Of a stretch of DNA of 64,000 nt, positions 1 to 64,000 are shown piece by piece. The DNA is taken from assembly GCF_004365965.1 (NCBI RefSeq), contig NZ_SOEB01000008.1:118016-182015 (forward strand), in the 5' to 3' direction. Source of the DNA: Rhodovulum visakhapatnamense (lineage in GTDB: Bacteria > Pseudomonadota > Alphaproteobacteria > Rhodobacterales > Rhodobacteraceae). The position numbers and the translations under genes were made by a program. Position 1 is the stretch's first letter. Each line of letters opens with the position of its first letter. The notes beneath the pieces were generated by a model. The model had not been told where the DNA came from and did not search any database. It saw only the letters and a program-made list of their open reading frames with translations.

Positions 1-1360
1 ATCGAACTCATCGCCCCGATCTGGGCGGTGGTCACTGCCGCCAACTGGGTCGAGGACAGGCTGCCCAGCATGGTGCTGCTCATCACCGCGGCCTGGGCCG
101 TGGTGATCGCGGCAACCTGAGCGGTCGAAAGCCCGTCGATCTGGTCAGAGGCAAGTCCGCGGAACGCGGCGGTCGACAGCTTGACGAGATCGGCGGTTTC
201 CATCGCCGCCATCTGGGTCGAGCTCAACGCCTTCAGCTGCACCGAGGACAGTTCGGCCGCCTGCGCGGTCGAGATCGCCACGATATTGGCCGTGCTCAAC
301 CCCGCCATCGCCGAGCTGCCCAGCGCCTTGATCTGTGCGGTCGACAGCTTCGCCAGCTGTGCCGTGGTCAGACCCTCGGTCTGGGTCGCCGTCAGGCCCT
401 TGATCGAGATCGAGGTCAGCGCACCGATCTGCGCGGTGGTCATCGCCGCCATCTGGGTCGAGGAAAGCCCCGACAATGACACACTGCTCAGCACCGCCGC
501 CTGCCCCGTGGTCAGCGCCGCCACCTGGCCGGTGGTCAGGCCGGCCACCTGGGTCCTGCCAAGGCCTTTGACCGCAACCGTCGACAGCTTGACCAGATCG
601 GCGGTTTCCATCGCGGCGACCTGGGTCGAACTCAGCGCCGCGACCTGCTTGGAGGAGATCTCGGCCGCCTGGGCGGTCGACAGCGCCACGATATTGGCGG
701 TGCTCAGACCCTTCATCGCGGACACGCCCAGCGCCTTGATCTGCGCGGTCGACAGCTTCGCGACCTGCGCCGTGGTCAGACCTGCGGTCTGGGTCGAGGT
801 CAGGCCCTTGATCGCGATCGAGGTCAGCGCCCCGATCTGCGCCGTGGTCAGGGCCGCCACCTGGGTCGAGGACAGGCCCGACAGGGTTAGGCTGCTCAGC
901 ACCGCGGTCTGCGCGGTCGTCAGCGCCGCGACCTGGCCGGTGGTCAGACCCGCCACCTGCGTCTTGCCGAAGCCCTTGACGGCAATCGTCGACAGCTTGA
1001 CCAGATCGGCGGTTTCCATCGCCGCGACCTGGCTGGAACTGAGCGCCGAGACCTGCCGCGAGGACAGTTCGGCCGCCTGCGCGGTCGTCAGCGCCACGAT
1101 ATTGTCGGTCGACAGGCCGCGAATGGCCAGCGACGACAATTGCTTAAGCTGCGCGGTCGAGAATTTGGCCATCTGGGCCGTGGTCAGGCCCGAGGCCTGG
1201 ACCGAGCCGATGCCGCGGATGGCCATGGTGGTCAGGGCGCCGACCTGAGCCGTCGTCATAGCCCCCATCTGTGCCGAACTGATACTGGCGATGTCGCTGC
1301 TGGTCAGCGAGGCGATTGTTGCAGTTGTCAACGCCGCGATCTGCGCGGTCGACAGGTTAC
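1..1360 (-). repeat. Tandem octapeptide-coding repeat with a 408-bp higher-order period
   Basis: The basic unit is 24 bp. The same block, recognisable by GCGGTTTCC on the plus strand, begins at 193, 601 and 1009, which is exactly 408 bp (17 units) each time. The long copies are clearly related but diverged, so this looks like older segmental duplication rather than a fresh array. It is in frame throughout and is not a CRISPR, because there are no spacers. Confidence 0.85.
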
Positions 1361-1373
1361 TGAGGGTCGACAT
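1..1373 (-). CDS. Octapeptide-repeat Ser/Thr-rich protein (N-terminal part, runs off the window)
   Basis: The minus strand is open from an ATG at 1373 to the left edge, giving at least 457 residues. The protein starts MSTLSNLSTAQIAALT and is then built almost wholly of eight-residue units of the form L-[ST]-[ST]-x-Q-[IVLM]-x-[AGK]. A longer unit marked by METADLVKLST recurs every 136 residues (17 octapeptides). No Cys and no signal peptide are visible; Ser, Thr, Ala and Gln dominate. Such repeats suggest an elongated solenoid, probably exported or surface-exposed, but the function is unknown. It is divergently transcribed from a GT41-type glycosyltransferase 240 bp away, which could use its many Ser/Thr residues as acceptors (inference). 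The plus-strand frame across it is a shadow. The C-terminus, and therefore any secretion signal, lies outside the window. Confidence 0.8.
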   Translation of the reverse strand, partial: MSTLSNLSTAQIAALTTATIASLTSSDIASISSAQMGAMTTAQVGALTTMAIRGIGSVQASGLTTAQMAKFSTAQLKQLSSLAIRGLSTDNIVALTTAQAAELSSRQVSALSSSQVAAMETADLVKLSTIAVKGFGKTQVAGLTTGQVAALTTAQTAVLSSLTLSGLSSTQVAALTTAQIGALTSIAIKGLTSTQTAGLTTAQVAKLSTAQIKALGVSAMKGLSTANIVALSTAQAAEISSKQVAALSSTQVAAMETADLVKLSTVAVKGLGRTQVAGLTTGQVAALTTGQAAVLSSVSLSGLSSTQMAAMTTAQIGALTSISIKGLTATQTEGLTTAQLAKLSTAQIKALGSSAMAGLSTANIVAISTAQAAELSSVQLKALSSTQMAAMETADLVKLSTAAFRGLASDQIDGLSTAQVAAITTAQAAVMSSTMLGSLSSTQLAAVTTAQIGAMSS

Positions 1374-1612
1374 GGGCTCTGGGTCCGACTCGGGGGGCGA
1401 CGCCTCGGCTTCTCGCGCGCATCTGCCTGACAGTCGAAGTCCTGCTGACTTCGGATCCGCGCCAGCCTGCCGCGCAACCCGTAAAGAAGCTGCTAATCGG
1501 CAAGAAGCGTCGTCGGACACTCTCGATAAAGATCGCGGCGTTTTTTGGGCTCGAATGGCAATCCCGTCTTAACCGCTAAGCGCGAGTTTGCCTCAAACCG
1601 AGGAGAGTGCCG

Positions 1613-3472
1613 ATGACCGATATGTCCCAGACCGTGTTCCTGCCCTCCGGCGGCCCGACGCCGCCGGCCGGGTTCCTGTCACGCACCGGCCGGACGGACC
1701 CGGACCCCGTTCCCGACCTCGACGCTCTCACCCGAATGACCGCGGCCTGCGCCGACGCCGCCGCCGTGGTCGATCTGGCCAGCCGCGCCCCGCAGTCAGC
1801 GGCCGCGATCTACCGCATCTGGCTGGACCGGAACGGCGCGCGTCCCGATGCCTGGGCCGCCTGGTTCAACCTCTCGGTGCTGCTGAACGTGGCGGGCGAT
1901 CTCGCCGGAACCTATGACGCGGCGGTGCAGGCGCTCCGGATGAAACCGGACCTCTGGCAGGCCGCGCTCGCCGCGGGCCAGGCGGCCGAGGCCCTCGGCG
2001 ACCGTGCCGCGGCCATCGCCTTCCTGCGCCAGGCGCTGCCGCCGGCCGAGGGCCGGGTGGCGCTGCACAAGCAGCTGGGGCGGATGCTGGAACTCGACAA
2101 GAGCCTCGGCGCCTCGGCCGAAGAGCTGCGCGCCTCGCTGCTGATCGAACCGCACCAGCCGGACGTGATCCAGCATCTGGTGCATACCCGCCAGAAGATG
2201 GCGGCCTGGCCGCCTGCCGAGCTTGCGGTGCCGGGGCTCGGCACCGCCGAGGCCGAACTCTGGTGCGGCCCGCTGGCCACGCTCGCACTGCATGACGACC
2301 CCGAGATGCAGCGCCGCGTCGCCGCCGACTGGATCGCGCGCAACGTCCCCGATCCGGGCGAACGCCTCGCGCCCCCCGACGGCTACCGGCACGACCGGAT
2401 CCGGCTGGGCTATCTGTCGTCGGACTTCTGCCGCCACGCCATGAGCTACCTGATCGCCGAACTGCTGGAACGCCACGACCGCAGCCGGTTCGAGGTCACC
2501 GGCTATTGTGTCTCGCCCGAAGACGGCAGCGATGTGCGTGCCCGCATCCTTGCCGCGCTCGATCACCATGTCCCGGTCGGGACCATGACCGACGAAGAGG
2601 CCGCGCGGCGCATCCGGGCCGACGAGATCGACATCCTGATCGACCTGAACGGGCTGACCAGCGGCGGCCGCCCGGGCATCCTGCGCTGGAAGCCGGCGCC
2701 GGTCCAGGCCACCTATCTGGGCTATATCGGCTCGGTTCCGGTTCCCGAACTCGACTGGCTGCTGTGCGACGCGATCACTGTGCCCGAGGAAGAAACCGCC
2801 CGCTATTCCCCTGCCCCCTTGCGGATCGAGGGCTGCTATCAGGCCAATGACGGCCACCAGCCCGACCTTCCCGCGGTCAGCCGCGCCAGCGAAGGCCTTC
2901 CCGAGGACCGCTTCGTCTTCGTCTGCGTCTCGCATCACTACAAGATCACCGAACCCGTCTTCGCCGCCTGGTGCAGGATCGCGGCAGCCGCGCCCGAGAC
3001 GCTGTTCTGGCTGATCGAGGACACGCCCGAAAGCGTCGCCGCCCTGTCTGCGCGCTGGCAAGCATCAGGCCTCGCGCCCGACCGGCTGATCTTTGCGCCC
3101 CGGGTCGATCCGGCACGTTACCGGGCACGGCTCGCACTTGGCGATCTCTTCCTCGACACCACCCCCTACAATGCCGGGACCATCGCCTCGGACGCCCTGC
3201 GGATGGGGTTGCCTGTGCTGACGATGGCGGGACGCACCTTCTCGGCCCGGATGGGCACGAGCCTTCTGACCGCCGTCGGACTGACCGACTGCATCGCCAC
3301 CGGCCCCGAAGACTATGTGTCCCGCGCCGTGGCGATGGCGACCGATCCGGCCCGCCGCCCGGCGTTGCGCGGCCCGGCCCTTGCGGCCCGCTGGACCGAA
3401 ACCCTCGGCGACTGCGCCGACTTCGCCCGCCGCTTCGAAACCGCTCTGGTCTCGGTCGTGAAGCGCCCCTGA
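1613..3472 (+). CDS. TPR-containing O-GlcNAc transferase-like glycosyltransferase (GT41/SPINDLY type)
   Basis: The product is 619 aa. The first ~270 residues are Ala-rich helical repeats of TPR character. The rest matches the GT41 C-terminal catalytic region: RLGYLSSDFCRHA, DILIDLNGLTSGGRPGIL, PVQATYLGYIGS, and near the end DLFLDTTPYNAGTIASDALRMG followed by GRTFSARMGTSLL. Enzymes of this family transfer a sugar from a nucleotide donor to Ser/Thr of proteins, usually in the cytoplasm. I chose the ATG at 1613 because GAGGAG ends about seven bases upstream; an in-frame GTG at 1607 sits too close to it. The gene diverges from the octapeptide-repeat gene, the obvious candidate acceptor (inference). 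The actual sugar and target cannot be read from sequence. Confidence 0.85.
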   Translation: MTDMSQTVFLPSGGPTPPAGFLSRTGRTDPDPVPDLDALTRMTAACADAAAVVDLASRAPQSAAAIYRIWLDRNGARPDAWAAWFNLSVLLNVAGDLAGTYDAAVQALRMKPDLWQAALAAGQAAEALGDRAAAIAFLRQALPPAEGRVALHKQLGRMLELDKSLGASAEELRASLLIEPHQPDVIQHLVHTRQKMAAWPPAELAVPGLGTAEAELWCGPLATLALHDDPEMQRRVAADWIARNVPDPGERLAPPDGYRHDRIRLGYLSSDFCRHAMSYLIAELLERHDRSRFEVTGYCVSPEDGSDVRARILAALDHHVPVGTMTDEEAARRIRADEIDILIDLNGLTSGGRPGILRWKPAPVQATYLGYIGSVPVPELDWLLCDAITVPEEETARYSPAPLRIEGCYQANDGHQPDLPAVSRASEGLPEDRFVFVCVSHHYKITEPVFAAWCRIAAAAPETLFWLIEDTPESVAALSARWQASGLAPDRLIFAPRVDPARYRARLALGDLFLDTTPYNAGTIASDALRMGLPVLTMAGRTFSARMGTSLLTAVGLTDCIATGPEDYVSRAVAMATDPARRPALRGPALAARWTETLGDCADFARRFETALVSVVKRP

Positions 3473-3522
3473 ACGGCATCGTCTCTCCCGATCTCACGGC
3501 TGGGATCGTCTGGCAAATCAAT

Positions 3523-3557
3523 GAACGCGCCGGAATGGAAAGCCATCCGGCGCGTTC
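3523..3557 (+). terminator. Strong hairpin downstream of the GT41 gene
   Basis: GAACGCGCCGGA (3523-3534) and TCCGGCGCGTTC (3546-3557) form a perfect 12-bp stem about 50 bp after the stop codon. There is no clear T-run, so it may be a terminator-like hairpin or an mRNA end-protecting structure. Confidence 0.55.
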
Positions 3558-3689
3558 GTTCGCAAAGGGTGCATACTCCCTCCGAGGCCGACAGATTTCG
3601 GCGAAAGCTGACCGGACCAAAGGGGACGATGGCACTGCGTCTGTGAGGCAAGTCGCGGTCCGGGAAGCTGCCGCGCGCTAGGGGCAGGG

Positions 3690-3826
3690 CACAGAGGATC
3701 GCCAAGGTTCCGGCGGCATCGTAGCTTCCGGCAAAGAGGGCGTTCCTTTTCCAAACCATGATGACGCACATGCAACGCCTTGATCGTATTGCTGTCGATC
3801 TCGAGGTGGCCGTCGAACAAGGTCAT
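3690..3826 (-). pseudogene. IS66-family transposase relic
   Basis: One minus frame reads LFDGHLEIDSNTIKA. After a frameshift near 3770 a second frame reads VWKRNALFAGSYDAAGTLAIL. Together they match the C-terminal IS66 transposase pattern (DDGR-EIDSNT-VER, then RKNALFAGSDAGA). Only some 45 residues survive and no inverted repeats are evident, so this is a dead fragment. The surrounding 3473-3916 gap holds nothing else recognisable except the hairpin at 3523-3557. Confidence 0.6.
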
Positions 3827-3916
3827 GCCGTGCGTCTACGGCCAAGAGCGCGCGCCTTTTCGAAGTGGCGATGGCCCTGCGCCATGCCCGGATTTTGGTG
3901 CCAGGCAGCGGGGGCG

Positions 3917-5749
3917 TCAGAAATCCTGCCAGCCCCCCTCGTTGGCCGCACGCTTCCTGGACTCGCGTGCGGCGGGAGCATCCTTGACGTCGAATGACGG
4001 GATTTCGCCGCGAGGCTCGGGCCGGATCGCGGAAGCCACGACCGCCCCGCTGCGCAGCCGGAACCTCGCCACCTGGGATTGAAGCGCCTGAGACTCCTGC
4101 TTGAGCGTCGTGGCTGCCGCGTTCGCCTCCTCGACCATGGCGGCGTTCTGCTGGGTAACCTTGTCAAGTTCGTTGATGCCCACGTTGATCTCGCCCAGCC
4201 CCACCGACTGTTCCTGCGCACCGGTCGCGATGTCGCCGATCAGCACCGCGATGTTGCCGACACGCTCGACGATGTCGGTCAGCGCCTCGCCGGTGCGGTT
4301 GACCAGCGCGACACCGGATTCGACCTGATCGGAACTGGACGAAATCAGCGTCTTGATCTCTTTCGCGGCCTCGGAGGACCGCTGCGCCAGCGCCCGTACC
4401 TCTGACGCCACGACAGCGAACCCGCGTCCGGCCTCGCCCGCCCGCGCCGCCTCGACGCCCGCGTTCAGCGCCAGAAGGTTGGTCTGGAAGGCGATGTCGT
4501 CGATCACCCCGATGATCTGGTTGATGCCGTCGGAGGATTTCTTGATCTCGGACATCGCGCCGATGGCTTCCTTGACCACCAGGCCAGATTGTTCGGCATG
4601 GCCGCGCGCCTCGCGCACCACATTCTCGACCTGGGCCGCGCCATCGGCCGCGGCGCGCACGCTGGCGGTCATCTCGTCCATGGCGGCGGCGGTTTCTTCC
4701 AGGGTTGCGGCCTGGTTCTCGGTCCGCCGCGACAGGTCGTCGGAGGCGCCGCTGATCTCTTCGGCCCGGGTGGAGATTTCGGTCGCGTTCTCGACGACCG
4801 CGCCCATCAGCGCATTCAGCGTCTGCACGGTTGCGTTGTAGTCGACGCGCAGCTTGTCGCGGCTCCCGGCGAATTCGCGTTCGATCAGGAAGGTGAGATC
4901 GCCCGAGGCCAGCGCGGTAAGACCGCGCCCCAGAAGTTCGACCGCCTGCTTCTGATCGGCCACGTCGACCTCGCGCTCGGCCTCGGCATGCTTGGCGTCA
5001 AGCAACTTGCCGCGAAGTGACTCAAGGCTGCGCGCGATCACGCCGATCTCGTCCTTGCGTTGGGTGTCGGGGACCTGACGGTCCAGCGCGCCATCGGCGA
5101 CCAAGGCCATTGCCTCGCTGACCACGTCGAGCGGACGGCCGATCATCCGGCGCAGAAGGATCGTCGTACCGACAACGAGCAGGACGAAAAGCACCGCGAT
5201 CAGCGCCATTGCCGGCCCAGTATCCGCCAGGAAATGGCCGATCATTGCCTCTTGCGACCAGACGGCCGCGACGACGCCGACGACCCGACCGCTTTTCCCG
5301 TAACGCACCGGCTCGACAATCGTCAGGCCATCGTCGGAATAGGCGGTAGTGCCGCTCTCGACCGCACGGTCGATCTGACGCTGAAGCCCGGCCTGATCGG
5401 TCGCGCTACCGCCCGCTTCGGCCAGAATGCTACCGTCGGCGGCAGAGACCTGCACCCGGACCAGTTCCTCGCCGGCACCCGCCACGTATTTCGCCAGTTC
5501 CGACTCGATCTGAGCCCCGTTGCGGAAGGCGATATGGCCACCGAGCGTCTCGGCGCTGCCCTTGGTCATTTCTGTCATCAGCCTGTCGACCGACTTGTCG
5601 ACGAGTTGCAGCGTCGATCGCACCGACAGGGCGGTCAGAAGCACCGCGACGATGATGGTCGTCAGCGCGATCACCCCGGCGATCCGGACGAAAACCGATG
5701 ATCCGAACGACTTGGTCCGGGAGGTCTGAGAGGTGGATTGCACGATCAC
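3917..5749 (-). CDS. Methyl-accepting chemotaxis protein
   Basis: The product is 610 aa. TM1 lies at about residues 22-46, a periplasmic ligand domain at about 47-180 and TM2 at about 182-205. A HAMP linker follows ([19 protein letters not shown]), then a long coiled-coil signalling domain with the hairpin tip [24 protein letters not shown] (cited here in part; the tip core is [19 protein letters not shown]). The C-terminus ends GGWQDF, resembling the pentapeptide tether used by CheR/CheB in some receptors. It is membrane-bound and couples an unknown ligand to CheW/CheA. It lies 18 bp downstream of a gene for a secreted protein, probably in one operon. Its 3' end is about 90% alike at DNA level to the partial receptor at the right edge of the window. 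Confidence 0.95.
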
Positions 5750-5767
5750 ACTCCTTGGCGGAACAGG

Positions 5768-6346
5768 TCAAAGGAACTCTTCTGCATCGACGGCGACGGT
5801 CATCGCGCCGATGGAAGTTCCGGTCTCGGGGTCGACAAGCGTGAACGAGATCTGTCCCTGATATTTCAGAAACGAATCGTCGAATTCGACCTCGCCGAAA
5901 TTCATGGCCTCCGGCCCGACGCCGTAGGTTTCCTGGTATTTCGCCTCGTCGCCCTGCCAGTAGTCGGACGGAACGCTCGACGTCGCCACGTTGAGGCCGC
6001 GCGCGTCCATCACGATGATTTCGGTCACCGCGCCCTTCATCGCCATCAACTGCGCGCGCAGCATGTCGGAAACCGGACTGCGTGTGACCGAGTCGATCAG
6101 CTGTGCCGAGCCGGTTCCGATCTCGCTGACCCATTGCTTGTCGAGCCGGTCGATATCGTCCTGGGTCAGGTCGGCCGTCCGCAAATTCTGGGCGGCAACC
6201 GCGTCGAGGATCTGCGGCGACCGGGCCCAGGGCAGGATCGATGCCTGATAGAAGGCTTTCATCTGATCATCGAAGTCTCCGGCCAGGGCGGCCCCGCCAT
6301 GGCCGAGCACCAGAAGCGCCAAGACGGCGGTGCGAAAGATCGACAT
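5768..6346 (-). CDS. Secreted protein co-transcribed with a chemoreceptor (possible periplasmic sensor partner)
   Basis: The product is 192 aa beginning MSIFRTAVLALLVLGHGGAALAG, a clear signal peptide. The mature part includes ARSPQILDAVAAQN, DKQWVSEIGTG, DARGLNVATSSVPSDYWQGDE and SFTLVDPETGTSIGAMTVAVDAE. This is the style of a single-Cache/PDC-like sensor fold (inference from patterns such as DxxGxNVAxS followed by a WQGDE block). The start at 6346 is preceded by GAGG at a spacing of six; longer in-frame starts lack a ribosome site. It probably acts in the periplasm with the receptor encoded immediately downstream, either as ligand-binding partner or as a stray sensor domain. No specific ligand can be proposed. 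Confidence 0.8.
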   Translation of the reverse strand: MSIFRTAVLALLVLGHGGAALAGDFDDQMKAFYQASILPWARSPQILDAVAAQNLRTADLTQDDIDRLDKQWVSEIGTGSAQLIDSVTRSPVSDMLRAQLMAMKGAVTEIIVMDARGLNVATSSVPSDYWQGDEAKYQETYGVGPEAMNFGEVEFDDSFLKYQGQISFTLVDPETGTSIGAMTVAVDAEEFL

Positions 6347-6983
6347 CGTGATCCTCATTCCGTTCGGGCACGTTGCTTGACCCACGAGCCCGGCAAACGC
6401 TTGCCCCCGCGATATCCGATAATCGCTGCACGTTTGTTAATCAGCCTCAGACCGAAGACGGCCACCGCCGCCGCGAAACGATGGCGCCCCTTCGGGCAGT
6501 CCGCGGGGCCGATGACGTCACGTCCCGCCCACTTCGCCCCGGGAACTCACCTAACGCACGAACATCAAAGAACGTTTATCCCCCTCTACGGTCAGAGGAA
6601 CGCCGCCCCGCCTTCGGCGGCGCCCCGGCCCGACCGGCAGTCAGGCGTCGAAACTGCCGAGAATTCGACCGATGTCGCCGGACCGTCCGGTAGAAGAGCG
6701 CGGCCTCTCCGCCTCTCGCGATGGAAAATTAAGAGACGTCCCGGGCAGAACTTCGTCCGGCTTGAAGACGGTTTTGGGAAAGTTTGCGGCATTTTTCTTG
6801 CGGGCCGACCAACCTGTCCCCAGGCTCCAAAGATGCAATGCCTGCCTGAAGAACAAGTCGATCGGCAGGCGTGTCTTCAAGGACTGCCCCAGCCCCCTCC
6901 GACCCGGGCCGCGATCCCCCCGAGCAGACCATAGTGCGCTCAGTCGTCCGATCCCGGGGCGCTCATCCGGTCGGTTTTGCCTG
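6347..6983. other. 637-bp gap without a confident gene
   Basis: Open frames here are short or shadow-like. The part nearest 6346 should hold the promoter of the sensor/chemoreceptor operon. A small GC hairpin, CCGCC-TTC-GGCGG, lies at 6608-6620. No RNA gene or insertion-sequence end is recognisable. A minus-strand stretch around 6650-6860 reads somewhat protein-like but has no start, domain or homology that I can name. Confidence 0.5.
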
Positions 6984-7499
6984 TCAGTCAGCCTTGCGGA
7001 AGCAGAGCCGGGTGTCGCCATCGATCCGCGACAGAAGCTCAAGCAGATCGTCACGGGCCAGAGCGGCACAGCCCTCGGTCGGGCCGTAGCCCGGGCTTGC
7101 GACATGAATGAAGATCGCGCTGCCCGCACCCGCAACCACCGGATCGTCGTTGAAGCCGAGCACACCGACGATGTCGTAAAGCGCATCCTCGCGCCAGAGC
7201 GTCTCGTGACTTTCCGGAAACGGCAGTCTGACCGGACGGTTGTACTCTGGGTGATCCGGGGCGTCGCACCAGCCGTCTCCGGGGGCGATCGCGATGCAGT
7301 GCAGGTGCGGCGCTGGCGGGGCCGCGACCCTGTCGGGGCGATAGAGGATGCGGCGGATCGGCCAGCAGCCCTCGGGGCTGATATGGTCCCCCTCCCCACG
7401 TTTTTCACCGATGCCGCCGCGTCCGACGGCACAGCGCCAGCGGTGGTCGCCGAAACGCGCCTCCCAGCCGTCCCCTGCAGAGGAAATCACGATGTCCAT
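6984..7499 (-). CDS. L,D-transpeptidase-type (YkuD fold) protein
   Basis: The product is 171 aa. The motif IFIHVASPGYGPTEGCAAL near residue 130 has the H...[ST]-x-G-C arrangement of the YkuD catalytic site, with the nucleophile Cys in TEGC. Members cross-link peptidoglycan or attach proteins to it from the periplasm, but this short form has no clear signal peptide, so export is uncertain. The ATG at 7499 has CAGGAG seven bases upstream. The frame stays open upstream to 8282 without a stop, but that extension is unlikely to be translated as part of this protein. It has no co-directional close neighbour and sits next to a degraded integrase region. Confidence 0.8.
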   Translation of the reverse strand: MDIVISSAGDGWEARFGDHRWRCAVGRGGIGEKRGEGDHISPEGCWPIRRILYRPDRVAAPPAPHLHCIAIAPGDGWCDAPDHPEYNRPVRLPFPESHETLWREDALYDIVGVLGFNDDPVVAGAGSAIFIHVASPGYGPTEGCAALARDDLLELLSRIDGDTRLCFRKAD

Positions 7500-8124
7500 G
7501 ACGGGTCTCCTGCTGCGGTTCCTTGGATTGGTGTCTGTGGCGCCGGTCGTCGCCGTGATGCTCGGTGCGGGCCTGCGTGATCGGGAGGCTGCGGCGGGCA
7601 GACCGATGACAAGATCATCGCCCATCGGTGCGATGGTTTCCAGCATCATGTATCGGGTGCGCTGGATGCCCCCGTCATCGTTCCGCTCCAGCACGATGGC
7701 ACCGGCCAGGCGGACGATGGCCGGATCGTTGGAAAAGATGGTCGCCTCGCACCCCCAGGCCGAAGCCGCAGAGACCGAACGCGCCCGGGATCTCGACACG
7801 ATCCAATCCGGGGGCGTCTTCGCGGGCAGAACGCCCGAACTCCCGACTTGAGCCTGGAAGATCTCGACCGGGCCATTGCGCCCGTCCCCACGAGGACCGG
7901 CGCAATGGCCGATACTCTTCGAGTCCGCTTCGGCCGGGTCGAGGCCGAAGCCCGTCTGACAATCCGTCAGCGCGGTGCGACCGTGGGCCGTGGCCTTCCC
8001 GCCGGTGGTCCCTCCTTCATTACGAGAGCCCTTGGGGTTGATAGATATGGGTTTCGGGTTGGGCGCCGATCCGTTGTCACGCCGCGTGGTCGGATGATCG
8101 GCGCAATCGACATGTTGCTTCGCG
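7500..8124 (-). pseudogene. Unidentified coding remnant in a decayed stretch
   Basis: Between the transpeptidase and the truncated integrase no complete gene is clear. On the minus strand about 7590-7770 reads ATIFSNDPAIVRLAGAIVLE, then QRTRYMMLETIAPMGDDL, with good codon bias. It looks like a fragment of a real protein that I do not recognise. It has no own start or stop and runs in frame into the transpeptidase gene. A plus-strand frame starting at 7500 resembles a signal peptide but overlaps the transpeptidase start. Probably an eroded island. Confidence 0.25.
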
Positions 8125-8739
8125 TTGCTTCTGGCGATGACCACGCGCGCTGCACGGCAAGACCTTGCGAAGCTCGGATGGGAGAACGCTAACGCCGGCC
8201 GCATTTCGTATCGCCGGGGTAAAACCGGCGTCGAGGCTGACCTCCCCATTCTGCCCGAGCTCGCCGCCGAACTGGCCCGCATTCCCGAACCCCAGACGCT
8301 CTTTCTGCCGACGCAGGCCGGAACCGCTCATACCGCAGCGGGCTTCGGGAACTGGTTCAAAGCGCGCGCCGCCGAGGCAGGAACCGATGTTCCCTCGGGA
8401 AATGTTCACGGGCTTCGAAAAGCGGGCGCGACCCGTCTTGCAGAGCACGGCGCGACCGAATGGGAGATCGCGGCCTTCCTCGCGCACGAGAACACGCGGA
8501 TGGCAGCGGTCTATGTCCGGAACGCACCGCGCACGAAGCTCGGCGCCGCCGCGCTGGCGCGACTCGACGACCGCAAAAGCCACAAAGGCGTGTCCAACCC
8601 TTCCGAAAGGTTGGACAAATCCAGTCAAAAAGACGCCCGTGACAGATACTTGGAAGCGGCCTGGCAGGGGCGGAGGGACTCGAACCCCCGACCCTCGGTT
8701 TTGGAGACCGATGCTCTACCAACTGAGCTACACCCCTAG
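8125..8739 (+). pseudogene. Truncated tyrosine recombinase (integrase) running into tRNA-Trp
   Basis: Only the catalytic C-terminal part remains. Visible are AARQDLAKLGW with the first catalytic Arg, RRGKTGVEADLPI with the beta-hairpin Lys, VHGLRKAGATRL (H-x-L-R) and FLAHENTRMAAVYVRNA containing the last His and the Tyr nucleophile. The N-terminal arm-binding and core-binding domains (about 200 residues) are missing. There is no stop before the tRNA, so the frame continues antisense through tRNA-Trp and ends at 8739; the tail WQGRRDSNPRPSVLETDA is just translated tRNA. Its place against the tRNA 3' end is typical of an integrative element that used tRNA-Trp as attachment site and then decayed. 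Confidence 0.75.
8662..8737 (-). tRNA. tRNA-Trp (anticodon CCA)
   Basis: On the minus strand the 76-nt gene begins AGGGGTGTAGCTCAG. It has a seven-base anticodon loop CTCCAAA between TCGGT and ACCGA, a T-loop GGTTCGAGT, and ends CGCCCCT-G-CCA with the CCA encoded. The acceptor stem pairs fully apart from one T-G. In many relatives tRNA-Trp follows tuf and precedes secE-nusG; here secE-nusG are absent and an integrase relic lies at its 3' side. Confidence 0.97.
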
Positions 8740-8917
8740 GCCGTGCGCCCGATTAAGATATGCAGTCGGCGGAATCAAGGGGGCTTTTCACCTGACGCAC
8801 TGGTTTCAGGTCCGGGGCGAAGCCAGGGCTTGCGGCAAGGCCCGCGCGCTTTTCGACAGCGCGCCCTGGACCGGCCCCGACATCAGAGAGACCGCCACGG
8901 CCATCGAGGGCCCGACG

Positions 8918-10911
<1,994 letters not shown>

Positions 10912-10999
10912 CTTGGGCGCCTCATGGATTAGGGGGCCGCCTCCGGGCCCGATTCAACATCGCGGGCTCTCTAGTCTCTGGCCCGCCGGAAATCAAGCG

Positions 11000-11725
11000 T
11001 CAGTTCGCCGGGGACGGGGCCGCCGCCGGGCCGGACGAGAGCGGTTCCGCGGCCGTATCCAGCGGACGCGTCACGATTTCGCCTGCCGATGCGGGCGCCG
11101 CGGCGGCCAGCGGGTCGGCTGCCGATCCGGCCGCGACTCCGGCCAGGGCAACGTCGGTCACGGCAGCATCGGGATCGTAGTTCAGCCAGTCCTCGCGGTG
11201 CTCGACCAGCCAGCGCTCGATCCGCTTTGCCGCGTTCCGGGCCAGCGCGCGCATCTGCTCGTCCTTGGTCCGCGTCAGCCCGGTGCCGATCAGGGTAGCC
11301 CCGTTCAGGCCTTCGCCAACCGACAGCTGCTCGGATTCGGCGTTCAGCTTCTTGCCCGCCGCGTCGTCCCAGAGATTGGCCGACAGCACCAGCATCGATT
11401 TCGGTGCCAGCACCACCGGAACGCCCGGCACCGCCAGAGCATAGCCGTCGACCGCGATGCCCAGATGGTAGATCTTGTCGCCGTCATAACGGCCGAAGCG
11501 GCGTTCAAGCTCTTCCTTCAGCACCGTCTCCCATTCCTCCGCCGTCGCCTGGCGCGAGGGCGGAATGTCCTTGGCGTTCTTGGCCACGACGATGGCATAG
11601 CCCAGCCTGAAATCGCCCAGCGGCACCGGCGGCTCGTCGAGATCGTCCTTGGCGCCGCAGGCCGCTAACAGCGCCAGCGCCGCGACAAGCAGAACGGACC
11701 TCAGGGTCGTGAACGGACGGCTCAT
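11000..11725 (-). CDS. Putative outer-membrane lipoprotein, conserved unknown
   Basis: The product is 241 aa starting MSRPFTTLRSVLLVAALALL, followed by the lipobox LLAAC-G, so it is likely lipid-anchored. The middle part (DFRLGYAIVVAKNAKDIPPS, EEWETVLKEELERRFGRYDG, YHLGIAVDGYALA) is well structured. The C-terminal ~60 residues are Ala/Pro-rich and low in complexity. I chose 11725 because the lipobox then sits at the right distance; the frame is open further upstream only by chance. It lies downstream of parC on the same strand, 70 bp away. Function unknown. Confidence 0.85.
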   Translation of the reverse strand: MSRPFTTLRSVLLVAALALLAACGAKDDLDEPPVPLGDFRLGYAIVVAKNAKDIPPSRQATAEEWETVLKEELERRFGRYDGDKIYHLGIAVDGYALAVPGVPVVLAPKSMLVLSANLWDDAAGKKLNAESEQLSVGEGLNGATLIGTGLTRTKDEQMRALARNAAKRIERWLVEHREDWLNYDPDAAVTDVALAGVAAGSAADPLAAAAPASAGEIVTRPLDTAAEPLSSGPAAAPSPAN

Positions 11726-11795
11726 GGGATCCCCGCAAGATGTTGTATCGCCGACCCGGAATAGCCCAAGGGTCACGGTCACGCAACGCTCGCGC

Positions 11796-14099
11796 TCAGG
11801 TGAAGCGGTTGTCCCTTGGGAAGCCGCGCGGTGCCATCCGCCCGCTGCCCGCGCGCTTGCCCAGCCATTCGGACAGGTCGGCCTCGGTGCGCGTGCGCCC
11901 GGCCGGATCGCGCCAGCTGAGCCCGTCGGCCAGGGTGAAGGTGGTGGCATCGACCAGACCGCCATCCTTGTACTTCTGCAACCGGACGCCCTTGCCGCGC
12001 GTCATCTCGGGCAGTTCCTCCAGCGGGAAGACCAGCACCTTGCGGTTCTGCCCGACGCAGGCGACGTGATCGCCCGAGACCGCCACGCAGACCCTGGCCA
12101 CGACCGGCGCCTTGACGTTCAGCGCCTGCTTGCCCGCGCGGGTCTGGGCCAGCACCTCGTCGGCGCCGACAACAAAGCCGTCGCCTGCACTGGAGGCCAC
12201 CAAGAGCTTTTCGCCGGGGCGATGGATGAACAGCGCGACGATCTCGCTTTCATTGGGCAGATCGACCATCAGCCGCACCGGCTCGCCCATGCCGCGCCCG
12301 CCCGGAAGCTGGGCCACCGGCAGGGTGTAGAACCGCCCGTTCGCGCCGAACAGGATCAGCTTGTCGGTGGTCTCGGCCGGGATCACGAAACGGCCCTCGT
12401 CGCCATCCTTGAACTTCAGCGCGGACCCGTCGGCCAGATGGCCCTTCATCGCCCGGATCCAGCCCATCTTCGAACAGACCACGGTCACCGGCTCGCGCTC
12501 GATCATCGCCTCGATCGGCACCTCGGCCACCTCGGCGGCTTCGGCAAACCGGGTCCGGCGCGCGCCCCCCGGCGCCTTGGCGCCGAAATTCTTGCGGACC
12601 TCGCGCAGCTCGTCGGCGATCCGCTTCCATTGCAGATCTTCGTGGTCCAGAAGATCGCGCAGGCCCGCGCGTTCCTCGGTCAGCCGGTCGCGCTCGGCGG
12701 TCAGTTCCATCTCTTCGAGCCGCCGCAGCGAGCGCAGCCGCATGTTGAGGATCGCCTCGGCCTGAACCTCGGTCAGCGTGCCCGGACCGTCGGCGGGCAG
12801 CGGCGAGACATAGTCGCGATCGGACATCGCCTTGGCGCGCGGCCGCGCCCAGTCCTCGGCCATCAGCGCGGCCTTGGGCTCGTCGTCATAGCGGATGATG
12901 TCGATCACCCGGTCGAGATTGAGGAAGGCGATCAGCAGCCCCTCCAGCACCTCGAGCCGATGGTCGATCTTGTCCAGACGGTGCTCGGACCGGCGGATCA
13001 GCACCGCGCGGCGGTGATCGAGGAAGGCGCGCAGCACCTCCTTCAGCGAACAGACCTTCGGCGTGCGCCCGTCGATCAGCACGTTCATGTTGAGGCTGAA
13101 CCGGATCTCGAGATCCGAGTTGCGGAACAGCGTGCCCATCAGCACTTCGGGGTCGATATTGCGCGAGCGGGGCTCAAGCACCAGCCGCACATCCTCGGCG
13201 CTTTCGTCCCGGACATCCGCCAGGATCGGGATCTTCTTGGTCTGGATCAGGTCGGCGATGCGTTCGATCAGCTTCGATTTCTGCACCTGATAGGGGATCT
13301 CGGTGACCACGATCTGCCACTGGCCGCGCCCCAGATCCTCGACCGCCCATTGGGCGCGCAGCCGGAAACTGCCCCGCCCGGTGCGATAAGCCTGGGCGAT
13401 GCTGTCGCGCGGCTCGACGATGACGCCGCCGGTCGGGAAATCGGGGCCCGGCACGAATTGCAGCAGCGTGTCGTCATGGGCTTCGGGCGACTTGATCAGA
13501 TGCAGGCAGGCGCCGACCAGATCGTCGATGTTATGCGGCGGGATGTTTGTCGCCATCCCCACGGCGATGCCGCTCGACCCGTTGGCCAGCAGGTTCGGAA
13601 AGGCCGCGGGCAGCACGACGGGTTCTTCCAGCGTGCCGTCGTAATTGGGGCGGAAATCGACCGCGTTTTCCGAAAGCCCCTCCATCAGGGCCTCGGCCGC
13701 GGCGGTCAGGCGGGCTTCGGTATAGCGGCTGGCGGCGGGGTTGTCGCCGTCGATATTGCCGAAGTTCCCCTGCCCGTCCACCAGCGGGTAGCGGACGTTG
13801 AAATCCTGGGCCAGGCGCGCCATCGCATCATAGATCGCGGCATCGCCATGGGGGTGATAGTTGCCCATCACATCGCCCGAGATCTTGGCCGACTTGCGGA
13901 ACCCCCCGGTCGCGGACAGCTTGAGTTCGCGCATCGCGAACAGGATCCGCCTGTGCACGGGCTTCATCCCGTCCCGCGCGTCGGGCAGCGCCCGGTCCAT
14001 GATCGTGGACAGCGCATAGGTCAGATAGCGGTCGCCGATCGCACGGCGAAGCGGTTCGGACACGGCGTCCATCTTGGGGGTGTCGGTGGCGTCTGACAT
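11796..14099 (-). CDS. parC: DNA topoisomerase IV subunit A
   Basis: The product is 767 aa. Subunit A of the type II enzyme that decatenates daughter chromosomes, working with ParE. The N-terminal breakage-reunion domain has [19 protein letters not shown] and the active-site Tyr at residue 126 in [10 protein letters not shown]. The quinolone-interaction stretch [12 protein letters not shown] has Ala where E. coli ParC has Ser80, a change seen in other alphaproteobacteria. The C-terminal beta-pinwheel region follows ([19 protein letters not shown]). It has the usual length, and parE is not in the window. Confidence 0.98.
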
Positions 14100-14235
14100 G
14101 GGTGTCGTCTAGATAAGGCAAGCAGACAAGTCCAGAGGCGGAACCCGCCTGCCGACCCCGACCCGGCCGCCGCCCCGCGCGTGGCAATTTGGGCGCGAAA
14201 AGGGTATACTCCCCTTCTTTTCAGGGAGAACCCCA

Positions 14236-14580
14236 ATGAAACTTTTCGCACCAATCGCCTTGGGCACCGCTCTTGTCCTTGCCGCCCTTCCCGATCCCGC
14301 CCTCGCCCAGAACCAGTCCATGTCGGCAGGCACGCAGGCCGGCAGCCATGGCACGCTCAGGGCCACTCCCGGCAGCGGGCCCCGCGTTTCGGTCGGGACC
14401 GGATTCGCCATTATCGACATGGGGACCGAGTCGCGGTCCTTCTGCTGCGACGGCTGCAGCAGCGACCCGGGCGGACCGGGGGGCGTGTCCTGTTCGGGCT
14501 GCACCGAGGTCGGACCGGTCAGCTGTTCCGGCACGCTGGTGACCTGCGCCGACGATCTTTCGGGCTGCCCGGTGGAATAG
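14236..14580 (+). CDS. Small secreted cysteine-rich protein, unknown
   Basis: The product is 114 aa. The signal peptide MKLFAPIALGTALVLAALPD ends near ALA-Q. The mature part of about 88 residues carries eight Cys packed in the C-terminal half: SFCCDGC, VSCSGC, VSCSGT, VTCADD and SGCPVE, together with Gly, Ser and Pro. AGGGAGAA precedes the ATG, which supports translation. The pattern suggests a disulfide-knotted exported peptide or a metal-binding protein; I do not recognise a family. It diverges from parC and is 51 bp upstream of an SDR gene. Confidence 0.7.
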   Translation: MKLFAPIALGTALVLAALPDPALAQNQSMSAGTQAGSHGTLRATPGSGPRVSVGTGFAIIDMGTESRSFCCDGCSSDPGGPGGVSCSGCTEVGPVSCSGTLVTCADDLSGCPVE

Positions 14581-14631
14581 CAGGACAGCTCGGGGCTGGA
14601 CAGGGCGCGCGCCGGATGCCAACAGCGCGTC

Positions 14632-15459
14632 ATGGCACGCAGCGTCCTGATCACCGGCTGTTCTTCTGGCATCGGCCATGATGCCGCCCACGCGCTCGCC
14701 GCGCGGGGCTGGCGGGTGTTCGCCACCTGCCGCAAGGACGCCGATTGCGCGCGCCTGCGCGGCGAGGGGCTGGAAAGCTTCCCGCTCGACTACGCCAGCG
14801 AAGAAAGCATCGCCGCCGCGGTCGACGAGGCCTTGTCGCGCACCGGCGGCACACTCGATGCACTTTACAACAATGGCGCCTTCGGCTGTCCCGGCGCGGT
14901 CGAGGACCTGCCGCGGGACGCGCTGCGCGAGATTTTCGAGACCAACCTCTTCGGGGTGCACGACCTCACCCGGCGGGTGATCCCCGCGATGCGCGCGCAG
15001 GGCCATGGCCGGATCGTCAACTGTTCCTCGGTGCTGGGGCTCGTGCCGCTGAAATGGCGCGGCGCCTATTCGGCCACGAAATACGCGCTGGAGGGGTTGA
15101 CCGACACGCTGCGGCTTGAGATGCGCGACACGCCGATCCGGGTGATCCTGATCGAGCCCGGCCCGGTGACCTCGAAGATCCGGGTGAACTCGATCCCGCA
15201 TTTCGAACGCTGGATCGACTGGACGGCCAGCGCCCGGGCGGACCAGTACCGCACCTCGCTTCTGCAACGGCTTTACGAGGATCGCGGCCGCGACAGGTTC
15301 GAACTGCCGCCCTCCGCAGTCAGCCGCAAACTGGTCCATGCGCTGGAAGCGCGACACCCGCGCCCGCGCTATTTCGTGACGACGCCCACCTACCTGATGA
15401 ACATCGCGCGGCGGGTCCTGCCGACACCCGCGCTCGACTGGCTGATCGACAAGGGATAG
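14632..15459 (+). CDS. SDR family NAD(P)-dependent oxidoreductase
   Basis: The product is 275 aa of classical short-chain dehydrogenase type. The nucleotide-binding TGCSSGIG is at residues 8-15, NNGA at about residue 81, the catalytic Ser in IVNCSSVLG and the Tyr-x-x-x-Lys motif in YSATKYALEG. The PGPV turn follows. The C-terminal region (RPRYFVTTPTYLMNIARRVLP) resembles the SDR group that includes YbbO-like membrane-associated enzymes. The substrate is unknown; reduction of a hydrophobic aldehyde or ketone is a guess from that resemblance. Confidence 0.9.
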   Translation: MARSVLITGCSSGIGHDAAHALAARGWRVFATCRKDADCARLRGEGLESFPLDYASEESIAAAVDEALSRTGGTLDALYNNGAFGCPGAVEDLPRDALREIFETNLFGVHDLTRRVIPAMRAQGHGRIVNCSSVLGLVPLKWRGAYSATKYALEGLTDTLRLEMRDTPIRVILIEPGPVTSKIRVNSIPHFERWIDWTASARADQYRTSLLQRLYEDRGRDRFELPPSAVSRKLVHALEARHPRPRYFVTTPTYLMNIARRVLPTPALDWLIDKG

Positions 15460-15580
15460 GCGGGACGCAGCGCCCGGGGCATGCGCCCGAAGACACGGCG
15501 CGCAACAAACGGCCGCAGAAACCTTCCCTGACGAAATATACTTTCCCGACGCTTTTGGTCTGTTCCCTCGGTTTGAGACT

Positions 15581-15596
15581 CGCTAACACTCTCCGG
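15581..15596 (+). promoter_or_regulatory. Candidate regulatory motif upstream of etfB
   Basis: CGCTAACACTCTCCGG lies 54 bp before the etfB start and is identical to 24891-24906 upstream of pckA. A related form, GCGCTAACGCCTCTCCGG, occurs at 24991-25008. The core GCTAAC resembles a half-site of LacI-type central-carbon regulators (inference). Confidence 0.45.
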
Positions 15597-15649
15597 AACC
15601 ATTGACTTGCCCCCGGAGGGGGGCGCGACTGCAAGGGAGACACACGCCG

Positions 15650-16411
15650 ATGAAGGTCCTTGTGCCTGTTAAGCGGGTGATCGACTACAACGTGAAGGTC
15701 CGCGTGAAGGCGGACGGAACGGGGGTCGATCTCGCCAACGTCAAGATGTCGATGAACCCGTTCGACGAAATCGCCGTCGAAGAGGCGATCCGCCTGAAGG
15801 AAAAGGGTCAGGCCACCGAGATCGTTGCGGTCTCGATCGGGGTCAAGCAGGCCCAGGAAACCCTGCGCACCGCGCTGGCCATGGGCGCGGACCGGGCGAT
15901 CCTGATCGTCGCCGCCGAGGACATCCATCACGACATCGAGCCGCTGGCCGTCGCCAAGATCCTCAAGGCCGTGGTCGACGAGGAACAGCCAGGTCTGGTG
16001 CTCTGCGGCAAGCAGGCCATCGACAACGACATGAACGCGACCGGCCAGATGCTGGCGGCGCTTCTGGGCTGGAGCCAGGGCACCTTCGCCTCGGGGCTCG
16101 AGATCGACGGCGACGCGGCCGAGGTCACCCGCGAGGTCGATGGCGGCCTGCAGACCATCAAGGTCAAGCTGCCGGCTATCGTTTCGGTCGACCTGCGCCT
16201 CAACGAGCCGCGCTATGCCTCGCTGCCGAATATCATGAAGGCCAAGAAAAAGCAGCTCGACGAGAAGACGCCCGCCGATTACGGCGTCGACACCGCGCCG
16301 CGCCTGACCGTGCTGAAGACCGCCGAACCGCGCGAGCGCAAGGCCGGCGTCAAGGTGGGCTCGGTCGACGAGCTGATCGCGAAACTGAAAGACGAAGCGG
16401 GGGTGCTCTGA
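15650..16411 (+). CDS. etfB: Electron transfer flavoprotein beta subunit
   Basis: The product is 253 aa. It forms with EtfA the FAD/AMP-binding heterodimer that passes electrons from acyl-CoA and other dehydrogenases to ETF:quinone oxidoreductase. It begins [17 protein letters not shown]; the signature [20 protein letters not shown] is near residue 190. The ATG at 15650 has AAGGGAGA upstream; an earlier in-frame ATG at 15602 would add 16 unrelated residues. It overlaps etfA by one base, so the two are translationally coupled. A shared promoter motif with pckA lies upstream. Confidence 0.98.
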
Positions 16412-17337
16412 TGGCCGTTTTGCTGCTTGCCGAAGTCACCGGGGGCGAACTGCAACTCGACGCGACCGCCAAGGCGGTGACCGCCGCCAGGGCGCTGGGC
16501 GAGGTGACCGCGCTGTGCGTCGGCGCCCATGCCAAGGCCGCGGGCGAGGCCGCCGCAAAGATTGACGGCGTGGCCAAGGTGCTGGTCGCCGAGGACGCGA
16601 TCTACGGCCACCGCCTGGCCGAGCCGACCGCCGATCTGATCGTGTCGCTGGCGGGCGACTATGACCATATCGCAGCGCCCGCGACGACCGATGCCAAGAA
16701 CATCATGCCGCGCGTCGCCGCGCTCTTGGACGTCATGATCATCACCGATGTCGTGGGCGTGGTCGATGCCGACACGTTCGACCGGCCGATCTATGCCGGC
16801 AACGCGATCCAGACCGTCACGTCCTCGGACGCCAAGAAGGTCCTGACGATCCGCACCTCGACCTTCGAGGCGGCAGGCGAAGGCGCGGGCGCCCCGGTTT
16901 CGGACGTGGCGGCTGCGGGCAACCCGGCGCTGTCGGAATGGGTCTCGGATACCGCCGCGAAAAGCGACCGGCCCGAACTGACCTCGGCCGGGGTGATCGT
17001 CTCGGGCGGCCGCGGGGTCGGGTCGGAAGAGAACTTCAAGCTGATCGAGGACTTGGCCGACAAGCTGGGTGCGGCGGTCGGCGCGTCGCGCGCGGCGGTC
17101 GATAGCGGCTTTGCGCCGAACGACTGGCAGGTCGGCCAGACCGGCAAGGTCGTGGCGCCCGAGCTTTACATCGCGGTGGGCATTTCCGGCGCAATCCAGC
17201 ACCTGGCCGGGATGAAGGATTCGAAGGTCATCGTCGCGATCAACAAGGACGAAGAGGCGCCGATCTTCCAGGTTGCCGATTACGGTCTTGTCGCAGATCT
17301 GTTCGACGCGGTGCCCGAGCTGGTCTCCAAGCTCTGA
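16411..17337 (+). CDS. etfA: Electron transfer flavoprotein alpha subunit
   Basis: The product is 308 aa. The C-terminal FAD domain is complete: [60 protein letters not shown] and [16 protein letters not shown]. The start codon shares its A with the etfB stop. A strong terminator follows at 17358-17385, closing the etfBA operon. It carries electrons from fatty acyl, amino-acid or methylated-amine catabolism, consistent with the 3-hydroxyacyl-CoA dehydrogenase gene 1 kb downstream. Confidence 0.98.
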
Positions 17338-17357
17338 GGGCGCCGCCACTGAACGAC

Positions 17358-17385
17358 AGGCCCGCCGGATCGCACCGGCGGGCCT
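17358..17385 (+). terminator. Terminator after etfBA
   Basis: AGGCCCGCCGG (17358-17368) pairs perfectly with CCGGCGGGCCT (17375-17385) across a six-base loop and ends in TTTCC, 20 bp after the etfA stop. Confidence 0.88.
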
Positions 17386-17415
17386 TTCCATGTCGGCACG
17401 CGGGGTGGGTCGGGG

Positions 17416-18249
17416 TCAAAGCGCGCGCAGCTCGTGCAGCGCCACGGTCAGCACCTCGGCCAGTTCTTCATGCACCGCAGGTCCGGGCAGCGACGCGGCC
17501 GCGGCCTGGTCCATCTCGCCATGCACCATGCCCTCGGTGCCCGGGGCAAGCGCTTCGGGGCTGGGCTCGAACTCGATCACCCGGGTGAAATAGGACCGCA
17601 CCGTGTCCAGCATGTGCTGGGTTACGAATAACGGATCCAGTCCCAGCCCGTCGGATGGCTGATCGCCCTCCGGCGCGCGGCTTGGCAGCCAGAGCAGGAT
17701 CTTGTCGCCCGGGATGCGCCCCGCAAGCTTGCGCATCCGCGCCTGCCAGGCCATCTGCAATTCGGCCACCACAATCTCGAAGGCCGAGGGCGATTTCTGC
17801 TTCAGTACGCTCAGCATGTGGCGGGTGAAGTGGAATTCGGTGAAATCGACGCCGGGATACAGCGCCTTCAGCATCGCCGAGGCACGCAGGAAGCGGTCGT
17901 TCCGGCGCGGATGCACCACGTAGAACCGGTTCGACATGTTATGCGCGCCGAGCGCCTGAAAGATCGTGACCTTGGCCCCGGCCACCACGTCCATCAGCGA
18001 GACGTCGTTCAGGAAGACGTCGATCCCGGCATTGACGCAGCCCAGATTGACCATCTGCAGCCCGGTCGCCTCTTCGATCAGCGCCGGAAACGGCTTCGGC
18101 ACGAATTTTCCATAGGTCTCGGTGCCACCCACCACGGCACAATAGGGTTGGTCCAGCGATCTCTTTGGCCCCCTGAACAGCAACCTCGAATTGCCGTAAC
18201 GGCAAGGGAAGTAGGCCAGCGATCCGCTGCCCATGTTATCGAAGCTCAT
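17416..18249 (-). CDS. DUF6473-like conserved protein
   Basis: The product is 277 aa beginning MSFDNMGSGSLAYFPCRYGN. Conserved-looking stretches are CAVVGGTETYGKFVPKPFP, LGCVNAGIDVFLNDVS, GAHNMSNRFYVVHPRRNDRF and HGEMDQAAAA. This matches a Rhodobacterales family that I recall as DUF6473, sometimes called sulfotransferase-like. No catalytic residue can be assigned with confidence. The start at 18249 is favoured because family members begin with this M-S-[YF]-D pattern; an upstream ATG at 18297 adds 16 atypical residues. It converges on the etfBA terminator. Confidence 0.75.
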   Translation of the reverse strand: MSFDNMGSGSLAYFPCRYGNSRLLFRGPKRSLDQPYCAVVGGTETYGKFVPKPFPALIEEATGLQMVNLGCVNAGIDVFLNDVSLMDVVAGAKVTIFQALGAHNMSNRFYVVHPRRNDRFLRASAMLKALYPGVDFTEFHFTRHMLSVLKQKSPSAFEIVVAELQMAWQARMRKLAGRIPGDKILLWLPSRAPEGDQPSDGLGLDPLFVTQHMLDTVRSYFTRVIEFEPSPEALAPGTEGMVHGEMDQAAAASLPGPAVHEELAEVLTVALHELRAL

Positions 18250-18400
18250 CTTGCACCCACTCGCGTCTTGCGACTCACCGCTCTTCAGGTTGGGCATGCG
18301 GCGTTTCGAAGTCGCTAAAGTTCACATTCTATGGATAACGTCGCCCTTGTGCGGCAGCGCCGCTTCGGCCAATGTGCCGCCAGCAAGGCGGGGGATGCAG

Positions 18401-19276
18401 ATGGACGTCAAGACGGTCGGGGTAGTCGGTGCGGGCCAGATGGGCAACGGCATCGCCCATGTCTTTGCTCTGGCCGGGTACGAGGTCACGCTGAACGACA
18501 TCTCTGCCGACGCACTGGACCGGGCCCTTGGCATCATCGGCAAGAACCTCGACCGCCAGGTCAGCCGCGAAAAGATCACCGAGGCCGAAAAGCAGGCCGC
18601 GCTGGGCCGGATCTCGACCACCACGGTGCTGACCGATCTGGGATCTTCCGACCTGATCATCGAGGCCGCGACCGAACGCGAGACGGTCAAGACGGCGATC
18701 TTCGAGGATCTGCAGCCGCATCTGAAACCGACCACGATCCTGACCTCGAACACCTCGTCGATCTCGATCACGCGGCTGGCCAGCCGCACCGACCGGCCCG
18801 AGAAATTCATGGGGTTCCATTTCATGAACCCGGTGCCGGTGATGCAGCTGGTCGAGCTGATCCGCGGTATCGCCACCGACGAAGAGACCTATCACTCGCT
18901 GCTGAAAGTGGTCGAGTCGTTGGGCAAGACCGCCGCCTCGGCCGAAGACTTCCCGGCCTTCATCGTCAACCGCATCCTGATGCCGATGATCAACGAGGCA
19001 GTCTATACGCTGTACGAAGGCGTCGGATCGGTCCGGTCGATCGACGAGTCGATGAAGCTTGGGGCGAACCATCCGATGGGGCCGCTGGAGCTTGCGGATT
19101 TCATCGGACTCGATACCTGCCTCGCGATCATGAACGTTCTGCACGAAGGGCTGGCCGATACCAAGTACCGCCCCTGCCCGCTGCTGACCAAATATGTCGA
19201 GGCGGGATGGCTGGGCCGCAAGACCAATCGCGGGTTCTACGACTACCGGGGCGAGACGCCGGTTCCCACGCGCTGA
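18401..19276 (+). CDS. hbd: 3-hydroxybutyryl-CoA dehydrogenase
   Basis: The product is 291 aa. It interconverts acetoacetyl-CoA or related 3-oxoacyl-CoA and the 3-hydroxyacyl-CoA using NAD(P). The Rossmann motif GVVGAGQMGNGIAHVFALAG opens the protein; SNTSSISIT and the catalytic His region GFHFMNPVPVMQLVE are at about residues 125-150. The dimerisation domain ends with KYVEAGWLGRKTNRGFYDY. AGGCGGGGG lies upstream of 18401; an ATG two codons earlier is an alternative. It probably serves butanoate/polyhydroxyalkanoate or ethylmalonyl-CoA metabolism. It stands alone and diverges from the DUF6473-like gene. Confidence 0.95.
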   Translation: MDVKTVGVVGAGQMGNGIAHVFALAGYEVTLNDISADALDRALGIIGKNLDRQVSREKITEAEKQAALGRISTTTVLTDLGSSDLIIEAATERETVKTAIFEDLQPHLKPTTILTSNTSSISITRLASRTDRPEKFMGFHFMNPVPVMQLVELIRGIATDEETYHSLLKVVESLGKTAASAEDFPAFIVNRILMPMINEAVYTLYEGVGSVRSIDESMKLGANHPMGPLELADFIGLDTCLAIMNVLHEGLADTKYRPCPLLTKYVEAGWLGRKTNRGFYDYRGETPVPTR

Positions 19277-19312
19277 CCACCCGCCGCGGGCGGAGGACGC
19301 CCGTCAGGACGT

Positions 19313-19333
19313 GGGTATTGTGCCAAGAAGAAC
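19313..19333 (+). repeat. Short convergent-intergenic repeat, copy 1
   Basis: GGGTATT-N3-CCAAGAAGAA lies between the convergent stops at 19276 and 19345. Related copies are at 26764-26785 (+) and 58050-58070 (-), each also in a convergent gap. Confidence 0.6.
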
Positions 19334-19344
19334 AGGGGCCTGGG

Positions 19345-20238
19345 TCAGGCCAGGGCCAGCGTGCGTTCGCGCAGCCAGGCGACGAAGCCACGCGGATCGC
19401 CCACCCAGCGCTCGATCACGTCGCGGTCTATGGGTTCGCCCACGGCGGGGCACTGGGGCCGGTTCAGGGCGTGAACGACCTCGTGCAGCAAAAGCCCCTG
19501 GCGCAGCGTCGGCGATAACCGGTTGGCGATCTGATACCAGCGCGAATTGGCGCCGGGAAACCGGACCGGCAGGACCCGGGCGCCCGAGCGCTGGATCAGC
19601 TTGGCGGTGAAGGGGTTCCAGCCAGCCTCGATTGCGGGGCCGAAGAAGGTCGGCGACGCGGCGACGACCCCGGCAGGGAACAGCACCACCGCGCCCCCCT
19701 CGCCAAGATGCGCCATCGCGGCGCGCCGCATCTCGAGGTTCTGTTCGCGAGCATCTTCGGCATGGGGAAAGGGCACCGGGATCATGAACTCGGCGACCTC
19801 GGCCACGCCGGTCAGCAGCGAGCGCGTCAGGATCTTGTAATCGGTCCGCACCCGGCCGACGAGATCGGCCAGCACCATGCCGTCGACCAGCCCATGTGGA
19901 TGGTTCGCGACGATCACCAGCGGGCCCTCGCGCGGGATCCGCGCCACCTGGTCGGGCGGGGTCGCGACGGCAATGCCCATCACATCCAGCGCCTGACGCC
20001 AGAAGGCCTGGCCCCGGGGAACGCCCCGCGCCTCGAATTCGCGCACGAGGCGCAAGAGGGTCAGCTTGCCGGTCAGGATCTCGATGGCGCGGATCGCCTG
20101 GGCGCGAAGCGGGTCGGGGAAGGTCCGGGCGTAGGAAAGCTCGCGCGCGTCGTAAGGCGGCTCGGCCGACGGGTCCGCGCGCGGTGCGTTCCGGGCGGGC
20201 GCGGTCATCGGCGCGCGGTGGTCAGCCATGTCCTGCAT
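19345..20238 (-). CDS. Lysophospholipid acyltransferase family protein
   Basis: The product is 297 aa. The acceptor motif NHPHGLVDGMVLADL has the spacing of the NHPxGxxDG subgroup rather than the classic H-x4-D. FPAGVVAASP corresponds to the glycerophosphate-binding block and PVRFPGANSRWYQ follows. Members acylate lysophospholipids or ornithine lipids at the inner membrane; the acceptor here is unknown. It begins 12 bp after the HPr gene stop, so it is probably at the end of the PTS operon. A second ATG three codons in (20229) is possible. Confidence 0.85.
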   Translation of the reverse strand: MQDMADHRAPMTAPARNAPRADPSAEPPYDARELSYARTFPDPLRAQAIRAIEILTGKLTLLRLVREFEARGVPRGQAFWRQALDVMGIAVATPPDQVARIPREGPLVIVANHPHGLVDGMVLADLVGRVRTDYKILTRSLLTGVAEVAEFMIPVPFPHAEDAREQNLEMRRAAMAHLGEGGAVVLFPAGVVAASPTFFGPAIEAGWNPFTAKLIQRSGARVLPVRFPGANSRWYQIANRLSPTLRQGLLLHEVVHALNRPQCPAVGEPIDRDVIERWVGDPRGFVAWLRERTLALA

Positions 20239-20250
20239 CGGGGGCTCGCG

Positions 20251-20532
20251 TCACATGTCCTCGCCGAACCGGTTCGCCACCAGGCGTTCCAGCGCATCCG
20301 CGAGCTTGGCGGCCTCGGGACCGCGGGTCGCAACCTCGATGCTGGTGCCTTTCGAGGCGGCCAGCATCAGGAGCCCCATGATGGAATCGCCCGACGCACT
20401 CATCCCGTCGCGGAACACCTCGGCGCTGGCATCGTGCTCTTCAACGCATTCCACGAACTTGGCCGAGGCCCGGGCATGCAGCCCCTTTTCGTTCACGATC
20501 TCGAACACTCGGATCACGCTGTTGCTGGTCAA
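20251..20532 (-). CDS. ptsH: Phosphocarrier protein HPr
   Basis: The product is 93 aa. The active His is in NEKGLHARASAKFVE, and the Ser phosphorylated by HprK is in MSASGDSIMGLLMLAAS. It works in the regulatory PTS, relaying phosphate from enzyme I to EIIA. The frame has no ATG at the right place. TTG at 20532, with GAGGA five bases upstream, gives the expected length and starts 7 bp after the EIIA gene stop. Longer starts would overlap EIIA in another frame. Its partner kinase HprK is in the same operon. Confidence 0.93.
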   Translation of the reverse strand: MTSNSVIRVFEIVNEKGLHARASAKFVECVEEHDASAEVFRDGMSASGDSIMGLLMLAASKGTSIEVATRGPEAAKLADALERLVANRFGEDM

Positions 20533-20539
20533 TGGGTCC

Positions 20540-20932
20540 TCACAGGCCGCCTGCGTCGAAACTGTCGATATACTTGCGCCCGGCCGCCAGCGCCGAGGCT
20601 GTGGCATCGCTGACGCTCATCCGGCGCGACTTGGCCAGCTTGATCAGCATGGGCAGATTGGCGCCGTAAAGGATCCGCCGGTCGCCGGGCGCGCAGGCGC
20701 GGATCGACAGGTTCGAGGGCGAGCCGCCGAACATGTCGGTCACCACCACCACCCCGCCGCCCTCGTCGACCTCGTCCGCGGCGCGGCAGATCTCGTCCTG
20801 CTTGGCGGCGCGATCGTCGTCGGGCGCGATCGAGATGGCGCGTACACCGGGCTGCGGACCCACGACGTGTTCGACCGCGGCCAGGTATTCTCGCGCCAGC
20901 CCCCCATGCGCGACGATGACGATTCCGATCAC
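20540..20932 (-). CDS. PTS EIIA component, mannose-family, regulatory
   Basis: The product is 130 aa. MIGIVIVAHGGLAREYLAAV carries the phosphorylated His at position 9. TDMFGGSPSNLS and GANLPMLIKLA are typical of the mannose-family IIA fold. No IIB/IIC permease genes are near, so it is a regulatory phosphate acceptor rather than part of a sugar transporter, as in other alphaproteobacteria. The start is GTG at 20932, overlapping the rapZ stop by four bases (GTGA). Confidence 0.93.
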   Translation of the reverse strand: MIGIVIVAHGGLAREYLAAVEHVVGPQPGVRAISIAPDDDRAAKQDEICRAADEVDEGGGVVVVTDMFGGSPSNLSIRACAPGDRRILYGANLPMLIKLAKSRRMSVSDATASALAAGRKYIDSFDAGGL

Positions 20933-21855
20933 GCGCCCGTTCCCGCTCGTCTTGCGGGCGCGCCCTGCGCCCGCCTCTCCAGTTCCCTATGCCTTATAGA
21001 CACTTGCCATTCCGTTGCCGCAAGCCGTTTCGCCACGGCCTCGGCCACGGCGACCGAGCGGTGTTGCCCTCCGGTACAGCCGAAGCCGATCGAGATATGA
21101 CTGCGGCCCTCGTCGCGATGGGCCGGCAGCACCAGTGCCGCGAGATCCGAGATCCGGTCGAGAAAGGCCGTAAAGCGCGGATCGTCCGCGACATGGGCGA
21201 CGACCGCCGGATCGCGCCCGTCGAGCGCGCGCAAGGTCGGGTTCCAGTAGGGATTGCGCAGAAAGCGGCAATCGAAGGCCATGTCGAGCCCCAGGGGCAA
21301 CCCCCGCTTGTAAGAGAACGAATGCAGCGAAACCGCCAGCGGTGCGGCCCCGCCGGGGGCGAAACGCGCGGTCATCTCGGCGCGGAACTCGTGGATCGTG
21401 AGATCCGAGGTGTCGATCAGGCTGCTCGCCAGTTCGCGGATCGGGCCGAGGATATCGAGCTCGCGCGCGACCCCTTCCGCCGGGCTTTCGGCCGGGGCCA
21501 TCGGATGGCGCCGCCGGGTTTCGGAAAAGCGGCGCAGCAACACATCGGGCCGGCAGTCGAGATACAGCACATCGGCCTCGAGCCCCGGGGCCGCCGCCAG
21601 CGCCCGGATCAGATCGGCCAGCGCCCGGGCCGAAAAGTCGCGGGTACGGATATCGACGCCCAGGGCCAGCGACGGCCCCGGCATCGGGCCGTCCAGAAGG
21701 CGCGGGATCAGCGAAATCGGCAGGTTGTCGATGGCCTCGAACCCCAGATCCTCAAGCACGTTCAGCGCCGTCGACCGCCCGGCCCCGGACGCACCCGTCA
21801 CCAGCACGATGCGCTGTGGGCGGGGGCCCGGCTCGGTCTCGGCGGCGTTGGACAT
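20929..21855 (-). CDS. rapZ: RNase adapter/nucleotide-binding protein RapZ
   Basis: The product is 308 aa. The Walker A variant VTGASGAGRSTALNVLEDLG is at about residues 19-38. FSYKRGLPLGLDMAFDCRFL and IGFGCTGGQHRSVAVAE are the family's C-terminal hallmarks. In enterobacteria RapZ senses glucosamine-6-phosphate and guides sRNA decay; in alphaproteobacteria the role in the PTS operon is less defined. The start at 21855 shares its A with the hprK stop; an upstream in-frame ATG at 21882 lies within hprK. Confidence 0.96.
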   Translation of the reverse strand: MSNAAETEPGPRPQRIVLVTGASGAGRSTALNVLEDLGFEAIDNLPISLIPRLLDGPMPGPSLALGVDIRTRDFSARALADLIRALAAAPGLEADVLYLDCRPDVLLRRFSETRRRHPMAPAESPAEGVARELDILGPIRELASSLIDTSDLTIHEFRAEMTARFAPGGAAPLAVSLHSFSYKRGLPLGLDMAFDCRFLRNPYWNPTLRALDGRDPAVVAHVADDPRFTAFLDRISDLAALVLPAHRDEGRSHISIGFGCTGGQHRSVAVAEAVAKRLAATEWQVSIRHRELERRAQGAPARRAGTGA

Positions 21856-22283
21856 CAGAAGCGGGGTCCGGCGATGAGGCAATGCAGGATAGCTGCGGGA
21901 AAATATGGCCGATCCACGCGGCGAAGCAAGGGCAGCGACATGCCGAGGATCTCGATCTCGCGCGGCGGCGGCATCCTGTCGGTCTCGGCCATGTCAAGAT
22001 CGACGGCCAGCACCACCGGTGCGGAGGCGACGGTTTCAGTGCGAAGGAGCCCCACGCCCCGCGCCTCGATCAGACCGCGGATCGCCTTGGGGCTGGAGGC
22101 GACAAGACCCTCGGGGCTGCGGGTCAGCACCGTGCGGTCATCCGCGACAAGGGTCGCGCCCAGCGCCATCAGTTGCAGCGCCAGAGCCGACTTGCCCGAG
22201 CCCGAGGCCCCCCGGATCAGGACCGCGCGGCCGCGATGGACGACTGTGCTGGCATGGAGGATGCAGGTCTCGGGGGCGGGCAT
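21855..22283 (-). CDS. hprK: HPr kinase/phosphorylase, short alphaproteobacterial form
   Basis: The product is 142 aa, only the C-terminal catalytic half of Gram-positive HprK (about 310 aa). The P-loop is GASGSGKSALALQL and the HprK signature region contains IRGLIEARGVGLL. It phosphorylates HPr on Ser in response to metabolic state, linking ChvGI, PTS and carbon/envelope control. It sits 33 bp downstream of chvG and is coupled to rapZ, so chvI-chvG-hprK-rapZ-EIIA-ptsH may be transcribed together. Confidence 0.95.
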   Translation of the reverse strand: MPAPETCILHASTVVHRGRAVLIRGASGSGKSALALQLMALGATLVADDRTVLTRSPEGLVASSPKAIRGLIEARGVGLLRTETVASAPVVLAVDLDMAETDRMPPPREIEILGMSLPLLRRVDRPYFPAAILHCLIAGPRF

Positions 22284-22316
22284 GACAGCTGCGGCAGTCT
22301 CCGGCGGGGGCGGGCA

Positions 22317-24023
22317 TCAGATCGGCAGACCCACGACGAAACGGGCGCCCAGTTGTTCCGAAGTCAGGTCGGCCTCGGTCGGGCGGATATTCTCGGCCCA
22401 TATCACACCGCCATGAGCTTCGACGATCTGTTTCGAGATGGCAAGTCCCAGGCCGGAATGGTTGCCGAACTGACCGGCCGGGCGTTCGGAGTAGAACCGG
22501 TTGAAAATCTTGGTCAAGGCCTGCTCGGGAATGCCCGGGCCGGTATCCTCGACCACCACCAGAACCCGGTTGTCGCGCTTGCGCGCCCAGATCCGGACGG
22601 CATCGCCGGTTTCGCAGAACGAAATCGCGTTGGTGATCAGGTTGACGAAGACCTGCGCCAGCCGCGCCTCGAGCCCCTGGATCTGGATCGGATCGGGTGG
22701 CAGATCGGCGATGAAGTCGATCCCGCGTTCGCGCGCCTGCTGGCCCAGATGGTCCGCAAGCCCGCGCAGCAGCCGCACCAGATCGACTGTCGTCTCCTCT
22801 TCCTTGACCAGTTCGCTGTCGAGCCGGGAGGCGTTCGAGATGTCGCTGACCAGGCGGTCGAGGCGGCGCACGTCATGTTCGATCACGTCGAGCAGCTTGG
22901 CGCGCTGGTCCTCGCGCCGCGCCACGCGCAACGTGCCGGTGGCCGAGCGCAGGCTGGCCAGCGGGTTCTTGATTTCATGCGCGACATCGGCGGCGAATTG
23001 TTCGTTGGCGTCGATCCGGTCGTAAAGCGCGGCCACCATGCCGCGCAGCGCAGCCGACAGGCGGCCGATCTCGTCCGGGCGGGCGCTGAGATCGGGGATT
23101 CGCACGCGCCCGGGGCTCATCGAGCGGGCATTGCGGTCCTGTCCGATCTCGGCGGCCGCGGCCAGTTCGGACAAAGGGTTGGCAATGGTCGAGGCCAGCA
23201 CGAGGCTGAGCCCGATCGACACCAGAATGGCGATCACGAAGACCTGAAGGACCTGCTCGCGCTCGATCCGGACCAGCCAGTCAATCTCGCCGCTGGCCGA
23301 GACCATGGCGACCACGCCGACCACGCGGCCCTCCTGCAGGATCGGGGTGGTGACGGTGAAGGTGGTGCGGTTCTCGGCGTCGACCCCGGTCTGAAGCTGC
23401 GGTCCCTCCGTCAGGGTGGCCGCGACCTGATCCTTGAGCTGGACGCGCGGATCCACCGTATCCGGGGCGAGACGATCGCTGCCCGAAAGGCTCAGGATCG
23501 TTTCCCAGACCCGGTAGAGCGCATCGGTGATCATGGTGATCCGGCCGTCATCCTCGTAGCCGTCCACCGGCCAGTCGGCCCGCTTGACCCCCGTCGCCCG
23601 GCCGACAAGGCCCCGCGTGGTGTCGAAGACATAGACCTCGGCCCCCGGGGCCAGTTCCAGCGCGTCGAGCGTGGCCCCGACGTCGAGCCCGTCCGAGGTG
23701 GCCAGGTCAACTGCGGCACCCTGGGGGATCTGCGCCTCGAACACATCGGCGATCAGCTTGGTCTCGGCCACCATCCCGCTTTCGCGCAGGCTCAGCAGAC
23801 TGTCACGGGCGGGGTTGAGATAGAGCACCCCGGAGATCAGTACGATCTGGGCGATCAGGTTGGCGGCAATGATCCGGCGCGCCAGCGGCGAGCGGTTCAG
23901 CGAAATGAGGCTCCGGCTTGGCAGGGGCGACCGGCGGCGGTCGATCTCGCGCCCGCCCACCCAGCCATAGGGATCGTCGCCGAACCCGGCCTCGTCAACT
24001 GCCATCCGCTTGCTGTCGCGCAC
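22317..24023 (-). CDS. chvG: ChvG-type sensor histidine kinase
   Basis: The product is 568 aa. TM1 is IIAANLIAQIVLISGVLYL near residue 50, followed by a periplasmic domain of ~190 residues. TM2 is VFVIAILVSIGLSLVLAS, then HAMP and HisKA with the phospho-His in FAADVAHEIKNPLASL. The ATPase domain has NLITNAISF (N box), VEDTGPGIPE (G1) and HSGLGLAISKQIVE (G2). It controls ChvI; in rhizobia the pair governs envelope, acid response and pckA. The cytoplasmic N-terminus of ~45 residues is typical. It lies 24 bp downstream of chvI. Confidence 0.95.
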   Translation of the reverse strand: MRDSKRMAVDEAGFGDDPYGWVGGREIDRRRSPLPSRSLISLNRSPLARRIIAANLIAQIVLISGVLYLNPARDSLLSLRESGMVAETKLIADVFEAQIPQGAAVDLATSDGLDVGATLDALELAPGAEVYVFDTTRGLVGRATGVKRADWPVDGYEDDGRITMITDALYRVWETILSLSGSDRLAPDTVDPRVQLKDQVAATLTEGPQLQTGVDAENRTTFTVTTPILQEGRVVGVVAMVSASGEIDWLVRIEREQVLQVFVIAILVSIGLSLVLASTIANPLSELAAAAEIGQDRNARSMSPGRVRIPDLSARPDEIGRLSAALRGMVAALYDRIDANEQFAADVAHEIKNPLASLRSATGTLRVARREDQRAKLLDVIEHDVRRLDRLVSDISNASRLDSELVKEEETTVDLVRLLRGLADHLGQQARERGIDFIADLPPDPIQIQGLEARLAQVFVNLITNAISFCETGDAVRIWARKRDNRVLVVVEDTGPGIPEQALTKIFNRFYSERPAGQFGNHSGLGLAISKQIVEAHGGVIWAENIRPTEADLTSEQLGARFVVGLPI

Positions 24024-24047
24024 AGGCTCTGTCCCCGGACCGTCGGC

Positions 24048-24749
24048 CTATTCCTCGTTGTAGCGGTAGCCGATGCCGTACAGGGTCTCGATCGCCGAGA
24101 AGTCGGAATCGACCTGACGCATCTTCTTGCGCAGCCGTTTGATGTGGCTGTCGATGGTGCGGTCGTCGACATAGACCTGATCGTCATAGGCCACATCCAT
24201 CAGCTGGTCGCGGCTTTTCACGAAGCCGGGGCGCTGGGCGAGCGCCTGCAACAGCAGGAATTCGGTCACGGTCAGCGACACATCCATGCCTTTCCAGGTC
24301 ACCGAATGGCGCAGCGGGTCCATGGCGAGCTGGCCGCGCACCATCGACTTGCTTTCCTCGGGCGTGGGCCCGGCATCGGCGGCGATGACCTCCTGCCGAC
24401 GCAGGAGCGCGCGGATGCGCTCGACCAGAAGCCGTTGCGAGAAGGGCTTCTTGACATAGTCGTCGGCGCCCATCCTGAGGCCCAGGACCTCGTCGATCTC
24501 GTCGTCCTTCGAGGTCAGGAAGATCACCGGCATCGAGCTTTTCTGGCGCACCCGCTGCAGCAGATCCATTCCGTCCATCCGGGGCATCTTGATGTCGAAA
24601 ACGGCCATGTCGGGCATGCGCTTGCTGAATGCGTCCAGCGCCGCCTGGCCGTCATTGTAGGTTTCCACCTCGAACCCTTCGGCCTCGAGCGTCATGGAAA
24701 CGGAGGTGAGGATGTTCCGATCATCGTCGACGAGCGCAATCCTAGACAT
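24048..24749 (-). CDS. chvI: ChvI-type OmpR-family response regulator
   Basis: The product is 233 aa starting [20 protein letters not shown]. The acidic pocket is DDD, the phospho-acceptor Asp is in [13 protein letters not shown], then LTSKDDE and the conserved Lys in YVKKPFS. The C-terminal winged helix has [19 protein letters not shown] and [18 protein letters not shown]. The ATG at 24749 fits family starts; an upstream ATG at 24785 is less likely. It diverges from pckA, matching the arrangement in rhizobia, where ChvI acts on pckA. Confidence 0.96.
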
Positions 24750-25079
24750 GGGAGAGTTCCTTATCCTGTCCACAAGCGGAACCAATTGAATCTACGCAAC
24801 ATTTACTCACGCCACAGCTCGAATCGCAGGCCCGTTGCGAATCGCAGCATTACATTGCGGCACATTGAAGCCGGAAAACGTTTACCTAACCGCTAACACT
24901 CTCCGGGGCCGGGTCCGTGCAGGCCGCGAACGAATTTTATCAATCCGCGCAAAATGGTTGCGCTATCAGTAAAAAAATCGAACTATGATTGCGCTAACGC
25001 CTCTCCGGTCCCTGTTGTTTCATGGAAACGTCATGGTATAGCCGCGCCGACCGAAGTGCGGTGGCAAGGAGCACAGACC
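24750..25079. promoter_or_regulatory. chvI/pckA divergent control region with two copies of a shared motif
   Basis: This 330-bp gap is AT-rich for the window and has no gene. CGCTAACACTCTCCGG at 24891-24906 is identical to the etfB upstream motif. A second, similar copy GCGCTAACGCCTCTCCGG lies at 24991-25008, 72 bp before the pckA start. AAGGAG about 15 bp before 25080 is the pckA ribosome site. The motif repeats 100 bp apart suggest binding by one regulator. Confidence 0.5.
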
Positions 25080-26678
25080 ATGGAATTCGGACGTGTGAAC
25101 CCCAATCAGCGCCTTGAGACCCAGGGCATCGAAGGGCTGAACAAGGTCTATTACAACCTCTTGGAACCGGCGTTGGTCGAAGAGGCCCTCAAGCGCAACG
25201 AAGGCACGCTGGGCCAGGGCGGCAGCTTCCTCGTGACCACCGGCGTCCATACCGGCCGGTCGCCCAAGGACAAGCACGTCGTGCGCACGCCGGACGTGGT
25301 CGAGCATATCTGGTGGGAAAACAACCGCCCGATGGAGCCCGAGGCCTTCGACCGCCTGCATGCCGACATGCTGGCGCATCTGAAGGGTCGCGAGGTCTTC
25401 GTCGAGGATCTTTATGCCGGCGCCGATCCCGACAACCGTCTGGATGTGCGGATCGTCACCGAGATGGCCTGGCACGGCCTGTTCTCGCGCCACCTGCTGC
25501 GCCGTCCCGCGCTGGAACAGCTCGACAGCTTCGTGCCCGAATTCACGATCATCAACTGCCCCAGCTTCAAGGCCGACCCCGAGCGCCACGGCTGCCGCAC
25601 CAAGACCGTGGTCGCGCTGAACTTCGCCAAGAAGCTGATCCTGATCGGCGACACCGAATATGCGGGCGAGATCAAGAAATCGGTCTTCACCCTGATGAAC
25701 TACATCCTGCCCGGCAAGGGCATCATGGCGATGCACTGCTCGGCCAACCATGCCAAGGACAATCCGGTCGACACGGCGATCTTCTTCGGCCTGTCGGGCA
25801 CCGGCAAGACCACGCTGTCGGCAGACCCGGCCCGCACCCTGATCGGCGACGACGAGCATGGCTGGTCGGATAACGGCACCTTCAACTTCGAAGGCGGCTG
25901 CTATGCCAAGACCATCAGCCTGAGCCCCGAGGCCGAGCCCGAGATCTACGCCACCACGTCGAAATTCTCGACCGTGATCGAGAACATGGTGTTCGACCCG
26001 CATACCAAGGAACTGGATTTCGAGGATGACAGCCTGACCGCGAACATGCGGTGCGCCTATCCGCTGGACTACATCTCGAACGCCTCCGAGACCTCGCTGG
26101 GCGGGCATCCGAAGAACATCATCATGCTGACCTGCGACGCCTTCGGGGTTCTGCCCCCGATCGCCCGGCTGACGCCCGCGCAGGCGATGTACCACTTCCT
26201 GTCGGGCTTCACCTCGAAGGTTGCGGGCACCGAGAAAGGCGTGACCGAGCCCGAGCCCACCTTCTCGACCTGCTTCGGCGCGCCCTTCATGCCGCGTCGC
26301 CCCGAGGCCTACGGCAACCTCCTGCGCGACAAGATCGCCAAGCATGGCGCGACCTGCTGGCTGGTCAATACCGGCTGGACCGGCGGCGCCCATGGCACCG
26401 GCTCGCGGATGCCGATCAAGGCCACCCGCGCCCTGCTGACCGCGGCGCTCGACGGGTCGCTGAACGATGCCGAGTTCCGCAAGGACCCGAATTTCGGCTT
26501 CGAGGTCCCGCTGGCGGTGCATGACGTGCCCGAGGTCCTGCTGGACCCGCGCCGCACCTGGGCCGACCCGGAGGCCTATGACGCGCAGGCGCAGAAACTG
26601 GTCAGGATGTTCTCGGAGAACTTCGCCCAGTACCTGCCCTTCATCGACGAGGACGTGAAGGAAGCCGCCATCGGCTGA
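25080..26678 (+). CDS. pckA: Phosphoenolpyruvate carboxykinase (ATP)
   Basis: The product is 532 aa. It converts oxaloacetate, ATP to PEP, CO2 and ADP, the entry step of gluconeogenesis from C2/C4 substrates. [12 protein letters not shown] is near residue 60, the kinase-1a motif is [16 protein letters not shown], kinase-2 is [11 protein letters not shown] and the adenine-binding NTGWTGG is near residue 430. It has the usual length. The ATG at 25080 has AAGGAG upstream; the frame extends further but without family sequence. ChvI is encoded divergently, and two shared motifs precede the gene. Confidence 0.98.
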
Positions 26679-26703
26679 GCCTTCGGTCCTGAAGTCAAAT
26701 GAA

Positions 26704-26729
26704 AAGGCCCGGTCTAGCGACCGGGCCTT
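26704..26729 (+). terminator. Terminator after pckA
   Basis: AAGGCCCGGTC (26704-26714) and GACCGGGCCTT (26719-26729) form an 11-bp perfect stem with a TAGC loop, 25 bp after the stop codon. Reading the other way it also ends in a short T-run, so it may serve moaE as well. Confidence 0.9.
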
Positions 26730-26763
26730 TGCCGTTTCCCTTGGCCGCCTTGCGGCGCCGATC

Positions 26764-26785
26764 GGGTATTTGCACCAAGAAGAAG
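26764..26785 (+). repeat. Short convergent-intergenic repeat, copy 2
   Basis: GGGTATT-TGCA-CCAAGAAGAAG lies one base before the moaE stop codon, between convergent pckA and moaE. It shares its layout with the copies at 19313-19333 and 58050-58070. Confidence 0.6.
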
Positions 26786-26786
26786 A

Positions 26787-27233
26787 TCAGTCTTGCGCCC
26801 AGCGGTCGAGCGCGGTTTCGTCCGCGTCCTTCGCCGCGACCCAGGCCGCGCCGTCGGCGCCGAATTCCTTCTTCCAGAACGGCGCGCGGGACTTGAGGTA
26901 GTCCATCAGGAATTCGGCTGCCGCGAAGGCATCGGCGCGGTGAGGGGCGGCGGTCGCGACCATCATGATCGTTTCGCCGGGCGTCAGGCTGCCATGGCGG
27001 TGGATGACGAGGCAGTCGAGAAGCCCGAAACGCCTCGTCGCCTCGGCGGCGATGGTCTCGAGAGCGCGTTCGGTCATGCCGGGGTAATGTTCGAGCACCA
27101 TCCGGGCGAGCCCGCCGTCGTCGCGCACGATCCCGGCGAAGGTGACGATGGCGCCCGCGTCGCGGCGGCCCCTGGCGAAGGCGCCAGCCTCGGCGCCGAA
27201 ATCGAACGGGGCGGCCTGGACGCGGATGTCCAT
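26787..27233 (-). CDS. moaE: Molybdopterin synthase catalytic subunit MoaE
   Basis: The product is 148 aa. With MoaD it inserts two sulfurs into precursor Z to make molybdopterin. GAIVTFAGIVRD, LEHYPGMTERALETIA, VIHRHGSLTPGETIMMVATA and the active-site Lys pair region KSRAPFWKKEF are all present. It starts one base after the moaD stop, so they are coupled. The operon pgsA-moaD-moaE (perhaps with uvrC) is common in this family. Confidence 0.96.
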   Translation of the reverse strand: MDIRVQAAPFDFGAEAGAFARGRRDAGAIVTFAGIVRDDGGLARMVLEHYPGMTERALETIAAEATRRFGLLDCLVIHRHGSLTPGETIMMVATAAPHRADAFAAAEFLMDYLKSRAPFWKKEFGADGAAWVAAKDADETALDRWAQD

Positions 27234-27234
27234 C

Positions 27235-27483
27235 TTACCCGCCGGTCATCGGCGGGAAGAAGGCCACTTCGCGTACACCTGCAAGCGGCGCATCGAAATC
27301 TGCGAGATCCTGATCGACCGCGACCCGCAGCGCCGAGAGATCGGCGAAGGCGGCGGCATAGCGGTCCTCACGGGCCGAGAGTTCCTCGACCAGCGCCGCG
27401 ACGGTCGGGGCCGCGGTCTCGATCCGCTCTTTCGGCAGGCCGATGCGTTCGCGGACCCAGGCAAAATAGAGCACGTCGATCAT
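27235..27483 (-). CDS. moaD: Molybdopterin synthase sulfur carrier subunit MoaD
   Basis: The product is 82 aa with a ubiquitin-like fold, starting MIDVLYFAWVRERIGLP. The C-terminus is MTGG; the diglycine is thiocarboxylated and donates sulfur in MoaE. The start overlaps the pgsA stop by four bases (ATGA), and the stop is one base from moaE. Confidence 0.96.
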   Translation of the reverse strand: MIDVLYFAWVRERIGLPKERIETAAPTVAALVEELSAREDRYAAAFADLSALRVAVDQDLADFDAPLAGVREVAFFPPMTGG

Positions 27484-28046
27484 CGCGCCTGTTCATCCCT
27501 CAGATAGGGCCAGGACTTGGCGAAATAGTCGGCCCCGGTGATCAGGGTCAGCGCGGCGGCGGCCAGCAGCAGCGCGGTGCCGAGCCCCTCGATGGCGGCA
27601 TGGGGCAGGATGCCATGGGCGATCAGCACCGAGATCGCGATCATCTGCACCGTCGTCTTCCATTTGGCGAGCTTGGTGACCTTCAGCCGTCCGGCCTGGG
27701 CGCCGAGAAATTCGCGCAGGCCCGAGACGAACACCTCGCGGAAGACGATCACCGTCGCGGCGAGCGTCAGCCAGGTCGGCATGCCGAACTTGGCCACCAC
27801 AACCAGAAGGGCCGCCAGGACCATCGCCTTGTCTGCGATGGGGTCGATCATGGCGCCGAAGCGGCTGGTCAACTGCCAGCGCCGGGCGACATAGCCATCA
27901 ACCCAGTCGGTGACCGAAGCCCCGACGAAAAGCACCAGCGCCACCCAGTCGGCGACAGGGCTGTCCCAGAGGAAATAGACCAGAGGGAACAGCGGCGCGG
28001 CCGCAAGGCGCAGCACCGACAGGATATTGGGGAGAGTCCATCTCAT
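27480..28046 (-). CDS. pgsA: CDP-diacylglycerol-glycerol-3-phosphate 3-phosphatidyltransferase
   Basis: The product is 188 aa. A membrane enzyme that commits CDP-diacylglycerol to phosphatidylglycerol synthesis. The CDP-alcohol phosphotransferase motif D-G-x2-A-R-x8-G-x3-D-x3-D is seen in TDWVDGYVARRWQLTSRFGA followed by MIDPIADK. Several hydrophobic segments are present, and the N-terminus MRWTLPNILSVLRLA is typical. It lies 17 bp after uvrC and overlaps moaD. Confidence 0.96.
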   Translation of the reverse strand: MRWTLPNILSVLRLAAAPLFPLVYFLWDSPVADWVALVLFVGASVTDWVDGYVARRWQLTSRFGAMIDPIADKAMVLAALLVVVAKFGMPTWLTLAATVIVFREVFVSGLREFLGAQAGRLKVTKLAKWKTTVQMIAISVLIAHGILPHAAIEGLGTALLLAAAALTLITGADYFAKSWPYLRDEQAR

Positions 28047-28063
28047 GGCCGGGTCATAGCGCG

Positions 28064-29941
28064 TCAGCCGCGCTCATGGAAGAAGCCGTAGATGGTTTCG
28101 GCAAGGCTGTCGGAAATTCCCTCGACCGCCTTGAGGTCGGCGAGGCCCGCGCGGCCGACCGCCTTGGCGCTGCCGAAATGGGTCAGAAGCGCGCGTTTGC
28201 GGGTGGCGCCGACGCCCGGGATCTCGTCCAGGGGCGTCGCGCCCATTGCCTTGGCGCGTTTCGCCCGGTGGGTGCCGATGGCAAAGCGGTGGGCCTCGTC
28301 GCGCAGGCGCTGCACGAAGTAAAGCACCGGGTCGTTATGCCTCAGCGCGAAGGGGCGTTCGCCGGGGCGGTGGAACTCTTCCTTGCCGGCATCGCGGTCG
28401 ATGCCCTTGGCGACCCCAACGACGGGCAGGTCCTCGACGCCCAGATCGGCCATGATCTCGGCCACGGCCCCCACCTGCCCGGCGCCGCCGTCGATCAGCA
28501 GCAGATCGGGCCAGGTCTCGCTCGCGCGGTCGGGATCTTCCTTCAGAAGGCGCTGGAACCGGCGGGTCAGGACCTCCTTCATCATGCCGAAATCGTCGCC
28601 CGGAGTCAGGCTGTCGCCGCGGATGTTGAACTTGCGGTACTGACTTTTCAGAAAGCCCTCGGGGCCGGCCACGACCATCGCGCCCACCGCATGGCTGCCC
28701 TGGATATGCGAGTTGTCGTAGATCTCGACCCGCTTTGGCGGCGCGTCCAAAGCAAACGCCTCGGCCAGGCCCGCCAGCAGCTTGCCCTGCGCCGCAGATT
28801 CGGCCATCCGCCGCCCGAGGCTTTCGCGGGCGTTGCGGGTCGCGTTCTCGACCAGTTCGGCCTTCTCGCCCCTCTGGGGCACGGACAGCTCGACCCGGCG
28901 TCCGGCCTTCTGCGACAGCGCCTCGGCCATCAGGTCGCGGTCCTCGATGTCATGGGACAGCAGGATCAGCCGGGGCGGCTCCTTGTTGTCGTAGAACTGG
29001 CCGAGGAAGCCTTGCAGCAGTTCCGGCGCCTCGGCGCCGCTGCCGGTCTTCGGGTAATAGTCGCGGTTGCCCCAGTTCTGGTGCGCCCGGATGAAGAAGA
29101 CCTGCACGCAGGCCTGCCCGCCTTCCATATGCAACGCCACCACATCGGCCTCGGCCACGCCACGCGGGTTGATGCCCTGTGCCGATTGCACCTGGGTCAG
29201 CGCGCGGATGCGGTCGCGCAGCCCGGCCGCGCGCTCGAACTCCATCGCGTCCGAGGCCTGCTGCATCTCGGCCGCCAATGCCTCCTGCAGGCCCGAAGAC
29301 TTGCCCTTCAGGAAATCCTCGGCATCCCGCACCGCGGCCGCATAGTCCGCCTCGGAGATCCGTCCGACGCAGGGCCCGCTGCAGCGCTTGATCTGGAACA
29401 GCAGGCAGGGGCGGCTGCGGCTTTCAAAGACCGAATCGGTGCAATTCCGCAGCAGGAACACCTTTTGCAACTGGTTCAGCGTCCGGTTCACCGCGCCCGC
29501 GCTGGCGAAGGGACCGAAATAGGCGCCCTTCTCGGTTCGGGCGCCGCGATGTTTGCGGATCTGCGGAAAGGCATGGTCCTTGGCCACCAGGATATTCGGA
29601 AAGCTCTTGTCGTCGCGCAGAAGCACGTTGTAGCGCGGCTTGAGCTGCTTGATGAGGTTCTGCTCCAGAAGCAGCGCTTCGGTTTCGGTCCGCGTCGTCA
29701 GAAACATCATCGACGCGGTTTCCGAAATCATCCGCGAGATCCGGCCGCTATGGCCCGACGGCTTGGCGTAGTTCGACACCCGCTTCCTGAGGTTGCGCGC
29801 CTTGCCGACGTAAAGCACCCGGCTTTCGGAATCGAGCATCCGATAGACGCCCGGCGAATTGTCAAGCGTCGCCAGATAGGACTGGACGCAGGCATGGCCT
29901 CGGGGGCGCGGGGCGGTATCGGGGTCGGCGGTCGGGGTCAT
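28064..29941 (-). CDS. uvrC: Excinuclease ABC subunit C
   Basis: The product is 625 aa, full length. It makes the dual incisions of nucleotide excision repair with UvrAB. The N-terminal GIY-YIG-type nuclease has [20 protein letters not shown], with the GIY form reduced to GVY as usual. The Cys-rich part reads [17 protein letters not shown], the UVR motif lies near [15 protein letters not shown], and the RNase H-like domain has [19 protein letters not shown] and [11 protein letters not shown]-terminal helix-hairpin-helix pairs end [18 protein letters not shown]. It may start the uvrC-pgsA-moaDE operon. Confidence 0.98.
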
Positions 29942-30268
29942 CGCTCAGAGATCGTGATTCCGGAGACTGCCTGCAATGGGCAACAGCCGGAGGCAAGGGG
30001 AAACAAATCCACGACTTCTGTGGATAAGGTTGCGGATAAGCTGCGGGCGTCTCGAAATTTTCATTGTTTTCCGCCCAACTCCTCGGTTTGCCCACTTTTT
30101 GGGCGGCTTTTCAAGATATTGATTTCAAATGAAATTTTTTGGCGTCATGGCAAAACGTTGATATTGTTTAAGAAATCATTACGAAACTGTGACGCTCACA
30201 TGACGCGTGGAAAAGCTCACGCAGCGGCGCCTGCAAGGGCTCTGCACACACGCGATCCCGGGCCCGGA
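29942..30268. other. 327-bp AT-rich intergenic region with DnaA-box-like sites
   Basis: A perfect DnaA box (TTATCCACA on the minus strand) lies at 30019-30027 and a one-mismatch copy (TTATCCGCA) at 30031-30039. They are followed by a markedly AT-rich stretch of about 140 bp (30050-30190). A GCCCA-CTTTT-TGGGC hairpin is also present within it. The region must hold the uvrC promoter. No gene is visible. Confidence 0.5.
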
Positions 30269-31045
30269 TCACCCTGAAAGATGGACGTCGCCGACGCAGA
30301 TCACTTGCCCCGTGACGGCCTTCGCCGCCAGCAGATAGCCGAGCGCGGCCGCGGCATCCCCGCAGCCCGCAAGCCCCTTCGGCTCGCTGCCCCGCCCCGT
30401 GACCGGGGTCGTGCTGGCCCGGAACGCCGCGTAGGGGGCGTCGGCGCACCGGGTCCCGCGCAGGGCTTCGCCCACGGCGATCGCATTCACCCGGATCGCG
30501 GGGGCAAGCGCCTGGGCAGCCGTCCGGGTCAGAGCCCAAAGTCCCGTCTCGGCGAGGGTGTAGGTCAGGAAATCAGGCGTGGGGCCCAGCACCTGCCGGT
30601 CGATGACGTTGACGACCAGACCTTCGGACAGCGCTTCGCCCGCAGCGTCGCGTCCGGCCTCGGGCGCCTGGGCGGCGAAGGTCTGCATCAGCACGAAGGG
30701 CGCCCGCAAATTGGCCCCGATATGGCGGTCCCAGCTCTGGCGGGTCGCGGTCGAAAACGTGTCATGTTCGAAGACCGAGGCCGCGGTGGTCAGCACTGTC
30801 ATCGGCCCGCCCAACGCCTCGGCCGCGCGGGGCACCAGGGCAGAGGCCGCAGCCTCGTCGAGGAGATCGGCGTCGAGCGCCACCGCGACGCGCCCCAGGG
30901 CGCGGATCTCGGCGACCGTCCGGGCGGCGACCTCCGGGTCGCCCGCACAGTGCAGCGCGACGTCATGGCCCTCTCTGGCCAGATGCACCGCCAGCGCCAC
31001 GACCACCCCCGGTGCGCCGCCGGTGACGAGCGCCCGGCCGGTCAC
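30269..31045 (-). CDS. SDR family oxidoreductase, pteridine-reductase-like
   Basis: The product is 258 aa. It starts with GTG at 31045 overlapping the antiporter stop by four bases (GTGA). The first motif, VTGGAPGVVVALAVHLA, replaces the usual TGxxxGIG with GAPGVVV. ALHCAGD and TAASVFEHD follow; in the catalytic region VVNVIDRQ and YTLAETGLWALTR keep Y-x3-x but the Lys is not in its normal place (YTLAE). This is like FolM/pteridine-reductase-type members with altered signatures. The substrate is uncertain, perhaps a dihydropteridine. It is coupled to the cation antiporter gene. Confidence 0.8.
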   Translation of the reverse strand: MTGRALVTGGAPGVVVALAVHLAREGHDVALHCAGDPEVAARTVAEIRALGRVAVALDADLLDEAAASALVPRAAEALGGPMTVLTTAASVFEHDTFSTATRQSWDRHIGANLRAPFVLMQTFAAQAPEAGRDAAGEALSEGLVVNVIDRQVLGPTPDFLTYTLAETGLWALTRTAAQALAPAIRVNAIAVGEALRGTRCADAPYAAFRASTTPVTGRGSEPKGLAGCGDAAAALGYLLAAKAVTGQVICVGDVHLSG

Positions 31046-32022
31046 AGCAAGAGCACCCCGGCATAGGCCGCGTAAAGCAGGAAGAACAACGCCCCCCAGG
31101 CGCGGCCCAGGGCCAGCTTCCAGACCACGAAGGGCGTCAGCAGAAGCGCCGCCCCCAGCATGATCCACAAGTCGAAGCGCAACATCTCGGGCGGCACCGC
31201 GATGTCGCCGAAGAAGCTTGCCATGCCGATGATGGCCAGCAGGTTGAACATGTTCGACCCGATCACGTTGCCCATCGCCACGTCGGCCTGGCGGCGCAAC
31301 GCTGCCATCACCGTCGTCGCCAGTTCGGGCAGCGAGGTCCCGACCGCGACCAGCGTCAGGCCGATCACCGTATCGGACACGCCAATCTCTTGCGCGATGC
31401 TGATCGAGGCATCGACCAGCAGATCTGCCCCCAGCGGCAGGCCCAGAAGCCCCAGAACCAGAAACATGCCGATCTTGAACCAGCCCAGCGACGGGTCGGC
31501 GCCTTCGACCTCTTCAGTCTCGTCCGACGCCGTGCATCGGGCGGCCTCGGCCGCGACCGCAGCCTCGCGGCGATGGTTGCGCGCCGACAGGAACGCATCG
31601 ACCAGCACAAAGCCCAGCGCCAGCATCAGCCCGATGCCGTGGATCCAGGTGATCGGCCCGATCATGCAGACGAAGAGGAAGAAAAGCGTCGATCCGACCA
31701 TCAGCGCATAGGTGCGCCGGGTGTCGCATTCATCGGTGCGAATGCCGGTCATCAGGGCCGGTATCCCCAGCACCAGCAGCACATTGGCAATGTTCGACCC
31801 GACCACGTTGCCCATGGCGATGCCGGGCGAATTGTCCAGAACGGCCTTGATCGAGATCAGCAATTCGGGCGCCGAGGTCCCGAAGGCGACGATCGTCAGG
31901 CTGACGATCAGCGCCGGAACCCCAAGGCGCAACGAAAGGTTCACCGCGCCCTTGACCAGACTGTCCCCGGCCAGCAGCAACAGGGCCAGGCCCAATCCCG
32001 CATTCAGCAGATCGCTTGCCAT
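31042..32022 (-). CDS. Calcium/sodium antiporter (CaCA family)
   Basis: The product is 326 aa with about ten membrane segments in two inverted halves. Each half carries the alpha-repeat: VAFGTSAPELLIS with VVGSNIANVLLVLG in the first, and VAVGTSLPELATT with VIGSNMFNLLAIIG in the second. The acidic residues in these repeats bind Ca2+/Na+. A hydrophilic acidic loop (DETEEVEGADPS) links the halves. The inner-membrane protein exchanges cations; the direction is not deducible. Operon with the S49 peptidase and the small zinc-ribbon gene. Confidence 0.93.
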   Translation of the reverse strand: MASDLLNAGLGLALLLLAGDSLVKGAVNLSLRLGVPALIVSLTIVAFGTSAPELLISIKAVLDNSPGIAMGNVVGSNIANVLLVLGIPALMTGIRTDECDTRRTYALMVGSTLFFLFVCMIGPITWIHGIGLMLALGFVLVDAFLSARNHRREAAVAAEAARCTASDETEEVEGADPSLGWFKIGMFLVLGLLGLPLGADLLVDASISIAQEIGVSDTVIGLTLVAVGTSLPELATTVMAALRRQADVAMGNVIGSNMFNLLAIIGMASFFGDIAVPPEMLRFDLWIMLGAALLLTPFVVWKLALGRAWGALFFLLYAAYAGVLLL

Positions 32023-32028
32023 CCGGCC

Positions 32029-32211
32029 CTACCCCTTGCCGCAGGGGCAGGGCCCGCTGCCGATCCTGAACCGCCCGCACTGCGGGCATCGAACGGGGCG
32101 GCGGCGCCCCAGGGCGCGCGCCCCGCCGCGCGGGCGCGGCAGACGCAGCTTTCCGAACATGCCGAGAACGGCCATTCCGACGAGAAACAGAAGCGCGACC
32201 TTCAGCAGCAT
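32029..32211 (-). CDS. Small membrane-anchored zinc-ribbon protein
   Basis: The product is 60 aa. The N-terminal hydrophobic helix MLLKVALLFLVGMAVLGMFG is followed by a basic linker and a C-terminal CPQCGR...CPCGKG pattern, a likely zinc ribbon. It lies 3 bp after the S49 peptidase stop and 6 bp before the antiporter start, on the same strand, which supports real translation. Function unknown; it may be an accessory of either neighbour. Confidence 0.7.
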   Translation of the reverse strand: MLLKVALLFLVGMAVLGMFGKLRLPRPRGGARALGRRRPVRCPQCGRFRIGSGPCPCGKG

Positions 32212-32214
32212 GGA

Positions 32215-33015
32215 CTAGAGACCGTACCGCGACCAGAGAAGCCGCGCCTCGACCTCGTCCACCACGGCGGCAACGCCCGGGGCGCCCAGCCGCGACAGGA
32301 GCCCCCGCCGCGGCGCATGCAGCGCAAAGCGCACCTTGTCGCCGAAGCGCTCCTTCATCTTGGGCACCAGATGCCCGATGCCGTCGGCCAGACCGACCTC
32401 GACGGCCTGTTGCCCGACCCAGACATCGCCGGTGAAGAGATCGCGGTCGGTCTTCAGCCGGTCGCCGCGCCGGGCCCGCACATGTGCCTTGAACGCGTCG
32501 TGAATGGGCTCCTGCAGCTTGATCAGCCGGGCCACATCCTCGGGCTTCTCGGGCTTGAACGGATCGAGAAAGCTCTTGCTTTCGCCCGCCGTATGGACCC
32601 GCCGCTCGACCCCGTAGCGCGCGATCAGATCCTGAAAGCCGAACCCGGCATAAATCACCCCGATGGACCCTGCGATCGACGAGGCATCGAGCCAGATCTC
32701 GTCGCCCGCGCAGGCCAGCCAATAGCCGCCCGACGCGGCCACGTCCTCGACAAAGCTGATGACGGGCGTGTCGCGTTCCTCGGCCAGCCGCCGGACGCGC
32801 GCGGCGATCAACGCGCTTTGCGCGGGCGACCCACCCGGCGAATTCACGATCAGGGCGACCGCATCGGGCTTGCCCTTCTTGAAGGCGCGCTCGATCACCG
32901 GAGCGAGCGCGGCATCGGACAGCGTGTTTCCGCGGGCCGACGCGGCAATCGTGCCGGAAAGACGGACAACCGAGACGAGCGGATCTGATTTGACGAAGGG
33001 AAGCCACCGTTTCAT
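32215..33015 (-). CDS. S49 family signal-peptide peptidase-like serine protease
   Basis: The product is 266 aa starting MKRWLPFVKSDPLVSVVRLSG. ALIVNSPGGSPAQSALIA and the catalytic Ser in EDVAASGGYWLACAGDEI are typical of SppA/SohB. The Lys of the dyad is probably in ESKSFLDPFKPE. It lacks a long transmembrane N-terminus, like the shorter alphaproteobacterial SppA forms. Family members cleave residual signal peptides or membrane proteins on the periplasmic side. The upstream in-frame codons to 33087 are not protein-like. Confidence 0.92.
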   Translation of the reverse strand: MKRWLPFVKSDPLVSVVRLSGTIAASARGNTLSDAALAPVIERAFKKGKPDAVALIVNSPGGSPAQSALIAARVRRLAEERDTPVISFVEDVAASGGYWLACAGDEIWLDASSIAGSIGVIYAGFGFQDLIARYGVERRVHTAGESKSFLDPFKPEKPEDVARLIKLQEPIHDAFKAHVRARRGDRLKTDRDLFTGDVWVGQQAVEVGLADGIGHLVPKMKERFGDKVRFALHAPRRGLLSRLGAPGVAAVVDEVEARLLWSRYGL

Positions 33016-33393
33016 GTCTTCGCATGTAGAGCGGCGGAAAGCGACGAACAAGACATGGCCGCAATTGTGCTGCGATTGCAGCGGCACGCCTTGGCGTCAG
33101 TCGGGCACCTGTACCCGCGATCTGTGCCATTCCCGGCCGCACGCACGGCGCCAGACCGTCTTTGACCGCCCCGCCCGGCCCGGCGGCAAGCGTCAGGCCC
33201 TCTCGGGGCTTCGGACGGCCAACGGCCTCGGCGCCCCCCCCCGGCGATGGGCGAGACCGGCCCGGCCGGACGCGGCGTCTGCAAGGGGTCCCCGGCGAAC
33301 CGGGACCTGACAGGGGTCTTTGGAAGAACGATCTGGCCGCGGGGCGGCGTCGGATGGCACCGGGTCTGAACCGGTTCCACCGGGCCGTTGCGA
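33016..33393. other. 378-bp gap without a recognisable gene
   Basis: The gap lies between the S49 peptidase start and a 67-codon gene, both minus-strand. All frames give low-complexity Arg/Pro-rich translations typical of shadows. The peptidase promoter should lie at its left end. No repeat, RNA gene or terminator is obvious. Confidence 0.5.
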
Positions 33394-33597
33394 TCAGACC
33401 TTGCGCTCGGTCCGGTTCAGGTACCGGCACTGCCAGCGCGAGACCGTCCAGTTCGGATGGTCGCGCACCCATTTCGCAAGCTCGGGCTGGGCGCCCATCA
33501 TACAGGACATCGGCGAGACATCGGTGAAGATCAGGCTGCGCTCTTCGCAATTGGTCTGCGACAGGCTCACGCACGCAACAAACAGCAATTCGACCAT
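33394..33597 (-). CDS. Small conserved hypothetical protein
   Basis: The product is 67 aa: MVELLFVACVSLSQTNCEER, then LIFTDVSPMSCMMGAQPELA, KWVRDHPNWTVSRWQCRYL and a basic end. Four Cys at regular positions and the CMMGAQP motif recall a small Rhodobacterales family of unknown role. The hydrophobic start may be a poor signal peptide. It diverges from a histidine-kinase gene 93 bp away. Confidence 0.65.
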   Translation of the reverse strand: MVELLFVACVSLSQTNCEERSLIFTDVSPMSCMMGAQPELAKWVRDHPNWTVSRWQCRYLNRTERKV

Positions 33598-33690
33598 GGC
33601 GGGACCTCGATTGTCAATTCAGCCCTTGGTATTGCATCTTTCCATTTTGGAACGGTTAAACTTCCAGCCGGACCGTTCCAGGAGAAGCCG

Positions 33691-35358
33691 GTGTCTCCGA
33701 CCGTGCAAATCACGGAGAATCCCGAAAACGTGCCTCTTTGCTCGGCGCATGCCTCATCTTCGGGCGCCTTTGCTGCAACGCAGCATGATCCTGCCGCGCC
33801 GCCGCGCCGGGCCGTTTCGCTGAAGACGAAACTCGCGGCCGGGGCCGGCATGATCGGACTGGTTGCGCTTCTGTCGAGCGCGCTGACCGTGGTCGGCATG
33901 GACCGGGTCGGCGACCGGATCGCGGCATCGCTGCAGGCCGAACGCCGCCTTGCGCGCTATGCGGTGCTTTCGACCGAAGCCTCGACCTTCCTCGTCGTGG
34001 CGGCCGAGGCGATCCAGTCCGGCCTGCCCCCCGAGGCCCGCGCGGCCCGGCTTTCACCGGCGGCCGCGGACCTTGACCGGACGTTCGATCTAATGCGTTC
34101 GGACCTTGCGGCGGCCGTGGACGAGGCTGCGGCTCTCGGGCTTGCCGAACAGTCGCGCCGCGCCAGCCAGGGCATTGCCATCGCGCGGATGGAGGCCCTC
34201 TTCCGGACAGCCCGCGCCGGGCTGGCCTCGGACACCCGGGACCGCGAGCGGCTGCAAGGCGTCCTGAACGGCTTTGCCCATGCGTTCGACCCGCTGCTGA
34301 ACGAGGCAGTCGGCGACGAGATCCGCACCCGCGACGCGATCCTGACCCGGATCGCCGCCCTGCGCCGGTCCCTGACCGGGCTTGCGCTCGCGGTCGCGGC
34401 ACTGGCGGCGTTGATGGTGGGCGGGTTCTATCTGGGCCTCCTGCGCCCGCAATTCGACCGGCTCGACCGCGCCCGCCAGGCGACGCGCCGGATCGGCGCG
34501 GGCGATTTCGCCCCCGATCTGCCGGAACGCACCGCCGACGAGATCGGCCAGCTTTTCGCCGAGACCAACCGCGCGGCAACGGCGCTGGCCTGCGACCGCG
34601 CCCGGCTGAACGACACGATCCGCGCCCGCACCGAGGATCTGCGCGCCGCCAATGCCGCGCTGGCCCGCATCGACGCGGATCGCCGCCGCTTCTTCGCCGA
34701 TATCAGCCACGAGCTGCGCACGCCGCTGACCGTGATCCTTATGGAGGCCGAGCTGGGGCTGAAGGGGGCTGCCCCGCAGGACGCCTTCGCCACCATCCAG
34801 GCGCGGGCACAGCGGCTGAGCCGGCGGATCGACGACCTGCTGCGGGTCGCGCGGTCCGAAAGCGGTCGGATCGAGCTGTGCCCCGAGCCGATGGATCTGC
34901 GGATCGCGCTGGCCGAGGCGCTGGCCGAGACGCGAGCCGAGCTTGAGGCGGCCGGGCTTGAGGTGACAGTGGTGCCGGGGTCCGCCCTTCGGGCAACGGG
35001 CGATCCCAACTGGGTGCGCCAGGTGATCGCGGGTCTTGCGCGCAACGTCCTGCGCCACGCCCGCGAGGGCGGCCGGGTCGCGTTCTCGGTCGGACCAGAG
35101 GCGGGCTATGGCTGCGTCCGGGTCGTCGATAACGGCCCCGGCATCCCGCAGAAGGACAGGGCCCGCGTTCTGGAGCGGTTCGGCCGCGGCAGCGCCGCCC
35201 CGCCCGGCGAAGGCTTCGGCATCGGGCTGGCGCTGGCCCGCTGGGTGCTGGAACAACAGGGGGGCCACATCGCGATCGAAAGCCCTGTGCCGGACGGCTT
35301 TCGCCTCGGCACGGCCCCGGGTACGCTGGTCGGCGCCTATGTGCCCCTTGTCGACTGA
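33691..35358 (+). CDS. Membrane sensor histidine kinase upstream of pqq
   Basis: The product is 555 aa. After ~45 cytoplasmic residues TM1 is at about 48-70. A periplasmic helical domain of ~160 residues follows, then TM2 (LTGLALAVAALAALMVGGFY), HAMP and HisKA with FFADISHELRTPLTVIL. The ATPase domain has VVDNGPGIPQ and GFGIGLALARWVLEQQGG. The N box is weak (GLARNVLRHA). The start is GTG at 33691, preceded by AGGAGAAGCCG; no better start exists to the right of the divergent small gene. It is paired with the OmpR-type regulator 9 bp downstream. The signal is unknown. Location before pqqABCDE suggests, but does not prove, control of PQQ or alcohol oxidation. Confidence 0.9.
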   Translation: MSPTVQITENPENVPLCSAHASSSGAFAATQHDPAAPPRRAVSLKTKLAAGAGMIGLVALLSSALTVVGMDRVGDRIAASLQAERRLARYAVLSTEASTFLVVAAEAIQSGLPPEARAARLSPAAADLDRTFDLMRSDLAAAVDEAAALGLAEQSRRASQGIAIARMEALFRTARAGLASDTRDRERLQGVLNGFAHAFDPLLNEAVGDEIRTRDAILTRIAALRRSLTGLALAVAALAALMVGGFYLGLLRPQFDRLDRARQATRRIGAGDFAPDLPERTADEIGQLFAETNRAATALACDRARLNDTIRARTEDLRAANAALARIDADRRRFFADISHELRTPLTVILMEAELGLKGAAPQDAFATIQARAQRLSRRIDDLLRVARSESGRIELCPEPMDLRIALAEALAETRAELEAAGLEVTVVPGSALRATGDPNWVRQVIAGLARNVLRHAREGGRVAFSVGPEAGYGCVRVVDNGPGIPQKDRARVLERFGRGSAAPPGEGFGIGLALARWVLEQQGGHIAIESPVPDGFRLGTAPGTLVGAYVPLVD

Positions 35359-35367
35359 GCCCCGCCG

Positions 35368-36054
35368 ATGACCGTAAGCCCCCGGCCCTTTGTCCTGATC
35401 GTCGACGACGACCCCGAGATCACCTCGGCGCTGGCGCGCGGGCTGGCGCTGCACGGCTATGACGCGGTCTGCGCCCATCGCGCCGACGAGGCGCAGGCGC
35501 AACTTGGCGCCGCCCGCTTCGCCGCCGCCATCGTCGACGTCCGGATCGGTGCCGATAGCGGCATCGCTCTGGTTCGCGCGCTTCGGGCAGCGGGGAACCG
35601 GACCCCGGTGGTCATGCTGTCGGCGCTGAGCGAGGTCGAGGATCGCGCCGCCGGGCTCGATGCCGGGGCCGACGACTACATCGCCAAGCCGTTTTCCTTC
35701 GACGAACTGGTGACACGGCTGAAGGTGCAGGAACGCCGTGCCGCCGGGGCTCGGCGCGACCCGGTGCCGCGGCTCGATCCGGCCACGCGAAGCCTGCACG
35801 GACCAGAGGGCAGCGTCGCGCTGACCGAACGGGAATTCGCGCTGCTTGAATGTCTCTGGACCCATCGCGGCCATGTCCTGCCCCGCGCTGCCCTGTTCGA
35901 CCGGCTCTGGGCGCGCGAGGGCACCAGTTCGGAAAACGTGGTCGATGTCTATATCGGCTATCTGCGCCGCAAGCTCGCCCCGGCCGCCGCTTACGGGCTC
36001 GAGATCAAGACCCTGCGCAATCGCGGCTTCGTTCTGCAGCTGACCTCGGACTAG
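35368..36054 (+). CDS. OmpR-family response regulator, stop codon rebuilt by an IS insertion
   Basis: The product is 228 aa. LIVDDDPEITSALARG, the phospho-Asp in AAIVDVRIGADSG, LSALSEVED and the Lys in YIAKPFSFDELV form the receiver. The winged helix has LTEREFALLECLWTHRGHVL and VVDVYIGYLRRKL. The last codons are acc tcg gac TAG: TA is the IS target and G is the first base of the IS. Removing the element restores gac TAA, so the protein is unchanged. It partners the preceding kinase. Confidence 0.93.
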   Translation: MTVSPRPFVLIVDDDPEITSALARGLALHGYDAVCAHRADEAQAQLGAARFAAAIVDVRIGADSGIALVRALRAAGNRTPVVMLSALSEVEDRAAGLDAGADDYIAKPFSFDELVTRLKVQERRAAGARRDPVPRLDPATRSLHGPEGSVALTEREFALLECLWTHRGHVLPRAALFDRLWAREGTSSENVVDVYIGYLRRKLAPAAAYGLEIKTLRNRGFVLQLTSD

Positions 36055-36897
36055 GGTCAGGGTATAACCAGCAGATGACGACCGCCGCGAGGGCGATGGC
36101 GGGGAGGGACACCTTGGGACAGCGATCGTAGCGTGTCGCCACGCGCCGCCAGTCCTTGAGCCTGCCGAACAAGATCTCGATGCGGTTGCGCCGCTCGTAT
36201 CGACGCTTGTCGTATTCCACCTGCGTCTTCCGTTGTTTCCGGCCGGGGGTGACGGGCGACAGGATTTGATCCAGTGGATCAGATCTGCCCCGAACGGCGC
36301 GTATCCCCTTGTCTTGCAACGCTTCCCGGAACCAGTCGGCGTCATGGCCGCGATCCCCGAGCAACCAGCCGACCTTTGGCAGGGGGCCGAGCAGTGCCCG
36401 CGCGCCGATGTCGTCGCTCACCGGTCCTGCCGTTACGAACAGGTTGAGCGGCCGTCCCTTGCTGTCGCAGATAGCGTGCAACTTGGTGGTCATGCCGCCT
36501 TTGGTGCGACCGATCAGGCGCCCGCGCCCCCCTTTTTCACCCCAAGGCTTGATGCCGTGCGGTGCGCCTTGAGATAGGTCGCGTCGATCATGATCGTCTT
36601 GTGCTCGGCGCGCTCGGCGGACAGGCCGACCATGATCCGGGCGAAGATCCCGTGTTCGTGGCTTCTCTCGAACCAGTGGCGTTCAGCCACTCACCTCCAG
36701 CGCTTCCAACGGTTGTAGAGGGTCTTGGCCGGGCCGTATTCCTTCGGCGCGTCGCGCCAGCGCAAGCCATTGCGATTGATGAAGATTATGCCGCTGGGGA
36801 CGCGACGATCATCGACACGGGGCTTGCCATGGCTCTTGGGAAAGAACGGCTTCAGGCGCTCCATTTGGACGTGGGTCAGCCCGTAAAGATTGCTCAT
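36005..36897 (-). pseudogene. IS5-family transposase, interrupted
   Basis: The first part is MSNLYGLTHVQMERLKPFFP through GLRWRDAPKEYGPAKTLYNR, then a TGA after KRWR. The frame resumes with HGIFARIMVGLSAERAEHKT, IMIDATYLKAHRTASSLGVK, reaches an A5G6 run (-1 slippage site) at about 36529-36539, and continues as GGMTTKLHAICDSKGRPLNL through DWFREALQDKG and RIEILFGRLKDWRRVATRYD. Compared with relatives I remember, about 12 residues including the TGA are inserted after KRWR, and another ~16 before PGRKQRK. The DDE residues lie in IMIDATY, LLGDRGHDAD and IEILFG. Because of the in-frame stop it is probably inactive. Its reading frame leaves the IS at the left end. Confidence 0.8.
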
Positions 36898-36960
36898 CGA
36901 TCAGGTGTCCTCGCGGAGGCTGAATCACGCCAAACACCTGAAATCAACAGGTCCTGACCC
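36054..36960 (-). mobile_element. IS5-family insertion sequence with TA target duplication
   Basis: The ends GGGTCAGG (36054-36061) and CCTGACCC (36953-36960) are perfect inverted repeats, flanked on both sides by TA (36052-36053 and 36961-36962). The 907-bp length, ends and transposase fit the IS5 family, IS427-like subgroup. It is inserted between a response-regulator gene and pqqA, using the TA of the regulator's stop codon. Confidence 0.88.
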
Positions 36961-37076
36961 TAAGCCGCTGTCGGCGCCCGATCCTTAATTTTTCTTAGAA
37001 CATAGTCTTTGACCGGCATGCGGTTCCGCCGGACACTCTGGATCTGTTCCAAGACCGACTCTGGGAGGAGATCACA

Positions 37077-37175
37077 ATGAGCTGGAAAACCCCCGTCATC
37101 CGCGAAATCGAATGCGGCATGGAAATCAACATGTACGGCCCCGACAGCGGCGAAGACGACGGCGTTCTGTTCTGA
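37077..37175 (+). CDS. pqqA: PQQ precursor peptide PqqA
   Basis: The product is 32 aa: MSWKTPVIREIECGMEINMY then GPDSGEDDGVLF. The Glu and Tyr of the E-I-N-M-Y core (residues 16 and 20) are the two side chains fused into pyrroloquinoline quinone. GGGAGGAG precedes the ATG. It is the substrate of PqqE with the chaperone PqqD. It opens pqqABCDE and lies 116 bp from the end of the IS, so its promoter region is partly IS-flanked. Confidence 0.95.
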   Translation: MSWKTPVIREIECGMEINMYGPDSGEDDGVLF

Positions 37176-37199
37176 TCCGCCGGCGCGCGGAGCGCGACG

Positions 37200-38096
37200 A
37201 TGGCGCTTCGCGCACGCATTCTCGGGGCGGCGGCCGGTGGCGGGCTGCCGCAATGGAATTGCGGCTGTCCGAATTGCCAGGCGGCCCGGGCGGGCCGGAT
37301 TGCGGCCCAGACCCAGTCCTCGCTGGCCGTGACCGGCAACGGGCGGGACTGGGCGGTGCTGAACGCCTCGCCCGATATCCGTCAGCAACTGACCCACTGC
37401 CCGCCCTTGCATCCGACCGGGCTGCGCGACGTGCCGCTTCGGTCCGTTCTTGTGACGAATGGCGATATCGACCATGTGGCGGGGCTTCTGACCCTGCGAG
37501 AGATGCAGCCCTTCGCGCTGATCGCCACCGCCGCGATCCACAAGGTGCTGGACGCCAACCCGATCTTCGGCGCGCTGAAGCCCGGCCTCGTCCGGCGCCA
37601 GACGGTGGCGCTTGGCCGCCCCTTCGCGCTGGCGCCCGGTCTCACGGCCGAGCTTTTCCCGGTGCCGGGCAAGGTCGCGCTTTATCTTGAGGGCGACACG
37701 GTCGAAACCGACCTCGTCGGCGAACAGACCGTCGGCGTCCGGCTGGAGGCAGGCGGAACCGAGGCCTTCTACATCCCCGGTTGCGCCGCGATCCCCCCCG
37801 ATCTGGCGGCCCGGCTGACGGGCGCGGCGCTTGTCTTCTTCGACGGCACGCTCTGGCGCGATGACGAGATGATCCGGGCCGGGCTTGGCGAAAAGACCGG
37901 GCGGCGGATGGGCCATATCTCGATGAGCGGGCCCGAGGGGTCCATCCGGGCCTTCGCCGGGCTCGGCGTGGGACAGAAGGTCTTCGTGCACATGAACAAC
38001 ACCAATCCGGTGCTCGATCCTGCCAGCCCCGAACGGGCCGAGGCAGAGGCGGCGGGCTGGATCGTCGGACAGGATGGACTGGAGATCGTCCCATGA
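37200..38096 (+). CDS. pqqB: PQQ biosynthesis protein PqqB
   Basis: The product is 298 aa of metallo-beta-lactamase fold. AAAGGGLPQWNCGCPNCQAA near the start holds the CxCxxC zinc site typical of PqqB. The NGDIDHVAGLL motif replaces the usual HxHxDH, and GHISMSGPEGSI lies near the end. It is thought to hydroxylate the Glu-Tyr intermediate. It overlaps pqqC by four bases (ATGA). Confidence 0.97.
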   Translation: MALRARILGAAAGGGLPQWNCGCPNCQAARAGRIAAQTQSSLAVTGNGRDWAVLNASPDIRQQLTHCPPLHPTGLRDVPLRSVLVTNGDIDHVAGLLTLREMQPFALIATAAIHKVLDANPIFGALKPGLVRRQTVALGRPFALAPGLTAELFPVPGKVALYLEGDTVETDLVGEQTVGVRLEAGGTEAFYIPGCAAIPPDLAARLTGAALVFFDGTLWRDDEMIRAGLGEKTGRRMGHISMSGPEGSIRAFAGLGVGQKVFVHMNNTNPVLDPASPERAEAEAAGWIVGQDGLEIVP

Positions 38097-38848
38097 ACAC
38101 CCCCGCGACACGCGAGGCCTTCGAGGCACGGCTGCGCCGGATCGGCGCCGAGCGCTATCACGACCTGCACCCGTTTCACGGCCTGCTGCATGGCGGGCAA
38201 TGCAGCCCCGATCAGGTGCGCGCCTGGGTCATCAACCGCTATTACTACCAGTCCCGCATCCCGATGAAGGACGCGGCCTTCCTGTCGCGGGTCGAGGACC
38301 CGGCCCTGCGCCGGGCCTGGCGCTCGCGGATCGAGGATCACGACGGCAGCGAGGACAACGAGGGCGGCATCGCGCGCTGGCTCAGGCTGGCTTCGGCCGT
38401 GGGGCTCGATCCCGATTACGTCGCCTCCTGCGCGGGCGTTTTGCCCGCCACCCGCTTTGCCGTCGATGCCTATGTGCGCTTCGTCCGCGAACGGTCGCTG
38501 CTCGAGGCGGTGGCCTCGTCGCTGACCGAGCTTTTCGCGCCGAAGATCCATGCCGAGCGGATCGAGGGCCTGCTGCGGAACTACGCGTTCGCCGATGACA
38601 GCAGCCTGTCCTATTTCCGCAAGCGCCTGGCCGAGGCGCCGAAGGACGTGGCCTTCGGGCTGGCCTGGGTGCTGGATCATGCCGACACCGCAGACCGTCA
38701 GGACGCCGCCGCCAATGCGCTGATTTTCAAGACCGATGTTCTGTGGTCGCAGCTCGACGCGCTTCATTCCGCCTATGTCGCGCCCGCCCGCATCCCGCCC
38801 GGCGCCTGGCGGCCGGGCGAGGGGCTGGCGCTTGCGCGGGCATCATGA
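38093..38848 (+). CDS. pqqC: Pyrroloquinoline-quinone synthase PqqC
   Basis: The product is 251 aa, all-helical, cofactorless oxidase for the last ring-closing oxidation of PQQ. RYHDLHPFHGLLHGGQCSPD, WVINRYYYQSRIPMKDAAFL, RIEDHDGSEDNEGGIARWLR and YAFADDSSLSYFRKRLAEAP are signature stretches, with the catalytic His/Arg/Tyr set in them. The stop overlaps the pqqD start (ATGA). Confidence 0.98.
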   Translation: MNTPATREAFEARLRRIGAERYHDLHPFHGLLHGGQCSPDQVRAWVINRYYYQSRIPMKDAAFLSRVEDPALRRAWRSRIEDHDGSEDNEGGIARWLRLASAVGLDPDYVASCAGVLPATRFAVDAYVRFVRERSLLEAVASSLTELFAPKIHAERIEGLLRNYAFADDSSLSYFRKRLAEAPKDVAFGLAWVLDHADTADRQDAAANALIFKTDVLWSQLDALHSAYVAPARIPPGAWRPGEGLALARAS

Positions 38849-39123
38849 TCGGGCCCGACGACATTCCCGTCCTGCCGCGCGGCGTGCGTCTGCATCGGGA
38901 CCGGGTGCGTGGCGGCTGGGTGCTGCTGGCGCCCGAACGCACGCTGGCGCTTGACGAGACCGGCCGGGCGATCCTGGCCGAAATCGACGGCATCCGCAGT
39001 TTCGCCGCCATCGCAGCCGCGCTGGCCGCGGCCTATGACGCCCCCGAGGCCGAAATTGCCGCCGACAGCCAGGGCTTTCTGGGCGCGCTCCTCGACCGCC
39101 GCTTTCTGGAGATCCGCCAGTGA
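38845..39123 (+). CDS. pqqD: PQQ peptide chaperone PqqD
   Basis: The product is 92 aa: PVLPRGVRLHRDRVRGGWVL, then LAPERTLALDETGRAILAEI. This is the RRE-type winged helix that binds PqqA and presents it to PqqE. The ATG at 38845 overlaps pqqC by four bases, and the end overlaps pqqE by four (GTGA). An earlier in-frame start within pqqC is not used. Confidence 0.96.
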   Translation: MIGPDDIPVLPRGVRLHRDRVRGGWVLLAPERTLALDETGRAILAEIDGIRSFAAIAAALAAAYDAPEAEIAADSQGFLGALLDRRFLEIRQ

Positions 39124-40205
39124 GTGTCCCGCCCCCCATCGCCATGCTGGCCGAGCTGACCCATCGCTGCCCGCTGGCCTGCCCCTATTGCTCGAATCCG
39201 CTGGAGCTGACCCGGAAAGACAGCGAACTCGACACCGCCGCCTGGGCCGACATCTTCCGGCAGGCGGCCGATCTGGGTGTGCTGCAACTCCACCTCTCGG
39301 GCGGCGAACCCGCCACCCGGCGCGATCTGACGGATCTGGTGGCCGAGGCCCGGGCGGCCGGGCTTTACACCAACCTCATCACCTCCGGCATCGGGCTGAC
39401 CGAAAAGCGGCTGCGCGCGCTCGATGCCGCCGGGCTCGACCATATCCAGCTGTCGCTGCAGGGCACCGATGCCGCCATGGCCGACCGGATCGGCGGCTAT
39501 CACGGCGGGTTCGAGCGAAAGCTCGAGGTCGCGCGGCTGATCGGGCAGATCGGCTTTCCGCTGACCCTGAACGCGGTCCTGCACCGCCAGAACCTGCATC
39601 AGCTGCCGCGTGCCATCGAGATGGGGGTCGAGATGGGCGCGCGGCGGATCGAGGTCGCGACCGTCCAGTTCCATGGCTGGGCGCTGAAGAACCGCGCGGC
39701 ACTGATGCCGACCCGCGCCCAGGCCCGCGCCGCCGATGCCGCCGTGGCCGAGGCCCGTGCCCGGCTGAAGGGTGTGCTGGTCATCGACTATGTCCGGGCC
39801 GATTACCATTCCGACTATCCCAAGCGCTGCATGGGCGGCTGGGGCACGACCGGGCTGAACGTCACGCCCGAAGGCACGGTGCTACCCTGCCATGCCGCCC
39901 AGACCATCCCGGGCCTTGTCTTCGACAGCCTCCGCGACCGTCCGCTGGCCGGGATCTGGTATGAGGGCGCTGCCTTCGCCGCCTATCGCGGCACCGGCTG
40001 GATGCGCGAGCCCTGTTCCGGCTGCGAACGGAAGACCGTCGATTTCGGCGGCTGCCGCTGTCAGGCGATGGCGCTGGCGGGCGATCCGGCGGCGGCCGAC
40101 CCGGTCTGTATCAAGTCGCCGCATCACGCAGCGCTTCTGGCCCGGGCCGAGGCCTTCGCCGCGACGGAGGCGCCCGAAATCCTCTGGCGCGCAGCGGCGG
40201 GCTGA
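39120..40205 (+). CDS. pqqE: PqqA peptide cyclase (radical SAM) PqqE
   Basis: The product is 361 aa. The radical-SAM cluster motif is ELTHRCPLACPYCSNP (CxxxCxxC), with SGGEP near residue 62. The C-terminal SPASM region supplies further Fe-S ligands in KRCMGGWG, VLPCHAA, EPCSGCERKTVDFGGCRCQA. It forms the Glu-Tyr carbon-carbon bond of PqqA. The start is GTG at 39120, coupled to pqqD. It is the last gene of the operon and converges on the PedC-type permease gene 5 bp away. Confidence 0.98.
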   Translation: MSVPPPIAMLAELTHRCPLACPYCSNPLELTRKDSELDTAAWADIFRQAADLGVLQLHLSGGEPATRRDLTDLVAEARAAGLYTNLITSGIGLTEKRLRALDAAGLDHIQLSLQGTDAAMADRIGGYHGGFERKLEVARLIGQIGFPLTLNAVLHRQNLHQLPRAIEMGVEMGARRIEVATVQFHGWALKNRAALMPTRAQARAADAAVAEARARLKGVLVIDYVRADYHSDYPKRCMGGWGTTGLNVTPEGTVLPCHAAQTIPGLVFDSLRDRPLAGIWYEGAAFAAYRGTGWMREPCSGCERKTVDFGGCRCQAMALAGDPAAADPVCIKSPHHAALLARAEAFAATEAPEILWRAAAG

Positions 40206-40210
40206 CCGCC

Positions 40211-40999
40211 TCAGTCCCTCCCCGGTCGGCTGCGCGCCGGGTCGTAGCCCCAGAGCGCCAGCAGGAAGAAGACAAGAAAGCCCGAGGCCACCCAAAACAG
40301 CGCCCAGCCATTCAGGCTTTGATAAAGCGCAAACCGGATCAGCTCGACCGCATGGGTGAAGGGGTTCAACGCGCAGATGTCGCGCAGAAGCCGCGAGCTT
40401 TCGGCCATCTTCCACAGCGGATAAAGCGCGGTCGACAGGAAGAACATCGGGAAGATGACGAAATTCATCACGCCCGCGAAGTTTTCCAGCTGCCGCACGG
40501 TCGACGAGATGAACAGCCCCAAGGCGCCCAGCATCAGCCCGCTGAGAACCAGCGCCGGGAAGGCCCAGAGATAGCCCGCCAGCGGCAGCACGATGCCGAA
40601 ACCGGCCGCGATGGCGAGAAACGCATAGACCTGCAGGATCGACACCGCGACGCCTGCCGTCAGCTTGCAGAACAGCAGCCACCAGCGCGGCAGCGGCGAG
40701 GTCATCAGAAGCCGCATCGACCCCATCTCGCGGTCGTAGACAAGCGACAGCGACGATTGCATCCCGTTGAAAAGCTGGATCATTCCGCAAAGCCCGGGGA
40801 CGATGTAGACCTCGTAGGTGATGTAGGTCTGATAGGGCGGGATGATCGAGAGGCCCAGCGCCGCGCGAAACCCGGCGGCAAAGACCACGAGCCAGACCAG
40901 TGGCCGCACCAGCGCCGAAAGAAACCTTCCGCGCTGATGCAGAAAGCGCAACGCCTCGCGTGCGACGATGGCGCGCAGGGCGGACAGCCAGCCGTTCAT
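40211..40999 (-). CDS. ABC-2 type permease of the quinoprotein-associated ABC system (PedC-like)
   Basis: The product is 262 aa with six membrane segments. YITYEVYIVPGLCGMIQLFN, LVYDREMGSMRLLMTSPLPR, the ABC-2 signature region, and ALNPFTHAVELIRFALYQSL match permeases found with PQQ alcohol dehydrogenases (the family called alcohol ABC transporter permease PedC; LutF in Methylobacterium lanthanide uptake is of this kind). It is the last gene of the seven-gene minus operon and overlaps the ATPase gene by four bases. The substrate is unknown; ABC-2 permeases usually export. Confidence 0.88.
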   Translation of the reverse strand: MNGWLSALRAIVAREALRFLHQRGRFLSALVRPLVWLVVFAAGFRAALGLSIIPPYQTYITYEVYIVPGLCGMIQLFNGMQSSLSLVYDREMGSMRLLMTSPLPRWWLLFCKLTAGVAVSILQVYAFLAIAAGFGIVLPLAGYLWAFPALVLSGLMLGALGLFISSTVRQLENFAGVMNFVIFPMFFLSTALYPLWKMAESSRLLRDICALNPFTHAVELIRFALYQSLNGWALFWVASGFLVFFLLALWGYDPARSRPGRD

Positions 41000-41721
41000 G
41001 CCCCGCCGCCCTCGGCGGTCATCTCCAGAAACGCCTCGGCCAGACCCGCGGGCCCCGCGATGTCAGAGGCCAGAGCCTGCCGCAGCACCCGGCCGCGGTG
41101 CAGCACGACCACATCGTCCCCGGGCCCGATCTCGTCGACCAGATGGGTGGCCCACAGCACGCTCAGCCCGTCCTCGGCCAGATCGTGGACATGCGCGGTG
41201 ATCGCCTTGCGGCTCATCGCATCGAGCCCCACCGTCGGCTCGTCCAGCAGCAAGAGGTCGGGCTCGTGAACCAGCGCGCGGGCAATCTCCATCCGCCGCC
41301 GGTGCCCGCCATTCAGCGCGCGCGCCTTCTCGCCCGCCCGCTCGCGCATCGCCAGCCGGTCGAGCGCCGCGTCGATCCGGATCGCGGCCGCGCGCCCCGA
41401 CAGCCCGTGCAGCGCCGCGAAATAGCGCATGTTGCGCGCCACCGTCAGGTCGAGATCCAACGTCGGCTGCTGGAACACCACGCCGATCCGGGCCAGCGCC
41501 TTGCGCGGCGCGCGGGCGACGTCATGGCCCGCGATCTCGATCCGGCCGCTGCGGGTGACCAGAAGCCGGGTCATCAGCCCGAACAGCGTCGACTTGCCCG
41601 CGCCGTTCGGCCCCAGCAGCGCACAGAACCGCCCCGGTGCGACCGAGAAGGACACATCGTCCAGCGCCTGCCGCGCCCCGTAGGACAGGCTGACATGCTC
41701 CAGCCGCAGCGCCTCGGCCAT
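40996..41721 (-). CDS. ABC ATPase of the quinoprotein-associated ABC system
   Basis: The product is 241 aa. Walker A is GPNGAGKST, the signature LNGGHRRRMEIARAL replaces LSGGQ, Walker B is PDLLLLDEP and the H-loop is ATHLVDE. It matches the ATP-binding subunit family linked to PQQ-dependent alcohol dehydrogenases (LutE-like). The ATG at 41721 shares its A with the stop of the preceding ATPase gene. It pairs with the ABC-2 permease downstream. Confidence 0.9.
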   Translation of the reverse strand: MAEALRLEHVSLSYGARQALDDVSFSVAPGRFCALLGPNGAGKSTLFGLMTRLLVTRSGRIEIAGHDVARAPRKALARIGVVFQQPTLDLDLTVARNMRYFAALHGLSGRAAAIRIDAALDRLAMRERAGEKARALNGGHRRRMEIARALVHEPDLLLLDEPTVGLDAMSRKAITAHVHDLAEDGLSVLWATHLVDEIGPGDDVVVLHRGRVLRQALASDIAGPAGLAEAFLEMTAEGGGA

Positions 41722-42320
41722 CACGCCCCCTCCCGCAGCACGGCCGGCTGGCCGACAAGGACATGGATGCGCGAGGCCAGCCGCTCGGCCTCGGCCCGGG
41801 CATGGGTGACCAGAAGCGTCGCGGGCCGCGCCTCGGCGATCAGCCGTTCGGTCAGGGCCAGCATGGCCGCGGCGGTCTCGGGGTCGAGCGAGGCGAAGGG
41901 TTCGTCCAGCACCAGCGCCTGCGGCCGCCCCGCAAAGGCCCGCGCCAGCGCCAGCCGCCGCTGCTGGCCCAGCGACAGCTGCGCCGGATAGGCCCGGCCC
42001 TTGTCGGTCAGCCCGACACGGGCCAGCATGTCCTGCGCCGCCGCCCGGCTGAGGCCCGGATGCACCAGCCGCAGGTTCTGCAGCGCCGTCCGCCAGGGCA
42101 GCAGGGTCGGTTCCTGAAAGACCATGGCGATGCGCTCGGGGCATTGGACCCGCCCCTCGAAATCGGGATCGAGCCCGGCCACGATCCGCAGAAGCGTCGA
42201 CTTTCCGATCCCCGAGGGGCCAAGCAGGGCGACGGTCTCGCCGGCCGCGATCTGCAGGTCGATCCGGCCCAGCACCTCGGCCGCGCCGAAGCGCTTCGAC
42301 AGAAGATGCAGGCCGATCAT
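41721..42320 (-). CDS. NitT/TauT-type ABC transporter ATPase (short)
   Basis: The product is 199 aa. Walker A is GPSGIGKSTLLRIVAGLDPD, the Q-loop MVFQEPTLLPWRTALQNL is characteristic of the nitrate/sulfonate class, the signature is LSLGQQRRLALARAF and Walker B ALVLDEPFASLD. It is shorter than usual (about 250 aa) at the C-terminus. It energises the permease at 42317-43066 and the binding protein at 43073-44041; these are embedded in the quinoprotein operon. Confidence 0.92.
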   Translation of the reverse strand: MIGLHLLSKRFGAAEVLGRIDLQIAAGETVALLGPSGIGKSTLLRIVAGLDPDFEGRVQCPERIAMVFQEPTLLPWRTALQNLRLVHPGLSRAAAQDMLARVGLTDKGRAYPAQLSLGQQRRLALARAFAGRPQALVLDEPFASLDPETAAAMLALTERLIAEARPATLLVTHARAEAERLASRIHVLVGQPAVLREGA

Positions 42321-43066
42321 GCCGCGCGCCAGCGCCGGATGCGGCGTTCCCAGGGTTGCAGCAGCAGCCATTCGACCGCCAGCATCACCACGACGAAGGA
42401 CAGCGCATAGACCAGCACCATCGTCACGTCGAACAGCTGGAAATACAGGTGAATCTGGAACCCGATCCCGTCCGATCGGCCCAGAAACTCGACCACCAGA
42501 ACGATTTTCCAGATTACCGCGATGCCCGAGCGCGCCGCCGCCACGATGAAGGGCGCCAGCTGCGGCAACACCACATGGCGCAGCCGCGCCAGCCCCGGCA
42601 TCCGGTAGACCCGGGCCATGGCGTCCAGATCGCGCGACAGCGCCCGCGCGCCCTCGCGGATCACGGTCGTCACCTGCGGGATCTTGTTCAGCGTCACCGC
42701 CACGATCGCCGCGGTTTCGGTCAGCCCGATCCAGAGATAGCAGAGCACGATCAAAACCAGCGCGGGCAGGTTCAGGAACACCACCAGCCAGGGGTCGAGC
42801 CAGCGGTCGAGCCGCGGCAGACGCCCCATCGCCAGCCCCAGCGCGAGCCCCAGCCCCATCGCCAGACAGAAGGCCCAGGCCACCCGGATCAGCGTCCGGC
42901 CCAGATGATAGGGCAACTCGCCCGACCGGATCGCTTCGGCAAGGGGTTCGGCCAGCGCCCAGGGAAAGGGCAGGATCTGCGCATCGGCCGTCAGCGCGGC
43001 CGCCCCCGCCCAAAGCGCAAAAAGCCCCAGGATCGAGACAAGGGGCACGACGATCCGGTCCGGCAT
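42317..43066 (-). CDS. NitT/TauT-type ABC transporter permease
   Basis: The product is 249 aa with about six membrane segments. The EAA-like loop is GARALSRDLDAMARVYRMPG followed by LARLRHVVLPQLAPFIVAAA, as in SsuC/TauC permeases. It overlaps the ATPase gene by four bases (ATGA) and lies 6 bp after the binding-protein gene. Substrate not deducible. Confidence 0.92.
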   Translation of the reverse strand: MPDRIVVPLVSILGLFALWAGAAALTADAQILPFPWALAEPLAEAIRSGELPYHLGRTLIRVAWAFCLAMGLGLALGLAMGRLPRLDRWLDPWLVVFLNLPALVLIVLCYLWIGLTETAAIVAVTLNKIPQVTTVIREGARALSRDLDAMARVYRMPGLARLRHVVLPQLAPFIVAAARSGIAVIWKIVLVVEFLGRSDGIGFQIHLYFQLFDVTMVLVYALSFVVVMLAVEWLLLQPWERRIRRWRAA

Positions 43067-43072
43067 CGCGGC

Positions 43073-44041
43073 TCACTCGACCACGGCGAAGGTGCCCTCG
43101 GGCAGCGTCGTCGCCTCCCCCACCAGATCGGCGCCGCCAAGCTCGGCCATCAACCTGAGAAGACGGTCGGCGGCCTCGGGCGCGACATTGCCGGGCGCGG
43201 GAACGCCCGCCCGCCAGTCTGCCCGCAACGCCTCGAACTCGGCGTCGGTCCCGGCGTTCATCAGCGGCCGGATCTCGTCCCAGGCGGCATCGTCGGTTGC
43301 CAGCAGGTCCTTGGCATCCCGCGAGGCCGCGTAAAGCGCGCGGTCGATCCCGGGATGGGCCGCGATGAAATCCTCGTCCAGCACGTAGGCCAGAAGCGGC
43401 GTCCCCGGGTCGAGCCCGAGCGCGGTCGAGGCCTCCGAGACCGAAACCAGTTCGCGCATGCCGCCCGCGCGCATCTTGGCGAGGAAATGCCAGAAGTTGA
43501 TCGCGCCCTGCAGATCGCCCGACCTCCCGGCCTTGAAGATTAGCGGCGGCGCGCCGAAGACCTGTTCGGTCGCGGCCTCCAGGTCCATCCCGTATTCGGC
43601 CTGCGCATAGGCGCGCAGGATCAGCCAGGACTTGTCCAGAGGCCCGCCCGCAATGCCGATCTTGCCGCCCGCCAGATCGGCCAGCGTTTCGGCATCGCTG
43701 TTCGCGGGCACCACCAGACCGCCCACCGCGGTGGAATAGGGGATCGCCACATAGGGCCGGCCCGCGGCGCGCTGGCGCGCGACCCAGATCCAGTCGGCGA
43801 CCATCGTCTCGGCCGCGCCGCCCTCGAAAGCGACCCGGGTCGCGCCATTGTCGGCATAGGGCGCCAGCACCAGCTCGAACCCATGCGCCCGGTCGAAGCC
43901 ATGGGCCTTGATCGTCTCAAGCTCCCAGGTCACGGTGCCGATCTTCAGCACCGCCGCGCGCAGTTGCGGCAGATCCTCGGCCCGGGCCGGCCCCAGAAAG
44001 GCCAGAACCGCCAGCGCCACGCCGGTCAGTCGTTTCAGCAT
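43073..44041 (-). CDS. NitT/TauT-type ABC substrate-binding protein
   Basis: The product is 322 aa with signal peptide MLKRLTGVALAVLAFLGPARA. LKIGTVTWELETIKAHGFDR and AHGFELVLAPYADNGATRVA resemble NMT1/SsuA-type binding proteins, then DWIWVARQRAAGRPYVAIPY and LAGGKIGIAGGPLDKSWLIL. It acts in the periplasm. Its position inside an operon devoted to quinoprotein function suggests a substrate needed for that system (a metal chelate, a cofactor or an alcohol-derived compound), but the sequence does not say which. Confidence 0.9.
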   Translation of the reverse strand: MLKRLTGVALAVLAFLGPARAEDLPQLRAAVLKIGTVTWELETIKAHGFDRAHGFELVLAPYADNGATRVAFEGGAAETMVADWIWVARQRAAGRPYVAIPYSTAVGGLVVPANSDAETLADLAGGKIGIAGGPLDKSWLILRAYAQAEYGMDLEAATEQVFGAPPLIFKAGRSGDLQGAINFWHFLAKMRAGGMRELVSVSEASTALGLDPGTPLLAYVLDEDFIAAHPGIDRALYAASRDAKDLLATDDAAWDEIRPLMNAGTDAEFEALRADWRAGVPAPGNVAPEAADRLLRLMAELGGADLVGEATTLPEGTFAVVE

Positions 44042-44076
44042 CTATGTCCTCCCTCTCGCTGCGCGTTTCCACATGC

Positions 44077-45060
44077 TCAGTCGGGGGTTCCGTCCGGGGT
44101 CACCGCCACGCCCCAGGGCTGCTGACCCACCTGGATCGAGCGCAGCGCCTTCTGGCGCGCCACGTCGATCACGGTGACATCGTTGGAATTGCCGTTGGTG
44201 GTGATCAGGAAGGCCTCGTCAGGGGTGAAAGCCATCTGCCAGACCCTCTGGCCCACCAGGATGTAGTCGACCACCTCGTCGGTCGCCGCGTCGATCACCG
44301 CGACCCGGTTGGCGGGCCCGAGCGCCACGAAGACCCATTTGCCGTCCGAGGTGACGCGGATGCCAACCGGCTGCAGCCATTCGGGCAGCACGCCCGGCAC
44401 CTCGAAGCGGATGGTATCGACCAGAGTGGGCGTGCCGTCCCCGGCGATGTCGATCACGCTGACCGTACCGCCGATCTCGGCGCTGACATAAAGCTTGCGG
44501 CCATCGGCGGTGTATTCGGCATAGCGCGGGCGCTGGTCGACCAGGATATTGTGGTGGATCTGGTAATCCTCGGTCGAGATGAAATGCGCCATGTTGGTGG
44601 TTTCCGAGGTGTTGACCACGACCCGCCCGTCGGGGCTGATCGCCATGCCCTCGGGCTCGACACCCACGGGGATCTCGGCCAGCACGGCATGGGTCTCGGT
44701 ATCGACCACGGTCACCAGGTTGTCGTCCTCGTTGGCGATGTAAAGCGGGTTGCCGCTGTGGTTCAGCACGAAAAGCTCGGGGTCGGGGCCCGAGGGCAGG
44801 GTGTAAAGCTCGTCATGGGTGGCGGTGTCGAAGACCCGCACCGTGTCATCGTCCGAGGCGCAGACGTACAACTTGGTGCCGTCCGGGCTGATGGTGATGC
44901 CGCGCGGGCGGTTGCCGGCGGCGAATTCGTCGATGACCGTCCAGCTGTCGCTGTCGATCACCGTGACGGTGTTGCCCTTCTCGTTCGAGACGAAGACCTT
45001 GTTGGCTTGGGCGCCGGTTGCCCCCAGCGCCAGCGCCAGCGCGATCGGCATCGCTTTCAT
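44077..45060 (-). CDS. Periplasmic YVTN beta-propeller protein linked to PQQ catabolism
   Basis: The product is 327 aa. After the signal MKAMPIALALALGATGAQA there are about seven blades with repeats such as GNRPRGITISPDGTKLYVCA, VGVEPEGMAISPDGRVVV and VGQQPWGVAVTPDGTPD. It matches the PQQ-associated beta-propeller family (LutD-like in Methylobacterium). AAGGGA stands six bases before the ATG at 45060; an ATG two codons earlier is too close to it. A periplasmic partner of the ABC/quinoprotein system, molecular role unknown. Confidence 0.9.
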   Translation of the reverse strand: MKAMPIALALALGATGAQANKVFVSNEKGNTVTVIDSDSWTVIDEFAAGNRPRGITISPDGTKLYVCASDDDTVRVFDTATHDELYTLPSGPDPELFVLNHSGNPLYIANEDDNLVTVVDTETHAVLAEIPVGVEPEGMAISPDGRVVVNTSETTNMAHFISTEDYQIHHNILVDQRPRYAEYTADGRKLYVSAEIGGTVSVIDIAGDGTPTLVDTIRFEVPGVLPEWLQPVGIRVTSDGKWVFVALGPANRVAVIDAATDEVVDYILVGQRVWQMAFTPDEAFLITTNGNSNDVTVIDVARQKALRSIQVGQQPWGVAVTPDGTPD

Positions 45061-45078
45061 GTCCATTCCCTTCCGCCC

Positions 45079-46263
45079 CTATCTGAATGCCGCGCAGGAC
45101 GACTCTGGCGCGTCGAGCCCCAGCGTGTCGAGCGGCGAGCGCTGATGCAAAAAGCCGTCCTGCGGCGAGACGCTGACATTGATCCGCCCGTCATACAGCA
45201 GGAGCGGCTGGCGCAGCTGACCGTTCCAGTCCCGAAACGTCACCTTCTGGCCCTTGAAGGCGGCCAGCTCGAACTCCGGGCCCAGCATGTAGGCGCGCAG
45301 TTCGGCCGGATCGGCGGTATCGGTCCGCGTCACCGCCTCGCCCAGCACCCGCAGCGCCAGCCAGACCTGGTAGTCCTCCTCGCGGACCTGACGGCCGGTC
45401 AGCGCCTCGAACCGGCGCTGGAACTGGGTCGCGCCCCAGGCCTCGGTGGCGGCGTGAAAACTGACTGGGCGCAGCCCCGCCGCGCCCATCACCGGGCGCG
45501 GGTCCCACATGTGAAACGGCAGATAGGGCGCGAACACGTCCGAGGCATCGGCCGCGATCACCAGATCGTGGTCCTTCATCCCCTCGGAAAAGACCGGGAT
45601 CTGGCGCTGCACCAGGACATGGCCGGTATCGGTGCGCCGGCTGCCGCCGGTATCCTCGAAAACCCGCTCCTCGACGATCTTCGCACCGAATATCGCTGCC
45701 GCCCGGCGATAGGCCTCGGCCATCGCCCGGTCCTCGGGATGCGAGCCCGAAATCAGCGCCCAGCGCGTCCACTTCTTCCAGATCGCGAATTCGGCCACCG
45801 CATCGGCCAGCATCGCCTCGCTGGGCGCCACATGCAGCAGATTGGCCCGGCAATCGGCATCGCGCAGCCGCGTCTCGCGCGCGCCCGCATTCAGCAGCAA
45901 GGCCCCGTCCCCGGCCCGGTCGGCCAGTGCCAGCACATCGTCCCCCTGCCCCAGCACCACGAACAGCCGCAGGCCCTCGCCCAGCATCCGGTCAAGCGCG
46001 GCCTCGGCCGTGTCCGGCGGAACCGCCGCGGTTTCAGTGACATAGGTATGGCCGAGAAAGCGCCCCGTCGTGGCATTGTCCTCGTCGGCAAGCCGCCCCC
46101 CGGCAAAGCCGAGATCCCGGGGCCATTCTTCAAGGCGCGAGATCGGTGCCAGCTGCGGCCGGTCGACCCGGATCACGCCCACCCGGACCTCAAGCGCGGC
46201 GGCACCGCCCGCGGACAGGACCGCAAGCGCCGCCGCAAGCAGCAGGCAGATCGGGCGTCGCAT
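45079..46263 (-). CDS. Quinoprotein-associated ABC substrate-binding protein (type I fold)
   Basis: The product is 394 aa with signal peptide MRRPICLLLAAALAVLSAGG. LEVRVGVIRVDRPQLAPISR, LLLNAGARETRLRDADCRAN, AFAIWKKWTRWALISGSHPED and EDYQVWLALRVLGEAV fit the branched-chain-amino-acid-type binding protein family found with PQQ alcohol dehydrogenases. It is the first gene of the minus operon, so it probably serves the ABC-2 system downstream. It diverges from the DUF3280-like gene across 124 bp that should hold both promoters. Confidence 0.9.
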   Translation of the reverse strand: MRRPICLLLAAALAVLSAGGAAALEVRVGVIRVDRPQLAPISRLEEWPRDLGFAGGRLADEDNATTGRFLGHTYVTETAAVPPDTAEAALDRMLGEGLRLFVVLGQGDDVLALADRAGDGALLLNAGARETRLRDADCRANLLHVAPSEAMLADAVAEFAIWKKWTRWALISGSHPEDRAMAEAYRRAAAIFGAKIVEERVFEDTGGSRRTDTGHVLVQRQIPVFSEGMKDHDLVIAADASDVFAPYLPFHMWDPRPVMGAAGLRPVSFHAATEAWGATQFQRRFEALTGRQVREEDYQVWLALRVLGEAVTRTDTADPAELRAYMLGPEFELAAFKGQKVTFRDWNGQLRQPLLLYDGRINVSVSPQDGFLHQRSPLDTLGLDAPESSCAAFR

Positions 46264-46387
46264 GGTTATCCTCCCGGTCGGGCCTCTTGCCGGGCCCCGC
46301 AGCCCGACTGTGGCAGACGATCCCGGCCGGGGGAAACCGATACTAAAGGCGCATTGAAGCGGTCCCGGCCCTTTCTAAGCTGGGACG

Positions 46388-46912
46388 ATGCTCCGCCACC
46401 TCGCCCTGACCGTCCTGCTTGCCGCGCTGCCCGTCGGCGCCGCGCAAGCCGGGGCGCCGACGGGCCCGCCGCTCGACCGGAACGGGCCGGTGGCCTTTCT
46501 GGGGCTGACCTTCCTCGACACCTCGACCGAGGGCGCCTATTTCGGCGCCCGCGACGACGAAGCGGCCCGGCTTGCCCTGCTTCGGGACGAGGTCGCCCGC
46601 CGCTTTCGCGCCGAGGGCTTCACGCTGATGGACCTGGCCCCCGTCGCCGCCGAGCTGGAGGCCACGGTCAACCCGGCGAAATGCTATGGCTGCGATCTGC
46701 GGATGGGGCGGAAACTTGGCGCCGCCTATGTGCTGGAGGGCGAGGTCCAGAAGGTCTCGAACCTGATCCTGTCGATGAACCTGGTGCTGCTGGAAATGCC
46801 CGAGGGCCGGATGGTCCGGGGCCGGTCGGTCGATATCCGGTCGAACACCGACGAGTCCTGGCTGCGCGGCATCCGCTACATCCTGGACAACCATTATTTC
46901 GGGAAAGAGTGA
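46388..46912 (+). CDS. Secreted DUF3280-like protein
   Basis: The product is 174 aa with signal MLRHLALTVLLAALPVGAAQA. PVAFLGLTFLDTSTEGAYFG, VNPAKCYGCDLRMGRKLGAA, VLEGEVQKVSNLILSMNLVL and SNTDESWLRGIRYILDNHYF are prominent. I recall this as the DUF3280 family that accompanies PQQ dehydrogenase loci. A CYGC pair could be a redox disulfide. Role unknown. It is the first gene of a four-gene plus operon of exported proteins. Confidence 0.82.
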   Translation: MLRHLALTVLLAALPVGAAQAGAPTGPPLDRNGPVAFLGLTFLDTSTEGAYFGARDDEAARLALLRDEVARRFRAEGFTLMDLAPVAAELEATVNPAKCYGCDLRMGRKLGAAYVLEGEVQKVSNLILSMNLVLLEMPEGRMVRGRSVDIRSNTDESWLRGIRYILDNHYFGKE

Positions 46913-46924
46913 GGGAGGAAACTC

Positions 46925-47467
46925 GTGACACCCATCGCAAGACGCGCGGCCCTGGCGGGCCTTGTCGCCCTGATGCCCGCCATGGCGCTGGCCCATGGAC
47001 CGACGCGCCAGAAGATCACCCTGACCGCCGATCTGGCCGCCCCGCCCGAAGAGGTCTGGGCCGCCATCGGCAATTTCCAGGACATGAGCTGGCATCCGGC
47101 GGTCGCCGCAAGCGACGGCGAGGGCGGCAATGCCATCGACGCGACCCGCGTTCTGCATCTTGGCACGGCCGACGGGCCGACGATTTCAGAGGTGCTTTAC
47201 AAATACGACGCCAGCAAGATGAGCTATTCCTACCGGATCACCGACGTGAAGGTCGAGATTCTGCCGGTCACCAACTATTCCTCGCATCTGACGGTCAAGC
47301 CGCGCGACGGCGGCGGGTCCGAGGTCGAATGGCGCGGCGCGTTCTACCGCGGCTATCCCAACAACGATCCCCCGCCCGAACTGAACGACGAGGCCGCCAT
47401 CGCCGCCGTCTCGGCGGTCTATCAGGCGGGGCTCGATGCGCTGGTCGCGCGATTTGGCGCGCCCTAG
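46925..47467 (+). CDS. Exported SRPBCC (START-like) family protein
   Basis: The product is 180 aa. The GTG at 46925 follows GAGGGAGGAAACTC. The signal RRAALAGLVALMPAMALAHG is Tat- or Sec-like. ITLTADLAAPPEEVWAAIGN, FQDMSWHPAVAASDGEGGNA and YKYDASKMSYSYRITDVKVE are typical of polyketide-cyclase/START folds that hold hydrophobic ligands. In the periplasm it might bind a quinone-like or other small molecule (inference). Its end overlaps the next start by 32 bp. Confidence 0.85.
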   Translation: MTPIARRAALAGLVALMPAMALAHGPTRQKITLTADLAAPPEEVWAAIGNFQDMSWHPAVAASDGEGGNAIDATRVLHLGTADGPTISEVLYKYDASKMSYSYRITDVKVEILPVTNYSSHLTVKPRDGGGSEVEWRGAFYRGYPNNDPPPELNDEAAIAAVSAVYQAGLDALVARFGAP

Positions 47468-48392
47468 ACCCCTTGCCGCCCTTGCGGCCCTGCTGGCCCT
47501 CGCCGCCGCCCCGGCCGCGGCGGGGGATCTGGCCTATGTGACGGTGCAGAACGGCGACGGGCTGTCGATCCTCGATCTCGCGGCCGGGACCGAGCGCGCC
47601 CGGATCGACGTGACCGGCAAGCCAGCCGGGGTGGCCGTGGCGCCCGGCGCGGTCTTCGTCGTCTCGCCCGAGGGCAAGACGCTGCGCCGGTTCGATCCGG
47701 CGGGCGCCGAGACCGGGCGGCTTGCGCTCGAGGGCGGGCCGATGGGCGTGGCCGTGACGGGCGGCAGGGTCTTCGTGTCCGACTGGTACAATGCCCGGAT
47801 CTGGGTCATCGACGCCGCCGCGATGACGGTCACGACGGAGCTTGCCACCGGCAGCGCGCCCGCGGGGCTTGCGGTCTCGCCCGGCGGGCGCTGGCTCGCC
47901 TCGGCCGATCGCGATGCCGATCAGGTCTCGGTCTTCGATCTGGCGACGCTCGGGCTTCACGCGCGCGTCAGCGTCGGCTCCCGCCCCTTCGGCCTGGGTT
48001 TTGCCCCGGACGGGCGGCTTTTCGTCGGCAATGTCGGCTCGGACGATGTCAGCGTCCTCGATCCCGAGGCGGGCACGCTCCTCAGGACCCTGCCGGTCGG
48101 CACCCGACCCTATGGCGTGGCCTTCGCCGCCGGGCGCGCCTTCGTCACCAACCAGTATGCCGATACCGTCAGCGTGCTGGACCTCGCCACGCTGGCGCCT
48201 CAGGCCGAGATCGCGGTCGGCGAATATCCCGAAGGCATCGACAGCGCGGGCGACGGCCGCACCGTCGTCGTGGCCAACTGGTTTTCCAACAGCGTCACCC
48301 TGATCGATGCCGAAACCCTGACCGTCACCGGCGAGATCGAAACCGGCGACGGTCCCCGCGCCTTCGGGCGATTCATCGCAAAGGCTCCGTGA
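47436..48392 (+). CDS. Second secreted YVTN beta-propeller protein
   Basis: The product is 318 aa. Signal region ARPRPLAALAALLALAAAPA precedes AGDLAYVTVQNGDGLSILDL. Repeats include GKPAGVAVAPGAVFVVSP, GSAPAGLAVSPGGRWLASAD, GSRPFGLGFAPDGRLFVGNV and GTRPYGVAFAAGRAFVTNQY. The start at 47436 overlaps the preceding gene by 32 bp; a TTG nearer the signal peptide is an alternative. It is a paralogue in type, though not close in sequence, of the propeller at 44077-45060. Confidence 0.85.
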   Translation: MRWSRDLARPRPLAALAALLALAAAPAAAGDLAYVTVQNGDGLSILDLAAGTERARIDVTGKPAGVAVAPGAVFVVSPEGKTLRRFDPAGAETGRLALEGGPMGVAVTGGRVFVSDWYNARIWVIDAAAMTVTTELATGSAPAGLAVSPGGRWLASADRDADQVSVFDLATLGLHARVSVGSRPFGLGFAPDGRLFVGNVGSDDVSVLDPEAGTLLRTLPVGTRPYGVAFAAGRAFVTNQYADTVSVLDLATLAPQAEIAVGEYPEGIDSAGDGRTVVVANWFSNSVTLIDAETLTVTGEIETGDGPRAFGRFIAKAP

Positions 48393-49198
48393 TGCGCCCG
48401 GTCCTGTTGTGCCTGCTGCTTGCCGCGGCGCCGGTTCCGGCCTGGACCGCCGAGACCGCCTGGGATGGCATCGCGCCGATGCTGCTGGAGGGACGCACAC
48501 CCCTGCCTGCGGGCAAGGCGATCCGGATCGCCAGTCCCTACCGGACCGAAAACGACGCCCGCACCGTGATCGGGGTCGAAGCCGAAGGCCCGGGCGGGCG
48601 GCTGATCCAGCGCGTCACCGTGGTGCTGGACGAGAACCCGATGCCGGTCTCGGCAGTGCTGGAGCTTGCCCGGCCACACCCCCGGCTGGCCTTCGACATC
48701 ACCTTCCGGATCAACGGGCCGACGCCCCTGCATGTGCTGGCCGAGACCGCCGATGGCGAGGTCTATCTGGCCGAGGGGTTCGTCAAGACCTCGGGTCAGG
48801 GCGCCTGCGCCGCACCGCCCGGCACCGACCCCGACGCGACCCTGGCCCGGCTGGGCGAGATGAACCTCGAGATGACGCCCCTTGGCGCCGCCGGGCGGCT
48901 GGCCGCGCTTGCCCATGGCGGGCCGGAGGCGCGGCTGGGGATCGGCATCCGCCATCCAAGCCTCTCGGGGCTGCAACGCGATCAGGTGACGCTTCTGTTC
49001 ATCCCGATGCGCTACGTCGAAAGGCTAAAGATCGACCTGGACGGCCAGCCCTTCGCCGCGCTCACCGGGTCGATCTCGCTGTCGGAAAACCCCGAGATCG
49101 GGTTGGACGTCCCCGCAGGCACCCGGCGCGCCGAGGCGACCATGACCGATACCGACGGCATAGTCGCCCATGCCGGGAAGGATTTCCCGGGCTATTGA
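48392..49198 (+). CDS. Quinoprotein dehydrogenase-associated SoxYZ-like carrier, copy 1
   Basis: The product is 268 aa with signal MRPVLLCLLLAAAPVPAWT. The SoxY-like half ends FVKTSGQGACAAPPG, whose Cys is the only one in the mature protein and stands where SoxY bears its sulfur-carrying Cys. The SoxZ-like half begins LGIGIRHPSLSGLQRDQVTL. In thiosulfate oxidation SoxYZ carries sulfur intermediates; this fused form accompanies PQQ dehydrogenases instead, with unknown cargo. The start ATG overlaps the previous stop by one base (GTG at 48389 also possible). A second copy is at 57225-58040. Confidence 0.88.
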   Translation: MRPVLLCLLLAAAPVPAWTAETAWDGIAPMLLEGRTPLPAGKAIRIASPYRTENDARTVIGVEAEGPGGRLIQRVTVVLDENPMPVSAVLELARPHPRLAFDITFRINGPTPLHVLAETADGEVYLAEGFVKTSGQGACAAPPGTDPDATLARLGEMNLEMTPLGAAGRLAALAHGGPEARLGIGIRHPSLSGLQRDQVTLLFIPMRYVERLKIDLDGQPFAALTGSISLSENPEIGLDVPAGTRRAEATMTDTDGIVAHAGKDFPGY

Positions 49199-49207
49199 GG
49201 GGGCCGG

Positions 49208-49759
49208 TTACTGCGTGACGGGCTCGCCCGGCGCGGCGGTCAGCTCCTCGACAGGGTAATCCATGAAGCTCCAGCCATCGGTGCCCTCGGGAAACCAGAT
49301 CACCTTGCTATGGCCATAGGATTGCGCCCGTTTGGCGGCGTTCCAGCTCATCCAGCAGTCGTCGAGACAGAAGAAGACCAGCGGCCGGGTCCTGTCGCCG
49401 CCGGTCGCCGCGCGCAGCCCGTCGCGAAACCAGGTATCGGTCACCGGGGCGATGGCGCCATAGCCGGCATTGGGAAACCAGACCGCGCCGGAGATCGAGA
49501 GCCGCGGGCGGTCGCGCCAGAACGCGCCTTCGGGCAGGTTCGCGGGCCGGGGCGCGCGCGGCAGCACATCGACGAAGACCGCCCCGCCCGCCGCCCAAAG
49601 CGCATGCGCCTCTTCGGGGCCGACCACACGGGCGCCTTCCAGCGTCTCCGGCACCGGCGCGCGGTAGTCGCCCATCCGGTAGCCGGACGGCTCCGGCACA
49701 CCCGCCATGACGGGCAGGGCCAGCGCTACCAGAGCCAGGGCGGCCGCGCCGCGCCTCAC
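49208..49759 (-). CDS. Rhodanese-like PQQ-associated CX3CW-motif protein
   Basis: The product is 183 aa with signal MRRGAAALALVALALPVMAG. GARVVGPEEAHALWAAGGAV and FVDVLPRAPRP look like a rhodanese fold, and the catalytic loop is FFCLDDCWMSWNAAKRAQSY with two Cys separated by three residues then Trp. This is the hallmark of the PQQ-dependent catabolism-associated Cys-Trp family. Likely a periplasmic thiol or redox protein. Last gene of xoxF-xoxG-xoxJ, overlapping xoxJ by four bases. Confidence 0.9.
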   Translation of the reverse strand: MRRGAAALALVALALPVMAGVPEPSGYRMGDYRAPVPETLEGARVVGPEEAHALWAAGGAVFVDVLPRAPRPANLPEGAFWRDRPRLSISGAVWFPNAGYGAIAPVTDTWFRDGLRAATGGDRTRPLVFFCLDDCWMSWNAAKRAQSYGHSKVIWFPEGTDGWSFMDYPVEELTAAPGEPVTQ

Positions 49760-50598
49760 TGCCCCGCGTCCAGCACCGCCGTTCCCATGTCATTGAGACG
49801 CGGCACCCCGGCCTCGCGCAGGATCGCGTCGATTTCGCCCCGGTGGCGGCGGATCAGCGAATTCAGCTTGCGCTGCCAGACCTTGTCGCCGGGGCGGACC
49901 CCCATGGTGATGCGGTAGACCATCCGGGGCGGCAGCTCTTCATGGATGAGCGGCACCGCCTTCAGCCCGGGATAGCCGACCTTCACAAGCGGCCCGCCGA
50001 TCGGCCCCCAGAGGATCGCCGCCGCCGTCTCGCCCGAGGCGAGATCGCTCAGCATGTCCTCGGCGGGCGAGTCGTGGCGTCGGTCGACCATCAGCGGATA
50101 GGACCGGGCAATGCCGATCAGCCCGGCCCGCGCCAGATGAGTGGCGGGCGGACTGCCCGCGACGATGCCGATCCGGCGGCCCTGCAGCGCGGGGTCGGAC
50201 AGCGTCTCGACCCCGGCCAGCGGCCCTTCGCGCGGCACCACCAGCACATAGGACGAGGTCAGGTAATGGTTGGTGTTCAGCACCATCTCGTCGCCCTGGG
50301 CATAGCCCATCACGACATCGCAGCGATTGGCCCTCAGCGTGTTGCGGATGAAGCCGGTCGCCATCGGATACCAGGTATACTCCACAGGCAGCCCCAGCTC
50401 GCGGGCGAACAGCTCGGCCAGCCGGTTCTCGTAGCCCTCGCCCTGATCGTCCGACAGCGGCAGATTGGCCGGGTCGGCGCAAACCCGGAACGCGGTCTTC
50501 GAGACCAGATCCGAGGTTTGCGCCTGCCCGGCGCCCGCCAGGGAGCAAAGCAGGGCCGCGCAGGACGCTGCCGCGAAAATGTCAGCCCATGCAGGCAT
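49756..50598 (-). CDS. xoxJ: Periplasmic binding protein XoxJ (MxaJ-like)
   Basis: The product is 280 aa. Signal IFAAASCAALLCSLAGAGQA is followed by FRVCADPANLPLSDDQGEGY, YTWYPMATGFIRNTLRANRC, DVVMGYAQGDEMVLNTNHYL and ILWGPIGGPLVKVGYP, the pattern of quinoprotein dehydrogenase-associated solute-binding proteins. XoxJ is thought to assist maturation of XoxF rather than transport. It overlaps xoxG by 17 bp, with GAGGACGTGA serving as ribosome site. Confidence 0.93.
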   Translation of the reverse strand: MPAWADIFAAASCAALLCSLAGAGQAQTSDLVSKTAFRVCADPANLPLSDDQGEGYENRLAELFARELGLPVEYTWYPMATGFIRNTLRANRCDVVMGYAQGDEMVLNTNHYLTSSYVLVVPREGPLAGVETLSDPALQGRRIGIVAGSPPATHLARAGLIGIARSYPLMVDRRHDSPAEDMLSDLASGETAAAILWGPIGGPLVKVGYPGLKAVPLIHEELPPRMVYRITMGVRPGDKVWQRKLNSLIRRHRGEIDAILREAGVPRLNDMGTAVLDAGQ

Positions 50599-51112
50599 TC
50601 ACGTCCTCGGCGATGGCATCGGATTTCGCCTCTTTCTTGGCCGGCCGGCCGCGCGGGATCGCGTCGTCGCCGCGCGCCTTGAGATAGACGTAGATGTCGT
50701 CGAGATAGCACATCACGTTCTTGTTGTGTCCGAAGGAGGGCATCACCTTCTGGTGCGAGACGTCGACATTCTCGCGCCCGTTCGAGACGGTGTAGACGAA
50801 ATCGTAATAGTCCATCTGCTCGACCGCATCCTTGAGCGGCGGCGCATAGGTCGAGCCCATCCCGTCGGGGCCATGGCAGACATGGCATTCGGAATGATAG
50901 CGCCGGAAGCCCGAAAAGGTCAGCCAGTCGACCGTGCCATCGGCCGCCACCTTGTAGGTGGGAATCCCGTCGGCGGTGAAATAGCGGCCGTTCTCTTCGG
51001 TCACGGCGGCGCTGTCGCTACCGGCCTGCTGCGCCACGTTGTCGGCCGCAGCACCCGCACTGGCGATCCCGGTCACAAGGCCCGCGAGAAGCAGGCGTTT
51101 CATCTTCGTCAT
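50582..51112 (-). CDS. xoxG: Cytochrome c XoxG (electron acceptor of XoxF)
   Basis: The product is 176 aa with signal MKRLLLAGLVTGIASAGAAA. One haem site CHVCHG is in FRRYHSECHVCHGPDGMGST, and the axial Met is probably in VMPSFGHNKNVMCYLDD. It is of the cytochrome cL type that takes electrons from the quinoprotein and passes them to the oxidase. The C-terminal charged tail KKEAKSDAIAEDVNACMG is present. A second ATG three codons in is an alternative start. It lies 88 bp after xoxF. Confidence 0.94.
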   Translation of the reverse strand: MTKMKRLLLAGLVTGIASAGAAADNVAQQAGSDSAAVTEENGRYFTADGIPTYKVAADGTVDWLTFSGFRRYHSECHVCHGPDGMGSTYAPPLKDAVEQMDYYDFVYTVSNGRENVDVSHQKVMPSFGHNKNVMCYLDDIYVYLKARGDDAIPRGRPAKKEAKSDAIAEDVNACMG

Positions 51113-51200
51113 CTTCGCACCCTGTTCTGTTATCGTCGGGACCGGCGCCGCCGAAGCGCACGCATGGCGGCGCCGGTCCCTCTGGCAGGCGACTGCCGGA

Positions 51201-53003
51201 TCAGTCCGGCAGGGTGAACACGGTCAACTGGCCGCCGAGCGCGGTGTAGTCGCTGAGCGCGGCATAGCCGCCCACCGCGCCAAGCCCGTCATTGGGGTTG
51301 GTCAGCCCCGCCGCGAGCCCGATCCCGGCCCAGCCGCCGACCCCCGACAGCACCGCGACATACTGCTTGCCGCCATGTTCGTAGCTCATCACGTTGCCGA
51401 TGATGCCCGAGGGCGTCTTGAAGCGGTAAAGCTCCTCGCCGGTATCGGCCCGGACCGCCTTCAGATAGCCTTCGAGCGTGCCGTAGAAGACGATGTCGCC
51501 CGCCGTGGCCATCGCCCCCGACCAGACCGAGAACTGTTCCGGGATCGACCACTTGATCTCGCCCTTGATGTTGTCCCAGGCGATGAAGTTGCCCATGCCG
51601 CCATGGCTGTCGGGTGCGGGATACATCGACAGCGTCGCGCCGACATAGGGCTGGCCGGCGGTGTAGCTGACGCGGAACGGTTCGTAATCCATGCAGACAT
51701 GGTTGGTCGGCACGTAGAAGAGCCCGGTCTTGGGCGAATAGGACGAGGGCTGCTGGTCCTTGGTGCCCAGCGCCGCCGGGCAGATGCCGGTGGTGTTCTC
51801 GTCCTCGCCGTTCTGCGAGGTCGAATATTCCGCCACCACGGCGGGTCGGCCGTAGGTGTCGGAATCCGGGTCCATGTCGACGCCGGTGGTCCAGTTCACC
51901 GCCGGATCGTATTTCTCGGCCACCAGCAACTCGCCGCTCTCGCGGTCAAGCGTATAGGCCAGGCCGTTCCGGTCGAAATGGGTCAGCAGCTTGCGCATCT
52001 GCCCGTCGACTTCCTGATCGGTCAGGATCATCTCGTTGACGCCGTCGAAGTCCCATTCGTCATGGGGCGTCATCTGATAGACCCATTTCGCCATCCCGGT
52101 ATCGGGATCGCGGGCCATGATGGTCATCGACCAGCGGTTGTCGCCCGGACGCTGGCTGGGGTTCCAGGTCGAGGGGTTGCCGGTGCCGTAATAGACGAGG
52201 TTCAGGTCGGGATCGTAGGAATACCAGCCCCAGGTGGTGCCGCCGCCGATCTTCCACTGGTCGCCTTCCCAGGTCGCGGTGCCGGAATCGACGCCGACCG
52301 GCTTGCCCAGCATGGTGGTCTTTTCCGGGTCCATCAGCGTGTCGCTGTCCGGACCCATCGAATAGGCACGCCATTCGCGCTCGCCGGTTTCCAGGTTGTA
52401 GGCCGTGACCGAGCCGCGAACCCCGAACTCGCCGCCCGAGATGCCGACCAGAACCTTGTCCTTGACCGGCAGCACCGTGGCGGTGTTGGTCTCGCCCTTC
52501 TCGGGATCGCCGTTCTTGACCGACCACAGCACCTCGCCGGTATTGGCGTCGAGCGCCACGACGGTGGTATCGGCCTGATGCAGGATGATCTTGCCGTCGG
52601 CATAGGCCACGCCGCGGTTGACGGTATCGCAGCACATCACCGGAATGACGCTGGTGTCCTGCTTGGGTTCGTAGCGCCACTTGATGCGGCCATTGTCGTT
52701 CAGATCAAGCGCATAGACGATGTTGGGAAACGGCGTATGCACGTACATCGTGTCGCCGATCACCAGCGGCGAGCCCTCATGGCCGCGCAGGACCCCGGTC
52801 GAGAAGGTCCAGGCCACCTTCAGATCGCCCACGTTGTCGGCATTGATCTGATCGAGCTTGGAATAGCGATGGTTGGCGTAGTCCCCCATCTGGATCGCCC
52901 ATTGGGTCGGGTCGTCTATCATCTGCTGCAGCGCATCGTTGGCCAGCGCCGCAGTGCCCGTCGAGAGGGCGATCACAGACGTCAAGGCGTAGATCGTTCT
53001 CAT
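51201..53003 (-). CDS. xoxF: Lanthanide-type PQQ methanol dehydrogenase XoxF
   Basis: The product is 600 aa with signal [20 protein letters not shown]. Eight-bladed quinoprotein propeller. The vicinal disulfide is in [13 protein letters not shown], and the catalytic/metal site is [13 protein letters not shown]: the second Asp, two residues after the catalytic one, is the mark of lanthanide-dependent XoxF, where MxaF has Ala. It oxidises methanol (and other short alcohols or formaldehyde) in the periplasm with XoxG as acceptor. The ATG at 53003 has GGGAG six bases upstream; TTG at 53009 is less likely. No mxaF/mxaI is in the window. Confidence 0.97.
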
Positions 53004-53320
53004 GTTCAACTCCCTTGCGTTGGTCTTGTCCTTGTTCCGGCGTCAGTCGCGCGACGGACACACTGTCCGGGCGCTTCAAGACCGGAATGCGTGGCGATCG
53101 GATGTTCTGGTCCTCCCTCCGATGCCGCGTTCGGAAATGTCAGGCGTGGCCCTCCTCTGCTGAAATGGTCCGGGACCGGTGCCGCGGCCGGGTCAGGGCG
53201 GCCGCAGGTCCGTCATCGACGGGGCAGGAGGCACAGACCCGGCCTGACCGGAGCCGGGGGCCGCGCGCCGTCCCGTGCTGCGATCCCCTCCGGTCATGGT
53301 CGGTTCCTCCCTGCGATCCG
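53004..53320. other. xoxF upstream region, 317 bp
   Basis: The gap lies between the fghA stop and xoxF, both on the minus strand. It should hold the xoxF promoter, and the palindrome at 53055-53069 is the one clear candidate site. Frames across it are shadows. No terminator with a T-run is evident after fghA. Confidence 0.5.
53055..53069. promoter_or_regulatory. Candidate operator upstream of xoxF
   Basis: CGGACA-CAC-TGTCCG is a perfect 6-bp inverted repeat with a 3-nt spacer, 52 to 66 bp before the xoxF start codon. This is a plausible site for a dimeric regulator such as the LuxR-type protein encoded at 62662-63396 (inference). Confidence 0.35.
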
Positions 53321-54157
53321 TCAGTTGCGCGGCCGGTGCAACCGGTCGGCATGCCAGGCGACATGCTCGCCCGCGAAACTGGCGACGAAATAGTAACTGT
53401 GGTCGTAGCCCGGCTGCATCCGGACGAGCCCCGCCTGCCGGCGGCGGGCCAGAACGCCCGCCAGCGCCTCGGGGCGCAGCAGATCGAGAAACTGGTCGCC
53501 CGCGCCCTGGTCGATCAGGATCGCGTCCTTCCAGCCGTATTCCTCAAGAAGAATGCTGGAATCGTAGCATGCCCAGGCGGCTTCGTCATCGCCGAGATAG
53601 GCGCTTAGCTGCTTGCGGCCCCAGTCGGACTGGGTCGGATTGGCAATCGGCGCGAAGGCCGACACCGAGTCGAACCGGTCCTGGTTGCGCAACGCCAGCG
53701 TCAGCGCCCCGTGCCCGCCCATCGAATGCCCGGTGATCCCGTGGCGGTCGGCCAGCGGAAAACGCCCCAGCACCAGATCGCGCAGTTCGGTCAGCACATA
53801 ATCGTACATCCGGTAATGCGCGGCCCAGGGCGCGCGGGTAGCATTCACGTAGAACCCCGCGCCCTGACCCAGATCGTAGGCCTCGTCATCGGCGACCCCT
53901 TCGCCGCGGGGCGAGGTGTCGGGAAAGACCACGGCCAGACCATGGGCGGCGGCATGTTCCTGAAAGCCGCCCTTGGTCATCGCGTTCTCATGGGTGCAGG
54001 TCAGCCCGGACAGATACCACAGCACCGGCACCGGTCCGGTTTCGCTTTGGGGCGGCAGGTAGACCGCGAAGGTCATGTCGGTGCCGCAGACCTCGGACGG
54101 GTGGGTGCAGACCATCTGCACCCCGTCGAAGCATCTGTTCTGGGTGACCACATCCAT
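53321..54157 (-). CDS. fghA: S-formylglutathione hydrolase
   Basis: The product is 278 aa. It hydrolyses S-formylglutathione to formate and glutathione. Esterase-D type: GLTCTHENAMTKGGFQEHAA, DTSPRGEGVADDEAYDLGQG, the nucleophile Ser in GITGHSMGGHGALTLAL, the Asp in ILIDQGAGDQFL and the His in PGYDHSYYFVASF. The ATG at 54157 follows the adhI stop by 11 bp. With adhI it completes glutathione-dependent formaldehyde oxidation downstream of XoxF. Confidence 0.97.
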   Translation of the reverse strand: MDVVTQNRCFDGVQMVCTHPSEVCGTDMTFAVYLPPQSETGPVPVLWYLSGLTCTHENAMTKGGFQEHAAAHGLAVVFPDTSPRGEGVADDEAYDLGQGAGFYVNATRAPWAAHYRMYDYVLTELRDLVLGRFPLADRHGITGHSMGGHGALTLALRNQDRFDSVSAFAPIANPTQSDWGRKQLSAYLGDDEAAWACYDSSILLEEYGWKDAILIDQGAGDQFLDLLRPEALAGVLARRRQAGLVRMQPGYDHSYYFVASFAGEHVAWHADRLHRPRN

Positions 54158-54168
54158 CCCGCGCGGCC

Positions 54169-55281
54169 TCAGTACAGGACGACGCTGCGGATGCTCTCGC
54201 CCGAATGCATCAGATCGAAGCCCTTGTTGATCTCGTCCAGCGTCAGGGTGTGGGTAATCAGCGGGTCGATCTCGATCTTGCCCTGCATGTACCACTCGAC
54301 GATCTTCGGCACATCGGTCCGGCCGCGCGCGCCCCCGAAGGCGGTGCCCTTCCAGGTGCGCCCGGTGACCAGCTGGAACGGCCGGGTCGAAATCTCGGCC
54401 CCTGCCGGCGCCACGCCGATGATGATCGACTCGCCCCAGCCCTTGTGGGCGCATTCCAGCGCGGCACGCATCACCTTGACGTTGCCGGTGCAGTCAAAGC
54501 TGTAATCCGCGCCACCCTTGGTGAGGTTGACCAGATAGGGCACAAGATCGCCCTCGACCTCGGACGGGTTGACGAAATCGGTCATCCCGAAGCGTTCGGC
54601 CATCTGCTTCTTCGAGGGGTTCAGGTCCACCCCCACGATCTGGTCGGCGCCGATCATCCGCAGGCCCTGGATCACGTTCAGCCCGATCCCGCCCAGCCCG
54701 AAGACGACCGCCCGGCAACCGGGTTCGGCCTTGGCGGTGTTGACGACCGCACCGACGCCGGTGGTCACGCCGCAGCCGATATAGCAGACCTTGTCGAACG
54801 GAGCGTCCTCGCGGATCTTCGCGACCGCGATCTCGGGCAGCACGGTGTAGTTCGAGAAGGTCGAACAGCCCATGTAATGCAGGATCGGATCGCCATCGAG
54901 CGTGCGAAAGCGCGAGGTTCCGTCGGGCATCAGCCCCTGGCCCTGGGTGGTCCGGATCGCCTGACAGAGGTTGGTCTTGGGGTTCAGGCAATAGTCGCAT
55001 TCGCGGCATTCGGGCGTGTAAAGCGGGATCACGTGATCGCCCGGCTTGACGCTTTTCACGCCGGGGCCGACCTCGACCACCACGCCCGCGCCCTCATGGC
55101 CCAGGATCGCCGGGAAAAGCCCCTCCGGGTCGGCGCCCGAAAGGGTGAATTCGTCGGTATGGCAGATGCCGGTCGCCTTGATCTCGACCAGGACCTCGCC
55201 CTCGCGGGGGCCGTCCAGTTCGACCTCGGTCACTTCAAGCGGCTTGCCCGCCTGAAAGGCCACGGCGGCACGGGTTCTCAT
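54169..55281 (-). CDS. adhI: S-(hydroxymethyl)glutathione dehydrogenase (class III alcohol dehydrogenase)
   Basis: The product is 370 aa. It oxidises the spontaneous formaldehyde-glutathione adduct with NAD+. Catalytic zinc ligands are in TGICHTDE and GHEGAGVV, the structural zinc in [17 protein letters not shown], and the NAD fold in [20 protein letters not shown]. Class III character is strong (TRFRTLDG-like [20 protein letters not shown]). It forms an operon with fghA. CCGGAGGAAC precedes the ATG. Confidence 0.98.
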
Positions 55282-55432
55282 GGGATAGTTCCTCCGGAGA
55301 CGGTTCTTAGATTTCTCTTAAGTTACGAGTATGGAAGCCCCCCCTTCCACCGGCAATTGCGACCTTGGTTGGTATGCGATCCGGTGGACAGGCAGCGCCG
55401 GTCCGGTAGAGTCCCCGATGGGAGGATCAGAC

Positions 55433-56068
55433 ATGCGGACCATTGCGACGATGGCGGCCGTGCTGGGGGCGCTTTGCGGGGCGTTGCCCGCGGCGGCGGC
55501 CGATTTCTCGGACCCGACCTGGCCCTGCATCCAGCGCAAGATCGACCGGCTTTCGCCGGGCCTGATGTGGCCCGAACCGATCGACCCCGAGGGGCTCGCC
55601 GCCCTCGCCCCCGAGACCCGCGCGACCGTGACCGATCTTGCCGCCCGGCTCGCGCTCCGGCGGCTCTCGCTTGAAGACCTCGGCCCGCAGGTGGCGCAGT
55701 TCGCAGCCGCGCAGGCGGCCGGTCCCGACCTGATGGGGCTTCTGTTCCAGGCCAGCTTCGACCGGCTCGCCGCCCAGCGCCGCACCATCATGAAAGGGAT
55801 CCAATCCTACGCGCTGAAACAGACCGCGCTTGCCGAACGGATCGACGCGGCGCGCACCGAGATGGACGCGGCAATGGCGGCAGAGCCACCCGATTACGAC
55901 CGCGCCGACAGTCTGGAGGAGCAGATCGCCTGGGACGAGCGCATCTATACCGACCGGCAGAAATCGCTGACCTATGTCTGCGAAACGCCGGTGCTGCTGG
56001 AAAAGCGGCTTTACGCCATCGCGCAGATGCTGCAGGCGGCTGCGGTCACTCCCACTCCATCTCGGTGA
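55433..56068 (+). CDS. Secreted protein of unknown function in the formaldehyde region
   Basis: The product is 211 aa with signal MRTIATMAAVLGALCGALPA. The mature part begins ADFSDPTWPCIQRKIDRLSP; a long helical part RRTIMKGIQSYALKQTALAE leads to LTYVCETPVLLEKRLYAIAQ. Two Cys could form a disulfide. GGGAGGATC precedes the ATG at 55433; the frame extends upstream without a ribosome site. I do not recognise the family. It diverges from adhI, and its end overlaps the convergent metallohydrolase gene by 23 bp. Confidence 0.75.
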   Translation: MRTIATMAAVLGALCGALPAAAADFSDPTWPCIQRKIDRLSPGLMWPEPIDPEGLAALAPETRATVTDLAARLALRRLSLEDLGPQVAQFAAAQAAGPDLMGLLFQASFDRLAAQRRTIMKGIQSYALKQTALAERIDAARTEMDAAMAAEPPDYDRADSLEEQIAWDERIYTDRQKSLTYVCETPVLLEKRLYAIAQMLQAAAVTPTPSR

Positions 56069-57086
56069 AGGCCACGGTCGCGTTCCGCGCATTGAAGGCA
56101 TCGAACAGACGCCAGCGCCCGCGTTCTTCCGCGGCGATATGGCCGACCGCGTCGCCGAGCCGTTCGCCTTTCGCGACGGCCGCCCGCGCATCCCGCGCCA
56201 GAACCTCCAGATAGCGCGCGGTCGCGGCCCCGCCTGCGGGCCAGGGCAGCACCGGCCCGCCATGGCCGGGCACGACCAGGGAGGCACCGTCTTGCCTCAT
56301 CTCTTCCAGCACCGCGGCCCAGCCCCGCACCGTGCCGTCAAGCGCGGGCAGATGACCGTCGAAGACCAGATCGCCCGCGAAAAGCACGCCGCTTGCGCTG
56401 TCGAGAACGGTCACGTCGGTGCCGCTATGGGCAGGCGGCCAGGCTCGAAGCCGCAACACCCGCCCGCCAAGATCGATCTCGGCCTCGCCCGAGACCGCGC
56501 GGCCGACCGGCGGCGGGACGGTACCGATCAGGGCCGCAGGCCCGATCAGCCGGCCGAGACTGTCGAGATAGCCCGCCTGCCGGTCGGCCAGCGCGCGCGC
56601 CAGCCCCGCATGGGCCACCACCATGGCCCCGGCCTCGGTCAGGGCCGTGGCCCCGAAGACATGATCGGGATGCACATGGGTCAGGATCACATGGCTGACC
56701 GGCAGCGCGGTCCGCGCCCGGATCGCCCGCCAGACCGCCTCGCCGATCCAGCGCGCCGAGCCGCTGTCGATCACCGCGACCGAGCGTGTGCCGATCACAA
56801 CGGCGATATTGGCAATGTCGCCAAGGTTGCCCCGATCGGCCTCGGCCACCTCGCCCCGATGCACCAGAACCCCCGGCGCGATCTCGTCGAAGGCCAACTC
56901 GGGCCCCGCCTCCCGGCACCGCGGCGGCCCGTCCGCCACAAGCTCCGGCCCCCCGGTGACCCCGGACACCGCCGCCAGCGCCGCGCGGCAGTCCTCAACC
57001 TTGGCAGCCCAGATCCCGGGCAGCGCCACCTCGCGGCACATCTCGCGCGACAGCGCCAGGCACAGCGTCACGACCGCCTCGAACAT
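56046..57086 (-). CDS. Quinoprotein relay system metallohydrolase (SoxH-like, MBL fold)
   Basis: The product is 346 aa. The full metal-site set is visible: HVHPDH in VILTHVHPDHVFG, His in VVAHAGLAR, Asp in VLFAGDLVFDGHLPA and the last His in LVVPGHGGPVLPW. Residues 1-75 form an extra N-terminal part with paired Cys (SREMCREV, KVEDCRAA). This fits the SoxH-related zinc hydrolases that accompany PQQ dehydrogenases and SoxYZ-like carriers. GGGAGGGGGC precedes the ATG at 57086. It diverges from SoxYZ-like copy 2, its likely partner. Confidence 0.9.
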   Translation of the reverse strand: MFEAVVTLCLALSREMCREVALPGIWAAKVEDCRAALAAVSGVTGGPELVADGPPRCREAGPELAFDEIAPGVLVHRGEVAEADRGNLGDIANIAVVIGTRSVAVIDSGSARWIGEAVWRAIRARTALPVSHVILTHVHPDHVFGATALTEAGAMVVAHAGLARALADRQAGYLDSLGRLIGPAALIGTVPPPVGRAVSGEAEIDLGGRVLRLRAWPPAHSGTDVTVLDSASGVLFAGDLVFDGHLPALDGTVRGWAAVLEEMRQDGASLVVPGHGGPVLPWPAGGAATARYLEVLARDARAAVAKGERLGDAVGHIAAEERGRWRLFDAFNARNATVAFTEMEWE

Positions 57087-57224
57087 GCCCCCTCCCTGCC
57101 GATGCGTCCCGACACCGATCCTGCCCGATCCCGCAGGCGTGATCGACACCGACCATTGGCCGATGGGCAGAGCCCTGCCGCTATGGCATCCTCATCCGTA
57201 TCTCATGCGGAAAGGGAGGTTCCC

Positions 57225-58040
57225 ATGAAGACCGTCATCGCCGCGGCGCTGGCCGCGCTGGCCGCCATGCCCGCAACCGCCGAAGACAGCCCCCGCGACA
57301 ACCCGCTGACCGCAAGCCCGGTCTGGGACGAGATCCGGCCGCAGATCCTGGGCCAAGGCGCGACGCTCGCCGAAGGCCCCGCGCCCTTCGAAATCGAGGC
57401 CCCCTACCGCGCCGAAGAGGCCGCGACCGTCCCGATCCGGATCCGCCAGACCGACCCCGAGGCGCATATCGCCCGCGCCCGCCTGGTGATCGACGAAAAC
57501 CCGATGCCGCTGGCCGCCGACATCGTCTTCGGCCCGGCCATGGCGCCGCTTGACCTCGAGCTTCGGGTGCGCGTCAACCAGTATTCCAACGTCCGGGTGA
57601 TTGCCGATACCGGAACCGGCCTCTTCATGGACGGCCGCTTCGTCAAGGCCTCGGGCGGCTGCTCGGCCCCGGCCAGCAAGAGCCCCGATCTGGCGCTGGC
57701 CGATATCGGCCGGATGCGGCTCAAGCCCTTCGCCGACACAGCCCCCGCGCTTTCGACACCCCGGCGCGAGGCCCAGATCATGATCCGCCACCCGAACTAT
57801 TCCGGCCTGCAGCGCGATCAGGTGACCCAGCTCTTCATCCCGCCGCTCTATCTCGACCGGATCGAGGTGCGTCAGGGCGGCGAGCTTCTGTTCCGCGTCG
57901 AGGGCGGCATCTCGATCAGCGAAAACCCGGTCTTCCGCTTTTCCTATGCCGACAATGGCGCCCCCAGCCTGCATGTCCGGGCCGAGGACACCGACGGCCA
58001 TGTCTTCGAACAGGATCTGCCGAAAGACGGCCAGATCTGA
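57225..58040 (+). CDS. Quinoprotein dehydrogenase-associated SoxYZ-like carrier, copy 2
   Basis: The product is 271 aa with signal MKTVIAAALAALAAMPATAE. The carrier Cys is in FVKASGGCSAPASKSPDLAL and is the only Cys of the mature protein. The SoxZ-like half reads IMIRHPNYSGLQRDQVTQLF. AAAGGGAGG lies before the ATG. It resembles copy 1 (48392-49198) along its whole length, but the carrier arm (SGGC) is closer to SoxY. It diverges from the SoxH-like hydrolase. Confidence 0.9.
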   Translation: MKTVIAAALAALAAMPATAEDSPRDNPLTASPVWDEIRPQILGQGATLAEGPAPFEIEAPYRAEEAATVPIRIRQTDPEAHIARARLVIDENPMPLAADIVFGPAMAPLDLELRVRVNQYSNVRVIADTGTGLFMDGRFVKASGGCSAPASKSPDLALADIGRMRLKPFADTAPALSTPRREAQIMIRHPNYSGLQRDQVTQLFIPPLYLDRIEVRQGGELLFRVEGGISISENPVFRFSYADNGAPSLHVRAEDTDGHVFEQDLPKDGQI

Positions 58041-58049
58041 TCCCCACTC

Positions 58050-58070
58050 TTCTTCTTGGTCCCAATACCC
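58050..58070 (-). repeat. Short convergent-intergenic repeat, copy 3
   Basis: On the minus strand it reads GGGTATT-GGGA-CCAAGAAGAAG, between the convergent stops at 58040 and 58164. It matches the copies at 19313-19333 and 26764-26785. Confidence 0.6.
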
Positions 58071-58163
58071 CCGCCGGAGGCGCCGCGCGCCCGGCGCGCG
58101 GCCCGGCCCAACGCCGGACAAGCGGGGCGAAGCCCCGTGCAGGCCGGGGGCGGGAGCCCGCCC

Positions 58164-58526
58164 TCACTCGAAACAGACGATCTCGGCCTCGGCCTGGGCG
58201 CGGCGCAGCTCGGCCACGAAGGCCCGGGCCGTGGGCGCGGTCCGGAACATCGACATCCGCTCGCCCCCCACCTGCTGCAGCGACAGCACGGTCTCGGCCT
58301 CGACATAGGCCTCGTAAGGCAGGATCGACGCGATGGTGTCGATCGAACAGGCGCATTTCTGCAGCACGTCGTGCCCCTGCCCGTTTACGGCCATGCAGGC
58401 AAAGACGTAATCGGCCCGGACGGCGGTCGGATAGTCGTTCAGCGCGGCCACCACATCCTCGGCCGCCGCCGACCCGGCCGACCCGGTGCCCAGCGCCACC
58501 GCCAGAAGAAACACCGCCCGCCTCAT
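58164..58526 (-). CDS. Small secreted Cys-containing protein of the quinoprotein locus
   Basis: The product is 120 aa with signal MRRAVFLLAVALGTGSAGSA. The mature part has ADYVFACMAVNGQGHDVLQK, CACSIDTIASILPYEAYVEA and ends EAEIVCFE, with four Cys. Similar small proteins occur with methanol dehydrogenase loci, but I cannot name a function. Its ATG overlaps the stop of the upstream gene by four bases, so they are coupled. It closes the operon that starts with the LuxR regulator. Confidence 0.8.
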   Translation of the reverse strand: MRRAVFLLAVALGTGSAGSAAAEDVVAALNDYPTAVRADYVFACMAVNGQGHDVLQKCACSIDTIASILPYEAYVEAETVLSLQQVGGERMSMFRTAPTARAFVAELRRAQAEAEIVCFE

Positions 58527-59203
58527 TGCCCCGGCTCCGCTGCGGGCTCTGTCAGGGTCAGCCGCGCGGCATAGGCCGCGCCCCCGGCCCCGGGGACCGT
58601 GGCCGAGAGGCTGCGATACCAGCCCGGCACCGCGTCCGAGACCGTCACCGCGATCTCCATATCCGCAAAGGCGCCCATCCGGGCGCGCGCCGGATCGGCC
58701 TCGAACGGATGCAGCACCACCACCTCGGCCGCCACTTCACCCGCGCCCCAGGACGCGCGCACCGGTCGCCGTTCGGCCGGGCGCATCAGGGCCTCCTTCA
58801 GGCGGTTGCGGATGTAGAACGGGCTGCCGCCCATCGTCCGGGCCATGTCGCGCACGACGCTCTCGACGAAGTACATCGCGACCGGGTTGCCGACCCCGGC
58901 CGGAAAGCTGCCGATGGCGCGAAACCGCTCGCCCTCGATCAGCCGGAGATCGGCCGTGTCGGGCGCGCCGGGCGGAAAGACCAGCCGCAGCTCTCCGGTC
59001 TCGGCCGCCGCCTCCCCCGGCAGGGCGTCGTTCTGAACCGACCGCCGATAGACCAGCCCCTCGTTGCGCGACACCCCGTCAAGCGTGCCGGTCCGGAAGA
59101 TCAGGTCATAGGCCTCGCCGGGCGCCGTATCGGCCGCAAACAGGGCGCTTGCAGCCCCCGCCAGCAAAAGCCCGGCCAGAAGACCCACCATCCTGCTGCG
59201 CAT
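58523..59203 (-). CDS. Secreted protein of unknown function in the sensor operon
   Basis: The product is 226 aa with signal MRSRMVGLLAGLLLAGAASA. The mature part includes PGEAYDLIFRTGTLDGVSRN, ELRLVFPPGAPDTADLRLIE, NPVAMYFVESVVRDMARTMG and AEVVVLHPFEADPARARMGA. It looks like a beta-rich periplasmic protein. GGGAGGACG precedes the ATG at 59203; an in-frame start at 59254 would overlap the kinase gene. It is 47 bp downstream of the hybrid kinase and may be an output or periplasmic partner. Family not recognised. Confidence 0.8.
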   Translation of the reverse strand: MRSRMVGLLAGLLLAGAASALFAADTAPGEAYDLIFRTGTLDGVSRNEGLVYRRSVQNDALPGEAAAETGELRLVFPPGAPDTADLRLIEGERFRAIGSFPAGVGNPVAMYFVESVVRDMARTMGGSPFYIRNRLKEALMRPAERRPVRASWGAGEVAAEVVVLHPFEADPARARMGAFADMEIAVTVSDAVPGWYRSLSATVPGAGGAAYAARLTLTEPAAEPGQ

Positions 59204-59250
59204 CGCCCGTCCTCCCTCTGCCACCGAGCCTAGCCGCGCGGCCCTGCCTG

Positions 59251-61497
59251 TCACGCCAGACTTTCGTCGGCCATGACCGGCGCGCCCGCCCGCAAGGTCC
59301 GGCCGATCAGCGGCCGGAGCCGCACCAGATCGACGGGCTTTCGCAGCACCGCAAAGCCCCGGTCCGCCGCGATCCGCGGCAGGGCCTCGCTGACATCGGC
59401 GGTGATCATGATCGCCGGAACCCTCACGCCCGCGGCACGGCGTAGCGCGTCGATGGCGAGGACGCCATTGTCCTCGCCATCAAGCTGATAGTCGGCCAGA
59501 ATCAGGTCGGGGGCCATGCCGATCTCGGCCACGAGGCCCAGCGCCCCGGCGGTCGAGCGCGCGGCCAGCACCCCGGCCCCCCAGGATTCAAGCGCGCGCG
59601 TCATGGCAAAAAGCACGTCGCTGTCGTTTTCGACCGCCAGAACGAGCACCCCGTCGATCCCGTCGCCCGCACCGCCTGCCCGCTCGTCGCAGCCCGTCCG
59701 GCAGACCGCCTCTGGCGGCTCCACCCGATCAAGCGCGATCGAGAAGACCGACCCCACCCCCGGGGCCGAGCGGACGCTTAGATCGTGGCCCAGATGCCGG
59801 CAAGTCCGTTCGACGATGGACAGGCCCAACCCCATGCCCGAGCCCGGTGGCACGTTGCCTGCCCGGGTGAACTCCTCGAAGATCCGCGTCTGATCCTCGC
59901 TGGAAATGCCGATCCCGGTATCCCAGACCTGCAAAAGCGCCCGGCCGCCGCGGCGGCGGCAGCCGACCAGAACCCGGCCGGTTTCGGTATACTGGATCGC
60001 GTTCACCAGAAGGTTCTGCAGCGACCGCATCAGGAATTGCGGATCGCTCTCGACCCAGAGTGCGGCCGGGATCACATCGAGCCGGATGCCCTTTTCGGCC
60101 GCGACCATCGCGTAATCCTCGCCCAGCGCCCGCATGATCGGCCCCAGACAGACCGGCCCCGGCGTCAGCGCCGCCCCGGTGCTTTCCAGCCGCGACAGAT
60201 CCAGCAGCGCCCGCAAAAGCGATTCCATCGAGGCAAACGAGCCCTGCAGACGCTCGACCATCGGCTCGAGCCCGCTGCCACGCGCGCTGTCGCGCAGCGT
60301 CGAGATCATCAGCTTGGCGGCATTGACCGGCTGCAGCAGATCGTGGCTCGCGGCGGCAAGAAACCGCGTCTTCGAACTCATCGCAGCCTCAAGCTCGGCC
60401 TTGGCCTGGCGCAGCTCTTCCTCGACCCGGGTCTGAACCGCATGCTGGTCGCGCAGCCGCCGGTTGGCTTCGGTCAGCTCGAAGGTGCGTTCCTCGACCC
60501 GCTTTTCCAGCACCTCGGTCGCCCGCGATTCCAGCGTCACATCCGAGATGTCGGCCAGAAAGCCCCGATCGGGCAAGAGATGCACATGCAGATCCAACAC
60601 CCGGCCGCTTGCATGCCGCAGACGCCGGCGCAGCTGGCCCTCTGCCCGCAGCCGCGTCAGCCAGAGGTCGATATCGGCAATGTCGGCCTCGGCGACCAGA
60701 CGGTTCTCTTTTACATGGCGCAGGATCTGCCCGAAAGTCGTGCCGTCCTGCACCAGCGTATAGGGCAGCGCCAGCAGCTCGCGGAACCGGCCGTTCCGGA
60801 TCGTGACCTCGCCCGTCCGGGAAAAGGTGCAAATCCCCAGCGTCATGTGATCGAAGGCGGCCTGCAGGTAATGCGCCTGCATGTCGATCAGCAGATCCTT
60901 TTCCATCCGGTTCTTGCGGACGATGTCGGTGATCTCGGTCTGGGTCAGGATCAGGTTGTCCGACCGGGTGCGCTGCCGCGCGATCTGGAACCAGCGGTCG
61001 CCCTGCAATTCCAGCACGAAGGTCAGACTCGCCCCATCGGCCGTGCGTCGGGTGATCGCCTCGGCCAGATCGCGGCAGGCGCGGTCGGGATCGGCCAGGG
61101 CCCGGCTTGACTGCACCGCGCGGAAATAGTCCTCGACCGTCAGGCCGGGCAGGATGCGGGCGGAAATATCGGGCAGGATAGACTTGAAAAGGTCGTTGCA
61201 GACCTGCAGCCGCCCTTCGTGGAACAGCGCGAACCCGCCTTCCATCGCATCGAGCGCCTCGCTCAGCCGCAGGCGGGTCTCTTCGCGGTCGACCCGGGCG
61301 CGCTCAAGCTCGGTCGATGTCCGTTCCAGATCGCGGGTCTTGGCCCAGACCTGCCCCTGCAGCGCGACCGCCGACTGGAAAAGCCCGTATGCGCTACCGC
61401 CCATGTCGTGCTGGCGGTTGCTGCGCCGGATCAGCGCGTCGATGATACGCGCCTGCCGCGCGATGATGACCTCCGGCGGCTCGTCCGGGTCGATCAT
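59251..61497 (-). CDS. Cytosolic PAS hybrid histidine kinase (FlhS-like)
   Basis: The product is 748 aa without membrane segments. Coiled coil at about residues 40-85, two PAS-like domains (near SEALDAMEGGFALFHEGRLQ and AFDHMTLGICTFSRTGEV), a second coiled coil, then HisKA with FLAAASHDLLQPVNAAKLMI. The ATPase domain has NLLVNAIQYTETG, VWDTGIGISSED and GMGLGLSIVERTC. A C-terminal receiver follows (VLAVENDSDVLFAMTRALES, DLILADYQLDGEDNG, LRKPVDLVRLRP). In Paracoccus and Rhodobacter such kinases (FlhS, RfdS) control formaldehyde/methanol oxidation. The ATG overlaps the FIST gene stop by four bases. Confidence 0.9.
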   Translation of the reverse strand: MIDPDEPPEVIIARQARIIDALIRRSNRQHDMGGSAYGLFQSAVALQGQVWAKTRDLERTSTELERARVDREETRLRLSEALDAMEGGFALFHEGRLQVCNDLFKSILPDISARILPGLTVEDYFRAVQSSRALADPDRACRDLAEAITRRTADGASLTFVLELQGDRWFQIARQRTRSDNLILTQTEITDIVRKNRMEKDLLIDMQAHYLQAAFDHMTLGICTFSRTGEVTIRNGRFRELLALPYTLVQDGTTFGQILRHVKENRLVAEADIADIDLWLTRLRAEGQLRRRLRHASGRVLDLHVHLLPDRGFLADISDVTLESRATEVLEKRVEERTFELTEANRRLRDQHAVQTRVEEELRQAKAELEAAMSSKTRFLAAASHDLLQPVNAAKLMISTLRDSARGSGLEPMVERLQGSFASMESLLRALLDLSRLESTGAALTPGPVCLGPIMRALGEDYAMVAAEKGIRLDVIPAALWVESDPQFLMRSLQNLLVNAIQYTETGRVLVGCRRRGGRALLQVWDTGIGISSEDQTRIFEEFTRAGNVPPGSGMGLGLSIVERTCRHLGHDLSVRSAPGVGSVFSIALDRVEPPEAVCRTGCDERAGGAGDGIDGVLVLAVENDSDVLFAMTRALESWGAGVLAARSTAGALGLVAEIGMAPDLILADYQLDGEDNGVLAIDALRRAAGVRVPAIMITADVSEALPRIAADRGFAVLRKPVDLVRLRPLIGRTLRAGAPVMADESLA

Positions 61498-62687
61498 GCC
61501 AGCCCCCGGGTGCGGGGCTCGAAGAAAGCGACGCCGACAAAGGTCTGGTTCACATGCACCCCGCAATGCTGTTCGCCATAGGTGTTGAAGCCCAGCACCC
61601 GGTGGCGGCGCAGGATCTCGGAAGCCGGGGCGGTCAGCTGCTTCTGCCCGATCTCGAGCTTTCGCAGGAAGCAGTCGAAGCCCAGGATGAAGTCCGGCGC
61701 CCGCCCGGCCGCGTCGGTCACAGCAAGCTCCTCCTCGAGCGTCCGCAGGATCTCGCGCCCGCGCCCGAGCGTCAGCAAAAGCCCGTCATCGATTGCCGAC
61801 AGGAACGAAAGCGCCCCGGTCTCGGCCACCTTCTGGATCGCCCGCACATGGTAGATCGAATTGTTGCGCACCAGCACCGGATGTTCGGCAAAGACCTGCG
61901 GGCTGAGCGCCTCGACCGGACAGCCGACGAGCCGGGCATATTCCTTGGCCGCGGGCGCCCCGTTCAGTTCCAGCACCAGCCGCTCCTCGGGCACGGCGTC
62001 GGTCACCACCATCAGGTGTTCGGTCGGCAGGAAATGGTCGAAGCCGAGCCCGCGAAAGTCCAGATCGGTCTCGATCAGCACCAGAAGGGCGGCATCACGG
62101 TGCAGCGCCCCGTCCTGCAGGATCGCGGTTTCCCGGAACCGCAGCGCATCGGCGGCCGACCCGCCGAAGACCGGCACATCCTCGAGCCCCGCCGCAAGCG
62201 CCGTGACCAGCAGGTCTTCCTGCTTGGAGAGGCCATCCGCGAAGATCAGCGCCAGCCGGTTCCATTGCGCGCTATGGGCGAATTGCGCAGCCAGGCGGCG
62301 GGCCTCGGCCGAAACCTGTTCGATGGAAAACGGCGAGAGCGGGCTGATCAGCCGGGTCGCACAGCGGAAATGGGCGCGCGGAAAGGCCAACAGCAGCAAC
62401 GCGTCGTCCTCGTAGCCCTCGGGCGTGATCTGCCCGGCCGAGCTGCATCCGAAGACGGGCAGGCCCGGCAGTTGCCGCGCCAGCGCTTCGGCCAGCGGCG
62501 CGCGCGCCAGCCGATCGGGAATGAAGGCCAGCACGAACCGCGCCTGGCTCCGGTTGATCTGTGCCGCCGCCTCGGCCGCGGCACGCGCCGGGTCGGCGGT
62601 GCGCGACAGCCCGACACCAAGGGTTCCGGACCCGGATCCGGCCGCGGCGCCATCCCGGACGCTACTGGCTGAGGAAGGCCCGGGCAT
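61494..62687 (-). CDS. FIST-domain signal-sensing protein
   Basis: The product is about 397 aa. The FIST_N part has LPGLPVFGCSSAGQITPEGY, FADGLSKQEDLLVTALAAGL and DVPVFGGSAADALRF; the FIST_C part has ELNGAPAAKEYARLVGCPVE, ILGFDCFLRKLEIGQKQL and VLGFNTYGEQHCGVHVNQTF. FIST proteins bind small ligands and feed them into signalling. The start is ambiguous: 62687 has GGAGG close upstream, 62714 lies deeper in the regulator gene. It is translationally coupled to the kinase and lies just after the LuxR regulator. Confidence 0.88.
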   Translation of the reverse strand: MPGPSSASSVRDGAAAGSGSGTLGVGLSRTADPARAAAEAAAQINRSQARFVLAFIPDRLARAPLAEALARQLPGLPVFGCSSAGQITPEGYEDDALLLLAFPRAHFRCATRLISPLSPFSIEQVSAEARRLAAQFAHSAQWNRLALIFADGLSKQEDLLVTALAAGLEDVPVFGGSAADALRFRETAILQDGALHRDAALLVLIETDLDFRGLGFDHFLPTEHLMVVTDAVPEERLVLELNGAPAAKEYARLVGCPVEALSPQVFAEHPVLVRNNSIYHVRAIQKVAETGALSFLSAIDDGLLLTLGRGREILRTLEEELAVTDAAGRAPDFILGFDCFLRKLEIGQKQLTAPASEILRRHRVLGFNTYGEQHCGVHVNQTFVGVAFFEPRTRGLA

Positions 62688-63396
62688 CGGCCTCCGAGAA
62701 CCCCGCTCCGACATCGACGGCGGCGCTTTCGATCAGCACCGCTGCCTGGGTCCGGTTCTGCACCCCAAGCCGACGCAACAGCGCTGTGATATGCGCCTTG
62801 ACGGTCGCCTCGGCCAGCGAAAGTTCATAGGCGATCTGCTTGTTGGGCTTGCCCGCGCAAATCAGCCGCATGATGCGGGCCTGCTGCGGTGTCAGTTCGG
62901 CAATGCGGCGACCGATTTCCTGAGCGCTGGCAGCGCGCGGCGCCCGCATCGCCGACCGGCAGGCCCGGCGATAGGCCAGCGGCAGATACCGGTTGCCGAC
63001 GCGGATCTCGGCCAGGGCCAGTCTGAGATCGTCGATCGAGGCATCTTTGGGGACGAACCCAGCCGCACCGCCGTCCATCAGAGCGGTCACCACCTCGACC
63101 GAGGTCAGCGCCGAAATCACCAGGATCGGCACCTGCGGCAGACGCTCGCGCAGCCGGGCAAAGCCGCTGATCCCGGCCACATCGGGCAGCTTGAGGTCCA
63201 GCATCACCAGATCCGGCAAGAACCCAGATCCAAGCGCCCCAAGACCCTCGGCGAGCGTCGTGGCGGTCCGGATCTCTGCATCGGGAAAAGCATGCCGAAG
63301 GGCGACGGCAAGCGCATCGGAATAGAGTGGGTGATCATCGACGACCAGAACGCACTCTATGGCCGCCAATGCCGGCGCAACCGGTTCATGGCTCAT
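62662..63396 (-). CDS. NarL/LuxR-type response regulator (FlhR-like)
   Basis: The product is 244 aa. The receiver has VLVVDDHPLYSDALAVAL, phospho-Asp in LVMLDLKLPDVAG, VISALTSVE and the Lys in GFVPKDAS. The helix-turn-helix is LTPQQARIMRLICAGKPNKQ and IAYELSLAEATVKAHITALL. With the kinase and the FIST protein it forms a three-gene signalling operon at the end of the methanol/formaldehyde locus. By analogy with FlhSR it should activate adhI-fghA and xox/pqq genes (inference). Confidence 0.92.
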   Translation of the reverse strand: MSHEPVAPALAAIECVLVVDDHPLYSDALAVALRHAFPDAEIRTATTLAEGLGALGSGFLPDLVMLDLKLPDVAGISGFARLRERLPQVPILVISALTSVEVVTALMDGGAAGFVPKDASIDDLRLALAEIRVGNRYLPLAYRRACRSAMRAPRAASAQEIGRRIAELTPQQARIMRLICAGKPNKQIAYELSLAEATVKAHITALLRRLGVQNRTQAAVLIESAAVDVGAGFSEADARAFLSQ

Positions 63397-63610
63397 TGGT
63401 CTTTCCTCCCACGTCCGACGCTACCAAATCGCGCTGAGAAAAGGCAACGGTTTAGACCATGTCACGGGCGAACGGTCCTGGATAGCCCGCCGGACCTGTC
63501 GACACCCGGAGGTTCGCGCCCACGCAGCCCGATCCCAGGACGACGTTGACCAGGTCGAGAAAACCTGGGAGCCCTCCGGCGCTGGCTGTCGGGATGCCGG
63601 TTCCGAAGCG

Positions 63611-64000
63611 TCAGAAGTCTTGCCATCCTGCGTCGTTGACCGCGCGCTTGCGAGGCTCGCCCACGGCGGGCGCAGCTTCGGGGCGGGCGGAAGGGGCCGG
63701 CCGCGCCGTCGGCCGACCGGGCGCCGCGTTCCGAAGACGGAACCGTGCCACCAGTTGCTGCAGCGTCGATGCCTCCTGCTTGAGCGTGGTGCTGGCCGCG
63801 GTCGCCTCCTCGACCATGGCGGCATTCTGCTGGGTCACCTTGTCAAGCTCGGTCACGCCCACGTTGATCTCGCCAAGCCCCACCGACTGTTCCTGCGCAC
63901 CGGTCGCGATGTCGCCGATCAGTTCGGCGATGTTGCTGACGCGCTCGACGATATCGGTCAGCGCCTCGCCGGTGCGGTTCACCAGAGAGACCCCTGATTC
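63611..64000 (-). CDS. Methyl-accepting chemotaxis protein, C-terminal part
   Basis: The last 129 codons of a receptor that continues beyond the right edge. It shows the end of the signalling coiled coil ([60 protein letters not shown]), a Pro/Ala-rich linker and the terminal GWQDF. The ~160 bp at 63840-64000 is roughly 90% identical to 4141-4310 in the receptor at 3917-5749, showing a shared origin. The sensor part is not in the window. Confidence 0.92.
   Translation of the reverse strand, partial: ESGVSLVNRTGEALTDIVERVSNIAELIGDIATGAQEQSVGLGEINVGVTELDKVTQQNAAMVEEATAASTTLKQEASTLQQLVARFRLRNAAPGRPTARPAPSARPEAAPAVGEPRKRAVNDAGWQDF

Follow-up and report, generated by a model that had tools for sequence, protein, structure and literature searches.

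A run of 30 contiguous genes centred on xoxF (positions 37077-63396), whose first gene is pqqA and whose last encodes a response regulator, is split by co-inheritance into two layers: a supply kernel that accompanies PQQ dehydrogenases of the lanthanide (D-x-D) type whether or not they are XoxF, and a shell that goes with XoxF. The run lies in the window, meaning the whole stretch of 64,000 nucleotides of Rhodovulum visakhapatnamense DNA that was analysed. The kernel is made up of three sets: LutA, its propeller and LutEF; PqqT plus the ATPase and permease belonging to it; and a regulatory trio of kinase, FIST protein and response regulator. The XoxF-linked layer comprises, among the profiled families, the fused SoxYZ carrier, u243 and u120, with SoxH2, CXXCW and DUF3280 joining it as neighbours. 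This separation of parts serving lanthanide PQQ dehydrogenases generally from XoxF-linked parts places a likely PQQ transporter inside a lanthanide operon, singles out two unnamed families (u243 and u120) as XoxF-linked, and bears on metal and PQQ acquisition by XoxF and on its periplasmic maturation.

The original prediction of a quinoprotein supercluster around XoxF is borne out in its content, since the pqq genes, XoxFGJ, two ABC systems, formaldehyde genes, SoxYZ/SoxH2/CXXCW and regulators are all present and contiguous (Table 1). Its order recurs to a large extent in Sinorhizobium meliloti, Salipiger abyssi and 80 relatives' loci (the best 80 of 433 relatives, kept in a contig scan), which is more than chance, and the cluster type is thus already known. 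The cluster is neither a single machine nor, as had been proposed, a complete parts list: u150, present in 66 of these 80 loci, gives zero matches anywhere in the window and lies on a separate contig (C19) adjoining a second lutA/propeller pair, and 10 of the 29 XoxF genomes have no PqqT. Seven exported accessory proteins carry invariant cysteines; counts per locus use the best match in each, with SoxYZ matches below 44% identity dropped.

Table 1. Features of the xoxF-centred run (window coordinates; bit scores with family cut-offs)
Feature	Position	Strand	Evidence
pqqA, PQQ precursor peptide, 32 aa	37077..37175	+	TIGR02107 34.2 bits, cut-off 20; E16/Y20 spacing kept
pqqB, pqqC, pqqD, pqqE	37200..40205	+	TIGR02108, TIGR02111, TIGR03859, TIGR02109 above cut-offs
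PedC/LutF-type ABC permease	40211..40999	-	TIGR03861 433.6 bits, cut-off 241.35
PedB/LutE-type ATPase	40996..41721	-	TIGR03864 341.6 bits, cut-off 302.25
ATPase, PqqT-type ABC system	41721..42410	-	SsuB-like, below cut-off of each of 25 families shown
Permease, PqqT-type ABC system	42317..43066	-	SsuC-like, below cut-offs
PqqT-like periplasmic binding protein	43073..44041	-	PDB match 9b1u/9b1v, E=6.4e-59, residues 27-316
PedA2-type beta-propeller	44077..45066	-	TIGR03866 509.4 bits, cut-off 287.3
LutA/PedA1-type binding protein	45079..46263	-	TIGR03863 458.7 bits, cut-off 413.6
DUF3280 exported protein, invariant CxxC	46388..46912	+	PF11684 163.2 bits; C99, C102 in 55/55 loci
SRPBCC exported protein	46925..47467	+	PF10604 117.9 bits
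Second, YncE-like beta-propeller	47436..48392	+	PF21783 64.8 bits, cut-off 27.1
SoxYZ-like carrier 1, one conserved carrier Cys	48392..49198	+	TIGR04557 150.4 bits, cut-off 140; C139 in 53/53 loci
CXXCW rhodanese-like protein	49208..49759	-	TIGR03865 218 bits, cut-off 128.05; C131, C135 in 67/67 loci
xoxJ	49756..50598	-	TIGR03871 286.5 bits, cut-off 212.15
xoxG, c-type cytochrome	50582..51112	-	TIGR03874 247.9 bits, cut-off 161.75
xoxF, PQQ methanol dehydrogenase with lanthanide-type Asp	51201..53009	-	TIGR03075 775.8 bits; D320/D322; C126-C127
fghA, S-formylglutathione hydrolase	53321..54157	-	TIGR02821 418.8 bits, cut-off 281.7
GSH-dependent formaldehyde dehydrogenase	54169..55281	-	TIGR02818 606.3 bits, cut-off 543.95
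u211, exported, two conserved Cys	55433..56068	+	No family above cut-off; C32 in 13/13, C183 in 12/12 loci
SoxH2, quinoprotein relay zinc metallohydrolase 2	56046..57149	-	TIGR04559 356.2 bits, cut-off 280; H158, H160, H163 in 7/7 loci
SoxYZ-like carrier 2	57225..58040	+	TIGR04557 257.5 bits, cut-off 140; C146 in 7/7 loci
u120, exported, four invariant Cys (C44, C58, C60, C118)	58164..58526	-	No Pfam/NCBIfam family
u243, exported, candidate LolA/LppX-like half-barrel by model	58523..59254, start likely 59191	-	No Pfam/NCBIfam model
Hybrid histidine kinase, NahK/ErcS-like, below cut-off	59251..61566	-	NF041832 336.1 bits, cut-off 400
FIST-domain sensor, NosP-like, below cut-off	61494..62714, start likely 62534	-	PF08495 + PF10442
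LuxR-type response regulator, ErdR-like, below cut-off	62662..63396	-	NF041830 155.9 bits, cut-off 390

XoxF is a widespread lanthanide enzyme, whose hallmark is an extra Asp two residues past the catalytic Asp. This D-x-D motif aligns at D320 and D322 in the window protein, and the MxaF-like protein of locus L128 reads DYAG at these positions. The window XoxF likely carries out lanthanide-dependent methanol oxidation. The vicinal cysteines C126-C127 are kept in 65/65 loci (best match per locus, matches below 70% identity dropped), and adjacent cysteines are found as well in all 12 aligned non-XoxF dehydrogenases, including the MxaF-like protein and a Deinococcus enzyme. Of the three XoxF places of Methylobacterium bullatum, the one examined is a stand-alone copy, and XoxF of plasmid pCMU01 of M. 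extorquens CM4 likewise has no xoxG or xoxJ annotated adjacent to it.

Co-inheritance was profiled over 196 genomes of the order, of which 29 contain XoxF (at least 78% identity to the window protein), 40 contain another PQQ dehydrogenase only (E<=1e-80) and 127 neither. The profile covered six accessory families: LutA, PqqT, FIST, fused SoxYZ, u243 and u120. In these three groups, LutA is present in 29/29, 39/40 and 2/127 genomes, PqqT of the second ABC system in 19/29, 27/40 and 0/127, and FIST in 28/29, 39/40 and 26/127. Fused SoxYZ above cut-off is found in 28/29, 5/40 and 0/127, sub-cut-off matches being left out, many of which are stop-split, the pattern that unfused soxY and soxZ genes would give. 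u120 and u243 are each present in 28/29 XoxF genomes and in none of the 167 others (0/40 and 0/127); for u120 in XoxF genomes versus those with other dehydrogenases, Fisher P = 1.7e-18, a value that overstates independence because the profiled genomes are related. Hence co-inheritance of the accessory families with xoxF, as originally predicted, holds for SoxYZ, u243 and u120, while LutA, FIST and the second ABC system follow PQQ dehydrogenases generally. The suggestion that the cluster has its own sensor is likewise correct in part: FIST relatives occur in 93/196 genomes, yet those of at least 51% identity (16 genomes) are confined to XoxF genomes. Assignment of the FIST protein as a NosP nitric-oxide sensor was rejected (NF041558 362.6 bits, cut-off 450).

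Within the kernel, TIGR03861, TIGR03863, TIGR03864 and TIGR03866 all score above cut-off, placing the first ABC system in the PedABC/Lut families. Import of lanthanide by Lut and PedA1A2BC is supported by mutants of relatives in the available parts of PMC7391723 and PMC6839425, and by analogy the system in the window likely imports lanthanide, although the LutF-type permease is related to DrrB-like exporters, which is odd for an importer. The lutA gene and propeller are missing from six xox loci (L013, L014, L015, L018, L024 and L049). That Rhodovulum euryhalinum and the other strains concerned had lost LutA was considered and discarded, as whole-genome searches located LutA elsewhere in all six. 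The description of the joint mechanism as undescribed was too strong, given that the ABC/propeller set corresponds to these published importer families and that PqqT is the nearest relative of the other ABC system's binding protein.

This second binding protein has, at E<=1 in the PDB, matches only to 9b1u/9b1v, the crystallised PQQ-binding protein PqqT, and to the similarly aligned 9ooz, with no SsuA, TauA or ThiY structure. On this match, metal and PQQ are the likely respective cargoes of the two interleaved ABC systems. Lys137, kept in 113/113 loci, aligns with K115 of the PDB chain, which equals K142 of PqqT, presumably a contact at the PQQ site, only if a signal peptide of 27 residues is assumed. 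K142 is named in the part available of PMC12828617. The PqqT-like protein shares its locus with its ATPase in 80/80 loci and with the permease in 76/80 (best 80 of 433 relatives); in Phaeobacter a 56% identical permease lies near pqqE, apart from PqqT and its ATPase. All 27 PqqT genomes without XoxF show D-x-D in their PQQ dehydrogenase (26 WD[YF]DG, 1 FDHDG), this reading covering one enzyme per genome with G298 and G304 carrying a second; PqqT and the dehydrogenase lie in one fetched stretch in 25/27, and lutE and lutF share a stretch with PqqT in 27/27. The system is thus predicted from sequence to recover PQQ, a function that would be optional, because PqqT is absent from 10/29 XoxF genomes. 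That it instead imports a sulfonate, a thiamine precursor or another NMT1-type ligand seems improbable: models of importers for sulfonate and similar compounds score best with the ATPase and permease, and NMT1/THI5 with the binding protein; a Halococcus relative has a gene of the xanthine dehydrogenase family nearby; and in G160 and G161 the system occurs although no XoxF-like enzyme is found at 1e-60. However, the NCBIfam scores shown are all below cut-off, PqqT is what the PDB matches at E<=1 point to, and the system was found in none of the 127 genomes lacking a PQQ dehydrogenase. Our search, with the subscription literature mostly outside it, found no paper on PqqT in XoxF clusters or on profiling of the accessory families.

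In the shell, u120 contains four Cys that are invariant across 34 aligned sequences, namely the window protein, 29 of 120 listed matches and four loci. The u243 alignment comprised the window, 34 of 120 listed matches and four loci, and both models were built without those four loci; the protein searches listed 120 matches of 531, 3570 and 3504. A LolA-like function as carrier or holder is proposed for u243, with u120 assisting it through its four cysteines. Structure searches with u120 gave no convincing match, and the HdeA/HdeB chaperone name used in some records finds no support, no such Pfam match being among the families listed for 34 members at E<=1. Across five mixed-XoxF genera (g145, g152, g162, g164, g213) both proteins follow the presence or absence of XoxF, except in G290. 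At the class level, u120 is found in 6/8 genomes with XoxF of at least 64% identity (G007 and G122 being without it), and G111 has both u120 and u243 yet no XoxF at 1e-60, with no other cluster part within 20 kb. The 28 kb of Candidatus Thiodictyon that were examined group u243, u120, SoxYZ, PqqT and lut genes and include no xoxF. Microvirga carries XoxF and u120, but the 34 kb examined there gave no match to u243.

On balance, the cluster is probably best explained as XoxF/G/J with PQQ synthesis, glutathione-linked formaldehyde oxidation, Lut/Ped and PqqT-type ABC systems, and a mostly cysteine-bearing exported shell that would service XoxF. In the periplasm XoxF would require Ln3+ and PQQ at the same time, each of them delivered or recaptured by one of the interleaved ABC operons. 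The exported thiol proteins could constitute a relay, either maturing XoxF (C126-C127 pair, PQQ protection) or carrying the aldehyde product, in which variant the product would be held as a thioester and hydrolysed by SoxH2. Service or maturation of XoxF is the likely role of the thiol set. More tentatively, u243 and u120 may be an undescribed XoxF-dedicated pair, which with SoxYZ and SoxH2 would form a thiol relay serving the maturation or protection of XoxF alone and fed by the twin ABC systems for metal and PQQ.

The aldehyde-carrying scheme, which would duplicate the glutathione route in the periplasm and in which formaldehyde on the SoxYZ Cys becomes a formyl thioester and is released by SoxH2 as formate, agrees with the single Cys of both SoxYZ carriers, the metallohydrolase ligands of SoxH2, the tracking of XoxF by fused SoxYZ, and Azospirillum, where u120, SoxYZ and SoxH2 adjoin fae, mch and other C1 genes. 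It is nevertheless unlikely, given cytoplasmic formaldehyde genes in the same cluster, a SoxYZ/SoxH/rhodanese set alongside PedE/PedH in Pseudomonas putida, and, in the available part of PMC6414531, formaldehyde and not formate as the product of AM1 XoxF1; service or maturation of XoxF is favoured over it. We are similarly doubtful that the thiol set exists for the vicinal disulfide of quinoprotein dehydrogenases, as a ped-cluster review proposes for PP_2666, PP_2677 and PP_2678, linked in its accessible part to adjacent-cysteine enzymes (PMC12997753). The conserved XoxF pair fits this proposal, but the non-XoxF dehydrogenases have the same pair with fused SoxYZ in just 5/40 such genomes, and adjacent cysteines alone are therefore no predictor of SoxYZ. 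Assignment of u243 and u120 to a signalling operon, as periplasmic input to the kinase, has about as little to commend it. The pair follows the kinase gene in 8/10 relatives' stretches with u120 by tblastn (L043, L073, L122, L123, L125, L126, L151, L177), though not in L124 and L127; it follows a response regulator where the kinase is of HAMP type (Haematobacter, Paracoccus), and the u243 fold matches include the periplasmic stress sensor RseB. However, 39/40 genomes with other dehydrogenases only have FIST relatives, all without u243 and u120, and in Azoarcus the run is xoxF-xoxG-xoxJ-u243-u120-SoxH2-SoxYZ, with the pair directly behind xoxFGJ and not behind a regulator.

To our knowledge, P. 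putida has no XoxF. Its SoxYZ, SoxH and rhodanese genes, whose disruption had minimal effect without lanthanide in the part available of PMC12997753, hence count against the XoxF-service explanation. The ped cluster likewise combines PedA1A2BC, a PQQ dehydrogenase, NosP/NahK/ErbR-type regulators, SoxYZ, SoxH and rhodanese, with PedE/PedH in place of XoxF (available parts of PMC12997753 and PMC6839425), and its Table 1, as far as covered, contains no PqqT-type ABC system, u243 or u120 (PMC12997753). Closer are the xoxF5 clusters of S. meliloti, Salipiger and other Rhodobacterales, which share most genes and most of the same order, including u243, u120 and PqqT with its ATPase. SRPBCC, the second propeller and SoxYZ1 were not found in the S. 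meliloti stretch, nor lutE, lutF and the second permease in that of Salipiger abyssi, all of which are in the window. Methylorubrum extorquens also has xoxFGJ, the LutA/LutE/LutF transporter, PqqT and pqq genes, but with xox1 and lut at separate loci, together with lanmodulin and a TonB receptor; its orf6 and orf7, needed with La only according to the same partly available sources (PMC7391723, PMC12124388), could be the counterparts of u243 and u120.

Gene calling and family scans bore out the original prediction of a single contiguous quinoprotein cluster, which holds 30 genes running from pqqA to a response regulator gene, and XoxF is the sole PQQ alcohol dehydrogenase (PQQ-ADH) detected at E<=1e-60 in a search of the host genome (4.43 Mb, 80 contigs). 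Short transposase-like open frames, judged by eye, lie just upstream of pqqA, where they may be what is left of an insertion sequence bordering the island.

Co-inheritance was profiled on one set of 196 order-level genomes, searched seven times and then tallied by class: XoxF at no less than 78% identity (n=29), other PQQ-ADH alone (E<=1e-80, n=40) and neither (n=127). LutA was found in 29/29, 39/40 and 2/127 genomes of these classes, respectively, and PqqT in 19/29, 27/40 and 0/127. FIST occurred in 28/29, 39/40 and 26/127, its relatives tracking PQQ-ADHs broadly without being confined to them. Fused SoxYZ above cut-off was present in 28/29, 5/40 and 0/127, while u120 and u243, two exported families without name encoded beside the kinase gene, each gave 28/29, 0/40 and 0/127, with G290 as the one XoxF genome lacking both. 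The expectation that the accessory families are co-inherited with xoxF in particular held for fused SoxYZ, u243 and u120, but not for LutA, PqqT and FIST, which follow PQQ-ADHs generally. Among the PqqT genomes without XoxF, the PQQ-ADH carries the lanthanide-type D-x-D motif in 27/27 (one ADH read per genome); an MxaF-like protein reads DYAG at this site. Together, the profile and this motif argue for a supply kernel serving lanthanide PQQ dehydrogenases generally and a separate shell for XoxF. As the profile genomes are related, P values are not to be taken literally; in five genera of mixed XoxF state the contrasts run in the expected direction, except for G290. At class level, u120 is missing from G007 and G122, two of eight genomes with XoxF at no less than 64% identity. 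The XoxF-linked u243 and u120 constitute a new lead.

Coordinates of features in the window and in other loci
Feature	Location	Coordinates
Transposase-like open frames	window	36514-36897
Cluster, pqqA to response regulator	window	37077-63396
Outer ABC set	window	40211-41721, 44077-46263
Inner ABC set	window	41721-44041
PqqT-like binding protein	window	43073-44041 (-)
FIST open frame	window	61494-62714
Second lutA group	host contig C19	65720-66772
Second lutA group	locus L112	about 5963-8800
PepSY-like protein	locus L165	26568-26819
PepSY-like protein	locus L019	9559-9834
PepSY-like protein	locus L177	about 10738

The outer ABC set matches TIGR03861, TIGR03863, TIGR03864 and TIGR03866, all above cut-off, which are the families of PedA1A2BC/Lut, needed for lanthanide use according to mutants in other organisms (excerpts of PMC6839425 and PMC7391723). 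The inner set resembles an SsuABC or NMT1 importer, and its binding protein matched PqqT alone in the PDB at E<=1, identified via 9B1V (PMC12828617, in extract). A lysine is conserved in 113/113 loci at the position aligned with K115 of the crystallised chain, a residue that probably equals K142 in PqqT numbering. The inner-set permease lies near pqqE in Phaeobacter, and all three inner-set genes lie ~7 kb from a PQQ dehydrogenase gene in Deinococcus. PqqT-type PQQ transport within the lanthanide operon is a likely assignment from the cluster. As to mechanistic steps, we infer that lanthanide would be brought in by one ABC system and PQQ recovered by the other. L040 and L052 (genomes G160 and G161) have PqqT-type ABC genes without a XoxF-like enzyme at 1e-60, and a genome search of G160 gave no LutA match; these systems may be PQQ scavengers or act on another ligand.

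In six loci (L013, L014, L015, L018, L024, L049) the xox stretch retains pqqT without lutA and its propeller; lutE and lutF accompany pqqT in all of these except L049, and whole-genome searches found LutA elsewhere in each genome. Apart from the xox cluster, the host itself has a further lutA paired with a propeller (79% identity to the first) and grouped with u150, a family encoded in 66/80 relatives' loci, and a PepSY-like protein; lutE, lutF and PQQ dehydrogenase gave no match in the 18 kb covered there. Small PepSY-like proteins repeatedly adjoin lut or pqqT genes (L165, L177 and, by eye, L019), and lanpepsy, a lanthanide-binding PepSY protein, may be a relative.

The shell is rich in thiols, cysteines being kept in every locus read of SoxYZ1, SoxYZ2, CXXCW, DUF3280 (CxxC), SoxH2 and the unnamed u211, and likewise invariant in the u120 alignment. 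SoxYZ, SoxH and rhodanese have been proposed to accompany adjacent cysteines of the enzyme (PMC12997753, in part). The pair is also present in 12/12 other ADHs aligned, yet few genomes with other ADHs alone carry fused SoxYZ, which weakens this idea; inside the order, fused SoxYZ is better predicted by XoxF than by the adjacent cysteines. The XoxF-SoxYZ rule is not universal, since P. putida has SoxYZ alongside PedE/PedH.

The window kinase and response regulator may be counterparts of FlhSR. The FIST frame and the final part of the response regulator frame overlap, and several close relatives have a single in-frame TGA inside the FIST match, so that the true FIST start is probably near 62534. 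In Paracoccus denitrificans, the FlhS/FlhR pair reacts to formaldehyde (PMC8879981, partial text).

The cluster type is already known, and the cluster in the window is a well-preserved member. The PqqT-like protein of Rhodovulum kholense is 97% identical to that of the window (best 80 of 433 relatives). In the 80 named loci fetched with such a protein (best 80 of 433; at most 10 kb per side), xoxF was found in 61/80, lutA or lutE plus lutF in 75/80 and either xoxF or this lut set in 76/80, counts affected by many stretches stopping before the remainder of the cluster. For roseobacter strain La 6 and for Rhodobacter sphaeroides (sections of PMC5934484), as for Paracoccus aminophilus (PMC4543880), published descriptions of the xoxF5 cluster cover the xoxFGJ and formaldehyde part. 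S. meliloti, reported to use XoxF for methanol growth that depends on lanthanide (PMC12628762), has most of the window cluster with the gene order unchanged, SRPBCC, the second propeller and SoxYZ1 being missing from its stretch. Most of the cluster is present in Salipiger abyssi too, where the stretch has no lutE, no lutF and no second permease.
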